A stretch of 47,971 bases of DNA from a virus. The stretch spans positions 1 to 47,971 of the IMG/VR virus record IMGVR_UViG_3300040806_000985. One strand, 5' to 3'. Both the position numbers and the translations under genes were made by a program. The notes under the pieces were generated by a model. It was not told the DNA's origin. It saw only the letters and a program-made list of their open reading frames with translations, and made no database searches. Of the stretch, positions 1 to 47,971 are shown in pieces (positions within the stretch are counted from its first letter, which is position 1; the number at the start of each line of letters is the position of its first letter).

Positions 1-2
1 GA

Positions 3-677
3 TCTTATAAAATTAACGGAGTTAATAAGATTTCTGCAGACAGTATAGATAACAGCGTTTTATATGCTGAAGGTCTTGTAAGAATAGGTACACTTCAATA
101 TTTAAATGTCGACAATATTAATTTAAATGCAGCAACTATTACTACAAGTTCACCGCTAAACATTACATCAACTGGCGAAATTACTGTTAACAATCAAAGA
201 ATGACAGGATTAGCTGAGCCAACAGAACTTCAAGATGTTGCTACAAAAAATTATGTTGATATACAAAATAGAAGCGAGCGTTTATCGCTAACACTAGATA
301 CTACAGGATTAACAGATAATCAAATCGGATATATTATATCGAGTGTATATCCGGTATACGTTCCTGGCCAACCACAAATAGCAGAATACAGATTAAGAGA
401 AGAAGGTACAGAAGCCTTTGTAGTTACACAAAACCTTGCAGGTTCTACTGCAACAAATATTGACATTGATTCTGTAAAAAATGTGTCGTTTGTTGCTGTT
501 GACTCAAATGGTACACAAAACGAATCAGTTGTACAAGATATTAACTTCTTCCCTGCTACAGGAAACGTTGCAGTTAGCATATCTAGAGGATTGAAAAAGT
601 TTACAGTAGTAGGAAATACGTGGCAATTTAGCAGTGATGTGTATACAGATTACACATTAGCGCCTGGTTGGCCTTAA
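3..677 (+). CDS. Tail fibre/virion structural protein, 5'-truncated by window edge
   Basis: The reading frame is open from base 3, so the gene begins outside the window; a Met at 201 is internal. Around residues 67-85 the visible part has an MTGLAEPT...DVATKNYVD stretch, the linker typically seen before the coiled or beta-helical shaft of phage tail fibres and appendage proteins. The rest is Thr/Asn/Val-rich and beta-prone and ends in an aromatic-rich tail. It is followed after 48 bp by another fibre-like gene with its own late-type promoter. Role as a structural virion protein is likely; the exact fibre position is unknown. Confidence 0.75.
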   Translation, partial: SYKINGVNKISADSIDNSVLYAEGLVRIGTLQYLNVDNINLNAATITTSSPLNITSTGEITVNNQRMTGLAEPTELQDVATKNYVDIQNRSERLSLTLDTTGLTDNQIGYIISSVYPVYVPGQPQIAEYRLREEGTEAFVVTQNLAGSTATNIDIDSVKNVSFVAVDSNGTQNESVVQDINFFPATGNVAVSISRGLKKFTVVGNTWQFSSDVYTDYTLAPGWP

Positions 678-689
678 TAACAAAAATAC

Positions 690-697
690 GATAAATA
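690..697 (+). promoter_or_regulatory. T4-like late promoter (GATAAATA)
   Basis: GATAAATA lies in the 48-bp gap between two structural genes, one base from the T4 late consensus TATAAATA. The predicted start is near 703, giving a leader of about 23 nt that contains an AAGGG ribosome-binding site before the ATG at 726. This fits late expression of a tail gene. Confidence 0.6.
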
Positions 698-725
698 ATA
701 TAATACAGTCGAAGGGTAGAACTAA

Positions 726-2246
726 ATGGCATATCAAATTGATAGATACAACAATACTATTTTAGCTGTTGTAGAAGATGGTACAATTGATACAACAACT
801 GATCTAAAATTTATAGGTAAAAATTATGCAGGATACGGTGAAATTCAAAATGAAAACTTTTTGTTTTTGCTAGAAAACTTCAGCGGCGCCAATCCACCAC
901 CAAGAGCAGTAAGCGGTCAAGGATGGTACGATAGTAATGCAACTAAATTAAAGTTTTATGATGGAAATAAATGGCGTACAACAGGAGGTTCTGAAACATC
1001 AGATACTGAACCTACAGGATTAGCAACTGGTGATTTTTGGTGGGATACTTTAAATGAACAATTGTATGTATATAACGGTACACGATTTATATTAATAGGT
1101 CCGCAAAATGCAGGCGAAGGTGTTACAACTATGTTAAGTGCTACCCTACTTGACACAGCAAGTAATCCACACTCTGTTATATTAGCGTATGTAAATGATG
1201 AAGTAGTTCAAGTTATAAGTGCTGACGAATTTGATATAGGTCCAGCAAATCCTATAACAGGATTTGATAGAATAAAACAAGGTATTACATTAGTTAATAC
1301 TATGCTTGGATCTAACGGTATAACAAGCTCAAATCATAGATTTTACGGCACAGCATCTAATGCTGATAATTTAGGCGGAATTTCGTCAGATAATTTTGTA
1401 TCTAAAATTAATCCAGAGTTTAATGTAAGAAGTAAGTTTGTTGATGCTGGGTTATCGATAGGCGGCTCATCCGGAGTATATAGCGAAGACTTTAAAATTT
1501 ATGTTGATAGATTAGCTGGTCCTACTTTAAATCATGGAATATTACAACATGATACCGGAGCCTCAACAAAAATTTCTATAAAAACAAATGACAATCTCGG
1601 AGCATTAACAGATGTAGTTAGTATCGGAACAGTAAGCGGAACACAATTAGGTATAACACCAGGTGTTGATAATGCTTATATTTTAGGATCTGGCACTAGA
1701 AAATGGCAAACAGTATATGCAACACAATTTAACGGAATGGCATTAAATGCTCAAAATCTAAAATATGATAATTCGGATGCAAATTTAGCTGCGGGATCTA
1801 CAGCCTCTACACCGAACAGTGTAGCAGTAAGAGACGCTCAAGGCGATATATATGCAAATCTGTTTCAAGGTACTGCAACATCGGCTAGATATGCCGACTT
1901 AGCAGAAAAATATAGCACAGCAGAAGAATTACCAGCAGGTACAGCAGTTGCAGTAGGTGTGCATGACGGGCATGAAGTTGCTCCAGCAGGTGCAAGCGAC
2001 TTTTGCATCGGCGTAGTATCAACTGATCCTGCATATATGATGAACAGTGAAGCAGACGGGCAGTACATCGGCCTTAAAGGACGCCTTCCAGTAAGGGTAA
2101 ATGGTCCTGTTAAAAAAGGACAAGCGGTCTATGCTTGGAATAATGGTATATGCAGAACAACAGCAACAAATGCGTTAGTGGGTATTGCATTAGAATCTAA
2201 TGATAATGAAGGCGAAAAACTAGTAGAGTGTGTATTAAAAGTATAA
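726..2246 (+). CDS. Tail fibre-like virion protein
   Basis: This 506-residue protein has the composition of marine T4-like phage fibres. The first ~130 residues contain two copies of a short Trp/Tyr motif (GQGWYDSNATKLKFYDGNKW and FWWDTLNEQLYVYNGTRF), a pattern common in phage fibre and collar-whisker proteins. A Gly/Asn/Ser-rich middle follows. The last ~120 residues (from ADLAEKYS) form a compact domain rich in Gly-Val turns, like the C-terminal domain of many cyanophage and pelagiphage structural proteins. Start is the ATG preceded by GAAGGG. It is the third-largest structural gene visible here in importance to host contact, but receptor specificity cannot be read from the sequence. Confidence 0.8.
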   Translation: MAYQIDRYNNTILAVVEDGTIDTTTDLKFIGKNYAGYGEIQNENFLFLLENFSGANPPPRAVSGQGWYDSNATKLKFYDGNKWRTTGGSETSDTEPTGLATGDFWWDTLNEQLYVYNGTRFILIGPQNAGEGVTTMLSATLLDTASNPHSVILAYVNDEVVQVISADEFDIGPANPITGFDRIKQGITLVNTMLGSNGITSSNHRFYGTASNADNLGGISSDNFVSKINPEFNVRSKFVDAGLSIGGSSGVYSEDFKIYVDRLAGPTLNHGILQHDTGASTKISIKTNDNLGALTDVVSIGTVSGTQLGITPGVDNAYILGSGTRKWQTVYATQFNGMALNAQNLKYDNSDANLAAGSTASTPNSVAVRDAQGDIYANLFQGTATSARYADLAEKYSTAEELPAGTAVAVGVHDGHEVAPAGASDFCIGVVSTDPAYMMNSEADGQYIGLKGRLPVRVNGPVKKGQAVYAWNNGICRTTATNALVGIALESNDNEGEKLVECVLKV

Positions 2247-2256
2247 GGAAACGTTT

Positions 2257-3180
2257 ATGGCCGTTAATGATTTAGTTACAGCAGCAAGATATAATAATTT
2301 ACAAGCAAGAGCTGCAACAATTTTAGGTTCAGGTGCAAATAATGAAGGTTATGGACAACTTTTACAAAGTTCTTCTGTTTTAACTAACACATTAGTACAA
2401 GCAAGTGATATGAATAGCTTATATACCGATATGATTAATGCTAGAGTGCATCAAACAGGTACTATTCCTAATAGTATAGGACAACTTGTTGCAAATTTAG
2501 ATGTCATTACAGATGATGATGATGCTCCGTATAATATAACTTCGTTTAGAGCATTTGAAGAATTAATGATCGATATTGAATCTGATAAATTTTTACTAAG
2601 CCCACAACAGTCGACAGTACAGTCAGGATTAAGTGTAACAAGAACAACTTCTTGGAATGGTACAATACAACATGATTTTAATGTAGTTTTTAGCGGATAT
2701 GACTTATCAGATGGAAGTTCAGTAACTCCTCAAGATCATATTAGACACTTTTTCAACAGTGGCGGCGAAATAAGAATTTCTAGTAATTTAAGTAATACTG
2801 TCGGCGCCAAAGGTTCCGACTGGGCAAGTATGTTAAGTAATACTGGTATAGTTAGTTTTGATCATACATCAACAACACCTGCAGGTTCAGGTTCAGGGAC
2901 ACTCCTTGGTTATTTTGATTTGACGCCAGGATTTACAACAATTTTTCAAAAATCTGGTTCTTCTGTATATAGCGAAAACATATATAAAATATCTGCAGGA
3001 ACAGTTGAAGGCTCAGCAACAATTAATTTTAGAGTTGAATATAATGATTTTGATACAGGTGATCCAAACTATGACGAAAATGTACAAGGATCTCTTTCAA
3101 ATATAATACAAGTACAAAGAGCTTCGGGTATACATGTTGATGTGCCTACTCCGTTGTTTACTACTATTTCGTATATTTAA
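2257..3180 (+). CDS. Virion structural protein (paralogue of next gene)
   Basis: This 307-residue protein begins 10 bp after the fibre gene, behind AAGGAA. Its first ~70 residues (ARYNNLQARAATILGSG...GYGQ...SS) match the start of the following gene (TRYNNLQSRIQAVYGD...GYGQ...SS). Both share a middle block with RTTSWNG/RTSAWNG and a later block with DENVQGSLSNI/DENVNGTLTSI. The composition is beta-rich and polar with no signal peptide. Marine T4-like phages have related structural proteins near their fibres. A tail or appendage component is most likely; the position in the virion is unknown. Confidence 0.7.
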   Translation: MAVNDLVTAARYNNLQARAATILGSGANNEGYGQLLQSSSVLTNTLVQASDMNSLYTDMINARVHQTGTIPNSIGQLVANLDVITDDDDAPYNITSFRAFEELMIDIESDKFLLSPQQSTVQSGLSVTRTTSWNGTIQHDFNVVFSGYDLSDGSSVTPQDHIRHFFNSGGEIRISSNLSNTVGAKGSDWASMLSNTGIVSFDHTSTTPAGSGSGTLLGYFDLTPGFTTIFQKSGSSVYSENIYKISAGTVEGSATINFRVEYNDFDTGDPNYDENVQGSLSNIIQVQRASGIHVDVPTPLFTTISYI

Positions 3181-3191
3181 ATTCTAATCAG

Positions 3192-3222
3192 TTGACATAT
3201 GCTATAAAATGTGCTATATAAT
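3192..3222 (+). promoter_or_regulatory. Sigma70-like promoter
   Basis: TTGACA at 3192-3197 is followed after 17 bp by TATATA (3215-3220), or after 19 bp by a perfect TATAAT (3217-3222). It sits in the 65-bp gap before the second paralogous structural gene and would give a short leader containing GGAG. Confidence 0.6.
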
Positions 3223-3245
3223 ATAGTAGGAATTGGAGAAGTTTT

Positions 3246-4442
3246 TTGGTATCGATTTTAGCAACAAGATATAATAATTTACAAAGTCGAATACAGGCAG
3301 TATACGGCGATGCAATTAACTTATCTTCTGGTACCGGATATGGACAAACAGTTCGTTCGTCTCAAGTTGTTCCTCTTACATTTGTAGATAAAACTTTTGA
3401 TCCGAGTACAGATGTAAACTATTCTACTGACACAATCACTATTGCCGGACATAATTTAATTGACAAACAATTTGTAAGATACAACGCAAATGGAAATACT
3501 CCTATAGTAGAAGAAATGAATGAGTATTCCCATTATTATGTGAAAGTAATAGACGCAAATAATATACAATTATACTTGGATGAATCTTTTACTAGAAAAT
3601 TGAATTTTATTTCAGGTGCTTCTAGTACACATATTTTAACAGAACTAGATGCAGAATCTGTAGAAGCAGAAGATTATTTTAATTTATATAAAGATATAGT
3701 AGGCGCACGTATACATCAAGTAGGACCTGCATTTACAATAGGTAATAGTGCAACACTTGCAACTGGTGACGTAATTGCAGAACCATATTTGCAAAATTTA
3801 GAGACACTTATGTCTAGTGTCGAAACTGATAGGTTGTTAATTGCAGATCCGTCACAAGTTTCAGAAGAAGTATTAAGAGACGGGACTAATACTCCGGTAA
3901 CTAGTGTTAGAACATCAGCATGGAACGGCACTCGATCACATGAAATAAATCTTACATTTCCCACACAAGGACAACAAACTGGATATTGGAATGCCAGCGG
4001 TGAGATAATTTTCACCCCATCACTAACAGGGTATAGCGGATCTAAATCAGGTGATTGGGCTACAATGTTATCAGGTATAGGTTCTATGACTTTTGATAGA
4101 ACAGGTGTAAACGTATCAGGTGTAGCAAACTTTGTTGATGCAACTATTACTCCTTACAATTTAACAACTAGCTATCAGGTATTAGTTGAAAGATTTGGAG
4201 CAAGTTACGCAAATAACAGATTTAGAATATACGCTAAAAGAAATTCTAACAGTCAGTTAGGATTTAAGGTAGAGTTTGCTGACCTAGATAGTCCAGGTGG
4301 CTTTGGCGTCGATGAAAACGTTAATGGTACATTAACAAGCATAGTAGAGCTTTATAGGCCATTAGGTACAATGATTATTAACGGTGTAACATATGATACA
4401 GTAACATTTGGTGTTACTGGTCTTACAGTACAATCTTTATAG
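3246..4442 (+). CDS. Virion structural protein (paralogue of previous gene)
   Basis: A 398-residue structural protein that starts at TTG (3246), seven bases after GGAG. No ATG is available before the conserved N-terminal block, so the TTG start is preferred. It shares its N-terminal (RYNNLQ...), central (RTSAWNG) and C-terminal (DENVNGTL) blocks with the preceding gene but has an insert of about 80 residues after position 40 (roughly residues 45-130). The pair arose by duplication. Unlike its partner it has its own sigma70-like promoter. Structural role inferred from location and composition. Confidence 0.7.
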   Translation: MVSILATRYNNLQSRIQAVYGDAINLSSGTGYGQTVRSSQVVPLTFVDKTFDPSTDVNYSTDTITIAGHNLIDKQFVRYNANGNTPIVEEMNEYSHYYVKVIDANNIQLYLDESFTRKLNFISGASSTHILTELDAESVEAEDYFNLYKDIVGARIHQVGPAFTIGNSATLATGDVIAEPYLQNLETLMSSVETDRLLIADPSQVSEEVLRDGTNTPVTSVRTSAWNGTRSHEINLTFPTQGQQTGYWNASGEIIFTPSLTGYSGSKSGDWATMLSGIGSMTFDRTGVNVSGVANFVDATITPYNLTTSYQVLVERFGASYANNRFRIYAKRNSNSQLGFKVEFADLDSPGGFGVDENVNGTLTSIVELYRPLGTMIINGVTYDTVTFGVTGLTVQSL

Positions 4443-4453
4443 TCATTTATTGT

Positions 4454-4482
4454 TTGACAAATATATATTTCTGTTATATACT
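4454..4482 (+). promoter_or_regulatory. Near-consensus sigma70-like promoter at the head of the cargo region
   Basis: TTGACA (4454-4459), exactly 17 bp, then TATACT (4477-4482). The predicted start is about 4489, giving a ~20-nt leader that carries GGAG before the ATG at 4509. The next visible plus-strand promoter is 10 kb downstream, so this one may drive the first ten tightly packed genes. Confidence 0.7.
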
Positions 4483-4508
4483 GTAACTACAGCTATATGG
4501 AGAAATAT

Positions 4509-4859
4509 ATGGACGAGCGTTTAGAAAAAGCACTAAACTTTTCTAATTACATGGTAACATTGTCAAATCAAAAGCGTATTTTAAATGAACAATTTATAGA
4601 AAATACGTTATATTATTATAATGGATGTCAGTTTACTGTAACTAAAGAATTAATAAATTTTGTAAATTTATTAAATGAAAACGACAATGACAATACAGTT
4701 TTAATAGATGATAATAATATACCTGTAAATATAGACAATATAAATTCTTTCTTAATTGATATACTTGATGTATACTTTTCTGCATCTAATACTTACCTAA
4801 CCGAGTATAACAAATTAAAATCTCAAAGATCAGTAGAAAAATTAGTAGATTATGACTAA
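4509..4859 (+). CDS. Small conserved-looking phage protein, unknown function
   Basis: A 116-residue acidic, Asn-rich protein without recognised domain. The ATG at 4509 is chosen over an in-frame ATG at 4497 because GGAG lies six bases before 4509 and because 4497 would leave almost no leader from the promoter. It is predicted mostly helical with no membrane segment or cysteine cluster apart from one Cys. It is first in the cargo transcription unit and overlaps the first glycosyltransferase by 8 nt (ATGACTAA), so the two are probably translationally coupled. Similar small proteins beside fibre genes occur in marine T4-like phages, from memory; function is not known. Confidence 0.65.
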   Translation: MDERLEKALNFSNYMVTLSNQKRILNEQFIENTLYYYNGCQFTVTKELINFVNLLNENDNDNTVLIDDNNIPVNIDNINSFLIDILDVYFSASNTYLTEYNKLKSQRSVEKLVDYD

Positions 4860-5694
4860 AGGTATATTATTATTTGCGAATAATAACGAAAAAGTAGATT
4901 ATGTAAAGCAAGCAGCGTTTGTTGCCAAAAGATGTAAAACTCATTTAGATCTTCCAGTATCTGTTGTGACAGATTCTGTAACTTATGCAGAATCTTTTGA
5001 AGTTTTTGATAATGTTATTAAATTAAATGAAGAAAATTTAAAATCAAATATTAAAACTTATTTTGACGGTTCTATATCTCAGTATCGACTTCCGTGGCGC
5101 AATAATTCTCGAACTTTGTCATATGAATTAAGTCCGTATGACGAAACAATTGTAATGGACACTGACATAATAATATGTAATGATAAATTAAAGGAAGCCT
5201 TTTCTAGCCTACAAGATTTTCAGATATATAAAGACTCTTTTGATTTGGCTGACTGGAGAGAGCAATCTGAGTTTAAGCATATAAGTGATGCTAGTGTTGA
5301 GTTTTACTGGGCAACTATATTTTTCTTTAGAAAAACTAAAAATAATGACATATTTTTTGATTTAGCTAAACATATCGAAAATAACTGGTGGCATTATAAA
5401 TCTTTGTATCAAGTACCGGCTCTATTTAGAAACGATTTTGTTTTCAGTATTGCTATTCACATAATGAATGGATTTCAAAAAGGAACGTTTGCAGCACCGT
5501 TACCTGGTAGACTATATCATATTTTAGATAGAGATGTTGTAATAAAATTAGATAACAATGAGATTACATTTTTAATACAAAAAGAAAATTATACTGGAGA
5601 ATATACACTTATTAAAACAAAAGATTTAACTATTCATGCTATGAATAAATTTAGTTTAGGTAGGGCTATTAATAAGGAGTTTGAAAATGACTAA
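4852..5694 (+). CDS. Glycosyltransferase-like protein (GT-A/GT8 type)
   Basis: A 280-residue protein with the N-terminal MTKGILLFA...YVKQA pattern and a DTD motif (MDTDIIICND, about residues 102-111) that fits the metal-binding DxD of GT-A-fold nucleotide-sugar transferases. It precedes that motif with SPYDETIV, shared exactly with the next gene, so the two are paralogues (about the same length). Nucleotide sugar and acceptor cannot be told. Its position between fibre genes and more sugar enzymes suggests glycan decoration of virion or host surface. It could have lost activity, but the DxD is intact. Confidence 0.65.
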   Translation: MTKGILLFANNNEKVDYVKQAAFVAKRCKTHLDLPVSVVTDSVTYAESFEVFDNVIKLNEENLKSNIKTYFDGSISQYRLPWRNNSRTLSYELSPYDETIVMDTDIIICNDKLKEAFSSLQDFQIYKDSFDLADWREQSEFKHISDASVEFYWATIFFFRKTKNNDIFFDLAKHIENNWWHYKSLYQVPALFRNDFVFSIAIHIMNGFQKGTFAAPLPGRLYHILDRDVVIKLDNNEITFLIQKENYTGEYTLIKTKDLTIHAMNKFSLGRAINKEFEND

Positions 5695-6526
5695 GGGCAT
5701 AGTAATGTTGGCACAGAATACAGATGAAACTAACTATGTCAAACAAGCATATTTAAATGCGTTAAGTATAATACATACTAATCCTGATACAAAAGTAAGC
5801 TTAATTACAAATGACTCTGTAGATAAAACCTATAAAAATATATTTGATAAAATAATTGACATTCCTTGGAACGATTCGGCTGTTAATGATAACTGGAAAG
5901 TTTCAAATCGTTGGAAGATTTATCATGCATCGCCATATGACGAAACTATTGTAATGGATACTGATATGATTGTACTACAAGATATTTCGTCATGGTGGAA
6001 AATTTTAAATAATTATGAATTGTATTTTGTAAAAAATGTAAAAACATATAGAGATGATTGTATACAAAATAGTTATTATAGAAAGACATTTCGATTAAAT
6101 GACTTACCTAATACCTATGTAGGATTTCATTATTTTAAAAAATGTGACACTGCAATGAATTTTTATAAGATGTTAGAAATAGTTTGTAATAACTACGAAG
6201 CATTTTATTTTAAATTTATATCAAAACATACTCCTAAATTTTTAAGTATAGATGTAGCAGCATCGTTGGTAATTAAAATTCTTAATATTGAAGACCAAGT
6301 AACAAATGATAGAATAAGTATACCTACATTTACACATATGAAAAATAATGTACAAGGTTGGAAGTCGATAGCAGATACCTGGCAAGACAGAATTGACTAT
6401 TTTATAAATGATGAGTTAGAACTTATTGTTGGAAATTATATACAGACTGGAGTATTTCATTATACTGAAAAAGATTTTTGTAACGATAAACTCATATCTC
6501 TTTATGAATCAAAGCGAGAAAATTAA
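5687..6526 (+). CDS. Glycosyltransferase-like protein (GT-A/GT8 type), paralogue
   Basis: The 279-residue product shares MTKGI, YVKQA, SPYDETIVMDTD with its upstream neighbour. MDTDMIVLQD supplies the DxD expected to bind the metal and nucleotide-sugar phosphate. A His-Trp rich C-terminal half could form the acceptor site. ATG at 5687 is preferred to TTG at 5681 because AAGGAG stands seven bases upstream of it. It overlaps the previous gene by 8 nt (ATGACTAA) and the next by 1 nt (TAATG). Known family members in marine phages are annotated as glycosyltransferases without a tested substrate. Confidence 0.68.
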   Translation: MTKGIVMLAQNTDETNYVKQAYLNALSIIHTNPDTKVSLITNDSVDKTYKNIFDKIIDIPWNDSAVNDNWKVSNRWKIYHASPYDETIVMDTDMIVLQDISSWWKILNNYELYFVKNVKTYRDDCIQNSYYRKTFRLNDLPNTYVGFHYFKKCDTAMNFYKMLEIVCNNYEAFYFKFISKHTPKFLSIDVAASLVIKILNIEDQVTNDRISIPTFTHMKNNVQGWKSIADTWQDRIDYFINDELELIVGNYIQTGVFHYTEKDFCNDKLISLYESKREN

Positions 6527-7362
6527 TGGATCTACTTAATCTTATAAAAAATACACAAGTTCCGAATAAAACTTTTGCATACTATAATACTAAATCAGGT
6601 GATGTATGGAAAGTTGGGCCTGACGATAATGATAAAAATACTTCCAAAGTAGAAATTAACGAGTTAGAAGAAAAACAAATTAAGTCAAAAGAAAAATCTC
6701 TAAATGATTTTTGTGTACAGTATAATAAAAAAAATAAATTGTATGAACTAATGAGTAAAGATTCTTCAGAAGACTTATTAAACTGGAATAATTTTAAAGA
6801 AGTTTTGTTTAAAAAACACGGTGATATTACAATTCAACAAATGGTTAAATCAAAACTATGGAAAATTACGATAGATTCAGAGTTTTATAATACTGTTATA
6901 TCAAAGAATATAGGCAATTCTAGAGTTTTCAAATGTAGTATAACAAAAAAACATGATCCTCGTAAATTAATAAGACTTTTAGAGTTTGACATTGTTCAAA
7001 CCATTAGAGACTATAACGACGAACATGTATACAAAGGTATTAAAGTAAAGGATAATAAAAAAGATTCAGTATACTGCCCTGGAGATCATGTATTTCATAA
7101 TAACAAAATTTATTGTTTAACTAATGAGTATTTAGATATTGATTTAGATAAGGTTGTAATTGATAGTGTATTTGCTAATAGAACATATGCACCTGTAGGT
7201 AGTTTATACATAAATGATAATATGATATGGTTAAATTTAGAGAAAAACGCAAAGAATGTTATAAACATTCCTTTCATATCTGACCAAGAATCTAACCTAG
7301 AACAATTAAGTATATATACAACAGTTGTTTATGATTGTAATAGAAAGGCACCCGATGAATAA
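6526..7362 (+). CDS. Protein of unknown function
   Basis: I do not recognise this 278-residue protein. It is Lys/Asp/Asn-rich, has a charged, probably helical N-terminal half and a more beta-rich C-terminal half containing YCPGDHVFH and a Val/Ile-rich run. There is no signal peptide, membrane segment or DxD motif. It is locked between glycosyltransferases by 1-nt (TAATG) and 8-nt (ATGAATAA) overlaps, so it is probably made with them and may serve the same pathway. Confidence 0.6.
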   Translation: MDLLNLIKNTQVPNKTFAYYNTKSGDVWKVGPDDNDKNTSKVEINELEEKQIKSKEKSLNDFCVQYNKKNKLYELMSKDSSEDLLNWNNFKEVLFKKHGDITIQQMVKSKLWKITIDSEFYNTVISKNIGNSRVFKCSITKKHDPRKLIRLLEFDIVQTIRDYNDEHVYKGIKVKDNKKDSVYCPGDHVFHNNKIYCLTNEYLDIDLDKVVIDSVFANRTYAPVGSLYINDNMIWLNLEKNAKNVINIPFISDQESNLEQLSIYTTVVYDCNRKAPDE

Positions 7363-8272
7363 CTTTAGAGTAGCAGATTGTGATATCATTTATTTGTCAT
7401 ATGATGAACCTAATGCTGAAAAAAACTATGCAGATTTGTGTTCAAAAGTGCCTTGGGCAAAACGTGTACACGGAGTTGAAGGTAGTGATGCCGCACACAA
7501 AGCATGTGCAAGATTGAGCGAAACAGATAGGTTTATTACAGTAGACGGTGACAATAAAATAGATAGTGCGTTTATAAATCAAGAAATACCGTTTGATCAA
7601 TTATCTAATTTAGAAAATAGTGTAATAAGTTGGTGCGGTAAAAATATAATTAACGGGTTAATGTACGGAAATGGCGGACTAAAGTGTTGGCCTAAAGATT
7701 ATGTTCTTAATATGCGTACTCACGAAAATGCTCCAGACGATAATCCACATGCACAAGTAGATTTTTGCTGGGATTTAAATTATATTCAACAAAATAGTTG
7801 TTTTTCAACTGTACATAATAATGCAACGCCGCAGCAAGCCTGGCGTGCTGGGTTCCGTGAAGGTGTTAAGATGACGCTGAACGAAGGTGTGCGTACTAGC
7901 AAATATGATTTAGTAAACGGACATTGGAAAAATTTACAACGTTTATATATTTGGTTAATGATAGGTGCTGATGCAGAATATGGTGACTGGGCAATACTTG
8001 GCGCCCGAGCAGGATTGTATATGACAATGTGTACAGACTGGGATTTTATAAATGTGAGAGATTTTGAATACTTAAATGATTTATGGAAAGTGTCTTTTGA
8101 ATCAATTGAAGATGTTAATTATGAAATAGAAGAATACGGAATTAAATTAATTAATGAACTAAACATTCCTATTGCAGAACAGCCGTTAAATGCACAACAA
8201 AGCAAATTCTTTAAATCAGTTTACCAAAATCCATCTAGAAATTCTAGAAAACTTATAGATATCGAAAAGTAA
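7355..8272 (+). CDS. Putative GT-A-like transferase (paralogue of the gene at 14504)
   Basis: Starts at ATG 7355 (AAGG six bases upstream), not at the in-frame ATG 7325 inside the previous gene. The 305-residue protein shares DIIYLSYDEPNAE, AKRVHGV.G...AH and a VDGD motif (about residues 63-66) with the gene at 14504 (DIVYISYKEINAE, VDAD). The VDGD/VDAD position fits a metal-binding DxD. An isolated YGNGG.K.WP motif follows in both. This family is frequent in marine T4-like phages and is usually unassigned; a nucleotide-sugar transferase is the best guess. The two paralogues bracket five radical SAM genes. Confidence 0.55.
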   Translation: MNNFRVADCDIIYLSYDEPNAEKNYADLCSKVPWAKRVHGVEGSDAAHKACARLSETDRFITVDGDNKIDSAFINQEIPFDQLSNLENSVISWCGKNIINGLMYGNGGLKCWPKDYVLNMRTHENAPDDNPHAQVDFCWDLNYIQQNSCFSTVHNNATPQQAWRAGFREGVKMTLNEGVRTSKYDLVNGHWKNLQRLYIWLMIGADAEYGDWAILGARAGLYMTMCTDWDFINVRDFEYLNDLWKVSFESIEDVNYEIEEYGIKLINELNIPIAEQPLNAQQSKFFKSVYQNPSRNSRKLIDIEK

Positions 8273-9561
8273 TGAGAAAATCAAAAACCTTTTGTGCTAT
8301 GCCATTTATTAGTACTATGCTTAACACTGATGGTAAAATGCGTTATTGCTGTATTGCCAGTGGTCCAACAGCCTTTGCACGTAATGCAGATGGATCACCT
8401 ATGATGGTTGGCAAAAACAGTGTAGAAGATGCATGGAACAGTGAAGTTTTTAAAAATGCTAGAAAAGATATGCTCAATGGTGTTCAAGTAGAAGCTTGTA
8501 AGCATTGTTACAAACAAGAAAGTATAGGCTTAGATAGCTTTAGAACTAGAATGACTGCTGAATGGCGTAATAGACTAGGTCTCGAACTGCACAACTTTAT
8601 TAATAGTGCAAAAGACAATAACTACGAAGTAAAATTACCACCTGTATATTTAGATCTTAGACTAGGAAACTTGTGTAATCTTAAGTGTCGTATGTGTAAT
8701 CCGTTTAATAGCAGTCAAATTGCTAAAGAACATTTTAGCTCATATGAAAAAAGTGAAGAATACAAAGAATTTTGGAACAACAACTGGGGCCAAAATCCTA
8801 CTTTCTTAAAAGATAGCGACTTAAATTTTGATAGTAACTTTTTATGGAATGAAATTATAGGGCTTATTCCAAATTTAAGTAAAGTTTATATGACCGGCGG
8901 CGAGCCTACTCTTATAAACAACAATTATAGATTTATGGAAGAAATAGTTGCAGCAGGATATCAAGATAAGATTGAAATATTTTTTAATATTAATTGCACA
9001 AATGTAACTGATAAATTTTTAAGTTTAATTAGTAAGTTTTCTAACATAAAAATCAATTGCAGTCTAGATGGCTATCAAAAAGTAAATGACTATATACGCT
9101 CGCCTAGTAAGTGGGAAAAAATTGATGAAAACTTTCAAAAGATTGCACAACTAAAAAATGTTAATTTAGATGTTTCGCCAGTTGTACAAACTTATAATGT
9201 TTTAGATTGTCATAATATGCTATATTATGTAGAATCTATTAGTGAAAAATACAACAGACCGATTGGCATTGACTATTTAATAAACGATCATCCGTTTTAC
9301 TTAGATGTAACAATACTACCGCAGCATATTAGAGAAAAGGCTGCACTTAATTTAGAGTCGTATCAAGGTAAATTATTAAATGAACCAAGAATTAAAACCA
9401 CAATTCAGGGTATTATTAATCTAATGCGTAAAGAACAGCATCAAGATCATGAAACACTAATGAAAAACTTTTTAAATTATACTCGTATGCTAGACAAGAC
9501 TAGAAACGAAAGTTTCAAAGATGCTATTCCTGAACTTGCAAAGGAATTAGGCATTGAATAA
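8272..9561 (+). CDS. Radical SAM enzyme with N-terminal twitch-like domain (1 of 7)
   Basis: 429 residues. The N-terminal domain carries Cys8, Cys26-Cys27, Cys76 and Cys79 (pattern C-x17-CC-x48-CxxCY), expected to hold an auxiliary iron-sulfur cluster. The radical SAM core begins near residue 128 with CNLKCRMC (Cys135, 139, 142) for the SAM-binding [4Fe-4S] cluster, and GGEP at 209-212 contacts SAM. Reaction and substrate are unknown; family members can modify peptides or small molecules by hydrogen abstraction. It starts at TAATG, overlapping the previous stop by 1 nt, and is the first of five tandem genes of this type. Confidence 0.85.
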   Translation: MRKSKTFCAMPFISTMLNTDGKMRYCCIASGPTAFARNADGSPMMVGKNSVEDAWNSEVFKNARKDMLNGVQVEACKHCYKQESIGLDSFRTRMTAEWRNRLGLELHNFINSAKDNNYEVKLPPVYLDLRLGNLCNLKCRMCNPFNSSQIAKEHFSSYEKSEEYKEFWNNNWGQNPTFLKDSDLNFDSNFLWNEIIGLIPNLSKVYMTGGEPTLINNNYRFMEEIVAAGYQDKIEIFFNINCTNVTDKFLSLISKFSNIKINCSLDGYQKVNDYIRSPSKWEKIDENFQKIAQLKNVNLDVSPVVQTYNVLDCHNMLYYVESISEKYNRPIGIDYLINDHPFYLDVTILPQHIREKAALNLESYQGKLLNEPRIKTTIQGIINLMRKEQHQDHETLMKNFLNYTRMLDKTRNESFKDAIPELAKELGIE

Positions 9562-10675
9562 TACTATTTGTTCATATCCTTTTTTTGCAGCAGCTATTAG
9601 GCCAAACGGCTTAACAATACCCTGCTGTAGATATCCTCACATTGACGAAGAAGATAGTTACGTTTGGAATAATCGTGTGCGCAACACAGAACATTGGAAA
9701 GACATTAGAGATAAAATGCTATCTGGAGAACCTGTAGAAGGTTGTCATGGTTGCTATCAAGATGAGCGCAACGGCTTGCGTAGTATGAGACAGCATAGTC
9801 TTTCAAAATTTACACCTACTCAAAATAAAACTGTGCCTGTACAACAATTAGAAGTAAGTTTTAGCAATCTATGCAACTTAGCATGTGCGCATTGTAGTGG
9901 ATTTTTTAGTAGTAAATGGCAAGCTGAAGATAAAAAAGCAAATAGAGTAGAAACAAAGGGATTTTTAAAAAATGACTTTGATTTTGAAAAGTGGGATTTA
10001 TCAAATGTAACTGATCTAAAAATTATCGGCGGCGAGCCTTTTATGGAAGGTGTTAAATTTAAGAAACTGCTACGTAGCTTAGATTTAACTAAAGTAAATC
10101 TACAAATTTGTACCAACGGAACTGTATTACCTGACCAAGAATTAAAAGATTTAATCGAACAATGTAATAATGTATATTTGTGCGTAAGTATGGACGGTAT
10201 ATATACTACAAACGATTGGTATAGATGGCCTTCTAAATTTAATGATTGTATTTCAATAATTAAAACATTTGAAGAATGGTGGCAACATAAAAGTAACATG
10301 CATTTTATTATTCATACTGTAGTAAATTTAGTTAATGTATTAGAACTAGATAAATTAGTAGATTACATACATAATAATTTACCCTTGTGGAAGGTAGAAT
10401 GGGATTGGATTAGATGGCCTCATTGGCAACAACTAAGTTCGTTACCTAATAGTACCAAAAATAATCTTATAGAAAAATTTAATCGGTTGAATTTAGACTA
10501 TAACTATGCTATAATTGATAATCCTTACAAAGTTACAATCGAAAGATTAAGCGAAGATCGAATAGATAGCTGGCAGCTAGTAAAAGAAAATATTAGTAGT
10601 CTAGATAAAGAACGAAACTTAAACTTTTTAGAAATGGTACCTTCTTTTAAAGAGATATGGAATTTAAATGACTGA
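9554..10675 (+). CDS. Radical SAM enzyme with N-terminal twitch-like domain (2 of 7)
   Basis: A 373-residue protein beginning with TTG at 9554 (AAGGA eight bases upstream), because the first conserved Cys (Cys6) would be lost from any later start. The N-terminal cysteines (C.YPF, CC, CHGCY) precede CNLACAHC at Cys107/111/114 and an IGGEP motif. It is shorter than the first copy through a smaller C-terminal part. It overlaps its neighbours by 8 nt on both sides. Substrate unknown. Confidence 0.83.
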   Translation: MNNTICSYPFFAAAIRPNGLTIPCCRYPHIDEEDSYVWNNRVRNTEHWKDIRDKMLSGEPVEGCHGCYQDERNGLRSMRQHSLSKFTPTQNKTVPVQQLEVSFSNLCNLACAHCSGFFSSKWQAEDKKANRVETKGFLKNDFDFEKWDLSNVTDLKIIGGEPFMEGVKFKKLLRSLDLTKVNLQICTNGTVLPDQELKDLIEQCNNVYLCVSMDGIYTTNDWYRWPSKFNDCISIIKTFEEWWQHKSNMHFIIHTVVNLVNVLELDKLVDYIHNNLPLWKVEWDWIRWPHWQQLSSLPNSTKNNLIEKFNRLNLDYNYAIIDNPYKVTIERLSEDRIDSWQLVKENISSLDKERNLNFLEMVPSFKEIWNLND

Positions 10676-11927
10676 ATCAAAAACATTTTGCGTTTTACCC
10701 TGGACACATATGGCTACATGGACTGACGGCAGTGCCTTACTATGCTGTGTTGCTAAAAACAGTTACAAGCACAATCTAAATGATCAAACAGTAAGTGAAA
10801 TATGGAACAGCGAACATTGGAAAGATGCTCGAAAAAAGATGTTGTCTGGACAAAAAGTCATGGCATGCGAACACTGCTATAAAGAAGAATCGGCAGGCAT
10901 CCGTAGTCATCGTATTAATGAAAATACATTATGGACTAGAGAACTAGGCGAAGATAAAATCAACAGTTTAATTGAATCTACACAAGAAGACGGCACACTA
11001 GAAGAAGATTTAGTAACACTAGACTTTAGATTAGGCAATACTTGCAATCTACAGTGTGTGATGTGTAGGCCTCAAGACAGTAGTATGTGGTTAAATCCTG
11101 CTAAAAAACTAGCAGAAGAATTAAAGTCAGATGCAAAGTGGGATTGGAAGCATAAACTAGAAATTGATACTACAAAGTTTGAATGGTACAAAAAAGAAAA
11201 ACTATGGCAAGACTTTGAGCCTATGTTTGCAAACATACGTCATATGATTTTTGCCGGCGGAGAACCTCTGCTTATAAAAGAACATCATAGAATGTTACGA
11301 AAACTTGTAGAGACAGGACATAGTAAGCATATTAATCTTAGATATCATACAAATGGCACAGTATTGCCAGAAGAAGTATTAGAACTTTGGAAAGAGTTTG
11401 GATATGTAGAACTAATGATTAGTATGGATGCTTGGGGCAAACATCATGATTATGTAAGATATCCGGCTGACTGGAATATTATACAAGAAAATCTAAATAC
11501 ATTAGATAACACACCTGATAATATTGAAGTAAAAATACTTTGCACAGTACATGCAATGAATATATTTTATATTACAGACTTTGCTACATCGTTACTTGAA
11601 CAAAACTTTAAAAAAATAGGTATAAGGCACCATAATGGATTATTTCATGCAGGAACAGTACATTGGCCGAGATATCTTTGTACACAAATGTTTCCTAAAG
11701 AAATAAAAGATAAAATAAAAGACAAATGGGATAGCTTAAAACTGCCCGACAACAAGCAATGGAATGAAAAAATATCTCATCAAATAGATTTTATGTATCA
11801 AGAAGACTTATCAGATTTATATCCGCAATACCTAGATTATATTCAAGGCCTTGATAAGATTCGAAACACAAGTTTCCAAGATACATTTTCAGAGTTTCAC
11901 GATATATTGGAGCAATATAATGGATAA
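10668..11927 (+). CDS. Radical SAM enzyme with N-terminal twitch-like domain (3 of 7)
   Basis: 419 residues. Same plan: FCVLPW...LLCC...CEHCY in the first 80 residues, then CNLQCVMC (Cys126/130/133) and AGGEP near residue 201. The C-terminal part contains Trp/His-rich segments (HHNGLFHAGTVHWP) that are similar to those in the copy at 24085, which also ends in a DK.R...F..TF motif. These two are therefore closest to each other. Start ATG overlaps the previous stop (ATGACTGA). Confidence 0.85.
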   Translation: MTESKTFCVLPWTHMATWTDGSALLCCVAKNSYKHNLNDQTVSEIWNSEHWKDARKKMLSGQKVMACEHCYKEESAGIRSHRINENTLWTRELGEDKINSLIESTQEDGTLEEDLVTLDFRLGNTCNLQCVMCRPQDSSMWLNPAKKLAEELKSDAKWDWKHKLEIDTTKFEWYKKEKLWQDFEPMFANIRHMIFAGGEPLLIKEHHRMLRKLVETGHSKHINLRYHTNGTVLPEEVLELWKEFGYVELMISMDAWGKHHDYVRYPADWNIIQENLNTLDNTPDNIEVKILCTVHAMNIFYITDFATSLLEQNFKKIGIRHHNGLFHAGTVHWPRYLCTQMFPKEIKDKIKDKWDSLKLPDNKQWNEKISHQIDFMYQEDLSDLYPQYLDYIQGLDKIRNTSFQDTFSEFHDILEQYNG

Positions 11928-13260
11928 GATAGATAAGTTACGTAAAGAAATAATCGAAAGTAATACTTTTTGTTTTTATCCTTTTTTAGAACTAAGCACT
12001 AATCCTGCAGGACATGTAAAACCTTGCTGCTATTATGCTGACACATTAAAACTAGAGCTCGATAGCGGCGTTGATGATCAGTTTGTTATATCCCACGGTA
12101 ATACGTTTGAAGAAGTTTGGAACAGTAATAGTTTAAAAGATATTAGAACTAAAATGTATAAAGGTGAAAAATTATCTGCGTGTGACATTTGTTATAGAGA
12201 TGGCATTGCAAGTATGAGGCAACGGTCTGTTAATGAATATAAAAATGATAGAGAAGTTTTAAACAGAGTAAGCGAAACACTAGACAACAACGGACACTCT
12301 GATAAGACACCGAAGAGATTGGAACTAAAACCCAACAACTTATGTAACTTAAAATGTGTAATGTGCAACAGTTATGACAGCAGTCAGATAGCAAAAGAAT
12401 TAAAAGCACTTGCAAAAACACATGGCGGAATTGAAGTTAATACAGGAAGATTTGAGAAGATATCAGACAAGCCTGGCATAATAGAAAACAACAAAGATTT
12501 TGCAGGAATAGATGTTCCAGACTGGAGTGATGACGAAAACATATGGAATAGTTTCTGTAAAATATTACCTGGCATAGAAACATTAAGTTTTGCCGGAGGC
12601 GAACCACCGTTGATGCCTTGGGTAAGCAAAGCACTACAATATGCAGTTGATAATGGATTAAGTCAAAATATTAACGTACATGTTGCTACTAATTTAACAA
12701 ACATACATCAGAGTTTTCTAGACTTTATGCCACATTTTAAAAAGTTTGAACTTATTGCTAGTATTGACGGTACGGAAAAAGTTCAAGAATATTGTAGATT
12801 TCCTAGTAAGTGGCCGGCACTTTCGACTAATTATAAAAAAGCAAAATCATATTTAAGTGCTAATAATGTTAAATTAACAACTAATATCACAGTAAATTTA
12901 TTAAATGTATTAAATTTAACTGATTTGTTATATTGGATAGAAGAACAAAGTACAGAATATCCGTATTTCAAAGAATGGCCGTATAACATAAACTTACTTT
13001 ACTTTCCAGAAGGACAGGCAGTAAATAATCTTTCTGAAAGAAATAAAACACTTGCAATAGATAGATTAGAAGAATATAAGAAAAACTCATTAATACTTAA
13101 AGAGTTTCCTGAAATTGTTCATAAAATAGATCTAGTAATACACGAAATACAAGCTCCTCGTAATGAAAAACACTTTGAAAATTTTAAAAATAGAATAAAA
13201 GTATTAGATAATTTTAGAAAAATTGATCATAAACAATACATACCGGAGTTAGATTTATGA
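11920..13260 (+). CDS. Radical SAM enzyme with N-terminal twitch-like domain (4 of 7)
   Basis: 446 residues from ATG 11920, which has GGAG seven bases upstream and overlaps the previous stop (ATGGATAA); the earlier in-frame start at 11851 lies inside the neighbour. FCFYPF, KPCCYY and CDICY give the N-terminal cluster ligands. CNLKCVMC is at Cys142/146/149 and AGGEPPL follows near residue 226. A loop of about 40 residues between the core motifs (ending in DVPDWSDDENIW) is longer than in the sister genes. Substrate unknown. Confidence 0.84.
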   Translation: MDKIDKLRKEIIESNTFCFYPFLELSTNPAGHVKPCCYYADTLKLELDSGVDDQFVISHGNTFEEVWNSNSLKDIRTKMYKGEKLSACDICYRDGIASMRQRSVNEYKNDREVLNRVSETLDNNGHSDKTPKRLELKPNNLCNLKCVMCNSYDSSQIAKELKALAKTHGGIEVNTGRFEKISDKPGIIENNKDFAGIDVPDWSDDENIWNSFCKILPGIETLSFAGGEPPLMPWVSKALQYAVDNGLSQNINVHVATNLTNIHQSFLDFMPHFKKFELIASIDGTEKVQEYCRFPSKWPALSTNYKKAKSYLSANNVKLTTNITVNLLNVLNLTDLLYWIEEQSTEYPYFKEWPYNINLLYFPEGQAVNNLSERNKTLAIDRLEEYKKNSLILKEFPEIVHKIDLVIHEIQAPRNEKHFENFKNRIKVLDNFRKIDHKQYIPELDL

Positions 13261-14483
13261 ATTCTAAAGATGTTATTTGTCCATATCCCTGGACACATTT
13301 TAGCACACATACTGACGGCAGAATGAGAATCTGTTGTAATACCAGTACTAGTGGTGATATACTAGATTCAGACGGTAATCCTATATACATCAATGAAATA
13401 AAAAATATTAAAGATTATTTTAATCAAGATTTTTACAAAAATATACGCAAACAAATGTTAAATGGAGATAGGCCTAATATATGTAGTGCATGTTATTCTA
13501 TAGAAGATAAAAACGGAACAAGTGTTCGTAATGGTGTTATGCAATCTTTTGAAGTTGAAAAATTTACTGATAATACAGATTTAGAAACTGGAGAAATTAT
13601 TAATTTGTCAGTAGAAAGTCTAGACTTGTCTTGGAGTAATAAATGCAATTTACAATGTAAAATGTGCGGTCCTTGGGCATCAAATCAGCTTGAAACAGAA
13701 TACAATGATTTGTATAAATTTTTTGAGCCTCTTGATAATAATAAATGGTCTTATAAAAATTTAAAAATAACATTAGATAAAATATCGGCTACTGTTACAG
13801 AATTACTAGTAACAGGCGGCGAACCTTTACTAAACAATGATTTTTTAGAATTTTGCGATTACTTACATAATAACGATTTAAGCAAAAATATTATATTTAC
13901 GTTTCATACAAATTTAACTATTATGCCTAAGAAATTTTTTGACAGATTGTCTAAATTTAAAATGGTACGTATGCATATAAGTATAGATGCTGTAGGAGAT
14001 TTATACGAATATGTAAGGTATCCAGGCAAATGGAGTGTTGTTGACAGGAACTTTAGGAAGCTAATAGAATTAATTGAAAATCATCCTACCTATGAAGTTG
14101 AAATACACACTGTATTTCAAACTTACGGAATTCATGGATTTGTAGATATATTAAAATACTTTAATCAGTTTTCGCATATAGAGAATTTTAGAACTATTCC
14201 GTATTTTATTTGGCCATATAGTCCGTCACATTCTTGTACAAGTATATTAAGAAAGAAACATAAACAAAAGCTTAAGAATCAAATACTTAAACATGCAGAT
14301 AAAATGAAAAATGATCGAAACACATATCTTTATAACCAACTCATTGCATGTATTAATTTAATGGAAACTACAAACCCTAAAATGAAGATAGAACAGTTTA
14401 AAGCTCATGTTGAAAAACAAGACAATTATAGAAAACAAGATACAAAAAAATACCTACCGTGGTTATATCTTGACAAACAATAA
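13257..14483 (+). CDS. Radical SAM enzyme with N-terminal twitch-like domain (5 of 7)
   Basis: 408 residues. N-terminal ICPYPW, ICC and CSACY; CNLQCKMC at Cys130/134/137; TGGEP near residue 188. The gene starts at an ATGA overlap with the previous stop. Its last codons (LDKQ and stop) contain the -35 box of the promoter for the following gene. It closes the first block of five radical SAM genes. Confidence 0.85.
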   Translation: MNSKDVICPYPWTHFSTHTDGRMRICCNTSTSGDILDSDGNPIYINEIKNIKDYFNQDFYKNIRKQMLNGDRPNICSACYSIEDKNGTSVRNGVMQSFEVEKFTDNTDLETGEIINLSVESLDLSWSNKCNLQCKMCGPWASNQLETEYNDLYKFFEPLDNNKWSYKNLKITLDKISATVTELLVTGGEPLLNNDFLEFCDYLHNNDLSKNIIFTFHTNLTIMPKKFFDRLSKFKMVRMHISIDAVGDLYEYVRYPGKWSVVDRNFRKLIELIENHPTYEVEIHTVFQTYGIHGFVDILKYFNQFSHIENFRTIPYFIWPYSPSHSCTSILRKKHKQKLKNQILKHADKMKNDRNTYLYNQLIACINLMETTNPKMKIEQFKAHVEKQDNYRKQDTKKYLPWLYLDKQ

Positions 14484-14498
14484 AAAATAAAGTATAAT
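14470..14498 (+). promoter_or_regulatory. Perfect sigma70 consensus promoter inside a gene end
   Basis: TTGACA (14470-14475), 17 bp, TATAAT (14493-14498): exact consensus. The predicted start (14504-14506) falls on the ATG at 14504, so the transcript would have no leader. The -35 box lies inside the coding end of the preceding radical SAM gene. Confidence 0.7.
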
Positions 14499-14503
14499 AA
14501 AGT

Positions 14504-15187
14504 ATGTATGATATAGTTTATATAAGTTACAAAGAAATTAATGCTGAACAGAACTGGAAAAGATTAAAAGAAGATTTTCCAACTGCAAAGCGTGTGCATG
14601 GTGTAAAAGGAATACATCAGGCGCATATTGCCGCGGCTAAAAAATGTTTTACAAAAATGTTTTGGATTGTAGACGCTGATGCAAGAATTGTAGATGATTT
14701 TAATTTTAATTATGAAGTTCCAGATCATCAGTTAGATCATGTGCATGTATGGAGAAGTCAAAACCCTATTAATGATCTTGTGTATGGGTACGGCGGTATA
14801 AAACTATTTCCACGTCAGGCAACGATTGACATGGATATCAGCAAGCCTGATATGACAACTAGTATTACAAATAAATTTAAATCAATGCCTGAGATATCCA
14901 ATATTACACAATATAATATATCACCGTTTGAAACATGGAAAAGTGCATTTAGAGAGTGTGCTAAATTAAGTGCAAAAATAATCGATAGACAAAAAGATGA
15001 CGAAACAAATGCAAGACTTAAAATTTGGACTACGGTAGGCTCTGATAGAGACTTTGGAGAGTATGCTATCCAGGGTGCTATTCAAGGCAAAAAATACGGA
15101 GAAAAACACACACAATCACCGCAAGATCTGCGTAGAATAAATGACTTTGAATGGTTGCAGGAGCAATTTGATGCTGCAAACATTTGA
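14504..15187 (+). CDS. Putative GT-A-like transferase (paralogue of the gene at 7355)
   Basis: 227 residues, about 78 shorter than its paralogue at 7355, mainly at the C-terminus. Shared blocks are DIVYISYKEINAEQNW, AKRVHGVKG...AH and VDAD (about residues 51-54, fitting a DxD), then NDLVYGYGG.K.FP. A transfer reaction using a nucleotide sugar is likely but not proven. No Shine-Dalgarno sequence is evident before the ATG, consistent with a leaderless start from the consensus promoter. Confidence 0.55.
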   Translation: MYDIVYISYKEINAEQNWKRLKEDFPTAKRVHGVKGIHQAHIAAAKKCFTKMFWIVDADARIVDDFNFNYEVPDHQLDHVHVWRSQNPINDLVYGYGGIKLFPRQATIDMDISKPDMTTSITNKFKSMPEISNITQYNISPFETWKSAFRECAKLSAKIIDRQKDDETNARLKIWTTVGSDRDFGEYAIQGAIQGKKYGEKHTQSPQDLRRINDFEWLQEQFDAANI

Positions 15188-16016
15188 GTTATTAGATAGA
15201 TTTGAACTACTGTTTCCTACTAAAAGTAAACTTGCAGACTTACGCAGGTCTTATATTGACAAGGACTTATCTAGTATACTCCGCTTAGTTACTGACAAAA
15301 ACAAAGAAGACCTGCGCAAATTAATAATGGAAGATAATACCTGGAAGTTATGGCCATTATTAAGTGAACAAATTAATACCCAATTTATTCCAGCTTTTAA
15401 AAGTTTTTTTGTAAATGATACTAATATTGATAATGATTGTTTTAGTAGAGGACAACTAAAAAGTAAATTATGGTTAGTGCATGAACTTAAAAAATGTAAT
15501 GTAGATCTCGGCACTGTGTTTTTGTGCGCAGGATGGTATGCTACACTTGCTACTATGATTTTTGAAAACGATATTAAGGTAGATAAAATCCGCAGTTTTG
15601 ATATTGATGAAACAACTGTTGACATAGCCGAAACCTTCAATAAGTCTTGGTTTACAAATCAGTGGCAATTTAAAGCATTAGTAGAAGATATACAAGATAT
15701 AAATTATAATGAACATACATGGCAGTATTGGAGTAATGCTAACAATAGAATGAGCTATCCTATTACAGATTCACCTAATACGATTATTAATACTAGCTGC
15801 GAGCATATAGAAAACTTTGCCAACTGGTATGCAAAAATACCACAAGGCAAACTAGTGATACTACAAAGTAATAACTATTATGAAGTAGAAGAACATGTTA
15901 ATTGTTCGAAAGATGCTGAAGAATTTAGTTTATCTACACCTATGAGTAATTGTCTTTATTTAGGAGAATTACAATTAGAAAAATACTCAAGGTTTATGAA
16001 AATTGGATATAAGTGA
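15171..16016 (+). CDS. Class I SAM-dependent methyltransferase-like protein
   Basis: 281 residues from ATG 15171, preceded by CAGGAG at seven bases; the earlier ATG at 15141 lies inside the upstream gene. Residues ~112-150 look like a Rossmann motif I and strand 2 acid (GTVFLCAGWYATLAT ... IRSFDID). A later INTSCEHI.NF..WY motif is characteristic of a methyltransferase-like group often found in marine phages. The N-terminal ~100 residues are helical and family-specific. Substrate unknown; coupling to a sugar-transferase gene suggests it could methylate a glycan. Confidence 0.6.
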   Translation: MLQTFELLDRFELLFPTKSKLADLRRSYIDKDLSSILRLVTDKNKEDLRKLIMEDNTWKLWPLLSEQINTQFIPAFKSFFVNDTNIDNDCFSRGQLKSKLWLVHELKKCNVDLGTVFLCAGWYATLATMIFENDIKVDKIRSFDIDETTVDIAETFNKSWFTNQWQFKALVEDIQDINYNEHTWQYWSNANNRMSYPITDSPNTIINTSCEHIENFANWYAKIPQGKLVILQSNNYYEVEEHVNCSKDAEEFSLSTPMSNCLYLGELQLEKYSRFMKIGYK

Positions 16017-16239
16017 ATTAAGTCTTAGAGAGTTACAAAAAGAAAGTGCAAGAGCACTTAGCACCATGCAGGCTACTAATAACAATATTCACCAGTTCAA
16101 TAAACAAGCACACCACAACAGTCAAAATTGGTATCGTGCTGTAATCGAATGGTATATTGAAAAATACGGAGACCTACCTAGTCGTGCAGGTCCAGGTAAA
16201 AATATAAGTTTAATTTTAGATGACACAGATTATATATAA
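16003..16239 (+). CDS. Small protein of unknown function
   Basis: 78 residues, beginning with TTG at 16003 behind a modest AAGG ten bases upstream. The sequence is well formed and soluble, with a helical N-terminal part (LRELQKESARAL), a Trp-containing middle (NWYRAVIEWYIEKYGDLPS) and a GPGKNISLILDD end. It has no cysteine and does not look like a RiPP precursor (no leader/core division). It overlaps the methyltransferase by 14 nt and the next gene by 20 nt. Could be a partner of one of them. Confidence 0.55.
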   Translation: MDISELSLRELQKESARALSTMQATNNNIHQFNKQAHHNSQNWYRAVIEWYIEKYGDLPSRAGPGKNISLILDDTDYI

Positions 16240-17365
16240 AATTATAGATGAAAGACAGTATAAGCACAGTCAAGCACTTTCTCATCTTAACTTAGAAAAT
16301 GTTGTAGGGTCTTATGAAAAAATATATGTTTCTAGCAAAAATGATTTTAGTATGATTTTTGAGGCAGCTAATCGTTGCGAGTCGGATCTATTAATGTCGG
16401 AAAATAATTTTTACATAGTTCCTGTATTTTATAATCATGCAGAACGTTTAGATACACTGGAAAATTGGAAATTTCATATTGATAAGTTTATTAATGATAA
16501 TGTAGAATTACTGTCAAAGTCTAATGTAGTATTAGCTATATATGATTTGTTTGAAACTTCTAGACATTTTGTAGAATCGGTAAATGAAATAGCTCACAAA
16601 TTTTCATTTGATATTTTAGCAGTTACAGCAAATAAAAAATTTAATAGTAATATGCCTAATCTAACAGTAGTATATAATGATACCTGGATGGAAACTTTTA
16701 AATCTAAAGAATCTATATTGGATTACAGACCTAACAAGCTATATATTAATTTTAACAGAGTAGCAAGACATCATAGATGCGTATTAATGGAAAAAATAAT
16801 AGATAATAATCTTCTATCAAACGGGTATAATACTTGGGGAGATGTATATGGAGCATTTAGTTTGTATAAAGAAAAAAATCCATATACGAAGATAGAAAAA
16901 CAAACATTCGATGTTTTAGATATTGAAGATCTGTCTAGTATAAATCCTAATTTTAGTATTCCTGAATTACATTGCACTAAAAGTTTTTTGTTTCTTAATA
17001 CAGAATCTAATATTGAAAGTGATCAATTATTTTTTAGTGAAAAAGTGTATAAACCTATTGCAATAGGTATGCCATTTATGACTTTAGGCAATCCAGGTAC
17101 ATTGCAAGATTTAAGGACAAGAGGGTTTGTAACTTTCAGTGACTGGTGGGATGAAGGCTACGATTTAGATTTAGATTTAAATAGCCGTATAGAAATAATT
17201 ATAAAAAACTTAAAAAAATTATCTCAATATAAAAGTGCGGATCTTATAAGAATACGTAAAGAAATGCAAGATATTTTAGAACACAATTTAAATTTATACA
17301 CTGTTTTACAAAGAAAACATTGGTTAAGTGAAAGTTTAACATTATATGTGCAGGGATTAACATGA
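16220..17365 (+). CDS. GT10-like glycosyltransferase candidate
   Basis: 381 residues. The C-terminal part contains SDQLFFSEKVYKPIAIGMPFMTLG and then GTLQDLRTRGF.TF, which resembles the E...TEK...A...P...G donor-site region of fucosyltransferase-like (GT10/GT-B) enzymes. The N-terminal half has no clear motif. The start at ATG 16220 lies within the previous gene and lacks a good ribosome site; ATG 16248 is an alternative, and would shorten the protein by nine residues. Sugar and acceptor unknown. Confidence 0.5.
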   Translation: MTQIIYKIIDERQYKHSQALSHLNLENVVGSYEKIYVSSKNDFSMIFEAANRCESDLLMSENNFYIVPVFYNHAERLDTLENWKFHIDKFINDNVELLSKSNVVLAIYDLFETSRHFVESVNEIAHKFSFDILAVTANKKFNSNMPNLTVVYNDTWMETFKSKESILDYRPNKLYINFNRVARHHRCVLMEKIIDNNLLSNGYNTWGDVYGAFSLYKEKNPYTKIEKQTFDVLDIEDLSSINPNFSIPELHCTKSFLFLNTESNIESDQLFFSEKVYKPIAIGMPFMTLGNPGTLQDLRTRGFVTFSDWWDEGYDLDLDLNSRIEIIIKNLKKLSQYKSADLIRIRKEMQDILEHNLNLYTVLQRKHWLSESLTLYVQGLT

Positions 17366-18483
17366 ATATTAGTTTTATTGGACTTGGAAAACTAGGATTA
17401 CCGTGTGCAGAAGCAATTGCTTCAAAAGGACACAATGTTACAGGTTACGATGTTGAAAGACGAAAGAGTCATCTAGTTACAATGTTCCCTAATATAGGCG
17501 GAGCAGTAAAAGGTAGAGATATTGTATTTGTAGCAGTGCCTACTCCTCATGATCCAGATTATGATGGAAGAGCTCCTACTGCGCACTTAGAACCAAAAGA
17601 CTTTGACTACAGCATTGTAAAAGAAGTGTTAGTTGAAGCTAACAAGCATATGACAAAGGATCAGCTGTTAGTACTTATTAGTACAGTATTACCAGGAACA
17701 ACACGTAGAGAATTTGTAGACCTAGTACCAAATACACGTTTTGTTTACAATCCGTATTTAATTGCAATGGGAAGTGTAGCTTGGGATATGGTAAATCCCG
17801 AAATGGTAATGATTGGTACACAAGACGGTACAGAAACAGGTGATGCAAAGCAACTTGTAGGGTTTTATAAAACTATAATGGAAAATGATCCAAGATATAT
17901 TGTTGGTACTTGGGACGAAGTTGAATGTATCAAAGTATTTTATAATACATTTATTAGTGCAAAAATTGGACTTGTAAATATGATACAAGATGTTGCACAA
18001 CAACAGGGCAATATTAATGTAGATATTGTTACAGATGCTTTAGCCCACTCTACAAATAGAATTATGTCGTCTAAGTATATGAAGGCAGGTATGGGCGACG
18101 GAGGTGCTTGTCATCCTCGTGATAATATTGCATTAAGATATATGGCAAAAGAGTTAGGAATAGGTTATGACTTATTTGGAACTATTATGGAAGCTAGAGA
18201 ACTTCAAGCTCGAAACATGGCATTAGAAATATTAAAGCACGGCAATCTAATACAATTTAGCAGCGACAGTTACAAGCCTGATGTAGAATATGTTGAAGGA
18301 TCTTATAGCCTACTTGTGCAACATTATGTGAAAGAACTAGGCGGACAGATTGTTGATCATAATTCACAAGTTTTTGTGCGTGTGCATGAAACAGATACTG
18401 TACCAGATAATGTTTTAGTATTTGATCCATGGAGAACTTACAGAGGCAATAATAAGGCGGTTCAGTATGGCAACACACGATAG
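17362..18483 (+). CDS. UDP-sugar dehydrogenase-like protein
   Basis: 373 residues. An N-terminal NAD-binding fold shows GLGKLG (residues ~7-12), followed by VPTP and STVLPGTT, as in UDP-glucose/GDP-mannose dehydrogenases. Cys250 in GGACHPRDN matches the catalytic cysteine block (G.CFPKD), and K...N of ECIKVFYNTF matches another active-site pair. However, the NPEFLREG motif appears as NPYLIAMG, so two glutamates thought to take part in oxidation are missing. It is also somewhat short. It may act on a different nucleotide sugar or catalyse only part of the reaction. ATGA overlap with the previous gene. Confidence 0.75.
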   Translation: MNISFIGLGKLGLPCAEAIASKGHNVTGYDVERRKSHLVTMFPNIGGAVKGRDIVFVAVPTPHDPDYDGRAPTAHLEPKDFDYSIVKEVLVEANKHMTKDQLLVLISTVLPGTTRREFVDLVPNTRFVYNPYLIAMGSVAWDMVNPEMVMIGTQDGTETGDAKQLVGFYKTIMENDPRYIVGTWDEVECIKVFYNTFISAKIGLVNMIQDVAQQQGNINVDIVTDALAHSTNRIMSSKYMKAGMGDGGACHPRDNIALRYMAKELGIGYDLFGTIMEARELQARNMALEILKHGNLIQFSSDSYKPDVEYVEGSYSLLVQHYVKELGGQIVDHNSQVFVRVHETDTVPDNVLVFDPWRTYRGNNKAVQYGNTR

Positions 18484-18916
18484 TTGTTTAGTAGTAGTAG
18501 ATGCTTGGAAAAATTGTGAGCAGGAAGACTTAGAACAATATCCTTGGTTACAGACAGAAACCAAATTATTTGGATCTTTTTTGAATCATCAAATAAAATT
18601 AATTAGTATAAATGCAGATATTTTTTATCTATCTAGTGGCAGAGAATTAATGGACGAAATTGATACATCATTTGGCAAAATAATTACTACTATTGAAGAC
18701 TTGCCCTTATATAATACTACTTACTTTTGTGGATTCCATTTAGGAAGATGTATATATAATAACATAAAAAGGTTGAAAAATAATAGATATGGTGTTATAC
18801 TAAATTTAAGTATGGTATTTCCAGAAGATAGTTATAGCCATTATTTTAATAAAAATATAAAAAATAATTATTTTTACAGTTATAAAGATGGATTTGAAAA
18901 ATGCAATATGAATTAA
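18467..18916 (+). CDS. Isochorismatase-fold-like protein, probably divergent
   Basis: 149 residues from ATG 18467 (AAGGCGG upstream); the longer frame from 18422 starts with TTG inside the dehydrogenase gene. VVVDAWKN near the start resembles the catalytic-Asp strand, and FCGFHLGRCIYNN resembles the G...C nucleophile loop of cysteine hydrolases. The middle Lys region is unclear. The protein is shorter than most family members (about 180-200). The assignment is tentative; it may be a non-catalytic relative. Confidence 0.4.
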   Translation: MATHDSCLVVVDAWKNCEQEDLEQYPWLQTETKLFGSFLNHQIKLISINADIFYLSSGRELMDEIDTSFGKIITTIEDLPLYNTTYFCGFHLGRCIYNNIKRLKNNRYGVILNLSMVFPEDSYSHYFNKNIKNNYFYSYKDGFEKCNMN

Positions 18917-19650
18917 TAAAGTGCGGAGAAAAAGACAGCACTATAAATTTTCCGCATCCTGACGATGAAAAAAGATGGCGGATTCAGCGCAAACTCCAAG
19001 GAGAGGGATGGAAATATAGATCCTTGCACAAGAAAAATCCTATCTATTTTAATAAAAATTCTATGGGATATCGAACACACGAATTTGATTTCGAAAATGA
19101 TGACAAATATATTCTAGCATTAGGCTGTAGTAATACTTATGGTCTTTACTTGCACGAAGAGGAACGTTATTCTAATTTGATAGAAGAAGCAACAGGAATT
19201 AAAACTTATAATTTAGGAATATGCGGCGGCAGTTCTAATATTATTATGATGAATCTTTTGAAATTTTTACATACTTCGCCAAAAAAACCTGACGCAGTAT
19301 TAATACAATGGCCTGAACATATGCGTATCTGCTTACCATTTACTGAACCTCATACAGGTGTATTTAATATTAGAGCAAGTACTAGACGCAAAATTAAAAG
19401 ATCTTCTGTTTTTGAACAGTTTGTAAAACATGGTAATGTCATAGAAACACATTCTCAGTGGGCTAAGGATACAACATTTGAAATGTTAAAATCTTTTAGT
19501 ATAAAAAACATAAGCTTTTCTAAAGACGAAGAAGGTAGTATTTTTTATGATGTTCCTTATGTAAGTAAAGTTGATAAGGCTTACGATGATAAACATAATG
19601 GGACAGAAACTAACAAAAATATAAGCAAGTTTATTTTAGAAAATCTATAA
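18901..19650 (+). CDS. SGNH/GDSL-like hydrolase
   Basis: 249 residues. LALGCSNTYG (about residues 72-81) is a variant of the GDS block that carries the nucleophilic serine, NLGICGGSSN fits the block with the oxyanion glycine and the Asn, and DDKHNG near the C-terminus matches the D..H catalytic pair. Such enzymes remove or transfer acyl/acetyl groups on carbohydrates. In this setting an O-deacetylase or acyl-transfer role on a surface glycan is plausible. No signal peptide, so it acts in the cytoplasm or on virions. Overlaps the previous gene by 16 nt. Confidence 0.6.
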   Translation: MQYELIKCGEKDSTINFPHPDDEKRWRIQRKLQGEGWKYRSLHKKNPIYFNKNSMGYRTHEFDFENDDKYILALGCSNTYGLYLHEEERYSNLIEEATGIKTYNLGICGGSSNIIMMNLLKFLHTSPKKPDAVLIQWPEHMRICLPFTEPHTGVFNIRASTRRKIKRSSVFEQFVKHGNVIETHSQWAKDTTFEMLKSFSIKNISFSKDEEGSIFYDVPYVSKVDKAYDDKHNGTETNKNISKFILENL

Positions 19651-20730
19651 ATGTACAATTATTACGATATAAAAACAATTCATTTAGAAAACACACAGAA
19701 CTGCCAAGCAAACTGTCCTATGTGTGATCGTAACATGAATGGCGAAGGCTTAAATCCTCATATCGATCTTAGTGAGCTTACACTAGAAGATTGCAAACGT
19801 ATATTTGAACCTGACTTTATCAAACAGCTAGGTACTATGTACATGTGTGGTAATTTAGGAGATCCTATTGTTGCAAGAGACACATTAGATATATTCAAAT
19901 ACTTTAGAGAGCATAACAGTAAAATGTGGCTCAGTATGAATACAAACGCAGGAGCAAAGGATGAAGCATGGTGGCGTGAATTGGCCCAAGTCTTTGGTAG
20001 AATGGGTGCTGTTATTTTCAGTGTGGATGGCCTTAGTGACACTAATCATCTATACAGGCAGGGTGTTGTCTGGAACAATGTAGAACGCAATATGCGAGCG
20101 TTTATAGATGCTGGTGGTAGAGCACGTTGGGACTTTCTTATTTTCGAACACAATCAACATCAAGTAGATGAAGCAAAGGAACTTGCTGAAAAATGGGGAT
20201 GTGAAAGATTCATACCTAAGAAGACAGGTAGATTTATTACAGCAGATAGTAAAAAGAAAGAATCGCATCAAGCAGTAAATCGAAAAGGTAAAGAAACTAC
20301 AGAACTTAAAAAGCCAGATGAAAAGTACCAAAACAAAGCATTAACAAAACAGGATATGCTATTAGAAAAATATGGTAGTATGGATGCATACTATGATGTT
20401 GTTCCTATTAACTGCAAGGTAAAAGACGAGGGTAGTCTGTTTATCACAGCAGAAGGACTTGTAATGCCCTGCTGTTGGACTGCCGGACGCATGTACAAGT
20501 GGTGGCACAAAGATCCAAAGGTTGAACAAATATGGGACTTTATTGACGCTGTAGGCGGCAAAGATGCAATCAATGCTAAAAAGAATGGATTGAAGGCTGT
20601 ATTCGAAACAGGTATATTTGATAACATAGAACGCAGTTGGAAAACAACAGGCTGTGATAACGGAAAGTTAAAAGTTTGCTCAATGAAGTGCGGTGTTGAG
20701 TTTGATCCATTTTCTGAACAATTTAAATAA
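19651..20730 (+). CDS. Radical SAM enzyme with C-terminal SPASM-like domain (1 of 3)
   Basis: 359 residues. The radical SAM motif CQANCPMC sits at the very start (Cys18/22/25). The usual GGEP is replaced by CGNLGDP. After a charged linker (about residues 180-245), the C-terminal part has CKVKDEGSLFI, PCCW, CDNG and CSMKCG, fitting the SPASM auxiliary-cluster domain. It immediately follows the SGNH gene with no gap. It shares this layout with the genes at 20750 and 26704. Substrate unknown; SPASM proteins frequently act on peptides. Confidence 0.82.
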   Translation: MYNYYDIKTIHLENTQNCQANCPMCDRNMNGEGLNPHIDLSELTLEDCKRIFEPDFIKQLGTMYMCGNLGDPIVARDTLDIFKYFREHNSKMWLSMNTNAGAKDEAWWRELAQVFGRMGAVIFSVDGLSDTNHLYRQGVVWNNVERNMRAFIDAGGRARWDFLIFEHNQHQVDEAKELAEKWGCERFIPKKTGRFITADSKKKESHQAVNRKGKETTELKKPDEKYQNKALTKQDMLLEKYGSMDAYYDVVPINCKVKDEGSLFITAEGLVMPCCWTAGRMYKWWHKDPKVEQIWDFIDAVGGKDAINAKKNGLKAVFETGIFDNIERSWKTTGCDNGKLKVCSMKCGVEFDPFSEQFK

Positions 20731-20736
20731 TGGTGC

Positions 20737-20744
20737 TATAAATA
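20737..20744 (+). promoter_or_regulatory. T4-type late promoter (TATAAATA), leaderless position
   Basis: An exact TATAAATA octamer. Counting from the last A as -6 puts the transcription start on the A of the ATG at 20750. The 19-bp intergenic space contains nothing else. Late expression of the downstream group is implied. Confidence 0.6.
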
Positions 20745-20749
20745 ATTAA

Positions 20750-21808
20750 ATGTTAAAAGATTTGAAAAAAATCGAGCTTGAAATTACAAGTGATTGTAAT
20801 GCTGCTTGTCCAGGGTGTGCTAGAACAATAAACATAGACAAACTAGTAGTAAATAGTTTTTCATTGCAAGATTTGCAAAGACTATTTCCTGTTGATGACT
20901 ATTCAGGGGTAGAATTTAAATTTTGTGGAGTGCTGGGAGATCCTATTGTAAATCCTGATTGTTTAGAAATGACACGTTACCTTGTAAGCTGCGGCGGCTT
21001 TGTGCATTTTAGTACCAATGGCGGATATAATACTGCTGAATGGTGGGAAGAATTAGGACGCATTTCAGCAGAAAATCCAGATAATATTTTTATTCATTTC
21101 TGTATAGATGGTCATAAAGAAACAAATCATATATATCGTGTGAATACAAAATGGAATATTGTAAAAAGAAATATTGAAGCATATGCAAAAGTTGCAGCTA
21201 AAAAAACTGGTGCTTGGATCTATATTGTATTTGATCATAATGAACACGAACTTGAAATTGCAAAACAACATGCAGCATCTTTAGGATTTGAATTTGCAAC
21301 ACGTACTGGTATGCGTAACAGTTATCATGATTGGATTGTTAAATTAGGCAAAAAAAATAAACAGGAAGAAAAAACAATTACTACAACAGGTAAAAAGCAA
21401 CATAGTAAAGTAAATGTAGTAAAAGAATTAGACGATTTTATCGAAGAATACAAATCTACAAAAGTCGAAGAAGAAAAAATAACTTCTGTGACTAATAGTA
21501 TTGTTTGTAAATACATACACGAGGGAGAAATCTTTATAGCTAATGATTTAACTTTGTGGCCTTGTTGTTTTCTTTGGGATAATACACTTGAAAACAAAGA
21601 TAAAATATTAGAAAAATTATCTACACAAGGCGATGGATGGAATAGTTTAAAAGACAAAAGTATAGATGAAGTTCTAGAACATCCGTGGTATAAAAAACTT
21701 TTAGTCGAAAGTTGGCATCCTTATAATGATTTACATTTACCTAGATGTATAAAAACATGTGCAAAAAATAAAGCGTATCACAACGAAATTTTGTGGCAAA
21801 AGGATTAA
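20750..21808 (+). CDS. Radical SAM enzyme with C-terminal SPASM-like domain (2 of 3)
   Basis: 352 residues, with CNAACPGC (Cys16/20/23) and CGVLGDP in place of GGEP. The C-terminal domain has CKYIHEGEIFI, PCCF and CIKTC. The Lys/Glu-rich linker (about 200-245) resembles that in the gene at 19651. No Shine-Dalgarno sequence precedes the ATG, matching the late promoter's leaderless position. Reaction unknown. Confidence 0.82.
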   Translation: MLKDLKKIELEITSDCNAACPGCARTINIDKLVVNSFSLQDLQRLFPVDDYSGVEFKFCGVLGDPIVNPDCLEMTRYLVSCGGFVHFSTNGGYNTAEWWEELGRISAENPDNIFIHFCIDGHKETNHIYRVNTKWNIVKRNIEAYAKVAAKKTGAWIYIVFDHNEHELEIAKQHAASLGFEFATRTGMRNSYHDWIVKLGKKNKQEEKTITTTGKKQHSKVNVVKELDDFIEEYKSTKVEEEKITSVTNSIVCKYIHEGEIFIANDLTLWPCCFLWDNTLENKDKILEKLSTQGDGWNSLKDKSIDEVLEHPWYKKLLVESWHPYNDLHLPRCIKTCAKNKAYHNEILWQKD

Positions 21809-21810
21809 TT

Positions 21811-22782
21811 ATGAACGATCTTAATAAAATAAACGACCTTTACAATAAGATTCCATATAGTAACTTAGAGTTTGACTGCTTTGAATTTCTTGAAAAAAAT
21901 TTAAAAGAACATTATAAAAATATAGATCCTCAAAAAGATAAAGAAAATAATTATAATGATTATGAAAAAATGGTAGAAGATAGAAGTTCTATCTTTAGTA
22001 AGATACAGGATAATTCTTATCAAAAAGGATTAAAAACTCATAACATAAATGGATTGCTTATTCCGTTTAATCCTGAGTGGTCAAGAGTAGCAATCAATTT
22101 AAGTGGAGGCGCAGATAGTGCTTTGCTTACATACATATTAGCAACGATTATAGAATCTAACAATTATAATAGCACAATAGATATAATTAATTACAAAAGA
22201 TGTTGGGATAATAAACCTTGGCAAGAAGATGTTGCAGATAATGTTTATAAATGGTTAAAGAATAGATTTCCTGGTATTATTGGTAAAAAAGAATCTGCAT
22301 ATATTCCGCCAGAATTAGAACATGGAACTATTGGTGACATAATAGAAGGACGTAGTGCCGATCAAATTCTTGTGGCTTCATTCAATAGATATATAGCATT
22401 TAAAAACAAATATTATGCGTGTTTTAACGCAACTACAAAAAATCCTTCGTCTGATGATATCACAAGTGGAATGACAAACAGAGACAATGTACCTTATCTT
22501 ATAAAAAAATTATGTTTTGTCAGAACTGATTCTGCACACTGGGTTATAGAACCATTTACATTAGTTGAAAAAGACTGGATAATGGAACAATATAAGAATT
22601 TAGATATTATGGAATTATTTAATACTACTAGAAGTTGCGAAGGTGATGCAGATGACTTCAAACCATTAGGAATGGATCATATGTGGTATTCTTATGTAAA
22701 TGATAGGAATATTGAAGAATGTGGAAAATGTTTTTGGTGTCTTGAAAGAAATTGGGCAAAAGAAAAGGCTGGCATAGAATGA
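21811..22782 (+). CDS. PP-loop ATP pyrophosphatase, QueC-like
   Basis: 323 residues from ATG 21811 (AAAAGGA seven bases upstream). SGGADS at residues 98-103 is the PP-loop used to adenylate a carboxylate or tRNA carbonyl with release of pyrophosphate. C-terminal CEGDAD...ECGKCFWCLER resembles the zinc-binding CxxCxxC end of QueC (preQ0 synthase), but the ~95-residue N-terminal extension and other parts differ from standard QueC (~220-230 aa). It lies between radical SAM genes. It could make preQ0-like or amide products for those enzymes; this is inference. Confidence 0.65.
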   Translation: MNDLNKINDLYNKIPYSNLEFDCFEFLEKNLKEHYKNIDPQKDKENNYNDYEKMVEDRSSIFSKIQDNSYQKGLKTHNINGLLIPFNPEWSRVAINLSGGADSALLTYILATIIESNNYNSTIDIINYKRCWDNKPWQEDVADNVYKWLKNRFPGIIGKKESAYIPPELEHGTIGDIIEGRSADQILVASFNRYIAFKNKYYACFNATTKNPSSDDITSGMTNRDNVPYLIKKLCFVRTDSAHWVIEPFTLVEKDWIMEQYKNLDIMELFNTTRSCEGDADDFKPLGMDHMWYSYVNDRNIEECGKCFWCLERNWAKEKAGIE

Positions 22783-24077
22783 GCAAGCAGTATATCTGCA
22801 GTGAATTATTTAAAAGTATGGATTTAAGATTTATACAAAATAGTATAACGAACTGTTGCAAAGCAAACAAAGTTAGATTGAGTATAGAAGATTTTAAAGA
22901 TCCTAATATTTTATTTAATAATAAAGAATTAAAAAGCCGCAGAGAATCTATGGTACTTGATAATAAGCTGCCAGAATCTGGATGTAATGGATGTATTAAA
23001 TTTTTACCTCATAGTTTTTTTGATAATAGAAATCACTGGACAAATACATTTTTAAACGAAGAGTTTAAAGAAAAATTATTAACCGAAGACATTGTCAATA
23101 GATTTACTATTAATCTTAGCAGTGCATGTGATTTAAAATGTGTGTATTGCGCACCTAAAGATAGTTCAAGTTGGGCAAAAGAAGTAGGCGTTCCTACCAT
23201 AAGACCTAACAATGAATGGTTTAATGCAGCGTTTGCTAATTTTATTACCTATTTAAAAAATAAAAAGTATGATCCTAATACGCCTTATTTCTTTATAATA
23301 TCCGGCGGCGAGCCTACATACAATCCTCATAATCTTGAACTAATAAAACAAATTATTAGCATTGTACCTAATAAAAATTTAGAAATTTTGCTCCATACAA
23401 ATTTTAACACTAAAGAAAAAGTTTTTAACGAATACATTAAATTATTTAGAGATAATAAAGACGTACAATGTGGATTTATTGTTAGCCTTGATTCTGTAGA
23501 AGGTAGATCTGAAGCAATTAGACACGGCTTAAATTGGGAACGTGCTATGAAAAATTTAAACTTTGTTTTAGATAATAATTTTAGCAATATTAATGTTAGA
23601 ATTGCTAATACTTTGAGTGTATATAGTGCTCCATATTTTAAAGATGACATAGAATTTTACCTAGACAATTTTGGAGAAGAAAAAACAAAAGGGTTTTTTC
23701 GACCGGGCGAAGGATTTAATTATGCAGTAGAACCTGGTATGCATATTATGGGAATGCCCGAACATTTTAAAGAAGATCAAAATAAAGCTATAGATTTTTG
23801 TAGCAAAAATAAATTAAATTATCTAATACCGCACCTAGAACAAATTCAAAATTTGATTGGTACAAAGATAAATGATTCTACAGCGTATGATTATGATCTA
23901 GCATATTCATACTTTAAAATTAAAAGACCAGAAACTGACTGGGATGGGCTATTTCCCCATATGCAAGTTATGATAGATGAATTATATGATATGTATCCTA
24001 ACAAAGAACGTTATGTACCTAATACATCAAACCTTAGCCGTCCAGTAAATAGCTACGCAATTGGAAAAAAAGAATAG
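22779..24077 (+). CDS. Radical SAM enzyme with N-terminal twitch-like domain (6 of 7), divergent
   Basis: 432 residues from ATG 22779 (ATGA overlap); the start at 22752 is within the previous gene. The N-terminal cysteines are present (YICSELF, NCCKAN, CNGC) but the PW and CY residues are changed, so this is the most divergent of the twitch group. CDLKCVYC is at Cys117/121/124 and SGGEP near 178. It is translationally coupled to the PP-loop gene, which suggests a joint reaction. Confidence 0.8.
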   Translation: MSKQYICSELFKSMDLRFIQNSITNCCKANKVRLSIEDFKDPNILFNNKELKSRRESMVLDNKLPESGCNGCIKFLPHSFFDNRNHWTNTFLNEEFKEKLLTEDIVNRFTINLSSACDLKCVYCAPKDSSSWAKEVGVPTIRPNNEWFNAAFANFITYLKNKKYDPNTPYFFIISGGEPTYNPHNLELIKQIISIVPNKNLEILLHTNFNTKEKVFNEYIKLFRDNKDVQCGFIVSLDSVEGRSEAIRHGLNWERAMKNLNFVLDNNFSNINVRIANTLSVYSAPYFKDDIEFYLDNFGEEKTKGFFRPGEGFNYAVEPGMHIMGMPEHFKEDQNKAIDFCSKNKLNYLIPHLEQIQNLIGTKINDSTAYDYDLAYSYFKIKRPETDWDGLFPHMQVMIDELYDMYPNKERYVPNTSNLSRPVNSYAIGKKE

Positions 24078-24084
24078 AATTCAC

Positions 24085-25485
24085 ATGAAACATGTATCAG
24101 ACACATTTTGTTTATTACCTTGGGTGCATCTAAGCACAAGACCAGACGGAAGTATGCGTGTATGTTGTACAGCAAACGCAAGTTCAGTTGGACCTACTAA
24201 TGATAAAGAACACGGCGGACAAGTTGGAATACTTAAAACTGAAGATGGTAAGCCTAACAATCTAAATGTAAGTGATTTTGAAACTGCGTGGAATAGCACA
24301 TATATGAAAAATGTGCGTAAGCAAATGCTTGCAGGCGAAATGCCTCCTAGTTGTTTAAAATGCTACAAAGAAGAGGCAGCAGGACATCGTAGCAAACGTA
24401 TGTGGGAAACAAATTATTGGAGCAAGCGTGTTGATATAGATAAAATACTTGCAGATACAAATGAAGACGGGAGTGTTCCACCTAATCTTGCATACATCGA
24501 TTTGCGGTTTGGTACTAAGTGTCAACTTGCCTGTGTAATGTGTAGCCCACATGATAGTAGTGGATGGATCAAAGACTGGAAAGCAATGTTCCCTGCTGTA
24601 AAAAATGAAAGTCTCAAAGAGATTATGGGCTGGGCAGATAAAGGCAGTACTAATGGCAGTAGTTATAATTGGCATAAACAAAATCCTACATTTTGGAAAC
24701 AGTTCTATGAACAAATGCCAAGTATGCAACAAATTTATTTTGCCGGCGGCGAAAGTCTTATTATTGAAGAACATTACGAGATTCTTGAACATGCTATTAA
24801 AATGGGATATGCAAAGGACTTAGAGCTACGTTACAATTCTAATGGTGTAGAGTGGAGAGAAGATTTATTTGACCTATGGAAAGAATTTAAATTAGTACGC
24901 TTTCACTATTCAATAGATAGTATTAAAGAAATGAACGATTATATTCGTTATCCTAGCAAGTGGTCAAGGCAAGAAGAAGTATTTCATTTGCTAGATACGC
25001 AGACTAGCGACAATGTAGAAGTAACTATTGCTGCCGCCGTACAAGCACTTAATGTGTATTACTTGCCAGACTTTATACAATGGAAACTAGAACAAAAGTT
25101 TAAGAAGATTAATATGTGGCCATTTGGTGCAGGCGGCATTAGTCAGCACTTTGTATATTGGCCGGCACATCTAAACGTAAAAGTATTACCTAAATGGTTC
25201 AAAGAAGAATGTAGAGCAAAATACGAAGCCTGGTATCCATGGTGGGAAGAAAACTGGGAGTTGGGTATTCCTAGCTGGCACAAGGGTAAAGTTACTAAAG
25301 AGGATTTTATGCAAGCTGAATATGGTATAAAAAGACTAGACGGAATACTTAGTTTTATGGAAAGTGAAGACTGGAGTAGACGTTTGCCAGAGATGCAAGA
25401 ATTTTTAGGCTTATGTGACAAACAACGTGGAATTACTTTTGCGGAAACATTTCCAGAAATGAAGGATATATTTAATGAGTTTTGA
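24085..25485 (+). CDS. Radical SAM enzyme with N-terminal twitch-like domain (7 of 7)
   Basis: 466 residues. ATG 24085 is preferred over an in-frame TTG at 24061 that lies in the upstream gene, although the ribosome site is weak. FCLLPW...VCC...CLKCY, then CQLACVMC (Cys146/150/153), and AGGES instead of GGEP near 222. The region NMWPFGAGGISQHFVYWP matches the His/Trp-rich segment of the gene at 10668. It is the longest radical SAM protein in the window. Confidence 0.84.
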   Translation: MKHVSDTFCLLPWVHLSTRPDGSMRVCCTANASSVGPTNDKEHGGQVGILKTEDGKPNNLNVSDFETAWNSTYMKNVRKQMLAGEMPPSCLKCYKEEAAGHRSKRMWETNYWSKRVDIDKILADTNEDGSVPPNLAYIDLRFGTKCQLACVMCSPHDSSGWIKDWKAMFPAVKNESLKEIMGWADKGSTNGSSYNWHKQNPTFWKQFYEQMPSMQQIYFAGGESLIIEEHYEILEHAIKMGYAKDLELRYNSNGVEWREDLFDLWKEFKLVRFHYSIDSIKEMNDYIRYPSKWSRQEEVFHLLDTQTSDNVEVTIAAAVQALNVYYLPDFIQWKLEQKFKKINMWPFGAGGISQHFVYWPAHLNVKVLPKWFKEECRAKYEAWYPWWEENWELGIPSWHKGKVTKEDFMQAEYGIKRLDGILSFMESEDWSRRLPEMQEFLGLCDKQRGITFAETFPEMKDIFNEF

Positions 25486-26704
25486 TACAGTAGATTTACT
25501 TACCGGTAATGTTTTTCAAGTTACATGGGATGTTGGAAGAAGATGCAATTACGATTGTTCTTACTGTCCTGCACATAGGCATGACAATTTTAGCAAACAT
25601 GCAACTTTAGATGAATTAAAAGCTAATACCGATTTCTTATTTGAGTATATTGATACATACATGGAGCATAGAAATCATAAAGAAACTAACATAAGTTTTA
25701 CAGGAGGAGAGCCTACTGTAAATCCTAATTTTATTCCTTTCCTACAGTATCTACAAAAGACATATGAAGAAAAATATTCTGATAAGTGGATTGCAGGATT
25801 TGCGCTTACTACTAATGGTGCAATGAGTGAAAAGATGGCAACTGCTGTAATGAAGCATGTATCACATGCAACTATAAGTTATCATTCTGAAAGTGATAAC
25901 AAATTAAAACAACAAGTGCGTGATCGCATAATGCAATTTCATACGCAAGGTCCTGACAATGATTGTTCAGTAAGTGTAAATGTAATGTTTCATGCTGCAT
26001 ATTTTGATGAGTGTAAAGAACTTTGTGATTTTTTGCATGAAAATGGTGTTGCATATGTTCCTAGAGTAATTGGTGAAGAAGCAGGTAGTAGAAGTAATTT
26101 TTCACACTTATACACAGACGAACAACTTGACTATATGAAAAATTATTGGAAATATAAAAATGCCAAACTAAATGACGAAAAAGAAGTTGCAGCAACTCTT
26201 AGTGCAGCAGGAGAAGCACAAAATGAAAAGCACAAAGTAGAAAAGAAAGATGGCTGGGCTATCGGAAGACCGTGTTGTGGCAGTAGAGAAATGTGTTTAA
26301 GTGCAAAAGGTGAAGAACGTAAAGGCACATTTGTAGATTTTAGAAACTTCAAAGGATGGAATTGTAGTGTCAATTGGTTCTTCTTACACCTAGAGCAACA
26401 AACTGATAGTGTATTCCATCATCAAACCTGCCAAGCAAAATTTGATCAGACAAGAGGACCTATAGGAAAAATAAGTGAAGGTAAAAAAATTATTGCTGAT
26501 TTGAAAGAAAAACTTGCTAGCGGTACTATGCCTACAGTAGTATGTCCTAAACATACATGCGGTTGTGGCCTATGTGCTCCTAAAAGTGTTCATCTAGCAA
26601 ATTATAAAACTACACTAGCAAGACATGTCGATATGAAAGTTTTTGATAATGCAGAATTTCAAGAACCGAACGGTACTCCTATAAATCCTACAGAGGTTGT
26701 GTAA
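25475..26704 (+). CDS. Radical SAM enzyme, third family (1 of 2)
   Basis: 409 residues. CNYDCSYC at Cys24/28/31, TGGEP near residue 77. It lacks the N-terminal twitch domain but has many C-terminal cysteines: GRPCCGSREMC, FKGWNC, QTC, VVC.KHTCGCGLC, which could hold one or two auxiliary clusters. FKGWNC and a preceding FNF/FRNF motif are shared with the gene at 28346, making the two paralogues. Start codon lies 11 nt inside the preceding gene, after GAAGGA. Confidence 0.82.
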   Translation: MSFDTVDLLTGNVFQVTWDVGRRCNYDCSYCPAHRHDNFSKHATLDELKANTDFLFEYIDTYMEHRNHKETNISFTGGEPTVNPNFIPFLQYLQKTYEEKYSDKWIAGFALTTNGAMSEKMATAVMKHVSHATISYHSESDNKLKQQVRDRIMQFHTQGPDNDCSVSVNVMFHAAYFDECKELCDFLHENGVAYVPRVIGEEAGSRSNFSHLYTDEQLDYMKNYWKYKNAKLNDEKEVAATLSAAGEAQNEKHKVEKKDGWAIGRPCCGSREMCLSAKGEERKGTFVDFRNFKGWNCSVNWFFLHLEQQTDSVFHHQTCQAKFDQTRGPIGKISEGKKIIADLKEKLASGTMPTVVCPKHTCGCGLCAPKSVHLANYKTTLARHVDMKVFDNAEFQEPNGTPINPTEVV

Positions 26705-27654
26705 TGTGGTCAATGGACACTATAGAATGGATTGATATCGAACTTACTAGTTTTTGTAATATACAATGCAAAGGCTGTTTTAGAGTTATATCTAATCAAG
26801 CAGATAAAATTTTAAACAAAAGTTATATCGACTTGGAAACAATAAAAAATAGATTTAAAAAAGATCAATTTCCTAATATCAAGATAATCAACTTTTGTGG
26901 AAGTGTAGATGAGCCTACAACTCATCCTCAGTTCTTTGAAATAATAGATCATTTTGCCGCATGGGATTGTCATATCAACATTGCTACTAATGGTAGCTTG
27001 CGTACTACAAAATGGTGGGCAGAGCTTGCTGAAAGATTACCGAATAGTCATAGAGTGACATGGGGCATTGATGGTAGTGATGAATTAAGCGAAATATATA
27101 GAGAGGGTTCGAGCTTTAAAAAAGTAGAACAAAATTACAAAGCATTTATCGCTGCCGGCGGCAAAGCTGTTTGGCAATTCATTGTATTTGAACATAACGA
27201 ACATCAATTAGACACTGCAAAGGAGTTAGCAAAGTCTGAAGGGTTTAAGGATTTCAAAACTATTATAAGTCATAGAAAAGACACAAAGTCTGTTACTCCT
27301 AAGCAAGAACAAATTGATAATGTTCAAGAAGAATCTTATATAAGTTGTAAGTATAAAGACCAAAAAAGAATTTTTATTAATCATACAGGCAATGTAATAC
27401 CTTGCTGTCATTTGAATAGTAAAATGCTAGAATATAATGCAAGTGGTATAATCAAAGATAATTTTGAACAATTATTAAATGATCACAATTATAAAAAAAC
27501 AATTAATCTAAATGAAGTAGATATCGACGAAGCAATATCTAGCAACATATGGAATGAGATTATAAGTTCATGGAATACTGACTCGCCCCTGCCGAGGTGT
27601 GAGCAAGTTTGTAAAAAATTAAAGAGAGATAAATTTATAAAAGAATCTTTATAA
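26704..27654 (+). CDS. Radical SAM enzyme with C-terminal SPASM-like domain (3 of 3)
   Basis: 316 residues. CNIQCKGC at Cys18/22/25; the SAM-contact motif reads CGSVDEP. The C-terminal region has SCKYKDQKRIFI, PCCH, and CEQVC. Same architecture as the genes at 19651 and 20750, but with a shorter linker. It starts with a TAATG overlap and ends one base before the stop of the converging nitroreductase, so it terminates the plus-strand block. Confidence 0.8.
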   Translation: MWSMDTIEWIDIELTSFCNIQCKGCFRVISNQADKILNKSYIDLETIKNRFKKDQFPNIKIINFCGSVDEPTTHPQFFEIIDHFAAWDCHINIATNGSLRTTKWWAELAERLPNSHRVTWGIDGSDELSEIYREGSSFKKVEQNYKAFIAAGGKAVWQFIVFEHNEHQLDTAKELAKSEGFKDFKTIISHRKDTKSVTPKQEQIDNVQEESYISCKYKDQKRIFINHTGNVIPCCHLNSKMLEYNASGIIKDNFEQLLNDHNYKKTINLNEVDIDEAISSNIWNEIISSWNTDSPLPRCEQVCKKLKRDKFIKESL

Positions 27655-28269
27655 TTATCTACTTACTACAACTTCAATAGTCTCTTTTATTCTACGTCCC
27701 ATCATTTCGCCTGTTAAATGATGCTCTCTACGATTACGTGTTTCGTCCTTGAATCCTATACCCATCATAAGTAATGGATCTTTTTCAAATCCTATTTTTT
27801 CTTTTACTTCGTTGTAATCGTAACAAGCACAGCATCCTGTGCCGTAACCGAGCATACTTGCAATAACATTCAAATAACCAGCAGCTACACCGATAGCTGT
27901 TTGCTGATCTCTTTTTAGTGTTTCTATATTTGAATGATCACGTAGTTTCCACTTTTCTATAAGTTCAGGACTAGGATCTACATCTTCAAATACAACTAAT
28001 AAATTTGCAAGAGTTTGACTATTAGTACTCATATCACCTTTCATGTTTCTAAGACCCTCTGTTAGAGAATGAATAGATTCTATTTTTTCTCTATTGGTAA
28101 TAAAATGAAGTTTATAAAAAGCAAAATTTTGTTTGCTCGGGCAATTTGTAGCAGCATGAATTAAAAGTTCTAGGTCGTCTTCTGGAATATCTTTTGTTAA
28201 GTCCCAGTTGCGCTGTACGTGTTGGCTTCTAATAACAGCCTTTTTAAGTTCTTTGTGTGATTCAAACAT
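27655..28269 (-). CDS. Nitroreductase family FMN oxidoreductase
   Basis: 204 residues. The N-terminal RSQHVQRNW segment fits the Arg-rich FMN-phosphate pattern of the family, ATNCPSKQN fits the A..APS..N motif, and ASMLGYGTGCC and MMGIGF fit later FMN-contact blocks. Members reduce nitro groups, quinones or flavins, and some dehydrogenate intermediates in cofactor or RiPP pathways. It is the only minus-strand gene inside the cargo region, and has its own AAGGGAGG ribosome site and late-type promoter. Its role with the radical SAM enzymes, for example supplying electrons, is speculation. Confidence 0.8.
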   Translation of the reverse strand: MFESHKELKKAVIRSQHVQRNWDLTKDIPEDDLELLIHAATNCPSKQNFAFYKLHFITNREKIESIHSLTEGLRNMKGDMSTNSQTLANLLVVFEDVDPSPELIEKWKLRDHSNIETLKRDQQTAIGVAAGYLNVIASMLGYGTGCCACYDYNEVKEKIGFEKDPLLMMGIGFKDETRNRREHHLTGEMMGRRIKETIEVVVSR

Positions 28270-28289
28270 CTCAGTCCTCCCTTATAGTG

Positions 28290-28297
28290 TATTTATC
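28290..28297 (-). promoter_or_regulatory. T4-like late promoter (GATAAATA) for the nitroreductase
   Basis: Reading the minus strand gives GATAAATA. The predicted start is about 28284, leaving a 15-nt leader that contains the strong AAGGGAGG site. It is back to back with the plus-strand late promoter at 28301. Confidence 0.6.
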
Positions 28298-28300
28298 TTT

Positions 28301-28339
28301 TATAAATATCTTGACAGAATGCTAAAATGGTGCTAATAT
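28301..28339 (+). promoter_or_regulatory. Combined late and sigma70-like promoter region
   Basis: TATAAATA at 28301-28308 (late-type, start near 28314) is followed at once by TTGACA (28311-28316), 17 bp, and TAATAT (28334-28339). The second promoter places its start on the ATG at 28346. The gene can therefore be read both by host sigma70-type polymerase and in the late programme. Confidence 0.65.
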
Positions 28340-28345
28340 AAAGAT

Positions 28346-29458
28346 ATGATTGAAGATTTAAAATGGAGCAACTACGACTTTACAAAGATCCCGTTTGACG
28401 ACATTGTTAGTGTTGGTCAGCGTACCCTGTTGTATCGTGATATATTTACTGTCAGCTGGCTCCTTGGAAGGTTCTGCAACTACAAATGCTCCTACTGTTG
28501 GCCTTATGCCCGCAGTGACCGTAAAGACCACCGTCCTACAGAACTATGCTTACGGACCATAGATGAAATAAAGAGGCAAGCACGTGAAAACGGATTTAAT
28601 AGTTATCATTTTAGTCTTAGTGGCGGCGAGCCTACTTTCCATCCTGGCTACTTGGATATTCTACAGCATTTGGCTGATGACGTAGACAACACCAACTATA
28701 CAAGTGTGCATATGACATCAAACTGTAGTCGCAACATGGCATGGTTTGAACAATATGTAGAAGCAGTTAAACCATTCCATCGTGCTAGTATAACAGCAAG
28801 TTTGCATACAGAACACTTAAATACAGTTGAGAAGATGCAAGACTTTGCAGACAAACTAATCTTCTGTCAGGAGCACGATGTTCAAGTTACAATCAATATG
28901 GTTATGGTTCCAGACTGGTTCGAAAGAGACTGGGAAAACGCCCTGTTCTTCCATGAGCAAGGAATCAATGTTACTCTTAAGCCGCAATCAGATCCTACTG
29001 CGAGCCGCGTGGTTGATGGTTACAAACCGGAGGACCTAAAGCGTTTACACAACGGTATGCCACAACGTGCATATACAGAAAGCAAACGCAAGTGGGAAGG
29101 AAGACCGAAGCCTAATTTTGAAATACCTTCCGGAGTTGACGGAAAGTTAGATACAAGTATACCATGGCACATGCAAGTAGAATTTAAAGATAAGTACGGC
29201 AAGAAATGGTTTATGGATCAAGCAGAACGCTTTAATGCGTTTAACTTCAACAAGTTCAAAGGTTGGAACTGCAATGCTGGATATCAAGGTATCATCATAC
29301 GTGAACCAGATGGTAGTGTAAAGCGCAGTTATAGTTGCCACGATGTGCCTTTAGGGAACATTGAAACAGGATTCAAATTGTTTAATAAACCCATGCCGTG
29401 TATGACTGATAGTTGTGTAAGTTCGGCAGATTCTAAAATTCCAAAAAGTAAATATTAA
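28346..29458 (+). CDS. Radical SAM enzyme, third family (2 of 2), with unusually high GC
   Basis: 370 residues. CNYKCSYC at Cys44/48/51, SGGEP near residue 93. C-terminal FKGWNC, SCHD, PCMTDSC give possible auxiliary-cluster ligands and link it to the gene at 25475. Its codon use is visibly richer in C and G (many gcc, ctg, ccg codons) than the neighbouring cargo genes, and it stands behind its own promoter pair, suggesting a separate origin. The reading frame continues into the 2OG block by a TAATG overlap. Confidence 0.83.
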   Translation: MIEDLKWSNYDFTKIPFDDIVSVGQRTLLYRDIFTVSWLLGRFCNYKCSYCWPYARSDRKDHRPTELCLRTIDEIKRQARENGFNSYHFSLSGGEPTFHPGYLDILQHLADDVDNTNYTSVHMTSNCSRNMAWFEQYVEAVKPFHRASITASLHTEHLNTVEKMQDFADKLIFCQEHDVQVTINMVMVPDWFERDWENALFFHEQGINVTLKPQSDPTASRVVDGYKPEDLKRLHNGMPQRAYTESKRKWEGRPKPNFEIPSGVDGKLDTSIPWHMQVEFKDKYGKKWFMDQAERFNAFNFNKFKGWNCNAGYQGIIIREPDGSVKRSYSCHDVPLGNIETGFKLFNKPMPCMTDSCVSSADSKIPKSKY

Positions 29459-30156
29459 TGCGTACATTAGAACAAATTGAAGCAATTAAAAGAACTAAAA
29501 GTAACCCTGTTCAGCATTGGGATATAATTACTTCTGATGATATTAGTAATTTATTAAAATTTTATAATACAAGCGATAATGTTGTAGAAAAAGTTACTGG
29601 TCCGAAAGTATTGAAGGTTAATGAAGACGAAGGAATTATTAATAATATTCTATATAAGTTAAGGCAACTATATGGAGAATTTAATTTACGTGATGCACAT
29701 TTTTTTGATGTAGAAAAGCCACATATCATACATAATGATGATAGTTTTGATTATCCACAATGTTATAAAGCATTTGTAATTCCACTGTACGTTGAAGGCA
29801 ATATCTGCGATAAAGCAAAATTTTTTGTATTTGATCAAAGTTATTATGGCGGCCCTGCAAAATTTGTAAATGAAGAAGATGTATCAGGATATTCTGTACA
29901 TTATAATAAATTCTTAACTAATTATAACGAAGTAGAAAACAAAAACAACACAGGTATAGATAAAATACATTTGAAATATCTTTCGCACTTAAAGAGTCAT
30001 TGGCTTAAAGGATTAAGTGTAAATGCTTATTTTCCTTGGAAGATCGGTAGTGTTATTTCTTTTGATAGTTTAGATCTTCATAGTGCTAGTAATTTTAACG
30101 ATGTTGGCATTACAAGAAAAATTGGACTAAGTATATTTACAAAGGTAGGAAAATAA
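29458..30156 (+). CDS. Putative Fe(II)/2-oxoglutarate oxygenase (1 of 10)
   Basis: 232 residues. HND (in PHIIHNDDSF) with a distal His and Arg in LDLHSASNF...RKIGL fits the HxD...H iron site and the 2OG-binding Arg of the jelly-roll fold. The intervening region has Asn/Asp-rich loops. Substrate unknown. First of a run that continues, with four other genes interspersed, to 37961. Confidence 0.62.
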   Translation: MRTLEQIEAIKRTKSNPVQHWDIITSDDISNLLKFYNTSDNVVEKVTGPKVLKVNEDEGIINNILYKLRQLYGEFNLRDAHFFDVEKPHIIHNDDSFDYPQCYKAFVIPLYVEGNICDKAKFFVFDQSYYGGPAKFVNEEDVSGYSVHYNKFLTNYNEVENKNNTGIDKIHLKYLSHLKSHWLKGLSVNAYFPWKIGSVISFDSLDLHSASNFNDVGITRKIGLSIFTKVGK

Positions 30157-30157
30157 T

Positions 30158-30724
30158 TTGATATTTTTATATGGATATATTGCATACTGGATTGTAGCTT
30201 TAATAGGTATTACCTATGGATATCATAGATACTTTTCACATAAGTCTTATAATGCAAGTCCAATGGTTGAAATTTGGTTACTATATATAGGTTTATTATG
30301 CGGTGGACGTAGCGCACTTACATGGTCGGGTGTGCATCGTATGCATCATGCATATGCTGATACACCTAAAGATCCACATAGTGTAAAGAATCATCCTTGG
30401 TATGTAATATTGTTCAGTCTGTGGAGTGTAGATAGTATACCACGAAAGTTTCTCATAGACTTGATACGTAATCCTAGAGTTATGTTCTTCCACAAATACG
30501 GAACATATATTTTTATTACACATTGGGTTATTTCTTTCTTGACTTTTGGATTAGATGCTGTTATAATTAATGCAATGCTAGTAGTGTTATCCTATCTTGG
30601 ATTTGGTATATTGAACCTGTTTGGACATGATTTAGAAGGTCCTATAAACAATTTTTGGATTAACCTAATAGCACCGTTAGAAGGTAATCATAAAGACCAT
30701 CATGAATATTCACAAAGAACTTGA
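30158..30724 (+). CDS. Membrane fatty-acid desaturase
   Basis: 188 residues, TTG start at 30158 preceded by an AGG. Three histidine boxes HRYFSH, HRMHH and HKDHH, plus NLFGH, match the di-iron ligands of acyl-CoA/acyl-lipid delta-9 desaturases. Hydrophobic segments near residues 1-18, 35-50 and 125-155 fit membrane spans. It is shorter than bacterial family members (about 250-320) but keeps the ligands. It would introduce a double bond into a host acyl chain, altering membrane fluidity or supplying a lipid for a surface molecule. Overlaps the next gene by 23 nt. Confidence 0.82.
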   Translation: MIFLYGYIAYWIVALIGITYGYHRYFSHKSYNASPMVEIWLLYIGLLCGGRSALTWSGVHRMHHAYADTPKDPHSVKNHPWYVILFSLWSVDSIPRKFLIDLIRNPRVMFFHKYGTYIFITHWVISFLTFGLDAVIINAMLVVLSYLGFGILNLFGHDLEGPINNFWINLIAPLEGNHKDHHEYSQRT

Positions 30725-31679
30725 TATAGATTTAAAAAAATGCACAGATGAACAGATTAAGAATGTAGCAAAATTAACTGCATATCATTCTAATGTATTG
30801 TTACGTAATCAAGAACTTACAAAAGACGACTATGCTAGAATACTTGCTCTATGGGGAGATAAGACACAGCATCATGCTTGGTATGAAGATCCTGATTATC
30901 ACCAAATACAATATGTAACAAACCGTGCTATGCCCGAATTAGGAGGCAAGCGTGGGATATTTCCACAAGGCGAACTTGAATGGCATTGTAACGGCACACT
31001 TGCACTTGATCCAGAAGACTGTGTAACATTGTATTGTGTTGTTCCTACAAAGGATAGATGCGATACTATATTCTTAAACGGCGTTGAAGCATACAACGAC
31101 TTGCCCAATCATGTAAAGAAAACAATTGACAATACTATGCTAATGATTACAAGTGATGTAAGAAGTTTTCATAGAAGCGACTTTGAACATTTAATTACAC
31201 GTACCGAACAGCCTCGTATACTTAATGACAACAGAGCATATACTATAAGCGAAGATCAAGTTACTGCGGATGAAGCAAAAGATCTACACAACATACAAGG
31301 ACGTAAGCGTAGTAATGGTCCTATCTATCAAGAGATGATGCGTAGGAAACAAGAATTTAGCGTAGAAGGTCGATGGAAGTATACCTACAAAAAACTAGTT
31401 CATGAGCATACAGTAACAGGGCAAAAAGGATTATATTTTCCTTTCTTAAATGTAGCAGGACTACATGATATTCCAAAAGATGAACAAAAAGAATTATACG
31501 ACTATCTAGTTAAACATTACTTAACGTATGAATATAGTCACGATTGGAAAACTGGAGATTTGATGTTGTTTGATCAAACACAAGCACTACACAAGCGTCA
31601 GCCCTTTCCTGAAGTCGACGGTGAACAGCAAGATAGACTGTTGTGGCGAGGAGCATTTTACTATGACGGTGTACAGTAG
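30702..31679 (+). CDS. TauD-like protein with altered iron site (2OG oxygenase 2 of 10)
   Basis: 325 residues, TauD/TfdA-type layout: LEWHCNGT around residue 95 aligns with the WHTD of TauD, then DTIFLNGVEAYNDLP matches the D....G..AY..L block, and a distal His297 with R in the C-terminal region. The usual aspartate of the iron triad is Asn97 (HCN). Two His ligands remain. This could be an inactive relative or one with a different chemistry. It overlaps the desaturase by 23 nt. Confidence 0.65.
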   Translation: MNIHKELDIDLKKCTDEQIKNVAKLTAYHSNVLLRNQELTKDDYARILALWGDKTQHHAWYEDPDYHQIQYVTNRAMPELGGKRGIFPQGELEWHCNGTLALDPEDCVTLYCVVPTKDRCDTIFLNGVEAYNDLPNHVKKTIDNTMLMITSDVRSFHRSDFEHLITRTEQPRILNDNRAYTISEDQVTADEAKDLHNIQGRKRSNGPIYQEMMRRKQEFSVEGRWKYTYKKLVHEHTVTGQKGLYFPFLNVAGLHDIPKDEQKELYDYLVKHYLTYEYSHDWKTGDLMLFDQTQALHKRQPFPEVDGEQQDRLLWRGAFYYDGVQ

Positions 31680-32238
31680 AGATAGTGATGTAGAATATGT
31701 ACACATGAACTGGCAAGTTCCTGTTGACATTATCGAACAAGAATACCTAGCAGTAAAAGATTCAATAATCATACATCGTCCTGAAGACGGCCACAAGGAC
31801 TGGAAAGCAGTTACACTATACGGCGTTGGATCAGATAAAACAAACAGTCATTGGGAATACGGAAAGCGTGAACGCAAGACTGTAACAGACATAGGCGCAC
31901 AGTGTCCTAAGACAATGGAATGGATAAACACACTACCATTAGCACGTATTGACGATGTACGTTTCTTAGTTATTGAGCCAGGCGGATACATTGCTCCACA
32001 CATTGATGTACCAGATCGTAACTGGTTAGAGCCTATAAACATTTGTATTACATGGCCTGAAGGAAGTGTGTTTACACACAACGGAAAACAGTTGCCCTAC
32101 GCACCCGGAGTGCCGTTAGTACTTAATATACATTATGAACATGATGTAAAAAACAATTCAGACAAGCAACGATTACATTTATTAATACATGCTAAAAAAT
32201 CAAAAGAGTTTTGGAACGATGTCTATACATTTTCCTGA
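31663..32238 (+). CDS. Aspartyl/asparaginyl beta-hydroxylase-like oxygenase (3 of 10)
   Basis: 191 residues from ATG 31663, with GAGGAG upstream; the longer frame from 31570 begins inside the previous gene. IEPGGYIAPHIDVPDRNW carries the HxD metal motif. A distal His (NIHYEH) and R.H segment (QRLHLLIHA) complete the site. The G.Y...H pattern resembles the AspH/LpxO-like hydroxylases. Substrate may be a peptide side chain or lipid; unknown. Confidence 0.62.
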   Translation: MTVYSRDSDVEYVHMNWQVPVDIIEQEYLAVKDSIIIHRPEDGHKDWKAVTLYGVGSDKTNSHWEYGKRERKTVTDIGAQCPKTMEWINTLPLARIDDVRFLVIEPGGYIAPHIDVPDRNWLEPINICITWPEGSVFTHNGKQLPYAPGVPLVLNIHYEHDVKNNSDKQRLHLLIHAKKSKEFWNDVYTFS

Positions 32239-32902
32239 TATTAAAGCAACTTTTATCCACATCCCTAGAACAGGCGGCACCAGCTTACTTCATTGGGCAA
32301 CTTCAACTAGCATAGATTTCGACGCACCTAAAAAATATAAGCATTGTACATTTAGTGAAGCAACAAAACTTTGGAAAACTTTAGGTACAACTTTTACATT
32401 TGTAAGAAATCCATATGATAGAATGGTAAGTTTATTTCACTATATGGGGCAAAATGCAAAAAACAGAGTGGAGGTATGGAATAGAGGACATACCCCAACT
32501 ACTCTCGACGGAATACAAAATTCTATCTATAATGATGATATAGCAATGTCTAATTATTATGACTTAGGATTTGAAAATTGGCTAATTGATTATAGTAACG
32601 AATCTAGCAGTCCTTATAATTCTTACACTAATGTACGCAATCCAGAAATATTTAATAATTGGTATAGCACGCCAAGGACAATAAATTATTGGATTGAAGA
32701 TAGTATCGATATTATAATAAAAATAGAAGAACTTAAAAATAAAATAGGATTATTAGAAGAAGTATTTAACACATCAATACATATGTCACATTCTAATAGC
32801 TCGACTAGAGATAATTACAAAAACTATTATAATAATAACACAAGAAATATTATACAAACAATGTTTAAAGACGATTTAGAAAAATACGGATATGAATTCT
32901 AA
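32219..32902 (+). CDS. Sulfotransferase-like protein
   Basis: 227 residues from ATG 32219. FIHIPRTGGTSL near the start is the 5'-phosphosulfate-binding loop and FVRNPYDRMVSLFHY near residue 62 is the 3'-phosphate-binding motif of PAPS-dependent sulfotransferases. The C-terminal part is Asn/Tyr-rich. It would move sulfate from PAPS, supplied by the host, to a hydroxyl on a sugar or lipid. Start at 32189 lies in the previous gene; the 32219 start keeps the motif close to the N-terminus as is usual. Overlaps the upstream gene by 20 nt. Confidence 0.75.
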   Translation: MSIHFPDIKATFIHIPRTGGTSLLHWATSTSIDFDAPKKYKHCTFSEATKLWKTLGTTFTFVRNPYDRMVSLFHYMGQNAKNRVEVWNRGHTPTTLDGIQNSIYNDDIAMSNYYDLGFENWLIDYSNESSSPYNSYTNVRNPEIFNNWYSTPRTINYWIEDSIDIIIKIEELKNKIGLLEEVFNTSIHMSHSNSSTRDNYKNYYNNNTRNIIQTMFKDDLEKYGYEF

Positions 32903-33436
32903 ATGATGAAATCTCCTAAAAAAAACATGGCAGGCGTTATTAGTTTTTATCCTAGCGAACGTCCTGACCTAATAGAACAACTAAACAACCTACAGTTTAA
33001 TGACAATGATCCTTTAAACACAAATTATAAAAATATTGATTGGCATGAGTTTCAAGTTATTAGTGTTTATGAAAACGATGGCATTGTACAAGGATTTAGT
33101 GTAGCATGGCACAGACCAGAATACTATGCAGAAAATGAAGTAAGGATTCTATCACGCTACTGGAAAGATACTAGCATTAGATTAACATGTACACATACTG
33201 AACTAAGTATGCCGCACTTGATTGATATGATTACACATCAAATGACCATGTGTAAAGAATTAGGATTTACTAGTGCATTTATAAGCCGAGAAAAAAGTCC
33301 AAGATACTTTCGCAAGCTAATTACTAGTATACAAGAAAAAACAAGCACACAATGGCATTTATATGATGATAGACAATGTGTGTGCATACCAGAAGCGCCG
33401 AGTTGTTGGCAATATAAAGCGAGTACCGAACTATGA
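32903..33436 (+). CDS. Unknown protein, possibly GNAT-fold
   Basis: 177 residues. The sequence has strands such as FQVISVYENDGIVQGFSVAW followed by Tyr-Arg segments and a helix, arranged like a GNAT acyltransferase beta sheet, but the acetyl-CoA loop (R/Q-x-x-G-x-G/A) is not clear. It also has an unexplained Cys pair in CVCIP near the end. Call is tentative; the gene is clearly real, filling the space between a sulfotransferase and an oxygenase. Confidence 0.5.
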   Translation: MMKSPKKNMAGVISFYPSERPDLIEQLNNLQFNDNDPLNTNYKNIDWHEFQVISVYENDGIVQGFSVAWHRPEYYAENEVRILSRYWKDTSIRLTCTHTELSMPHLIDMITHQMTMCKELGFTSAFISREKSPRYFRKLITSIQEKTSTQWHLYDDRQCVCIPEAPSCWQYKASTEL

Positions 33437-34098
33437 AACGTAGAGAAGAACTTCCATTTTTTAAAAAATTACCTTATACATTTGATGTAGACCGCATTTT
33501 AAAAGATTTTAATTTAATTAAAGATAAAAATGATGATCTAACCATTGAAGGCGGTTACGGAGACTTAGTAGGTAGTAAAGCACCCAAGTTAGAAAATGCG
33601 TTTAGTATTGGCAAGTATACAGAGTATGTAGATGGAATGGTTAAAGGTGATTATACACAAGTTGGTATGACACAGTATAATCCAGATGCTGTAAACAGAG
33701 AATACAATATTAAAATCAGCAATAAACGCCCAGACGAACGTCATTATAATTCACTACGTCCTGAACTTGAAGGCAGTTATATACAAGAAGTTATGAATAC
33801 ATTTCGTGGAGAAGCAACTAGAACACGCATTGCTATTCTAAAACCAGGTGCTGCTATCAAACCACACATTGACTATAACACTGATTATAGTGTGAGATAT
33901 CATATACCTCTTAAAACAAATGATCTTTGTGGGTTTGATAATGTAGACAAGGCAGGTAACAGAGAAGAAATACACATGGGGTTAGGCGAGTGCTGGTTTT
34001 TAAATCAAGGATTCAGACACAGTGCCTGGAACAACGGTGATACTGAAAGATGGCATTTGATTGTTAGTGTGCTAACACAGGAAGATCTTAATGATTAA
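33433..34098 (+). CDS. AspH-type oxygenase (4 of 10)
   Basis: 221 residues. RIAILKPGAAIKPHIDYNTDY carries HxD, and LNQGFRHSAWNNGDTERWHLIVSV carries the distal His and the Arg for 2OG. This is the clearest AspH-like pattern of the block. The N-terminal 100 residues are family-specific. ATGA overlap with the previous gene. Substrate unknown. Confidence 0.7.
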   Translation: MKRREELPFFKKLPYTFDVDRILKDFNLIKDKNDDLTIEGGYGDLVGSKAPKLENAFSIGKYTEYVDGMVKGDYTQVGMTQYNPDAVNREYNIKISNKRPDERHYNSLRPELEGSYIQEVMNTFRGEATRTRIAILKPGAAIKPHIDYNTDYSVRYHIPLKTNDLCGFDNVDKAGNREEIHMGLGECWFLNQGFRHSAWNNGDTERWHLIVSVLTQEDLND

Positions 34099-34600
34099 AA
34101 ATAAAATAAAAAATAGTTTTATAACCACTGACTATCGTATAGATCCGGCATTCTGGAAAACATATATGACCGGCGAATGGCAAGACAGTAATAAATTATA
34201 TTCAGAATATGTAAGTGATGCAACTGGCGGCAAAGAAATGAATAAGTTCTTTGTACAAGAAATTCATAACTTTGATAGACCTTTACTAAAATTAATCAAA
34301 AGTCTTTGGAATGAGTTTGGTATTCGTCCGCGAGATTTTAGATGTAACTTCTTTAGAGTGTTAGAAGGCGGCAATCTTCCTGTACATGTAGATGTCAAAA
34401 GTGAATGTAGTTTTCTTATTCCTGTAACAAAAAACACAGGTGCATTATATGTAGAAGAACAAGGCACTGAAAGTATTGTGTATGATACACTTACAGTGCT
34501 TAACACAAAACTACCACACGGTGTAGAAGCACCAGCACAAGAACGTATAGTGTTTCATATGGGAATACACGATATAAAATTTGGAGAATTAAATGTATAG
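34091..34600 (+). CDS. Fe(II)/2OG oxygenase-like (5 of 10)
   Basis: 169 residues. NLPVHVDVKSECSF (HxD) and LPHGVEAPAQERIVFHMG (distal His and Arg) fit a compact AspH-like jelly-roll. AGGAAGATCTTA precedes the ATG, which overlaps the previous stop (ATGATTAA). Confidence 0.65.
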   Translation: MIKNKIKNSFITTDYRIDPAFWKTYMTGEWQDSNKLYSEYVSDATGGKEMNKFFVQEIHNFDRPLLKLIKSLWNEFGIRPRDFRCNFFRVLEGGNLPVHVDVKSECSFLIPVTKNTGALYVEEQGTESIVYDTLTVLNTKLPHGVEAPAQERIVFHMGIHDIKFGELNV

Positions 34601-35123
34601 GTTAGATAAACAATACGATATAAAAAAAATTAAATCTGAATATCACGAGCTTGTAAAAAAAGTAGGCTGGACGCCAGGGTTACCAGATCACTTTGATGCA
34701 ATTACTTTGCAAACTGATGGTACTGAAGATTACCATTTACATTATGAAATTGATAAATTCTATATCCGACACTGGGACGATAATGATGTAAAAGAATGGA
34801 CTGAACAAAATGAATCTTTCAAACAGTTATTAATTCCACCAGAATGGGAAATGTCAAAATTTATAATTGAAAATAATTTAACAAGAACAAGAATATTACG
34901 AATAGCACCTCGATTTGTTTATAATACTCATAAAGACTGGACAGATAGATGTCAATTAGGAATTATTACAAATGAGTATTGTTATTATATAGAAGAAGGT
35001 GTTGCGTATAATATACCAGATGATGGCTACGGTTATGTTACTGAAACAACAAAAATGCACAGTGCAGCAAATGCTAGCACAGAATACAGAGTAAATTTAG
35101 CAGGATGTATAAATGTGGCATAA
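34593..35123 (+). CDS. AspH-type oxygenase (6 of 10)
   Basis: 176 residues. RILRIAPRFVYNTHKDWTDR gives HxD and TKMHSAANASTEYRVNLAG gives the distal His and Arg. The spacing resembles the genes at 33433 and 31663. Overlaps the previous stop (ATGTATAG). Confidence 0.62.
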   Translation: MYRLDKQYDIKKIKSEYHELVKKVGWTPGLPDHFDAITLQTDGTEDYHLHYEIDKFYIRHWDDNDVKEWTEQNESFKQLLIPPEWEMSKFIIENNLTRTRILRIAPRFVYNTHKDWTDRCQLGIITNEYCYYIEEGVAYNIPDDGYGYVTETTKMHSAANASTEYRVNLAGCINVA

Positions 35124-35919
35124 AGAATATAATGTAGATATTAAAAAAATGTCTAACGAAGAACTAAAACAAGTTGCAAGAGACATTAACAAACATTTAG
35201 TTGTAGTATTTAGGAATCAAAGTCTTACACCTGAAGATGAACTTAGAATTGCTAGTGTAATGGGCAATGTAAAAGCAAATACAGGTGAAAGCACAAGTTC
35301 TAAGGATAATTTAAGTCTTGTTCCAGGCGTGCTAAGAGTCACTGGAGAACTTAATGATAAAGGTGTGCCGGGTCTATTCGGGCACGAAATAGAATTAGAT
35401 TGGCATACGCACCATCCTACAGAAAAAAATAGATGGCCTTTTGTTTGGTTATATAGCGAACGTGGTAGTAAAGGAAGTAGAACTAGCTGGATCAATCAAG
35501 TTTTTGCTTACAATGATCTGCCAGAAGATATAAAACAAAAGGTAAATGGTATAACTGTTGCTTGCGGACATAAAGTAGGTAATTTTAGTCCAAGTGAAAT
35601 ATTTCAAAATAATGTTGTTTATAATAATCCACAAAAAATTGTAAGAACAAATATTGAGAATCTCACAGGATTATACTTTCCTTTTCTACAAATATTTGAT
35701 GTAATTAATGGTGCTACTAAAGAGGAATGGCCTGATTTATTTGAATATCTTAAAAATCATATCTTACAAGAGAAATATATAATGCATCATGATTGGGAAG
35801 ATGGCGATCTTGTTATAAGCGAACAGTGGTTAAGCATACATAAACGCTGGACATTTGCAGATATGAAAACGAGAGTATTACATAGAATAGCATTAGATTA
35901 TGAACACAGTTACGTATAG
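35113..35919 (+). CDS. TauD-like protein with altered iron site (7 of 10)
   Basis: 268 residues. LDWHTHHP near residues 97-100 aligns to TauD WHTD, with His100 in place of the metal-ligand Asp. A block SRTSWINQVFAYNDLP and a distal His243 (SIHKRW) with a C-terminal HRIALDYE follow. It is a paralogue of the gene at 30702 (same N-terminal IDLKK.T.EQ / VDIKKMSNEELKQVA start) but the ligand change differs (His versus Asn). An inactive or reprogrammed enzyme is possible. Confidence 0.64.
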   Translation: MWHKEYNVDIKKMSNEELKQVARDINKHLVVVFRNQSLTPEDELRIASVMGNVKANTGESTSSKDNLSLVPGVLRVTGELNDKGVPGLFGHEIELDWHTHHPTEKNRWPFVWLYSERGSKGSRTSWINQVFAYNDLPEDIKQKVNGITVACGHKVGNFSPSEIFQNNVVYNNPQKIVRTNIENLTGLYFPFLQIFDVINGATKEEWPDLFEYLKNHILQEKYIMHHDWEDGDLVISEQWLSIHKRWTFADMKTRVLHRIALDYEHSYV

Positions 35920-36382
35920 CAAACTAAATTTACCTAGGTTAGATTTACCAAAAATATGGCATACAAATGATGTACAACTGAAAGCAAAAGTTGGAGGGTA
36001 TATTGCGTATTATGTGACTGACGAAGTTGATAAACAAATAAGGAGCTTATTTCCGAAAGAGTTTTTTCCTAAAAAAACTCATATAATTGCACAGTTTATT
36101 GATCCTCAATTAAACGGACTTATACATATGGATAGGCGTGAGTTTGCTATTAACTATGTGCTTAATAAAGGTGGCTTAGACGCTCATACAAGCGTTTACA
36201 GCAGTGATAGTGTGCTAGAGAGTACATATACGCAACAGGAGCAAGAATGGTACTTGTTAAATACATATAAGAACCATGCAGTACATAATATAACAGATAC
36301 ACGAGTTGCAATTAGTATAAGTTTTTATGAATTTGGAGACACACAATGGAGGTTTATAAATGAAAAATATGAAAGCAAATAA
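35900..36382 (+). CDS. Fe(II)/2OG oxygenase-like (8 of 10)
   Basis: 160 residues. LIHMDRREFAINYVL (HxD) and LNTYKNHAVHNITDTRVAISISF (His and Arg) fit a minimal cupin-type oxygenase; the first 50 residues are unremarkable. Overlaps its upstream neighbour by 20 nt. Confidence 0.6.
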   Translation: MNTVTYSKLNLPRLDLPKIWHTNDVQLKAKVGGYIAYYVTDEVDKQIRSLFPKEFFPKKTHIIAQFIDPQLNGLIHMDRREFAINYVLNKGGLDAHTSVYSSDSVLESTYTQQEQEWYLLNTYKNHAVHNITDTRVAISISFYEFGDTQWRFINEKYESK

Positions 36383-37250
36383 ACCATTTGATGATGAAAC
36401 ACTAAAGAACATGGATATTATACATGATCCTAACACTAAGTTCTTTAAGGATCAATACGAGCCTAGTTACAGCATAGATAACTTTATTACAGAACAAGAA
36501 CGTGTACAGTTGCTTGACTTTTGGTATAAAGAGTACAACAATGTTGGCTGGGAAATAAATGGACATATTGTAAACATTCCGCACCCTATACGCTACAGCG
36601 TAATAAATGATATTTTACGGTCTAAAGTATATGAACACTTTGGAGAAGATACTATATTTTATAGCGAAGTTTCGAATGATCCTATAAGTGTTGGTGATCA
36701 GATGTTTAAAAGTATTAGACCTTATGGATTACATACAGACAGTGTTACACATATTCCCGGCTATCGTCCTTATAAAGACATTATTTTACCATTAGAAATA
36801 CATAATAATGTATCAATAGATTATGTAACTTTTAATCAACGTTATCGCGGAAGAGCTACACATTTTATGAAAAATAGACATATTTCTAATTTTAGCGGTT
36901 ATAGTAATACCTTTAGATTATTACCATATGAGCAGTACGGAGTTGAAGGTATAGAATACAATAAACTAGACTGGGCATGGATGGAACGTGAAATGCCTGA
37001 ACACATACCTATGAGTATATACGAAGGATTAAGTATAGAAGAAGTGTTGCCCTGGAAATTGTGTAGTGGCATTGTACAAGATACAAGTGTATTACACGCA
37101 CCGACAGATTTTAGAAAAAAAGGTTGTGAATGGAAAATAGCAATAACATTTCATTTAATGAAAAAGGATGAAACTTATAATAATGCTATAGAAGGATATC
37201 CTACATCTTTTAGCAGATATACTCTTAATCCGCCTTTACTGGAGAAATAA
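36360..37250 (+). CDS. Fe(II)/2OG oxygenase-like (9 of 10)
   Basis: 296 residues. GLHTDSVTH (HxD) and VLHAPTDFRKKGCEWKIAITFHL (distal His; Arg or Lys near) fit the fold. The insert between them is about 130 residues, much longer than in the sisters. GGAGG seven bases upstream of the 36360 ATG decides the start over an in-frame ATG at 36369. Confidence 0.6.
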   Translation: MKNMKANKPFDDETLKNMDIIHDPNTKFFKDQYEPSYSIDNFITEQERVQLLDFWYKEYNNVGWEINGHIVNIPHPIRYSVINDILRSKVYEHFGEDTIFYSEVSNDPISVGDQMFKSIRPYGLHTDSVTHIPGYRPYKDIILPLEIHNNVSIDYVTFNQRYRGRATHFMKNRHISNFSGYSNTFRLLPYEQYGVEGIEYNKLDWAWMEREMPEHIPMSIYEGLSIEEVLPWKLCSGIVQDTSVLHAPTDFRKKGCEWKIAITFHLMKKDETYNNAIEGYPTSFSRYTLNPPLLEK

Positions 37251-37961
37251 ATGGAAGATAGATTTAAAAAATATATTAGGCACAATTTTATAGGTGGACA
37301 TGAAAACGATCCTAAAATGTTTGTTCCTACTGACGAACAAATTCATTGCGAACAGCAACTAGCAATGTTAGGTGATTATGCTAAGTTAAACTTTAGTTTA
37401 GATATAGATAAATTTAATAGTGAGTTAGAACCATATAACGATAAATGGGTTGATTATCTTCCTAGAAAAGGCGAATACGATCCTAGATACGGGTTAATGT
37501 TATGGGGACTAGAAGGTGATGACTGTAATGATAGTTTAAGTTTGCCAGAAGCTAGAAAACGTATAGGCCACAAAGTAATGGAAGCGGATTTTAATTATCC
37601 TACTCAGTTATACAAAGATCTTACTAGTATCCATGATTTATGTGATTATTTTTCTCCACTAGGAAGAACATTTTTAGTTAAAGCAGACGCAGGAGCATAT
37701 TTTCCACCACATAGAGATCATCAATATTTAACTAGAGATTGTTTTAGAGTGTGTGCATTCTTTGATAATACAGGTGACGAAGCATTCGAATGGGAACAAA
37801 ACGGAAGAAGATTGCCGATTACTCCTGGAAATGTAATTTACATTGACACAACTAAAGTACATCGCACTCACTCTTGGGCAAATGGAAGTATTCATTTAAT
37901 AATGAATATTCCAAAAACTTGGGATAATGTAATAAAATTAATAAGTGTTCTAGGTGTTTAG
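37251..37961 (+). CDS. AspH-type oxygenase (10 of 10)
   Basis: 236 residues. VKADAGAYFPPHRDHQYLT gives HxD, and VHRTHSWANGSIHLIMN gives distal His; the 2OG partner residue is probably a Ser/His rather than Arg. It has a long N-terminal part. It is the last plus-strand gene and overlaps by 4 nt the stop of the converging tail-fibre gene. Confidence 0.6.
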   Translation: MEDRFKKYIRHNFIGGHENDPKMFVPTDEQIHCEQQLAMLGDYAKLNFSLDIDKFNSELEPYNDKWVDYLPRKGEYDPRYGLMLWGLEGDDCNDSLSLPEARKRIGHKVMEADFNYPTQLYKDLTSIHDLCDYFSPLGRTFLVKADAGAYFPPHRDHQYLTRDCFRVCAFFDNTGDEAFEWEQNGRRLPITPGNVIYIDTTKVHRTHSWANGSIHLIMNIPKTWDNVIKLISVLGV

Positions 37962-39244
37962 TTTAAATTAACCCAACTAGATCCGTCATATCCTTGGAAT
38001 TTTGCAACATCAGTTACAAAAACCATTTCGCCGGCTGTTGGAGCAGTAATAGCTGCATCTCTTGCAGTAGCATCTGCATAAACACCTGGTTTAATTGATC
38101 CACCGACTTCTAACCCTGCTGTTGGTTCTGTGCCGATTGCTCCAGGAACACTAATTTGCATTTTACCATTGGAGTGTAGTTTAAAATAGTTATTAGCGTT
38201 GCCTGAACCGCCTGGCTGTGGGAAGTAGATTAATTGATCATTTGTAACATCTAAAGTACTAATAGTTGTAGTTGTTGGTCCAGTTGAGTCTGTTTTAGCA
38301 AAAGTTAAACGAGCTATTTGCACATTATCTGCAATTGCACTTGTATCTGTTCTATTAAAAACTAGTCTATTGATATCACCTGTGCCAGTAAATTGTAATG
38401 AATTATCAGGTGCAGAAATAAAATCAGTCTCTACACTTTCCGTTGTAACAGATGAACCTGCTCCGCCTATAACATTACCACTAACGTCACCGGTTACATT
38501 ACCACTAACGTCACCGGTTACATCTCCAGTTACATTACCAACTACTAACCCAGTGTGTGTACCTTCTGTGTCGCCAGTTACATTGCCTGTTACATTTGCA
38601 AATAAAGTGCTATCTGTATCACCGATACCCACTGAAAGTACAACACTACTATCTTCAGAAAGGACATCACCACGCAAAGCGCCATTAAACTCGGCTAAGT
38701 TTGCATCTAATATTGTAATACCATTTTCATCTACAATATTATTATTCAGAGATTGTGTTTGATTAAATGTACCTGCTACATTATCATATACTAATACAGA
38801 GTTAGTTAAGTTAGTAAAATTAACATCACGTAATTTTTCTAATCGGAATGTTTCTCTTTCAAATGCTGAAGTTGCGCTATTATACACAAGAACATCATCG
38901 TTTAAAACACCTGTTGTATCTGCATCAGTTAATTCGCCTAGTGTTGCTGCGCCGCCTGCGGTTGAACTTGCTCTCCAGTCTCCTGAACTAGCATCATATG
39001 CTAGTACATCTCCATCACCTGGAATTGTACTATCTGAATTAACATCACCGAAGCTATCAATACTTAATTCGCCTAATGCTGCTTCTAAACTAACTTGTGT
39101 GTTAGTATCTACTGCGTTACCGCCTACTGTAACACCGTCACCTACAAAAAGTAGTTTTGTATCTGTTGCATATATTAATTCACCTTCTGCTGGTGTAATT
39201 AATAATCTTTCTGAATCTGTTCCTCGTCTTAGACGTAAAGCCAT
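37958..39244 (-). CDS. Tail fibre/appendage protein with Mtd-like N-terminus
   Basis: 428 residues. The start, MALRLRRGTDSERLLITPAEGELIYATDTK, resembles the N-terminal domain of major tropism determinant and hyaluronidase-type tail proteins, followed by FVGDG. The centre has short repeats (NVTGDVTGDVSGNVTGDVSGNV) and the end has a TARDAAI..PTAGEMVFVTD...GYDGSSWV module seen in phage fibres. It is in the opposite orientation to the other fibre genes and ends the cargo region on the right. Preceded by AGGAG and a late-type promoter. Confidence 0.78.
   Translation of the reverse strand: MALRLRRGTDSERLLITPAEGELIYATDTKLLFVGDGVTVGGNAVDTNTQVSLEAALGELSIDSFGDVNSDSTIPGDGDVLAYDASSGDWRASSTAGGAATLGELTDADTTGVLNDDVLVYNSATSAFERETFRLEKLRDVNFTNLTNSVLVYDNVAGTFNQTQSLNNNIVDENGITILDANLAEFNGALRGDVLSEDSSVVLSVGIGDTDSTLFANVTGNVTGDTEGTHTGLVVGNVTGDVTGDVSGNVTGDVSGNVIGGAGSSVTTESVETDFISAPDNSLQFTGTGDINRLVFNRTDTSAIADNVQIARLTFAKTDSTGPTTTTISTLDVTNDQLIYFPQPGGSGNANNYFKLHSNGKMQISVPGAIGTEPTAGLEVGGSIKPGVYADATARDAAITAPTAGEMVFVTDVAKFQGYDGSSWVNLN
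38472..38519 (-). repeat. 24-bp perfect tandem repeat, two copies
   Basis: Two identical 24-bp units (38472-38495 and 38496-38519) in the fibre gene. They encode the NVTGDVSG-type repeat. A related unit without full identity follows. Length variation by slippage is possible. Confidence 0.8.
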
Positions 39245-39275
39245 CTCGTAACTCCTGGGTATGCTGCGCTACATG

Positions 39276-39283
39276 TATTTATG
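39276..39283 (-). promoter_or_regulatory. T4-like late promoter (CATAAATA) for the tail-fibre gene
   Basis: Minus strand CATAAATA in the 54-bp gap before the fibre gene. Predicted start about 39270, with a ~26-nt leader containing AGGAG. Confidence 0.55.
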
Positions 39284-39298
39284 CCTTTTACGCATTTA

Positions 39299-39667
39299 TT
39301 ATTTTCTTTTCTTAAGGAAATACTTTGTTCTTTTAGTAATATCATGTTTTACTTTAGCGACATTTAGTTCAAAATCTACATTAACTATATGATCATCGTA
39401 TTCGTATAGTATTTGTTCTATACTATCTTCTATTTCTTCTGACGTCAAATTTTTATTTTTTGGTTTCGTCATATCAATGTCCCATACATTACCGTCTTTA
39501 AAATATATGAGTACTGACCTGAGGTATTTCATAGGGACTGTATTAATCTCTATATTATCAAATACTTCAGGCCAGCTATCTATAACATCCTTAGGGAGAT
39601 TATTCTTTTTGTTTTTAGGCACTCTCTTCGGTCTTTTTCGTTTTCTTTTTGGTAGGAGATATTTCAT
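39299..39667 (-). CDS. Conserved-type phage protein, unknown function
   Basis: 122 residues from ATG 39667; starts at 39745 or 39529 are possible (the first lies inside the previous gene, the last would remove the basic part). A very basic N-terminus (KRKRKRPKR) precedes a region LPKDVIDSWPEVFDNIEI.TVP..YL..V.I.F.DGN.WDID that I associate with T4-like marine phages. The last residues are basic again. It overlaps its upstream neighbour by about 50 nt, which is unusual here and argues that the real start could be later. Confidence 0.55.
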   Translation of the reverse strand: MKYLLPKRKRKRPKRVPKNKKNNLPKDVIDSWPEVFDNIEINTVPMKYLRSVLIYFKDGNVWDIDMTKPKNKNLTSEEIEDSIEQILYEYDDHIVNVDFELNVAKVKHDITKRTKYFLKKRK

Positions 39668-40217
39668 CCGCTTGCTCACGTAACCGTTTTGCTTCTTTAA
39701 AAAGCCTATCAGCATCGCTACGATATTTAGCAGCGATTTCGTCATCAGAAAGTACAGCGTTATCTGTACTCGCTGTTGGTGTTACAGGATCTGCAATTAC
39801 TTCGTTGCTTGTAGTTTTCTTTTTTCCTGAACCATCATCTATTGCAAGGTCTCCAACTGTTACTCCTCGTTGTTGAGCTATAATGTCATTTAGCTCACTT
39901 AACAAAATTACAGTATTTCGATCAGGCGTCATTTCTATTTGGTTTGTTGGCATTTTTACCATCTTGCCTTGTGTGTGAAAGGCAGCAAGCATATTTCTTC
40001 CATCTGGCAAATATGTACGTTGCATAACAGTGGCAAATTCAAATGCTTCTTGTCCTGATGAAGATTCAAGTGTACGCATTAACGTATCGTGTTGATCAGC
40101 ATCGAGATTTTCTGTAGTTACTACTACACAGTTTTCCGGTTCTCCAGGCACAACTTTGTACGCTACTACTACTTTTCGTTGATTGCCTTTTAGTCTTCCA
40201 GTATGTTTTAACATCAT
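39615..40217 (-). CDS. Conserved phage protein, possibly virion-associated
   Basis: 200 residues from ATG 40217 with AAGGAG six bases upstream; the upstream in-frame ATG at 40268 lies in the previous gene. The first ~130 residues (VVVAYKVVPGEPENCVVVTTENL, then FATVMQRTYLPDGRNML and a LLSELNDIIAQQ segment) resemble proteins of T4-like cyanophages annotated only as hypothetical. The last 60 residues are Lys/Glu-rich helix. Function unknown. Confidence 0.7.
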   Translation of the reverse strand: MMLKHTGRLKGNQRKVVVAYKVVPGEPENCVVVTTENLDADQHDTLMRTLESSSGQEAFEFATVMQRTYLPDGRNMLAAFHTQGKMVKMPTNQIEMTPDRNTVILLSELNDIIAQQRGVTVGDLAIDDGSGKKKTTSNEVIADPVTPTASTDNAVLSDDEIAAKYRSDADRLFKEAKRLREQADEISPTKKKTKKTEESA

Positions 40218-40218
40218 A

Positions 40219-40470
40219 TTACGCTCCTTGAGCACTTCCTTGTGCAGGCTGCGATTGTGCAACAGCACCTAAAAATGCTTCTAACTTACTGTAGGTTTGT
40301 CCTACAGTCATCATTTCATTTGGTTTAAAAGCACCACGTTGACTAGCAACATCAATAATTGATTTTAGTGCGTTAAGGTCATTGATTGTTAATTCTGGAC
40401 CTTGCTCTGCTGCCGGTGCTTGTTCTTGAACTTGTGATTCTTGAACTTGATCTTCTTTTGTCATAGACAT
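40219..40470 (-). CDS. Small conserved phage protein, unknown function
   Basis: 83 residues. A Gln/Glu-rich, probably disordered N-terminus precedes a helical core ELTINDLNALKSIIDVASQRGAF and an Ala/Gln tail. AAAGGAG precedes the ATG. Its stop is one base from the next gene's start region, suggesting coupling. Similar short proteins occur beside the 39615-type gene in T4-like marine phages. Confidence 0.7.
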   Translation of the reverse strand: MSMTKEDQVQESQVQEQAPAAEQGPELTINDLNALKSIIDVASQRGAFKPNEMMTVGQTYSKLEAFLGAVAQSQPAQGSAQGA

Positions 40471-40504
40471 TTTCTCCTTTAGTATAGTATATATTAGTTT
40501 TTTA

Positions 40505-40783
40505 CTAATTATATTTTAAATGTGGACAAGCTAACATAAAATATGATAGCTCTTTTGCCTCTTCAAATCCTATTTTTAGAGAATAGGAAATAGAGTTTTC
40601 GTCATTTAGCATTACATGTCTGCCTACATAGTATCTACTTTTTAGATTATTATCTATCCATTTAGATATAGCAGATTGCATATTGTAATTAAGTGGAAGC
40701 TCTGCATATTCAAATGTATCAGGTGGAAATTCTGTTCGCCTTACATTAAATACATTATAGATATTAGGTTTAAACTTTTTCAA
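40505..40783 (-). CDS. Small phage protein, unknown function
   Basis: 92 residues with a TTG start (40783) behind GAGGAA; TTG overlaps the TGA of the upstream gene, as is common for coupled genes. FEEAKELSYFMLACPHLKY is a recognisable conserved-looking C-terminal segment. No domain known. Confidence 0.6.
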   Translation of the reverse strand: MKKFKPNIYNVFNVRRTEFPPDTFEYAELPLNYNMQSAISKWIDNNLKSRYYVGRHVMLNDENSISYSLKIGFEEAKELSYFMLACPHLKYN

Positions 40784-42108
40784 GCCGCTTCCTCATAGTG
40801 AGCTGTAACACCAAACGGTGCCTCAAGATTCTTGTCATGGTGGCTGTGAACAACAAATACTGTTTCGCACCATTCTGGATCACCCCAGCTATCCCATGCA
40901 TATCCGTCTGTAAACATAATAAACTTTTTAGGCTGGATATCATGTTCTTTCATGTAAGTCCAGTTCGCCATAAAGTCAGTGCCGCCGCCGCCCATAATCT
41001 CGTAGTCTAACAAGTCTTCACCGTCATCTGCTGTAAAGTCTTGCTCATTATATACTTTAGTGTCAAAGCACCATACTTTAATTTTGTAATCTTGATATTC
41101 GTCCATAATACCTTTAACTTCGCCTAAGAAGTCTTCACCTTGTTTACTACCGATTGATCCGCTCATATCAATTGCTACACAAATATCAATAGTATCTTGA
41201 AAACTCATACCTGGCAAAATGGCACCGCTTTGATAGCCTTTACGTGAAGGACGACTAAATGTATAATCACTTTTAATAGTTGATTGTATTTGTTGACGTA
41301 ATAGTTCACGCCAGTTCATTTTAGGTTCAGTAAGCTCTTTAATCATACGCTGTACGCCTGCAGGTGTATTACCCGCTCCGGCGCTTTGCGCACTAGCAAT
41401 CATTGCTTCTTTTACTTCGTCACGTATTTGATCCATTTCGGCTTTACTATACTTAGGACGACTACTTTTACCGTCTTTGCCCTGTCCGTTGCCTTCGTCA
41501 CCGTCTTCGCCTTCTAAGTCTAAATGTTCGTCTAACATTTCTCCTAGTTGTTTTACAAACTCTTCACCATTCTTTTTAGCTTCATCAAATAGTTCGTCGT
41601 ATACAGCTTCTGATGACCAACCTTCGTATTTGAAGTCTTGATAACAATCAATAAAGCTAGGCTTAGTACCGATTCGATCACGTACAAGTGTATTATTTAC
41701 AATATAATCTGCGGCAATATTGTACAGCATAGGATTACGAGATTCACGTCTGCCTAAGTGATCAAATACCATATGCAAAATTTCGTGTGCAATAACAAAC
41801 TCAATTTCTTTATTATTCATTGCATTAAAGAACTGAGTATTAAAATACAAGTTACGTCCGTCTACAGCCGCAGTCATCAACCAGTCATCGGCAGCAATAA
41901 TCTTTAGACGTGTTGCCATATTACCAAAAAATGGATGTCTTAATAACAGTCCTACTCGAGCGGTAATGATACGATCGAGCACATCTTTCTGCATCGTTTC
42001 GAGTTGATCTTCGGTGATATCAGGATCAGGAGCCCAGTGTTTTAGTTTAGTTTGAGTATCTTTTGCAGACATTTGCATTGCTACGTATGATGGTAAAAAG
42101 TCTAACAT
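40780..42108 (-). CDS. VWA-like metallopeptidase-fold protein
   Basis: 442 residues from ATG 42108 (AAAGGG upstream); the upstream ATG at 42147 is on the promoter and is rejected. HEILH (VIAHEILHMVFDH, about residues 106-118) is the zinc-peptidase motif. The C-terminal half is a von Willebrand A domain with DMSGS and FTDG metal-site motifs. The layout matches DUF2201-type proteins that pair with MoxR ATPases. Target is unknown; it may remodel or chaperone host or phage protein complexes. Confidence 0.75.
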   Translation of the reverse strand: MLDFLPSYVAMQMSAKDTQTKLKHWAPDPDITEDQLETMQKDVLDRIITARVGLLLRHPFFGNMATRLKIIAADDWLMTAAVDGRNLYFNTQFFNAMNNKEIEFVIAHEILHMVFDHLGRRESRNPMLYNIAADYIVNNTLVRDRIGTKPSFIDCYQDFKYEGWSSEAVYDELFDEAKKNGEEFVKQLGEMLDEHLDLEGEDGDEGNGQGKDGKSSRPKYSKAEMDQIRDEVKEAMIASAQSAGAGNTPAGVQRMIKELTEPKMNWRELLRQQIQSTIKSDYTFSRPSRKGYQSGAILPGMSFQDTIDICVAIDMSGSIGSKQGEDFLGEVKGIMDEYQDYKIKVWCFDTKVYNEQDFTADDGEDLLDYEIMGGGGTDFMANWTYMKEHDIQPKKFIMFTDGYAWDSWGDPEWCETVFVVHSHHDKNLEAPFGVTAHYEEAA

Positions 42109-42135
42109 TGTTTGCCCTTTATTACTTATAATGTT

Positions 42136-42163
42136 ATTATAACACACTTATAACATTTGTCAA
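42136..42163 (-). promoter_or_regulatory. Sigma70-like promoter for the VWA gene
   Basis: Minus strand TTGACA (42163-42158), 16 bp, TATAAT (42141-42136). Predicted start near 42129, with a 21-nt leader that includes AAAGGG. The -35 box overlaps the end of the ATPase gene. Confidence 0.7.
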
Positions 42164-43242
42164 GCTGATTGTGCTGCCTTAATGTACTTACCATATTTTT
42201 CGTGGAATTCGTCAAAACAATCTACTTCGTCTGGATCAATTGGAAGAGCATACTGCGTAAGAGCAAGTTTAATACCCATAACAACTAGTTCAGTTTCAAA
42301 GTTATCCATAGCAAAACGTAGGAAGTTATTAACTTTTGAATCAAACTTCTTATCGTTTGCATCTGCTGATTCTTTTAATTCATAACATAGACTTACTGTA
42401 AGAGAATATTTTGCACTAATTTCGTCTGTCTTTAGCTCTTTTACTTTGCCTGCTAGAATGTCAGTTGGGTTAGGCATACTGGACGCAACTTTACGGTGTG
42501 CCATAAACTTCACTGCAAGACCTTCGCCTACAGCGCCTGCAACTAAGTCTGTTGTTGTACCGGCATCTAACTCGTCGTCTAGTAGTTCACTAACAAACGA
42601 CCATGAACGAGGTGTTGCAAACGAACGTGATGCACTTTTAGGATCAAAATCGTAAAGATCCTGTTTTGCAAATTGTAGGTAACCAACAACGTCGGTATTA
42701 ATTTTATTATCAACTGCCCAGTTAAACCAGTCATCAAATGCAACACCCATTTCAATATGTATGAAACGATTAGCTAACGGAGCAGGCATTCTGTATGTAA
42801 CACCTTTGTCAGCTTCACGGTTACCTGCCGCAATTATAGTAACATTGTCTGGAAGCTTATATGTTCCAACTTTACGATTAAGAATTAACTGGTATGCTGC
42901 CGCTTGTACGCTAGGCGCTGCCGAGTTCATCTCGTCTAAGAATAGTGTAATGTGATCGAACTGTGCCGCAAATTCTTCTGTTGGAAGTTCGCTAGGTGCA
43001 CCCCAGACCATTGTACCTGAGTTGCTGTCAAAGTATGGAATACCTTTAATATCTGTAGGTTCCCATAATGACAAGCGAATGTCGATTAAGTGTGAATTTG
43101 TAAAACTATTTGTAATTTGTGCTACAATATCAGATTTACCAATACCTGGAGGCCCCCAAAGAAAAATTGGACGTTTCTTTTTCATTGCAACACGCAATGC
43201 ATTTTTTGATTTACTCGGACTAAGTGTACGTGCTTCTGACAT
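42160..43242 (-). CDS. MoxR-like AAA+ ATPase
   Basis: 360 residues. Walker A GPPGIGKS (about residues 31-38), Walker B LFLDEMNSA (about 96-104), and an Arg-rich sensor block (MPAPLANRF). MoxR ATPases work with VWA partners to remodel target proteins. The VWA/metallopeptidase gene directly downstream fits this. Each has its own sigma70-like promoter. Frequent in T4-like marine phages. Confidence 0.8.
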   Translation of the reverse strand: MSEARTLSPSKSKNALRVAMKKKRPIFLWGPPGIGKSDIVAQITNSFTNSHLIDIRLSLWEPTDIKGIPYFDSNSGTMVWGAPSELPTEEFAAQFDHITLFLDEMNSAAPSVQAAAYQLILNRKVGTYKLPDNVTIIAAGNREADKGVTYRMPAPLANRFIHIEMGVAFDDWFNWAVDNKINTDVVGYLQFAKQDLYDFDPKSASRSFATPRSWSFVSELLDDELDAGTTTDLVAGAVGEGLAVKFMAHRKVASSMPNPTDILAGKVKELKTDEISAKYSLTVSLCYELKESADANDKKFDSKVNNFLRFAMDNFETELVVMGIKLALTQYALPIDPDEVDCFDEFHEKYGKYIKAAQSA

Positions 43243-43274
43243 AATCTATTCCTTATATGTTACCCTATACACTT

Positions 43275-43302
43275 AATATAACACAAGTACTGTAGAAGTC
43301 AA
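43275..43302 (-). promoter_or_regulatory. Sigma70-like promoter for the ATPase gene
   Basis: Minus strand TTGACT (43302-43297), 16 bp, TATATT (43280-43275). Predicted start near 43268; the ~26-nt leader has AAGGA before the ATG at 43242. Confidence 0.6.
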
Positions 43303-43529
43303 CCTTTTTTCTTTAACTTTATACTAAAACTTCCAGGATTATGTTTTGTCTGAACACATTCTCGTACACGTGGATGATTGCTTGCCCATATCGGTAACTC
43401 ACGCATCATAGCACCTTGTCCGGTTATTACGTGGCATTTTTTATAACCTAAGAAATAAGCTTCATTTATTCTTTGATTAAATTGTTGCCATCCGTTATGA
43501 ATATAATATCCGTGTAAGTCAATCCGCAT
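43299..43529 (-). CDS. Smr-domain protein (putative endonuclease)
   Basis: 76 residues. RIDLHGYYIHNGWQQF gives the LDLHG motif and VITGQGAMMRELP gives the TGxG motif of the small MutS-related domain, a nicking or RNA-cleaving module. It is essentially only the domain, without the MutS2 body. Overlaps the upstream gene by 11 nt. Function in the phage unknown. Confidence 0.75.
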   Translation of the reverse strand: MRIDLHGYYIHNGWQQFNQRINEAYFLGYKKCHVITGQGAMMRELPIWASNHPRVRECVQTKHNPGSFSIKLKKKG

Positions 43530-43908
43530 CTTTTTTCTGACGTGATAGTGCTTTTGTTAATCCGTACTTGCGCAAGTCTCCGCTAAAAAGAGTAAGTTCG
43601 ACAGCTTTCTTTTCGTTTGTAACCGTTATACTTCTATTTGTTAAAAAATACGGACAATCAATAAATTGATCTAAAAAAATTATTACCTGAGTAGTAAGGG
43701 GCATGTCCTTTGGATAAGGCACATCATACACTGCTATTTCTATTTGACTGAGCATTTGATAGCCTTCTTCGGTTAATCTTAACCCGCCTACATCTTTTGC
43801 TCTAGTATTTTGCCACCAAATAGGCATGTACTGTTTTATATTAGGTTCAGTTAATGCCATACCTAATTGTTTTAAGAATATTTTAGTATATGTTTCTTTC
43901 CAGTTCAT
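43519..43908 (-). CDS. Conserved phage protein, unknown function
   Basis: 129 residues. Pattern WWQNTRAKDVGGLRLTEEGYQML, then PLTTQVIIFLDQFIDCPYFL and LFSGDLRKYGL is one I associate with T4-like marine phages, always unassigned. Overlaps both neighbours by 1-11 nt. Confidence 0.68.
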   Translation of the reverse strand: MNWKETYTKIFLKQLGMALTEPNIKQYMPIWWQNTRAKDVGGLRLTEEGYQMLSQIEIAVYDVPYPKDMPLTTQVIIFLDQFIDCPYFLTNRSITVTNEKKAVELTLFSGDLRKYGLTKALSRQKKDAD

Positions 43909-44192
43909 TATTCTATAAGTTCGCCAGTAGAAAGTTTGTATACTGCAAACTCTTCACTTTTAAACGTATCATTTAACTTTTTTGCAAGATTATGTGCGTG
44001 ACCCGGGTTTGAAAAACTAACTTTCTTATATTTTGGACCTGGATAACTTGTTAACGCATTAGAACTTTTAAGATTAAAAGGCTTACCTTGATAGAACACT
44101 GCCCAAATTGCATTAGCTTCTAAAATTTGTTCACATTTATAAGTTTTATTATTTACATGTTCTAATAATATGTTCGGCTTTGGTCTACTCAT
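43908..44192 (-). CDS. Small phage protein, unknown function
   Basis: 94 residues. Begins RPKPNILLEHV and has a GHAHNLAKKLND helix; no domain known. It has AAGG before its ATG and a late-type promoter upstream, so it may begin the transcription unit that runs to the Smr gene. Confidence 0.6.
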   Translation of the reverse strand: MSRPKPNILLEHVNNKTYKCEQILEANAIWAVFYQGKPFNLKSSNALTSYPGPKYKKVSFSNPGHAHNLAKKLNDTFKSEEFAVYKLSTGELIE

Positions 44193-44207
44193 ATGCGTGA
44201 TCCTTTT

Positions 44208-44252
44208 AATTAACTACGCATATATTTATCTTTTTAAAACATTAACTACGCA
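44208..44252. repeat. 12-bp direct repeat flanking a late promoter
   Basis: ATTAACTACGCA occurs at 44209-44220 and 44241-44252 in the 61-bp gap between two genes, on either side of the late-promoter box. Might be an operator or a recombination scar; no further evidence. Confidence 0.5.
44223..44230 (-). promoter_or_regulatory. T4-like late promoter (GATAAATA)
   Basis: Minus strand GATAAATA with predicted start at about 44217. The ~24-nt leader contains AAGG before the ATG at 44192. Confidence 0.58.
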
Positions 44253-44253
44253 C

Positions 44254-44496
44254 TTAAAACTTAGATCCGCCATCTAAATTAATTTGTATAACTTCATCAT
44301 CAGAATTTTTAGATTCTGCAACAAGTTTTTCTAAGTCGCCGTGCATTCTGCTCATTACAATACCTAAAGCAAAAGCAAGATTTTTTGCTGCATTGATTTC
44401 TAGCTTAACTTCTTTTGCTCTACTTGCATCTGCTGACTTTACTTGTTGTAAAAATTGTTGTAAGGGTATAGTATTTAATGGTTCTATTTTAGACAC
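44254..44496 (-). CDS. Small phage protein, unknown function
   Basis: 80 residues, predicted mostly helical, ending in a beta-prone EVIQINLDGGSKF. It overlaps the upstream gene by 8 nt. No domain recognised. Confidence 0.6.
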   Translation of the reverse strand: MSKIEPLNTIPLQQFLQQVKSADASRAKEVKLEINAAKNLAFALGIVMSRMHGDLEKLVAESKNSDDEVIQINLDGGSKF

Positions 44497-44944
44497 GTGA
44501 TAACTCCTGCCGCATTTCTAACTCAGTTTTAAATGGCCCTCTATACTCATAGCGTTCAACAGTAATCAGTTTAGGACAAAAACTCTTAACCCAACCCTTT
44601 TCAAAACGAATAATATAATACCCTGCACAATAAAGACTTTTACTTTTATTACTTTTTGTAAATAAAGGCAATTTGCGTTTTATATCGTACATGCTATTGT
44701 AAGGTATAACACTTGTTGAAAAGTTATATATCTCTTTATTAGGGTCTATTGTATGTTCAGTATCTTCTGTAATACTAATGTCTAACCCAAAGGTATTTTT
44801 AATCTCTTTTTTATTCTCAAAAAATAATGTTTTATTTTTGCCAGAAAACATATATCTATCATCGCCCCAAGACAATGTTCCGATATTATTTCCTTCTTCT
44901 TCTAAGATCCAAAATTTATCTTTTAGGATTGTTTTTGCTTTCAT
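44489..44944 (-). CDS. Phage protein, unknown function
   Basis: 151 residues. Mixed alpha/beta with an IGTLSWGDDRYMFSG N-terminal strand pair and a VKSFCPKLITVERYEYRGPF segment near the end. I see no known domain. Overlaps the RNase H gene by 4 nt, so probably coupled to it. Confidence 0.6.
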   Translation of the reverse strand: MKAKTILKDKFWILEEEGNNIGTLSWGDDRYMFSGKNKTLFFENKKEIKNTFGLDISITEDTEHTIDPNKEIYNFSTSVIPYNSMYDIKRKLPLFTKSNKSKSLYCAGYYIIRFEKGWVKSFCPKLITVERYEYRGPFKTELEMRQELSRV

Positions 44945-45924
44945 TTAATATACCTCGCAGATAACGGTGTAGAATATAAAGCAGCTTGATCTGCAATACG
45001 CTGCATATCCCATTTAGCACAAAATTTCATTAATCGCATGCCAACTTGTGTAATATTTTTACTTTCAACTGATTGAATAACATTATCAATTTCTGTACGA
45101 ATGTGCTCAGGTTGTGCAGTTAAATCACATAGTGTAACATTACGTGTGTAATCATCTAACACACGATGCTCTACACCTTCATGATCTACCCAACGCTGTA
45201 ACATCATGTTGTTCCAACTAAAACCTTTTGTAGTTTTATCTTCAAACGCTTCAATCAGTCCAACTTTGTTTTTTGTGCCTTTTTTTCTAACACCTGGATA
45301 GGCACTAAACACATTGTCACTAGTGTCGCCACGCATACACTTTTCAAACAACATGAATTCAGGCTCTGGAGCAGGCTTTGGCTCTCCTGTCTTCTTATCC
45401 AGCACGGGTTTGCCTTTGTCATCAAAATATCCTTCTACTGTAATAGTAGTATTACTTACCCCATTGTACTGCCTACAGTTAGGCGCAATAAGTTGTGCAA
45501 AGTCACCGTCAGTGCTAATAATAACATGATTATCGTTAGGATGATTTTGCACCCAGCCAGCAATAAGATCGTCTGCTTCTAGTACAGGGTTTTGTATTAC
45601 AGTACAATTAGTTTTTTCATATAGAAAATTCTTAAACTCGTCAAAGATTTCAAAGAACACTTTATCTTCTTCTGCTTGCACAGGAGTCATTGCATCTCTA
45701 TGTTCTTTACGATTGCGTTTGTAAGGCTCATAAAAGTCTTTACGCCAGCTACGACCTTCTAAACAAAACACAACATGATCTGCATCAAAGTCTTGCCATG
45801 CTTTCTTAACACTATTAAGTGTAATATGTAATGCCATGCCTACTTTAGTATCAATGTCTCCACGTACAACATGTCGAGCTCGAAAGAAGGTATTAAGTGT
45901 ATCTACTAGGATATAAGTTGCCAT
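44941..45924 (-). CDS. rnh: T4-type RNase H / 5'-3' flap exonuclease
   Basis: 327 residues. VDTLNTFFRAR near the start gives the first acidic site, LEADDLIAG and STDGDFAQL are metal-site motifs, and RGDTSDNV completes the FEN-family pattern. It would remove RNA primers and flaps during replication, as T4 Rnh does. An insert of about 25 residues rich in Pro and Lys (PVLDKKTGEPKPAPEPEF) is not usual. It has a strong sigma70-like promoter and AAAGG upstream. Confidence 0.85.
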   Translation of the reverse strand: MATYILVDTLNTFFRARHVVRGDIDTKVGMALHITLNSVKKAWQDFDADHVVFCLEGRSWRKDFYEPYKRNRKEHRDAMTPVQAEEDKVFFEIFDEFKNFLYEKTNCTVIQNPVLEADDLIAGWVQNHPNDNHVIISTDGDFAQLIAPNCRQYNGVSNTTITVEGYFDDKGKPVLDKKTGEPKPAPEPEFMLFEKCMRGDTSDNVFSAYPGVRKKGTKNKVGLIEAFEDKTTKGFSWNNMMLQRWVDHEGVEHRVLDDYTRNVTLCDLTAQPEHIRTEIDNVIQSVESKNITQVGMRLMKFCAKWDMQRIADQAALYSTPLSARYIK

Positions 45925-45953
45925 TAGTTTGCCTTTGTGTAATTTATAATAAT

Positions 45954-45982
45954 ACTATAGCACCGAATCTGGCTTGTGTCAA
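45954..45982 (-). promoter_or_regulatory. Near-consensus sigma70-like promoter for RNase H
   Basis: Minus strand TTGACA (45982-45977), 17 bp, TATAGT (45959-45954). Start predicted near 45947 with a 23-nt leader that carries AAAGG. Confidence 0.7.
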
Positions 45983-45988
45983 GCACTA

Positions 45989-46351
45989 TTAATCCCATAA
46001 GTTTTCATAGTATTGGCCAAATAATTTAAATGCGTTTGTCATGCGTTCTTGTGTTTCTGTTAAACATGCTTTACAAACTGGATCACCAAAGTTAGAACAT
46101 TTATCATGACATGCATCGAGTGGATCAATGTGCTTTGTTTTTTGTTCGAACGCCCATATCATTTCATTTAATATGTTATCCCACTCTTGTTCAGTAAGAC
46201 CGTTAGGATGACCGTGTTGAGTTGCTTTGAGTTGTACAAGCATAGGATGAATAATCATAGCAAGTGTACAATCCATATTCCAAGTGTCGTGCGGTTCTAT
46301 TTCAACTCTTGTAGCACGATTTTTACGATATGGTCCTATGCGTACTTTCAT
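45989..46351 (-). CDS. Conserved phage protein with Cys cluster, unknown function
   Basis: 120 residues. Starts MKVRIGPYRKNR and has DTWNMDCTLAMIIHPML and LTEQEWDNILNEMIWAFE, familiar in phage hypothetical proteins. CHDKC and CKAC near residues 80-95 could bind a metal such as zinc. Overlaps the upstream gene by 4 nt. Confidence 0.7.
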   Translation of the reverse strand: MKVRIGPYRKNRATRVEIEPHDTWNMDCTLAMIIHPMLVQLKATQHGHPNGLTEQEWDNILNEMIWAFEQKTKHIDPLDACHDKCSNFGDPVCKACLTETQERMTNAFKLFGQYYENLWD

Positions 46352-46755
46352 GATATTTCACTTTTACCTTTGTCAATAGGTACAACATTAATATATCCTG
46401 CACCTCTGTCGGTTGCATCAATGCCTTCATCTTCAAGCATACCGTATACAATATCACGGAACCATCTGTCAACAATTTCTTCATCAGGATCGTTTTTAAC
46501 ACCGTATCCGTTGTCAATTAGTTCTTTAATAAAGTATTCGTTCCAATCAAGTTCAAAGAAGCCATTACGAATATTATCTTTATTAACTTTCATATCAAGT
46601 ACATTTACCCAAGGCTCTTTTTTGCGTGTGTGATATACTTTAGGATCACGCTGTTTTAGAAGAGCAAGTTCCTGTTCTTCTAAAAGCGCCTTTTCGGCAG
46701 CAATTGCTTCTTCTTTAGCAGTAATGCCAGTAATATTTTTTAAGAATTTTTTCAT
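46348..46755 (-). CDS. Conserved phage protein, unknown function
   Basis: 135 residues. A helical N-terminus precedes WVNVLDMKVNKDN and FELDWNEYFI...IVDRWFRDI, a pattern common in marine T4-like phages. GGAAA lies upstream of the ATG. Function unknown. Confidence 0.7.
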   Translation of the reverse strand: MKKFLKNITGITAKEEAIAAEKALLEEQELALLKQRDPKVYHTRKKEPWVNVLDMKVNKDNIRNGFFELDWNEYFIKELIDNGYGVKNDPDEEIVDRWFRDIVYGMLEDEGIDATDRGAGYINVVPIDKGKSEIS

Positions 46756-46838
46756 AAGTGTTTCCTTAATTTTTCATAATCAATCGGCGCTTCCATTGCT
46801 CTACGTAATTGCTCGTTTTCTTTAAGTTCCCCAGGCAT
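46752..46838 (-). CDS. Possible small protein downstream of QueE (tentative)
   Basis: A 28-codon frame, MPGELKENEQLRRAMEAPID and eight more residues, fills the space between QueE and the next gene, overlapping QueE by 17 nt and the next start by 4 nt. Composition is protein-like, and the 4-nt overlap suggests translation, but there is no Shine-Dalgarno sequence. The longer open frame to 47231 is only a shadow of QueE. Confidence 0.25.
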   Translation of the reverse strand: MPGELKENEQLRRAMEAPIDYEKLRKHL

Positions 46839-47778
46839 TTCCGAATAAGGAGATATGTAATCTTGGGGTGAATCGCCATCCTTCTGCCATACACGCTTCG
46901 GCCACGTCTTTAACATTGAGACTGTATTCTTCACTGCGTCCGCCCATTGGCATAAGATATACTGGACATTGTACCCCGGCATCTTGGTAAGCACTAACAG
47001 CTTTTTTAACTTCATCAAAGTCGTCATTAGTAGCCACAACAAACTTAAGATAAAGTTCGCTACCGTCAACCCGAGTATACTCACGAGCAACATCAGGCTT
47101 GATAGCAGTTTCCCAAGGTTCTCCTGAGACACTAAGTTTTGGGGAACAACTCCAAGTGACTGTAAGTCTGTCACTGTCGTTGAGATAGTTGTAGAGATCG
47201 TCGTGTAAATGTTGTGTAGTATTTGTTTCAAATGTGATGTTCCTTAAATCTTGCATACGTGGATGTTCAAACAGCTCTACGTAAAGCCGTTGCCACGCTA
47301 ACAACGGCTCACCGCCTGTCATGATCAAGTGTACATCTTGACCATTATCCTGTACCCACTTACCGTTAGGAGTAAGTGAAAGTAAATGTTCAACTACTTC
47401 GTCTACAGTTGCTTGTCTATTAAAGTGTTTAAACTCTGGATAGATACTAGCATATGTATCACAACCTGTATGTATAATAGGCAAGTCGTTAAACTCTTTA
47501 GTAGTTTCATGCACACCTGCGTCAAGCAATCCTTGTACTTCGGCATTATGAATAATACCTTGTTTCTGTTTTACATCACGCATTGGTTCGTTCTTTAAGC
47601 CAAAGTTCATGCAACGGAAGTTACAACCGAATGTGCGTAGGAATACACTAGGAACTCCTACAAACTTACCTTCACCCTGTACGCTGTAGAACGCTTCTGA
47701 ATATCTTAGTTTCATTGCTGGCTTCCTATTAACTGCTTCATGTGACGGATATCCTTTTTCAAATACTGGAGCTTCCAT
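46822..47778 (-). CDS. queE: QueE-like 7-carboxy-7-deazaguanine synthase
   Basis: 318 residues from ATG 47778 (GGGGAG upstream; TAATG overlap with the previous stop), preferred over 47796 inside the neighbour. FYSVQGEGKFVGVPSVFLRTFGC is the QueE signature; cysteines 52 and 56 (CNFRC) and, after about 50 residues, Cys106 in TGCDTYAS replace the usual contiguous CxxxCxxC. MTGGEPLL and the family end LHISLFGN follow. It makes CDG, a precursor of preQ0/7-deazaguanine. No standard queD/queC is visible here, apart from the PP-loop gene at 21811, so the product may feed DNA hypermodification. Confidence 0.85.
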   Translation of the reverse strand: MEAPVFEKGYPSHEAVNRKPAMKLRYSEAFYSVQGEGKFVGVPSVFLRTFGCNFRCMNFGLKNEPMRDVKQKQGIIHNAEVQGLLDAGVHETTKEFNDLPIIHTGCDTYASIYPEFKHFNRQATVDEVVEHLLSLTPNGKWVQDNGQDVHLIMTGGEPLLAWQRLYVELFEHPRMQDLRNITFETNTTQHLHDDLYNYLNDSDRLTVTWSCSPKLSVSGEPWETAIKPDVAREYTRVDGSELYLKFVVATNDDFDEVKKAVSAYQDAGVQCPVYLMPMGGRSEEYSLNVKDVAEACMAEGWRFTPRLHISLFGNAWGT

Positions 47779-47971
47779 TATTCTTCTCCCCACCAACCGT
47801 TGAACTCCGTGGCAAAGTCTTCGTCTACTTTTGTGTAGTGTAGAATTGCTTCTTGTTGCTCAGGTGTTAATGTACTTTGGAATGCTTCACGAAATTCGAC
47901 TGCCTGATTGTAACTTGCTTCTTCACGCATTTCTTCTGCTTGATCAGGATCTTCATCTTCCATATCATCTG
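47778..47971 (-). CDS. Acidic protein, N-terminus cut by window edge
   Basis: At least 64 residues, very acidic (DDMEDEDPDQAEEMREE...), with a helical FREAFQSTLTPEQQEAILHY segment and C-terminal WWGEE. The frame is open to the window end, so the ATG at 47963 may not be the start. It is coupled to queE by TAATG. No domain recognised. Confidence 0.55.
   Translation of the reverse strand, partial: DDMEDEDPDQAEEMREEASYNQAVEFREAFQSTLTPEQQEAILHYTKVDEDFATEFNGWWGEE

What the first reader, a model, noticed from the sequence alone, without database searches (positions are those of the whole stretch)
4454..37961. 33-kb phage island of radical SAM and 2OG enzymes between tail-fibre genes
Seen: 12 radical SAM genes, 10 2OG-oxygenase-like genes, glycosyltransferases, sulfotransferase, methyltransferase, desaturase, SGNH hydrolase, a UDP-sugar-dehydrogenase-like protein and a nitroreductase, nearly all on one strand and overlapping by a few nt, with fibre genes on both sides. 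Known: these families modify sugars, lipids and peptides. Inference: a modification island that decorates a virion or host-surface molecule. This number in one phage region is unusual as far as I know.
Basis: partly seen in the sequence, partly recalled or inferred. Interest (0 to 1): 0.92.

Follow-up and report, generated by a model that had tools for sequence, protein, structure and literature searches.

The report
Phage fibre-slot radical-SAM sugar-tailoring island
Between the fibre genes of an uncultivated phage lies a swappable block of enzyme genes, sharing a conserved core with many uncultivated relatives, that most likely builds an unusual sugar decoration, probably for the phage's own fibres, though this has not been shown by experiment.

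Summary
The observation largely holds. The island (about 4497-37961) has 37 plus-strand genes and one minus-strand gene, with 12 radical SAM (rSAM) genes, all with CxxxCxxC. Of ten "2OG" genes, four pass a Pfam cut-off, one just misses, five rest on motif only. The count is not unusual: 20 of 50 IMG/VR records examined carry at least 10 rSAM matches (maximum 23), and a 12-rSAM phage was published in 2017.

New here is a conserved core threading the island: GT-A-fold glycosyltransferase, class I methyltransferase fold, rSAM/SPASM, N-twitch rSAM, and another rSAM before or after. Methyltransferase > rSAM > N-twitch rSAM occurs in 37 of 80 related loci; the full reverse in none. One core rSAM is 95% identical in a phage whose MoxR is 88%, so cassettes are probably exchanged. 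The island fills a variable slot of a jumbo-phage-like lineage. A virion-protein gene precedes the first GT-like genes in 7 of 7 loci with upstream sequence. One of 38 island proteins has membrane segments.

Most likely: a cytosolic glycan-tailoring pathway decorating virion fibres; host-surface modification is the main rival. No substrate was shown.

Side finding: phage proteins ending in CHxSCHxSCHxxRxRR, often beside rSAM maturases.

The parts
726..2246 (+). Left-flank virion (fibre-like) protein with Peptidase_G2-like C-terminus
   Evidence: Pfam PF11962 25.2 bits against 25; homolog in PA5oct annotated virion structural, ESI-MS/MS
2257..3180 (+). Virion protein, fibre-like; its family directly precedes the first GT-like unit
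   Evidence: PA5oct homolog, 23% identical, E 4e-5, annotated ESI-MS/MS; family and synteny
3246..4442 (+). Paralog of the 2257 virion protein
   Evidence: profile search
4454..4482 (+). sigma70-type promoter-like site, 11 of 12 (TTGACA-17-TATACT), start of the island
   Evidence: 11 of 12 also before the L009 homolog but only 8 of 12 before those of L040 and L036; total number of sites in the region is not above shuffles
4497..4859 (+). Small conserved gene between virion protein and GT-like genes
   Evidence: synteny
4852..5694 (+). GT8-like glycosyltransferase (by eye, DxD)
   Evidence: no Pfam or PHROG hit; similar ORF in 9 of 80 loci
5681..6526 (+). GT8-like glycosyltransferase (by eye, DxD)
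   Evidence: PHROG of unknown function only; 10 of 80 loci
6526..7362 (+). Unknown protein
   Evidence: no hit
7325..8272 (+). GT-A-like glycosyltransferase, paralog of 14504
   Evidence: aligned with 14504, invariant DxD
8272..9561 (+). N-twitch rSAM
   Evidence: NF033640 357 bits
9554..10675 (+). N-twitch rSAM
   Evidence: NF033640 229 bits
10668..11927 (+). N-twitch rSAM
   Evidence: NF033640 389 bits
11851..13260 (+). N-twitch rSAM
   Evidence: NF033640 312 bits
13257..14483 (+). N-twitch rSAM
   Evidence: NF033640 304 bits
14470..14498 (+). perfect sigma70-type promoter-like site (12 of 12) before the core cassette
   Evidence: of 52 homologs of 14504 only 2 reach 11 or more (both 12 of 12)
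14504..15187 (+). CORE: GT-A-fold glycosyltransferase
   Evidence: model pLDDT 93.3; 37 Foldseek hits E<=0.001, TM 0.31-0.43; best VIA Z 11.5
15141..16016 (+). CORE: class I SAM methyltransferase fold
   Evidence: model pLDDT 94.1, NodS Z 16.4
16220..17365 (+). glycosyltransferase-like (by eye)
   Evidence: no useful profile hit
17362..18483 (+). UDP-sugar dehydrogenase-like
   Evidence: PF03721 68.9 and PF00984 61.0 bits
18422..18916 (+). unknown
   Evidence: no hit
18901..19650 (+). DUF6473 / SGNH-like, weak
   Evidence: 22.3 bits against cut-off 27
19651..20730 (+). CORE: rSAM with C-terminal SPASM-like cysteines (by eye)
   Evidence: 33.6 bits; order conserved
20750..21808 (+). rSAM
   Evidence: 25.1 bits, below cut-off 29.5; CxxxCxxC
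21793..22782 (+). PP-loop ATPase, QueC-like C-terminus
   Evidence: phrog_1550 E 2e-5; TilS_N and ATP_bind_3 weak
22752..24077 (+). divergent N-twitch rSAM
   Evidence: NF033640 144.6 bits, below cut-off
24061..25485 (+). CORE: N-twitch rSAM
   Evidence: NF033640 422 bits; 93% identical in L032
25475..26704 (+). rSAM
   Evidence: 44.0 bits
26704..27654 (+). rSAM/SPASM
   Evidence: 46.2 and 24.8 bits
27655..28269 (-). nitroreductase-like, weak
   Evidence: PHROG E 0.045; homologs 50-54% in 3 loci
28311..28339 (+). sigma70-type promoter-like site, 10 of 12, before 28346
   Evidence: at least 11 of 12 at 7 of 20 homologs
28346..29458 (+). CORE: rSAM
   Evidence: 55.1 bits; 92% identical in L037, 95% in L172
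29458..30156 (+). 2OG-like, motif only
   Evidence: HxD; no profile or useful PDB hit
30158..30724 (+). fatty-acid-desaturase-like
   Evidence: 29.6 bits against 29.7; the only island protein with hydrophobic segments
30702..31679 (+). TauD-family 2OG oxygenase
   Evidence: 106.1 bits
31570..32238 (+). Asp/Asn hydroxylase family
   Evidence: 57.0 bits
32189..32902 (+). sulfotransferase
   Evidence: PF03567 36.5 bits
32903..33436 (+). unknown (GNAT-like by eye)
   Evidence: no hit
33433..34098 (+). Asp/Asn hydroxylase family
   Evidence: 61.3 bits
34091..34600 (+). 2OG-like, motif only
   Evidence: HxD; no profile hit
34593..35123 (+). Asp/Asn hydroxylase family, marginal
   Evidence: 22.5 bits against 22.6
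35113..35919 (+). TauD-family 2OG oxygenase
   Evidence: 90.2 bits
35900..36382 (+). 2OG-like, motif only
   Evidence: HxD; no profile hit
36360..37250 (+). 2OG-like, motif only
   Evidence: HxD; no profile or useful PDB hit
37251..37961 (+). 2OG/cupin-like, motif only
   Evidence: Cupin_2 18.4 bits against 27.2
37958..39244 (-). right-flank fibre protein (Mtd N-terminal domain)
   Evidence: 40.6 bits
39299..47796 (-). conserved phage block (40780 HNH-endonuclease PHROG, VWA/peptidase-like by eye; MoxR-type ATPase 42160; exonuclease 44941; QueE-like 46822) that fixes the slot
   Evidence: PHROGs; 32 of 32 MoxR-anchored loci with at least 5.5 kb downstream keep 40780 to 39299

Best explanation
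The island is a cytosolic glycan-tailoring pathway in a variable slot between fibre genes of a jumbo-phage-like lineage. SHOWN by sequence or model: a conserved core of GT-A-fold glycosyltransferase, class I methyltransferase fold, rSAM/SPASM, N-twitch rSAM and a further rSAM; accessory rSAM, NDP-sugar dehydrogenase, sulfotransferase and 2OG-oxygenase genes that vary between phages; and virion-protein genes next to its GT-like unit wherever that unit was seen with upstream sequence. INFERRED: nucleotide sugars from the host are oxidised (17362), transferred (14504, 7325, 4852, 5681), methylated (15141), rebuilt at unactivated carbons by the rSAM enzymes, then hydroxylated or sulfated; the product is attached to virion fibre proteins made in the same cytosol (the 2257/726 proteins upstream, the Mtd_N fibre downstream). 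Decoration would change adsorption specificity or shield the fibre, and recombination would exchange decorations between phages. Promoter-like sites at unit starts resemble those in front of the MoxR and exonuclease genes, so the enzymes are probably made before or during virion assembly.
For: Core order methyltransferase > rSAM > N-twitch rSAM in 37 of 80 loci, full reverse 0 of 80; with the GT first in 22 of 80. GT-A fold with a DxD invariant in 35 sequences; methyltransferase fold. Virion protein, small gene, GT-like 4852 in 7 of 7 loci with upstream sequence, 2 more loci having none; 6 of the 7 have a detected 4497 homolog. PA5oct homologs of 726 and 2257 are annotated as detected by ESI-MS/MS. 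Same slot in 32 of 32 MoxR-anchored loci with at least 5.5 kb downstream. Island gene 28346 is 95% identical in L172 where MoxR is 88%. One of 38 island proteins has hydrophobic segments. Neighbour ORFs of cellular relatives include GT2 (4 of 73), carbamoyltransferase (2 of 73) and Aminotran_5 (3 of 73). At least 11-of-12 promoters at 28346 homologs in 7 of 20 against 0.02 expected.
Against: No substrate, product or activity was shown. rSAM/SPASM enzymes more often modify peptides than sugars (recalled), and beyond NF033640 the NCBIfam models nearest to the island rSAMs are mostly peptide or metallocofactor maturases, all far below their cut-offs. The related cultivated phages Phosso and Atu_ph07 have, in the same slot, rSAMs beside a protein with a Cys-His tail, which points to peptide chemistry there. 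The GT8-like calls and half the 2OG calls rest on motif or eye; the GT-A fold hits have TM-scores of 0.43 at most and nucleotidyltransferases tie in Z. The 80 loci were found through an N-twitch rSAM, so rSAM co-occurrence is partly by selection. The pair 15141 > 19651 is reversed in 8 of 80. Only 4 of 73 cellular neighbours are GT2. The fibre-GT link was seen in 7 loci only; many core cassettes lie in stretches without a detected fibre gene. Only 2 of 52 homologs of 14504 have the strong promoter.
Confidence: 0.42

Rival explanations
1. The island alters the host cell surface (lipopolysaccharide or capsule sugars) during infection to keep out competing phages, as proposed for pelagimyophage glycosyltransferases.
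For: Same kind of place and gene types in pelagimyophage host-recognition clusters, where the authors favour this reading (PMC7029224, passages and section 6 read). sigma70-type promoters like those before the MoxR and exonuclease genes suggest early expression. Some cellular N-twitch rSAMs lie near surface-glycan-type genes.
Against: No flippase, polymerase or membrane GT: 1 of 38 island proteins has hydrophobic segments, the desaturase (a simple hydropathy scan). Coupling to a virion-protein gene in 7 of 7 loci.
Confidence: 0.27
2. The rSAM enzymes modify a protein or peptide (RiPP-like), for example fibre tips by cross-links or epimerisation, and the GT and 2OG genes are further protein-modifying steps.
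For: SPASM/twitch architecture; Asp/Asn hydroxylase-family oxygenases; cultivated jumbo phages have rSAM maturases beside proteins ending in CHxSCHxSCHxxRxRR, in Phosso and Atu_ph07 in the same slot, after a homolog of 726.
Against: No plausible gene with such a tail in the window or in the other loci then held: 138 further ORF ends matched C-x3-C-x3-C, none convincing in my judgement. The island is 97% coding, with two plus-strand gaps over 30 nt, one of them filled by the minus-strand gene. The tailed proteins are not related to the 2257 family by profile comparison (probability 3%). The conserved core holds a GT-A fold and a class I methyltransferase fold.
Confidence: 0.2
3. The island makes a diffusible or intracellular small molecule, or modifies nucleotides/DNA, and lies between fibre genes only because that slot tolerates insertions.
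For: QueC-like PP-loop protein 21793 and a QueE-like protein outside the island; the slot holds other genes in other phages.
Against: QueC similarity covers only the C-terminal part (E 2e-5); the coupling to the virion gene. Links to DNA modification were not searched for.
Confidence: 0.11

Closest known systems
Host recognition cluster (HRC) of pelagimyophages and cyanomyophages (PMC7029224)
   Same: Large hypervariable block among tail-fibre genes with glycosyltransferases and, in some genomes, rSAM cassettes
   Different: Those are T4-like phages of 132-164 kb; here the flanking MoxR gene is nearest PA5oct-like jumbo phages (52%), and rSAM and 2OG-like genes, not GTs, dominate; a conserved GT-methyltransferase-rSAM core is not described in the parts I read
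TARA_ERS488813_N000010, T4-like phage with 12 rSAM genes (PMC5332604, section 14)
   Same: Same number of rSAM genes in one uncultivated marine phage genome
   Different: The paper treats them under Fe-S cluster metabolism; order, slot and core are not described in that section
NCBIfam NF033640 N_Twi_rSAM
   Same: 6 of 7 N-twitch genes pass the cut-off
   Different: A name for an architecture; no function is known to me
RiPP gene clusters with rSAM/SPASM maturases
   Same: Multiple rSAM with auxiliary Fe-S domains plus oxygenases
   Different: No precursor peptide found in the window; GT-A and methyltransferase folds in the core
O-antigen conversion (gtr) clusters of seroconverting phages (recalled)
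   Same: Phage-borne glycan modification
   Different: gtr systems need membrane proteins (recalled); the island has almost none

Membership tests
NF033640 N_Twi_rSAM | score at or above the 170-bit cut-off | tested here: met
   6 of 7 (24061, 10668, 8272, 11851, 13257, 9554); 22752 has 144.6 bits and is not a member by this test
NF033640 N_Twi_rSAM | N-terminal Fe-S cysteines followed by rSAM CxxxCxxC | tested here: met
   C8, C26, C27, C76, C79 and CxxxCxxC invariant in 7 of 7
Radical SAM superfamily PF04055 | CxxxCxxC and significant profile match | tested here: met
   12 of 12 motif; all 12 E<=0.002, 9 of 12 over the gathering score
Pelagimyophage/cyanomyophage host recognition cluster | variable block with tail fibres and glycan genes | tested here: met
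   fibre genes on both sides and variable content
Pelagimyophage/cyanomyophage host recognition cluster | location between VrlC and gp14 in a T4-like genome | tested here: inconclusive
   none of the 14 flank proteins scanned was named VrlC or gp14, 6 flank ORFs were not scanned; MoxR gene nearest PA5oct-like phages; the record is a fragment
RiPP cluster | precursor peptide with a core next to the maturase | tested here: inconclusive
   no plausible gene with C-x3-C-x3-C in the last 28 residues; other core types were not tested
O-antigen conversion (gtr-type) cluster | membrane-bound flippase/glycosyltransferase | tested here: not met
   1 of 38 island proteins has hydrophobic segments, the desaturase
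2OG-Fe(II) oxygenases | profile match above cut-off with HxD...H | tested here: inconclusive
   4 of 10 above Pfam cut-off (30702, 31570, 33433, 35113), 34593 just below, 5 motif only (PDB search made for 3 of the 5)
GT-A glycosyltransferases | GT-A fold and DxD | tested here: met
   14504 model: 49 of the 50 Foldseek rows shown are glycosyltransferases by title, HddC the exception; DxD invariant in 35 sequences; nucleotidyltransferases tie in VIA Z; activity not testable
DNA hypermodification systems | modified-base enzymes with phage nucleotide genes | not tested
   no dedicated search made

The most novel reading that the evidence does not exclude
The slot after the 726-type virion gene in jumbo-type phages is a dedicated virion-modification locus built on radical chemistry. 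In the uncultivated branch a conserved GT-methyltransferase-rSAM core plus exchangeable rSAM/2OG cassettes puts a hypermodified sugar on the fibres, a kind of exchangeable phage serotype; in the cultivated relatives Phosso and Atu_ph07 the same slot holds rSAM maturases acting on the CHxSCHxSCHxSRSRR tail of a virion-associated protein. Radical SAM enzymes would then be a general means by which large phages finish their virions.
Probability: 0.25. Interest if true: 0.87.

Novelty: new variant of a known kind. Interest (0 to 1): 0.62.

Why it matters
So a widespread piece of phage biochemistry has hardly been within reach of experiment. If it decorates virions, it would give phages a class of surface chemistry built by radical enzymes and could help explain variable host range. 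The occurrence of rSAM genes in the matching slot of a cultivated Sinorhizobium phage (Phosso) makes the idea that this slot modifies virions testable now.

Tried and rejected
Idea that the count of 12 is exceptional: rejected (PMC5332604). Control by a non-rSAM gene: records picked through MoxR (22 of 80 loci given, those on contigs of about 20 kb or more) have 0-22 rSAM matches, none in 7 of 22; of 8 records over 60 kb, 7 have at least 7, but 2 of the 8 (G023, G043) also came in through rSAM, leaving 5 of 6. For one search I gave 50 of 80 loci, mostly those on longer contigs.

Diversity-generating retroelement (suggested by Mtd_N): the repeat search (repeats of 30 nt or more) found no template/variable pair, only a 48-nt family inside three rSAM paralogs; weak test, no reverse transcriptase search made.

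Precursor peptide in the window: none plausible. Homology of the CHxS proteins to the 2257 fibre family: not found. Near-identical DNA of the island (4852-28300 given) in cultivated phages: none. 24061 on plasmids: none. Host: not found; phage-like contigs in MAGs of five unrelated taxa (L089-L093) are best read as binning noise (inference); no tRNA in the window. Habitat of the window's record: not looked up. PDB sequence searches for 37251, 29458 and 36360 gave chance hits only (34091 and 35900 were not sent), and for the 14504 and 15141 profiles nothing useful. Promoter and terminator counts in the island as a whole do not exceed shuffles; only positions before some unit starts do (letters shuffled singly); with automatic starts the signal was weaker. 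IspD/MobA-type nucleotidyltransferases appear in the VIA list for 14504 at Z tied with GTs, so fold alone does not settle a glycosyltransferase; the Foldseek list and DxD favour it. Motif literature search was useless because the strings occur in German words. Where I call the core or the CHxS tail new to me, this rests on searches of one open-access library only.

Full report
WHAT THE WINDOW IS. The window is a whole IMG/VR record of 47,971 bases, probably a fragment of a larger genome. Its minus-strand block (MoxR-type ATPase 42160, 40780, exonuclease 44941, QueE-like 46822) is nearest to PA5oct-like jumbo phages of about 286 kb (MoxR 52% identical), and so are the virion genes 726 and 2257. 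It is best read as part of a large phage. Host and habitat were not established.

CHECK OF THE OBSERVATION. All 12 rSAM genes are real by profile and have CxxxCxxC; by hmmscan 9 of 12 exceed the Pfam gathering score (9554, 11851 and 20750 do not). Seven have the twitch/SPASM-like half at the N-terminus, the reverse of the usual order (recalled); 6 of 7 pass NF033640's cut-off, and none of 14 control genomes does. All seven keep C8, C26, C27, C76, C79 and the rSAM cysteines. Of the ten 2OG-like genes, TauD 30702 and 35113 and Asp_Arg_Hydrox 31570 and 33433 are over the cut-off, 34593 is a tenth of a bit under, and the other five have only an HxD...H pattern. 37 genes lie on the plus strand, one on the minus strand; 28 of 36 plus-strand junctions overlap.

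IS THE NUMBER UNUSUAL? No. Among 50 records taken from the best 80, 20 have at least 10 PF04055 matches and 12 at least 12, maximum 23; the window has 11 by the same search. Records chosen by the MoxR gene, not by rSAM, range from 0 to 22, with none in 7 of 22. A T4-like marine phage with 12 rSAM genes is in print (PMC5332604, section 14 read), and rSAM cassettes in a fibre-bearing variable cluster are in print for pelagimyophages (PMC7029224, section 6 and passages read). In cultivated phages, by contrast, 8272 finds 2 of 50,697 records at 24% identity, and 28346 and 14504 find none.

A CONSERVED CORE. Mapping window proteins on the 80 loci shows a recurring cassette in the order 14504, 15141, 19651, 24061, with 28346 before or after it. 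The order 15141 > 19651 > 24061 on one strand within 8 kb is present in 37 of 80 loci, the full reverse in 0; the pair 15141 > 19651 in 39, reversed in 8. With 14504 in front (within 16 kb) the order holds in 22 of 80; with 28346 in front in 16, with 14504 in front and 28346 last in 8. 43 of 80 loci hold at least 4 of the 5 families. The loci were found through an N-twitch rSAM, so presence of 24061-like genes is partly by selection, but the order and the non-rSAM partners are not. The models are of high confidence: 14504 pLDDT 93.3, 37 Foldseek hits at E<=0.001, 49 of the 50 rows shown glycosyltransferases by title, TM-scores 0.31-0.43, and a DxD invariant in 35 sequences (the VIA list also has nucleotidyltransferases at tied Z); 15141 pLDDT 94.1, class I methyltransferase over residues 78-291, best NodS, Z 16.4, rmsd 2.6 over 168 residues. 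Fold does not prove activity.

THE SLOT. In 32 of 32 MoxR-anchored loci with at least 5.5 kb downstream, the block from 40780 to 39299 is kept. What follows varies or shows no similarity to window genes: nitroreductase-like, 2OG and 28346 (L169, L172); desaturase and TauD (L182, L183); fibre genes (L186, L192, L195). 28346 is 95% identical in L172 and 87% in L169, where MoxR is 88% and 89%; in L172 the block gene next to the variable part (39299) is 35%. This is what recombination of cassettes between phages would leave. On the other side, a virion-protein gene of the 2257 family precedes a small gene and then GT-like 4852 in 7 of 7 loci with upstream sequence (6 IMG/VR loci and one phage-like contig in a MAG, L116); in 6 the small gene is a detected 4497 homolog, in L013 a small gene without detected similarity stands there; two more loci (L014, L083) lack the upstream sequence. 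In PA5oct the homologs of 726 and 2257 stand side by side, are annotated as seen by ESI-MS/MS, and have no island. Only the desaturase among 38 island proteins has hydrophobic segments, so nothing in the island looks made to move a glycan across a membrane.

CELLULAR RELATIVES. A scan of bacterial genomes found, besides phage-like contigs in MAGs, neighbouring N-twitch genes on contigs of Bdellovibrionota and single genes in Hahella, Beijerinckia, Poseidonocella and others; in L094-L101 the pair matches 8272 and 10668 at 35-49% (L096 is an unnamed bacterium; L102 is weaker). Of 73 neighbour ORFs picked by position, 10 have rSAM (some of them further N-twitch genes), 4 GT2, 3 aminotransferase class V (cysteine desulfurase-like by eye), 3 patatin and 2 carbamoyltransferase domains. 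That hints at glycan or natural-product tailoring but is thin.

EXPRESSION. Near-consensus sigma70 sites (at least 11 of 12) lie before 28346 homologs in 7 of 20, MoxR 27 of 83 and exonuclease 41 of 58, each against 0.02-0.22 expected from shuffled upstream sequences, and before none in 20 of the 26 genes listed. The window has 11 of 12 before 4497, 12 of 12 before 14504 and 10 of 12 before 28346. For 14504 homologs only 2 of 52 reach 11, and of three 4497 homologs one does, so this is clear for 28346 and only suggestive for the other two. I infer three transcription units and early-type expression; whether they are expressed together was not tested.

IRON-SULFUR SUPPLY AND HYDROXYLASES. Of 29 large records 10 carry an A-type Fe-S carrier and 24 an Asp_Arg_Hydrox match, against 0 of 14 control genomes for the latter. 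The presence of rSAM and Asp/Asn-hydroxylase-family genes in one record is thus common in this group.

MECHANISM. Shown: gene content, core, folds, slot and signs of exchange. Inferred: that sugars are the substrate (GT-A fold, methyltransferase fold, NDP-sugar dehydrogenase, sulfotransferase) and that fibres are the acceptor (linkage to virion genes, lack of membrane steps). I give 0.42 to this reading, 0.27 to host-surface modification, 0.20 to protein or peptide modification and 0.11 to small molecules or nucleotides.

A LEAD FROM CULTIVATED RELATIVES. In phage Phosso the gene after the 726 homolog starts a row of a cupin/2OG-like gene, rSAM genes and a 306-aa protein ending in CHTSCHASCHSSRSRR. 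Atu_ph07 has the same set behind its own 726 homolog (22% identical, E 4e-24), with three small opposite-strand genes between; SURPRISE13 and DT01 have it behind structural genes that are not related to 726. The four tailed proteins are diverse (46, 21 and 24% identical to the Phosso one), yet 11 of 19 invariant columns lie in the last 16 residues. The loci are not all independent: one is Atu_ph07-sized and the 98 proteins fall into 78 clusters at 90% identity; counted by cluster, 36 of 45 single-copy clusters have the upstream rSAM. The rSAM of DT01 is nearest to sulfatase and peptide (cyclophane, ranthipeptide) maturases, far below cut-offs; the tail matches phrog_35144, function unknown, in 4 of 5 proteins tested. 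This is a separate system, not found in the window or in the other loci held when I looked, but it shows that rSAM genes in this kind of slot can accompany a probable protein substrate.

VERDICT. A real, conserved and apparently exchangeable biosynthetic island; new variant of the known fibre-adjacent variable cluster; the count alone is not remarkable; substrate unknown.

Noticed in passing
L248:12679-13599, L250:9119-10009, L251:7060-7620, L252:7025-7561; L253-L332: Phage proteins ending exactly in CHxSCHxSCHxxRxRR, with an rSAM/SPASM ORF directly upstream in 44 of 56 single-copy loci (36 of 45 clusters at 90% identity); 77 of 80 IMG/VR loci have the motif at the very C-terminus. Possibly a RiPP-like modification of a virion-associated protein; phrog_35144, function unknown.
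   Followed up: partly
L253, L264, L270, L285, L299 and other loci: Tandem pairs of mostly about 125-145-aa proteins with the same CHxS tail and no rSAM directly upstream (21 loci); the partner enzyme, if any, lies elsewhere.
   Followed up: no
L094-L102: Bdellovibrionota contigs (L096: unnamed bacterium) carry neighbouring N-twitch rSAMs matching window genes 8272 and 10668, with GT2, patatin, carbamoyltransferase and aminotransferase class V genes nearby in some.
   Followed up: partly
L114:2043-16818: Elusimicrobia contig with tandem long ORFs that join TPR repeats to N-twitch rSAM similarity.
   Followed up: no
L249:3198-14166: Vibrio phage K566, cultivated, has four N-twitch-like rSAM genes interleaved with GT-like genes (GT by eye).
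   Followed up: partly
window 46822-47796 and 21793-22782: QueE-like protein without CxxxCxxC outside the island and a QueC-like PP-loop protein inside it; a link to 7-deazaguanine chemistry was not tested.
   Followed up: no
window 14470-14498; L068, L037, L048, L027, L172: Perfect sigma70-type promoter-like sites whose -10 box ends 5-7 nt before the start codon, which would give almost leaderless mRNAs.
   Followed up: partly
G007, G024, G034, G042 and others: A-type Fe-S carrier genes in 10 of 29 large phage records.
   Followed up: no
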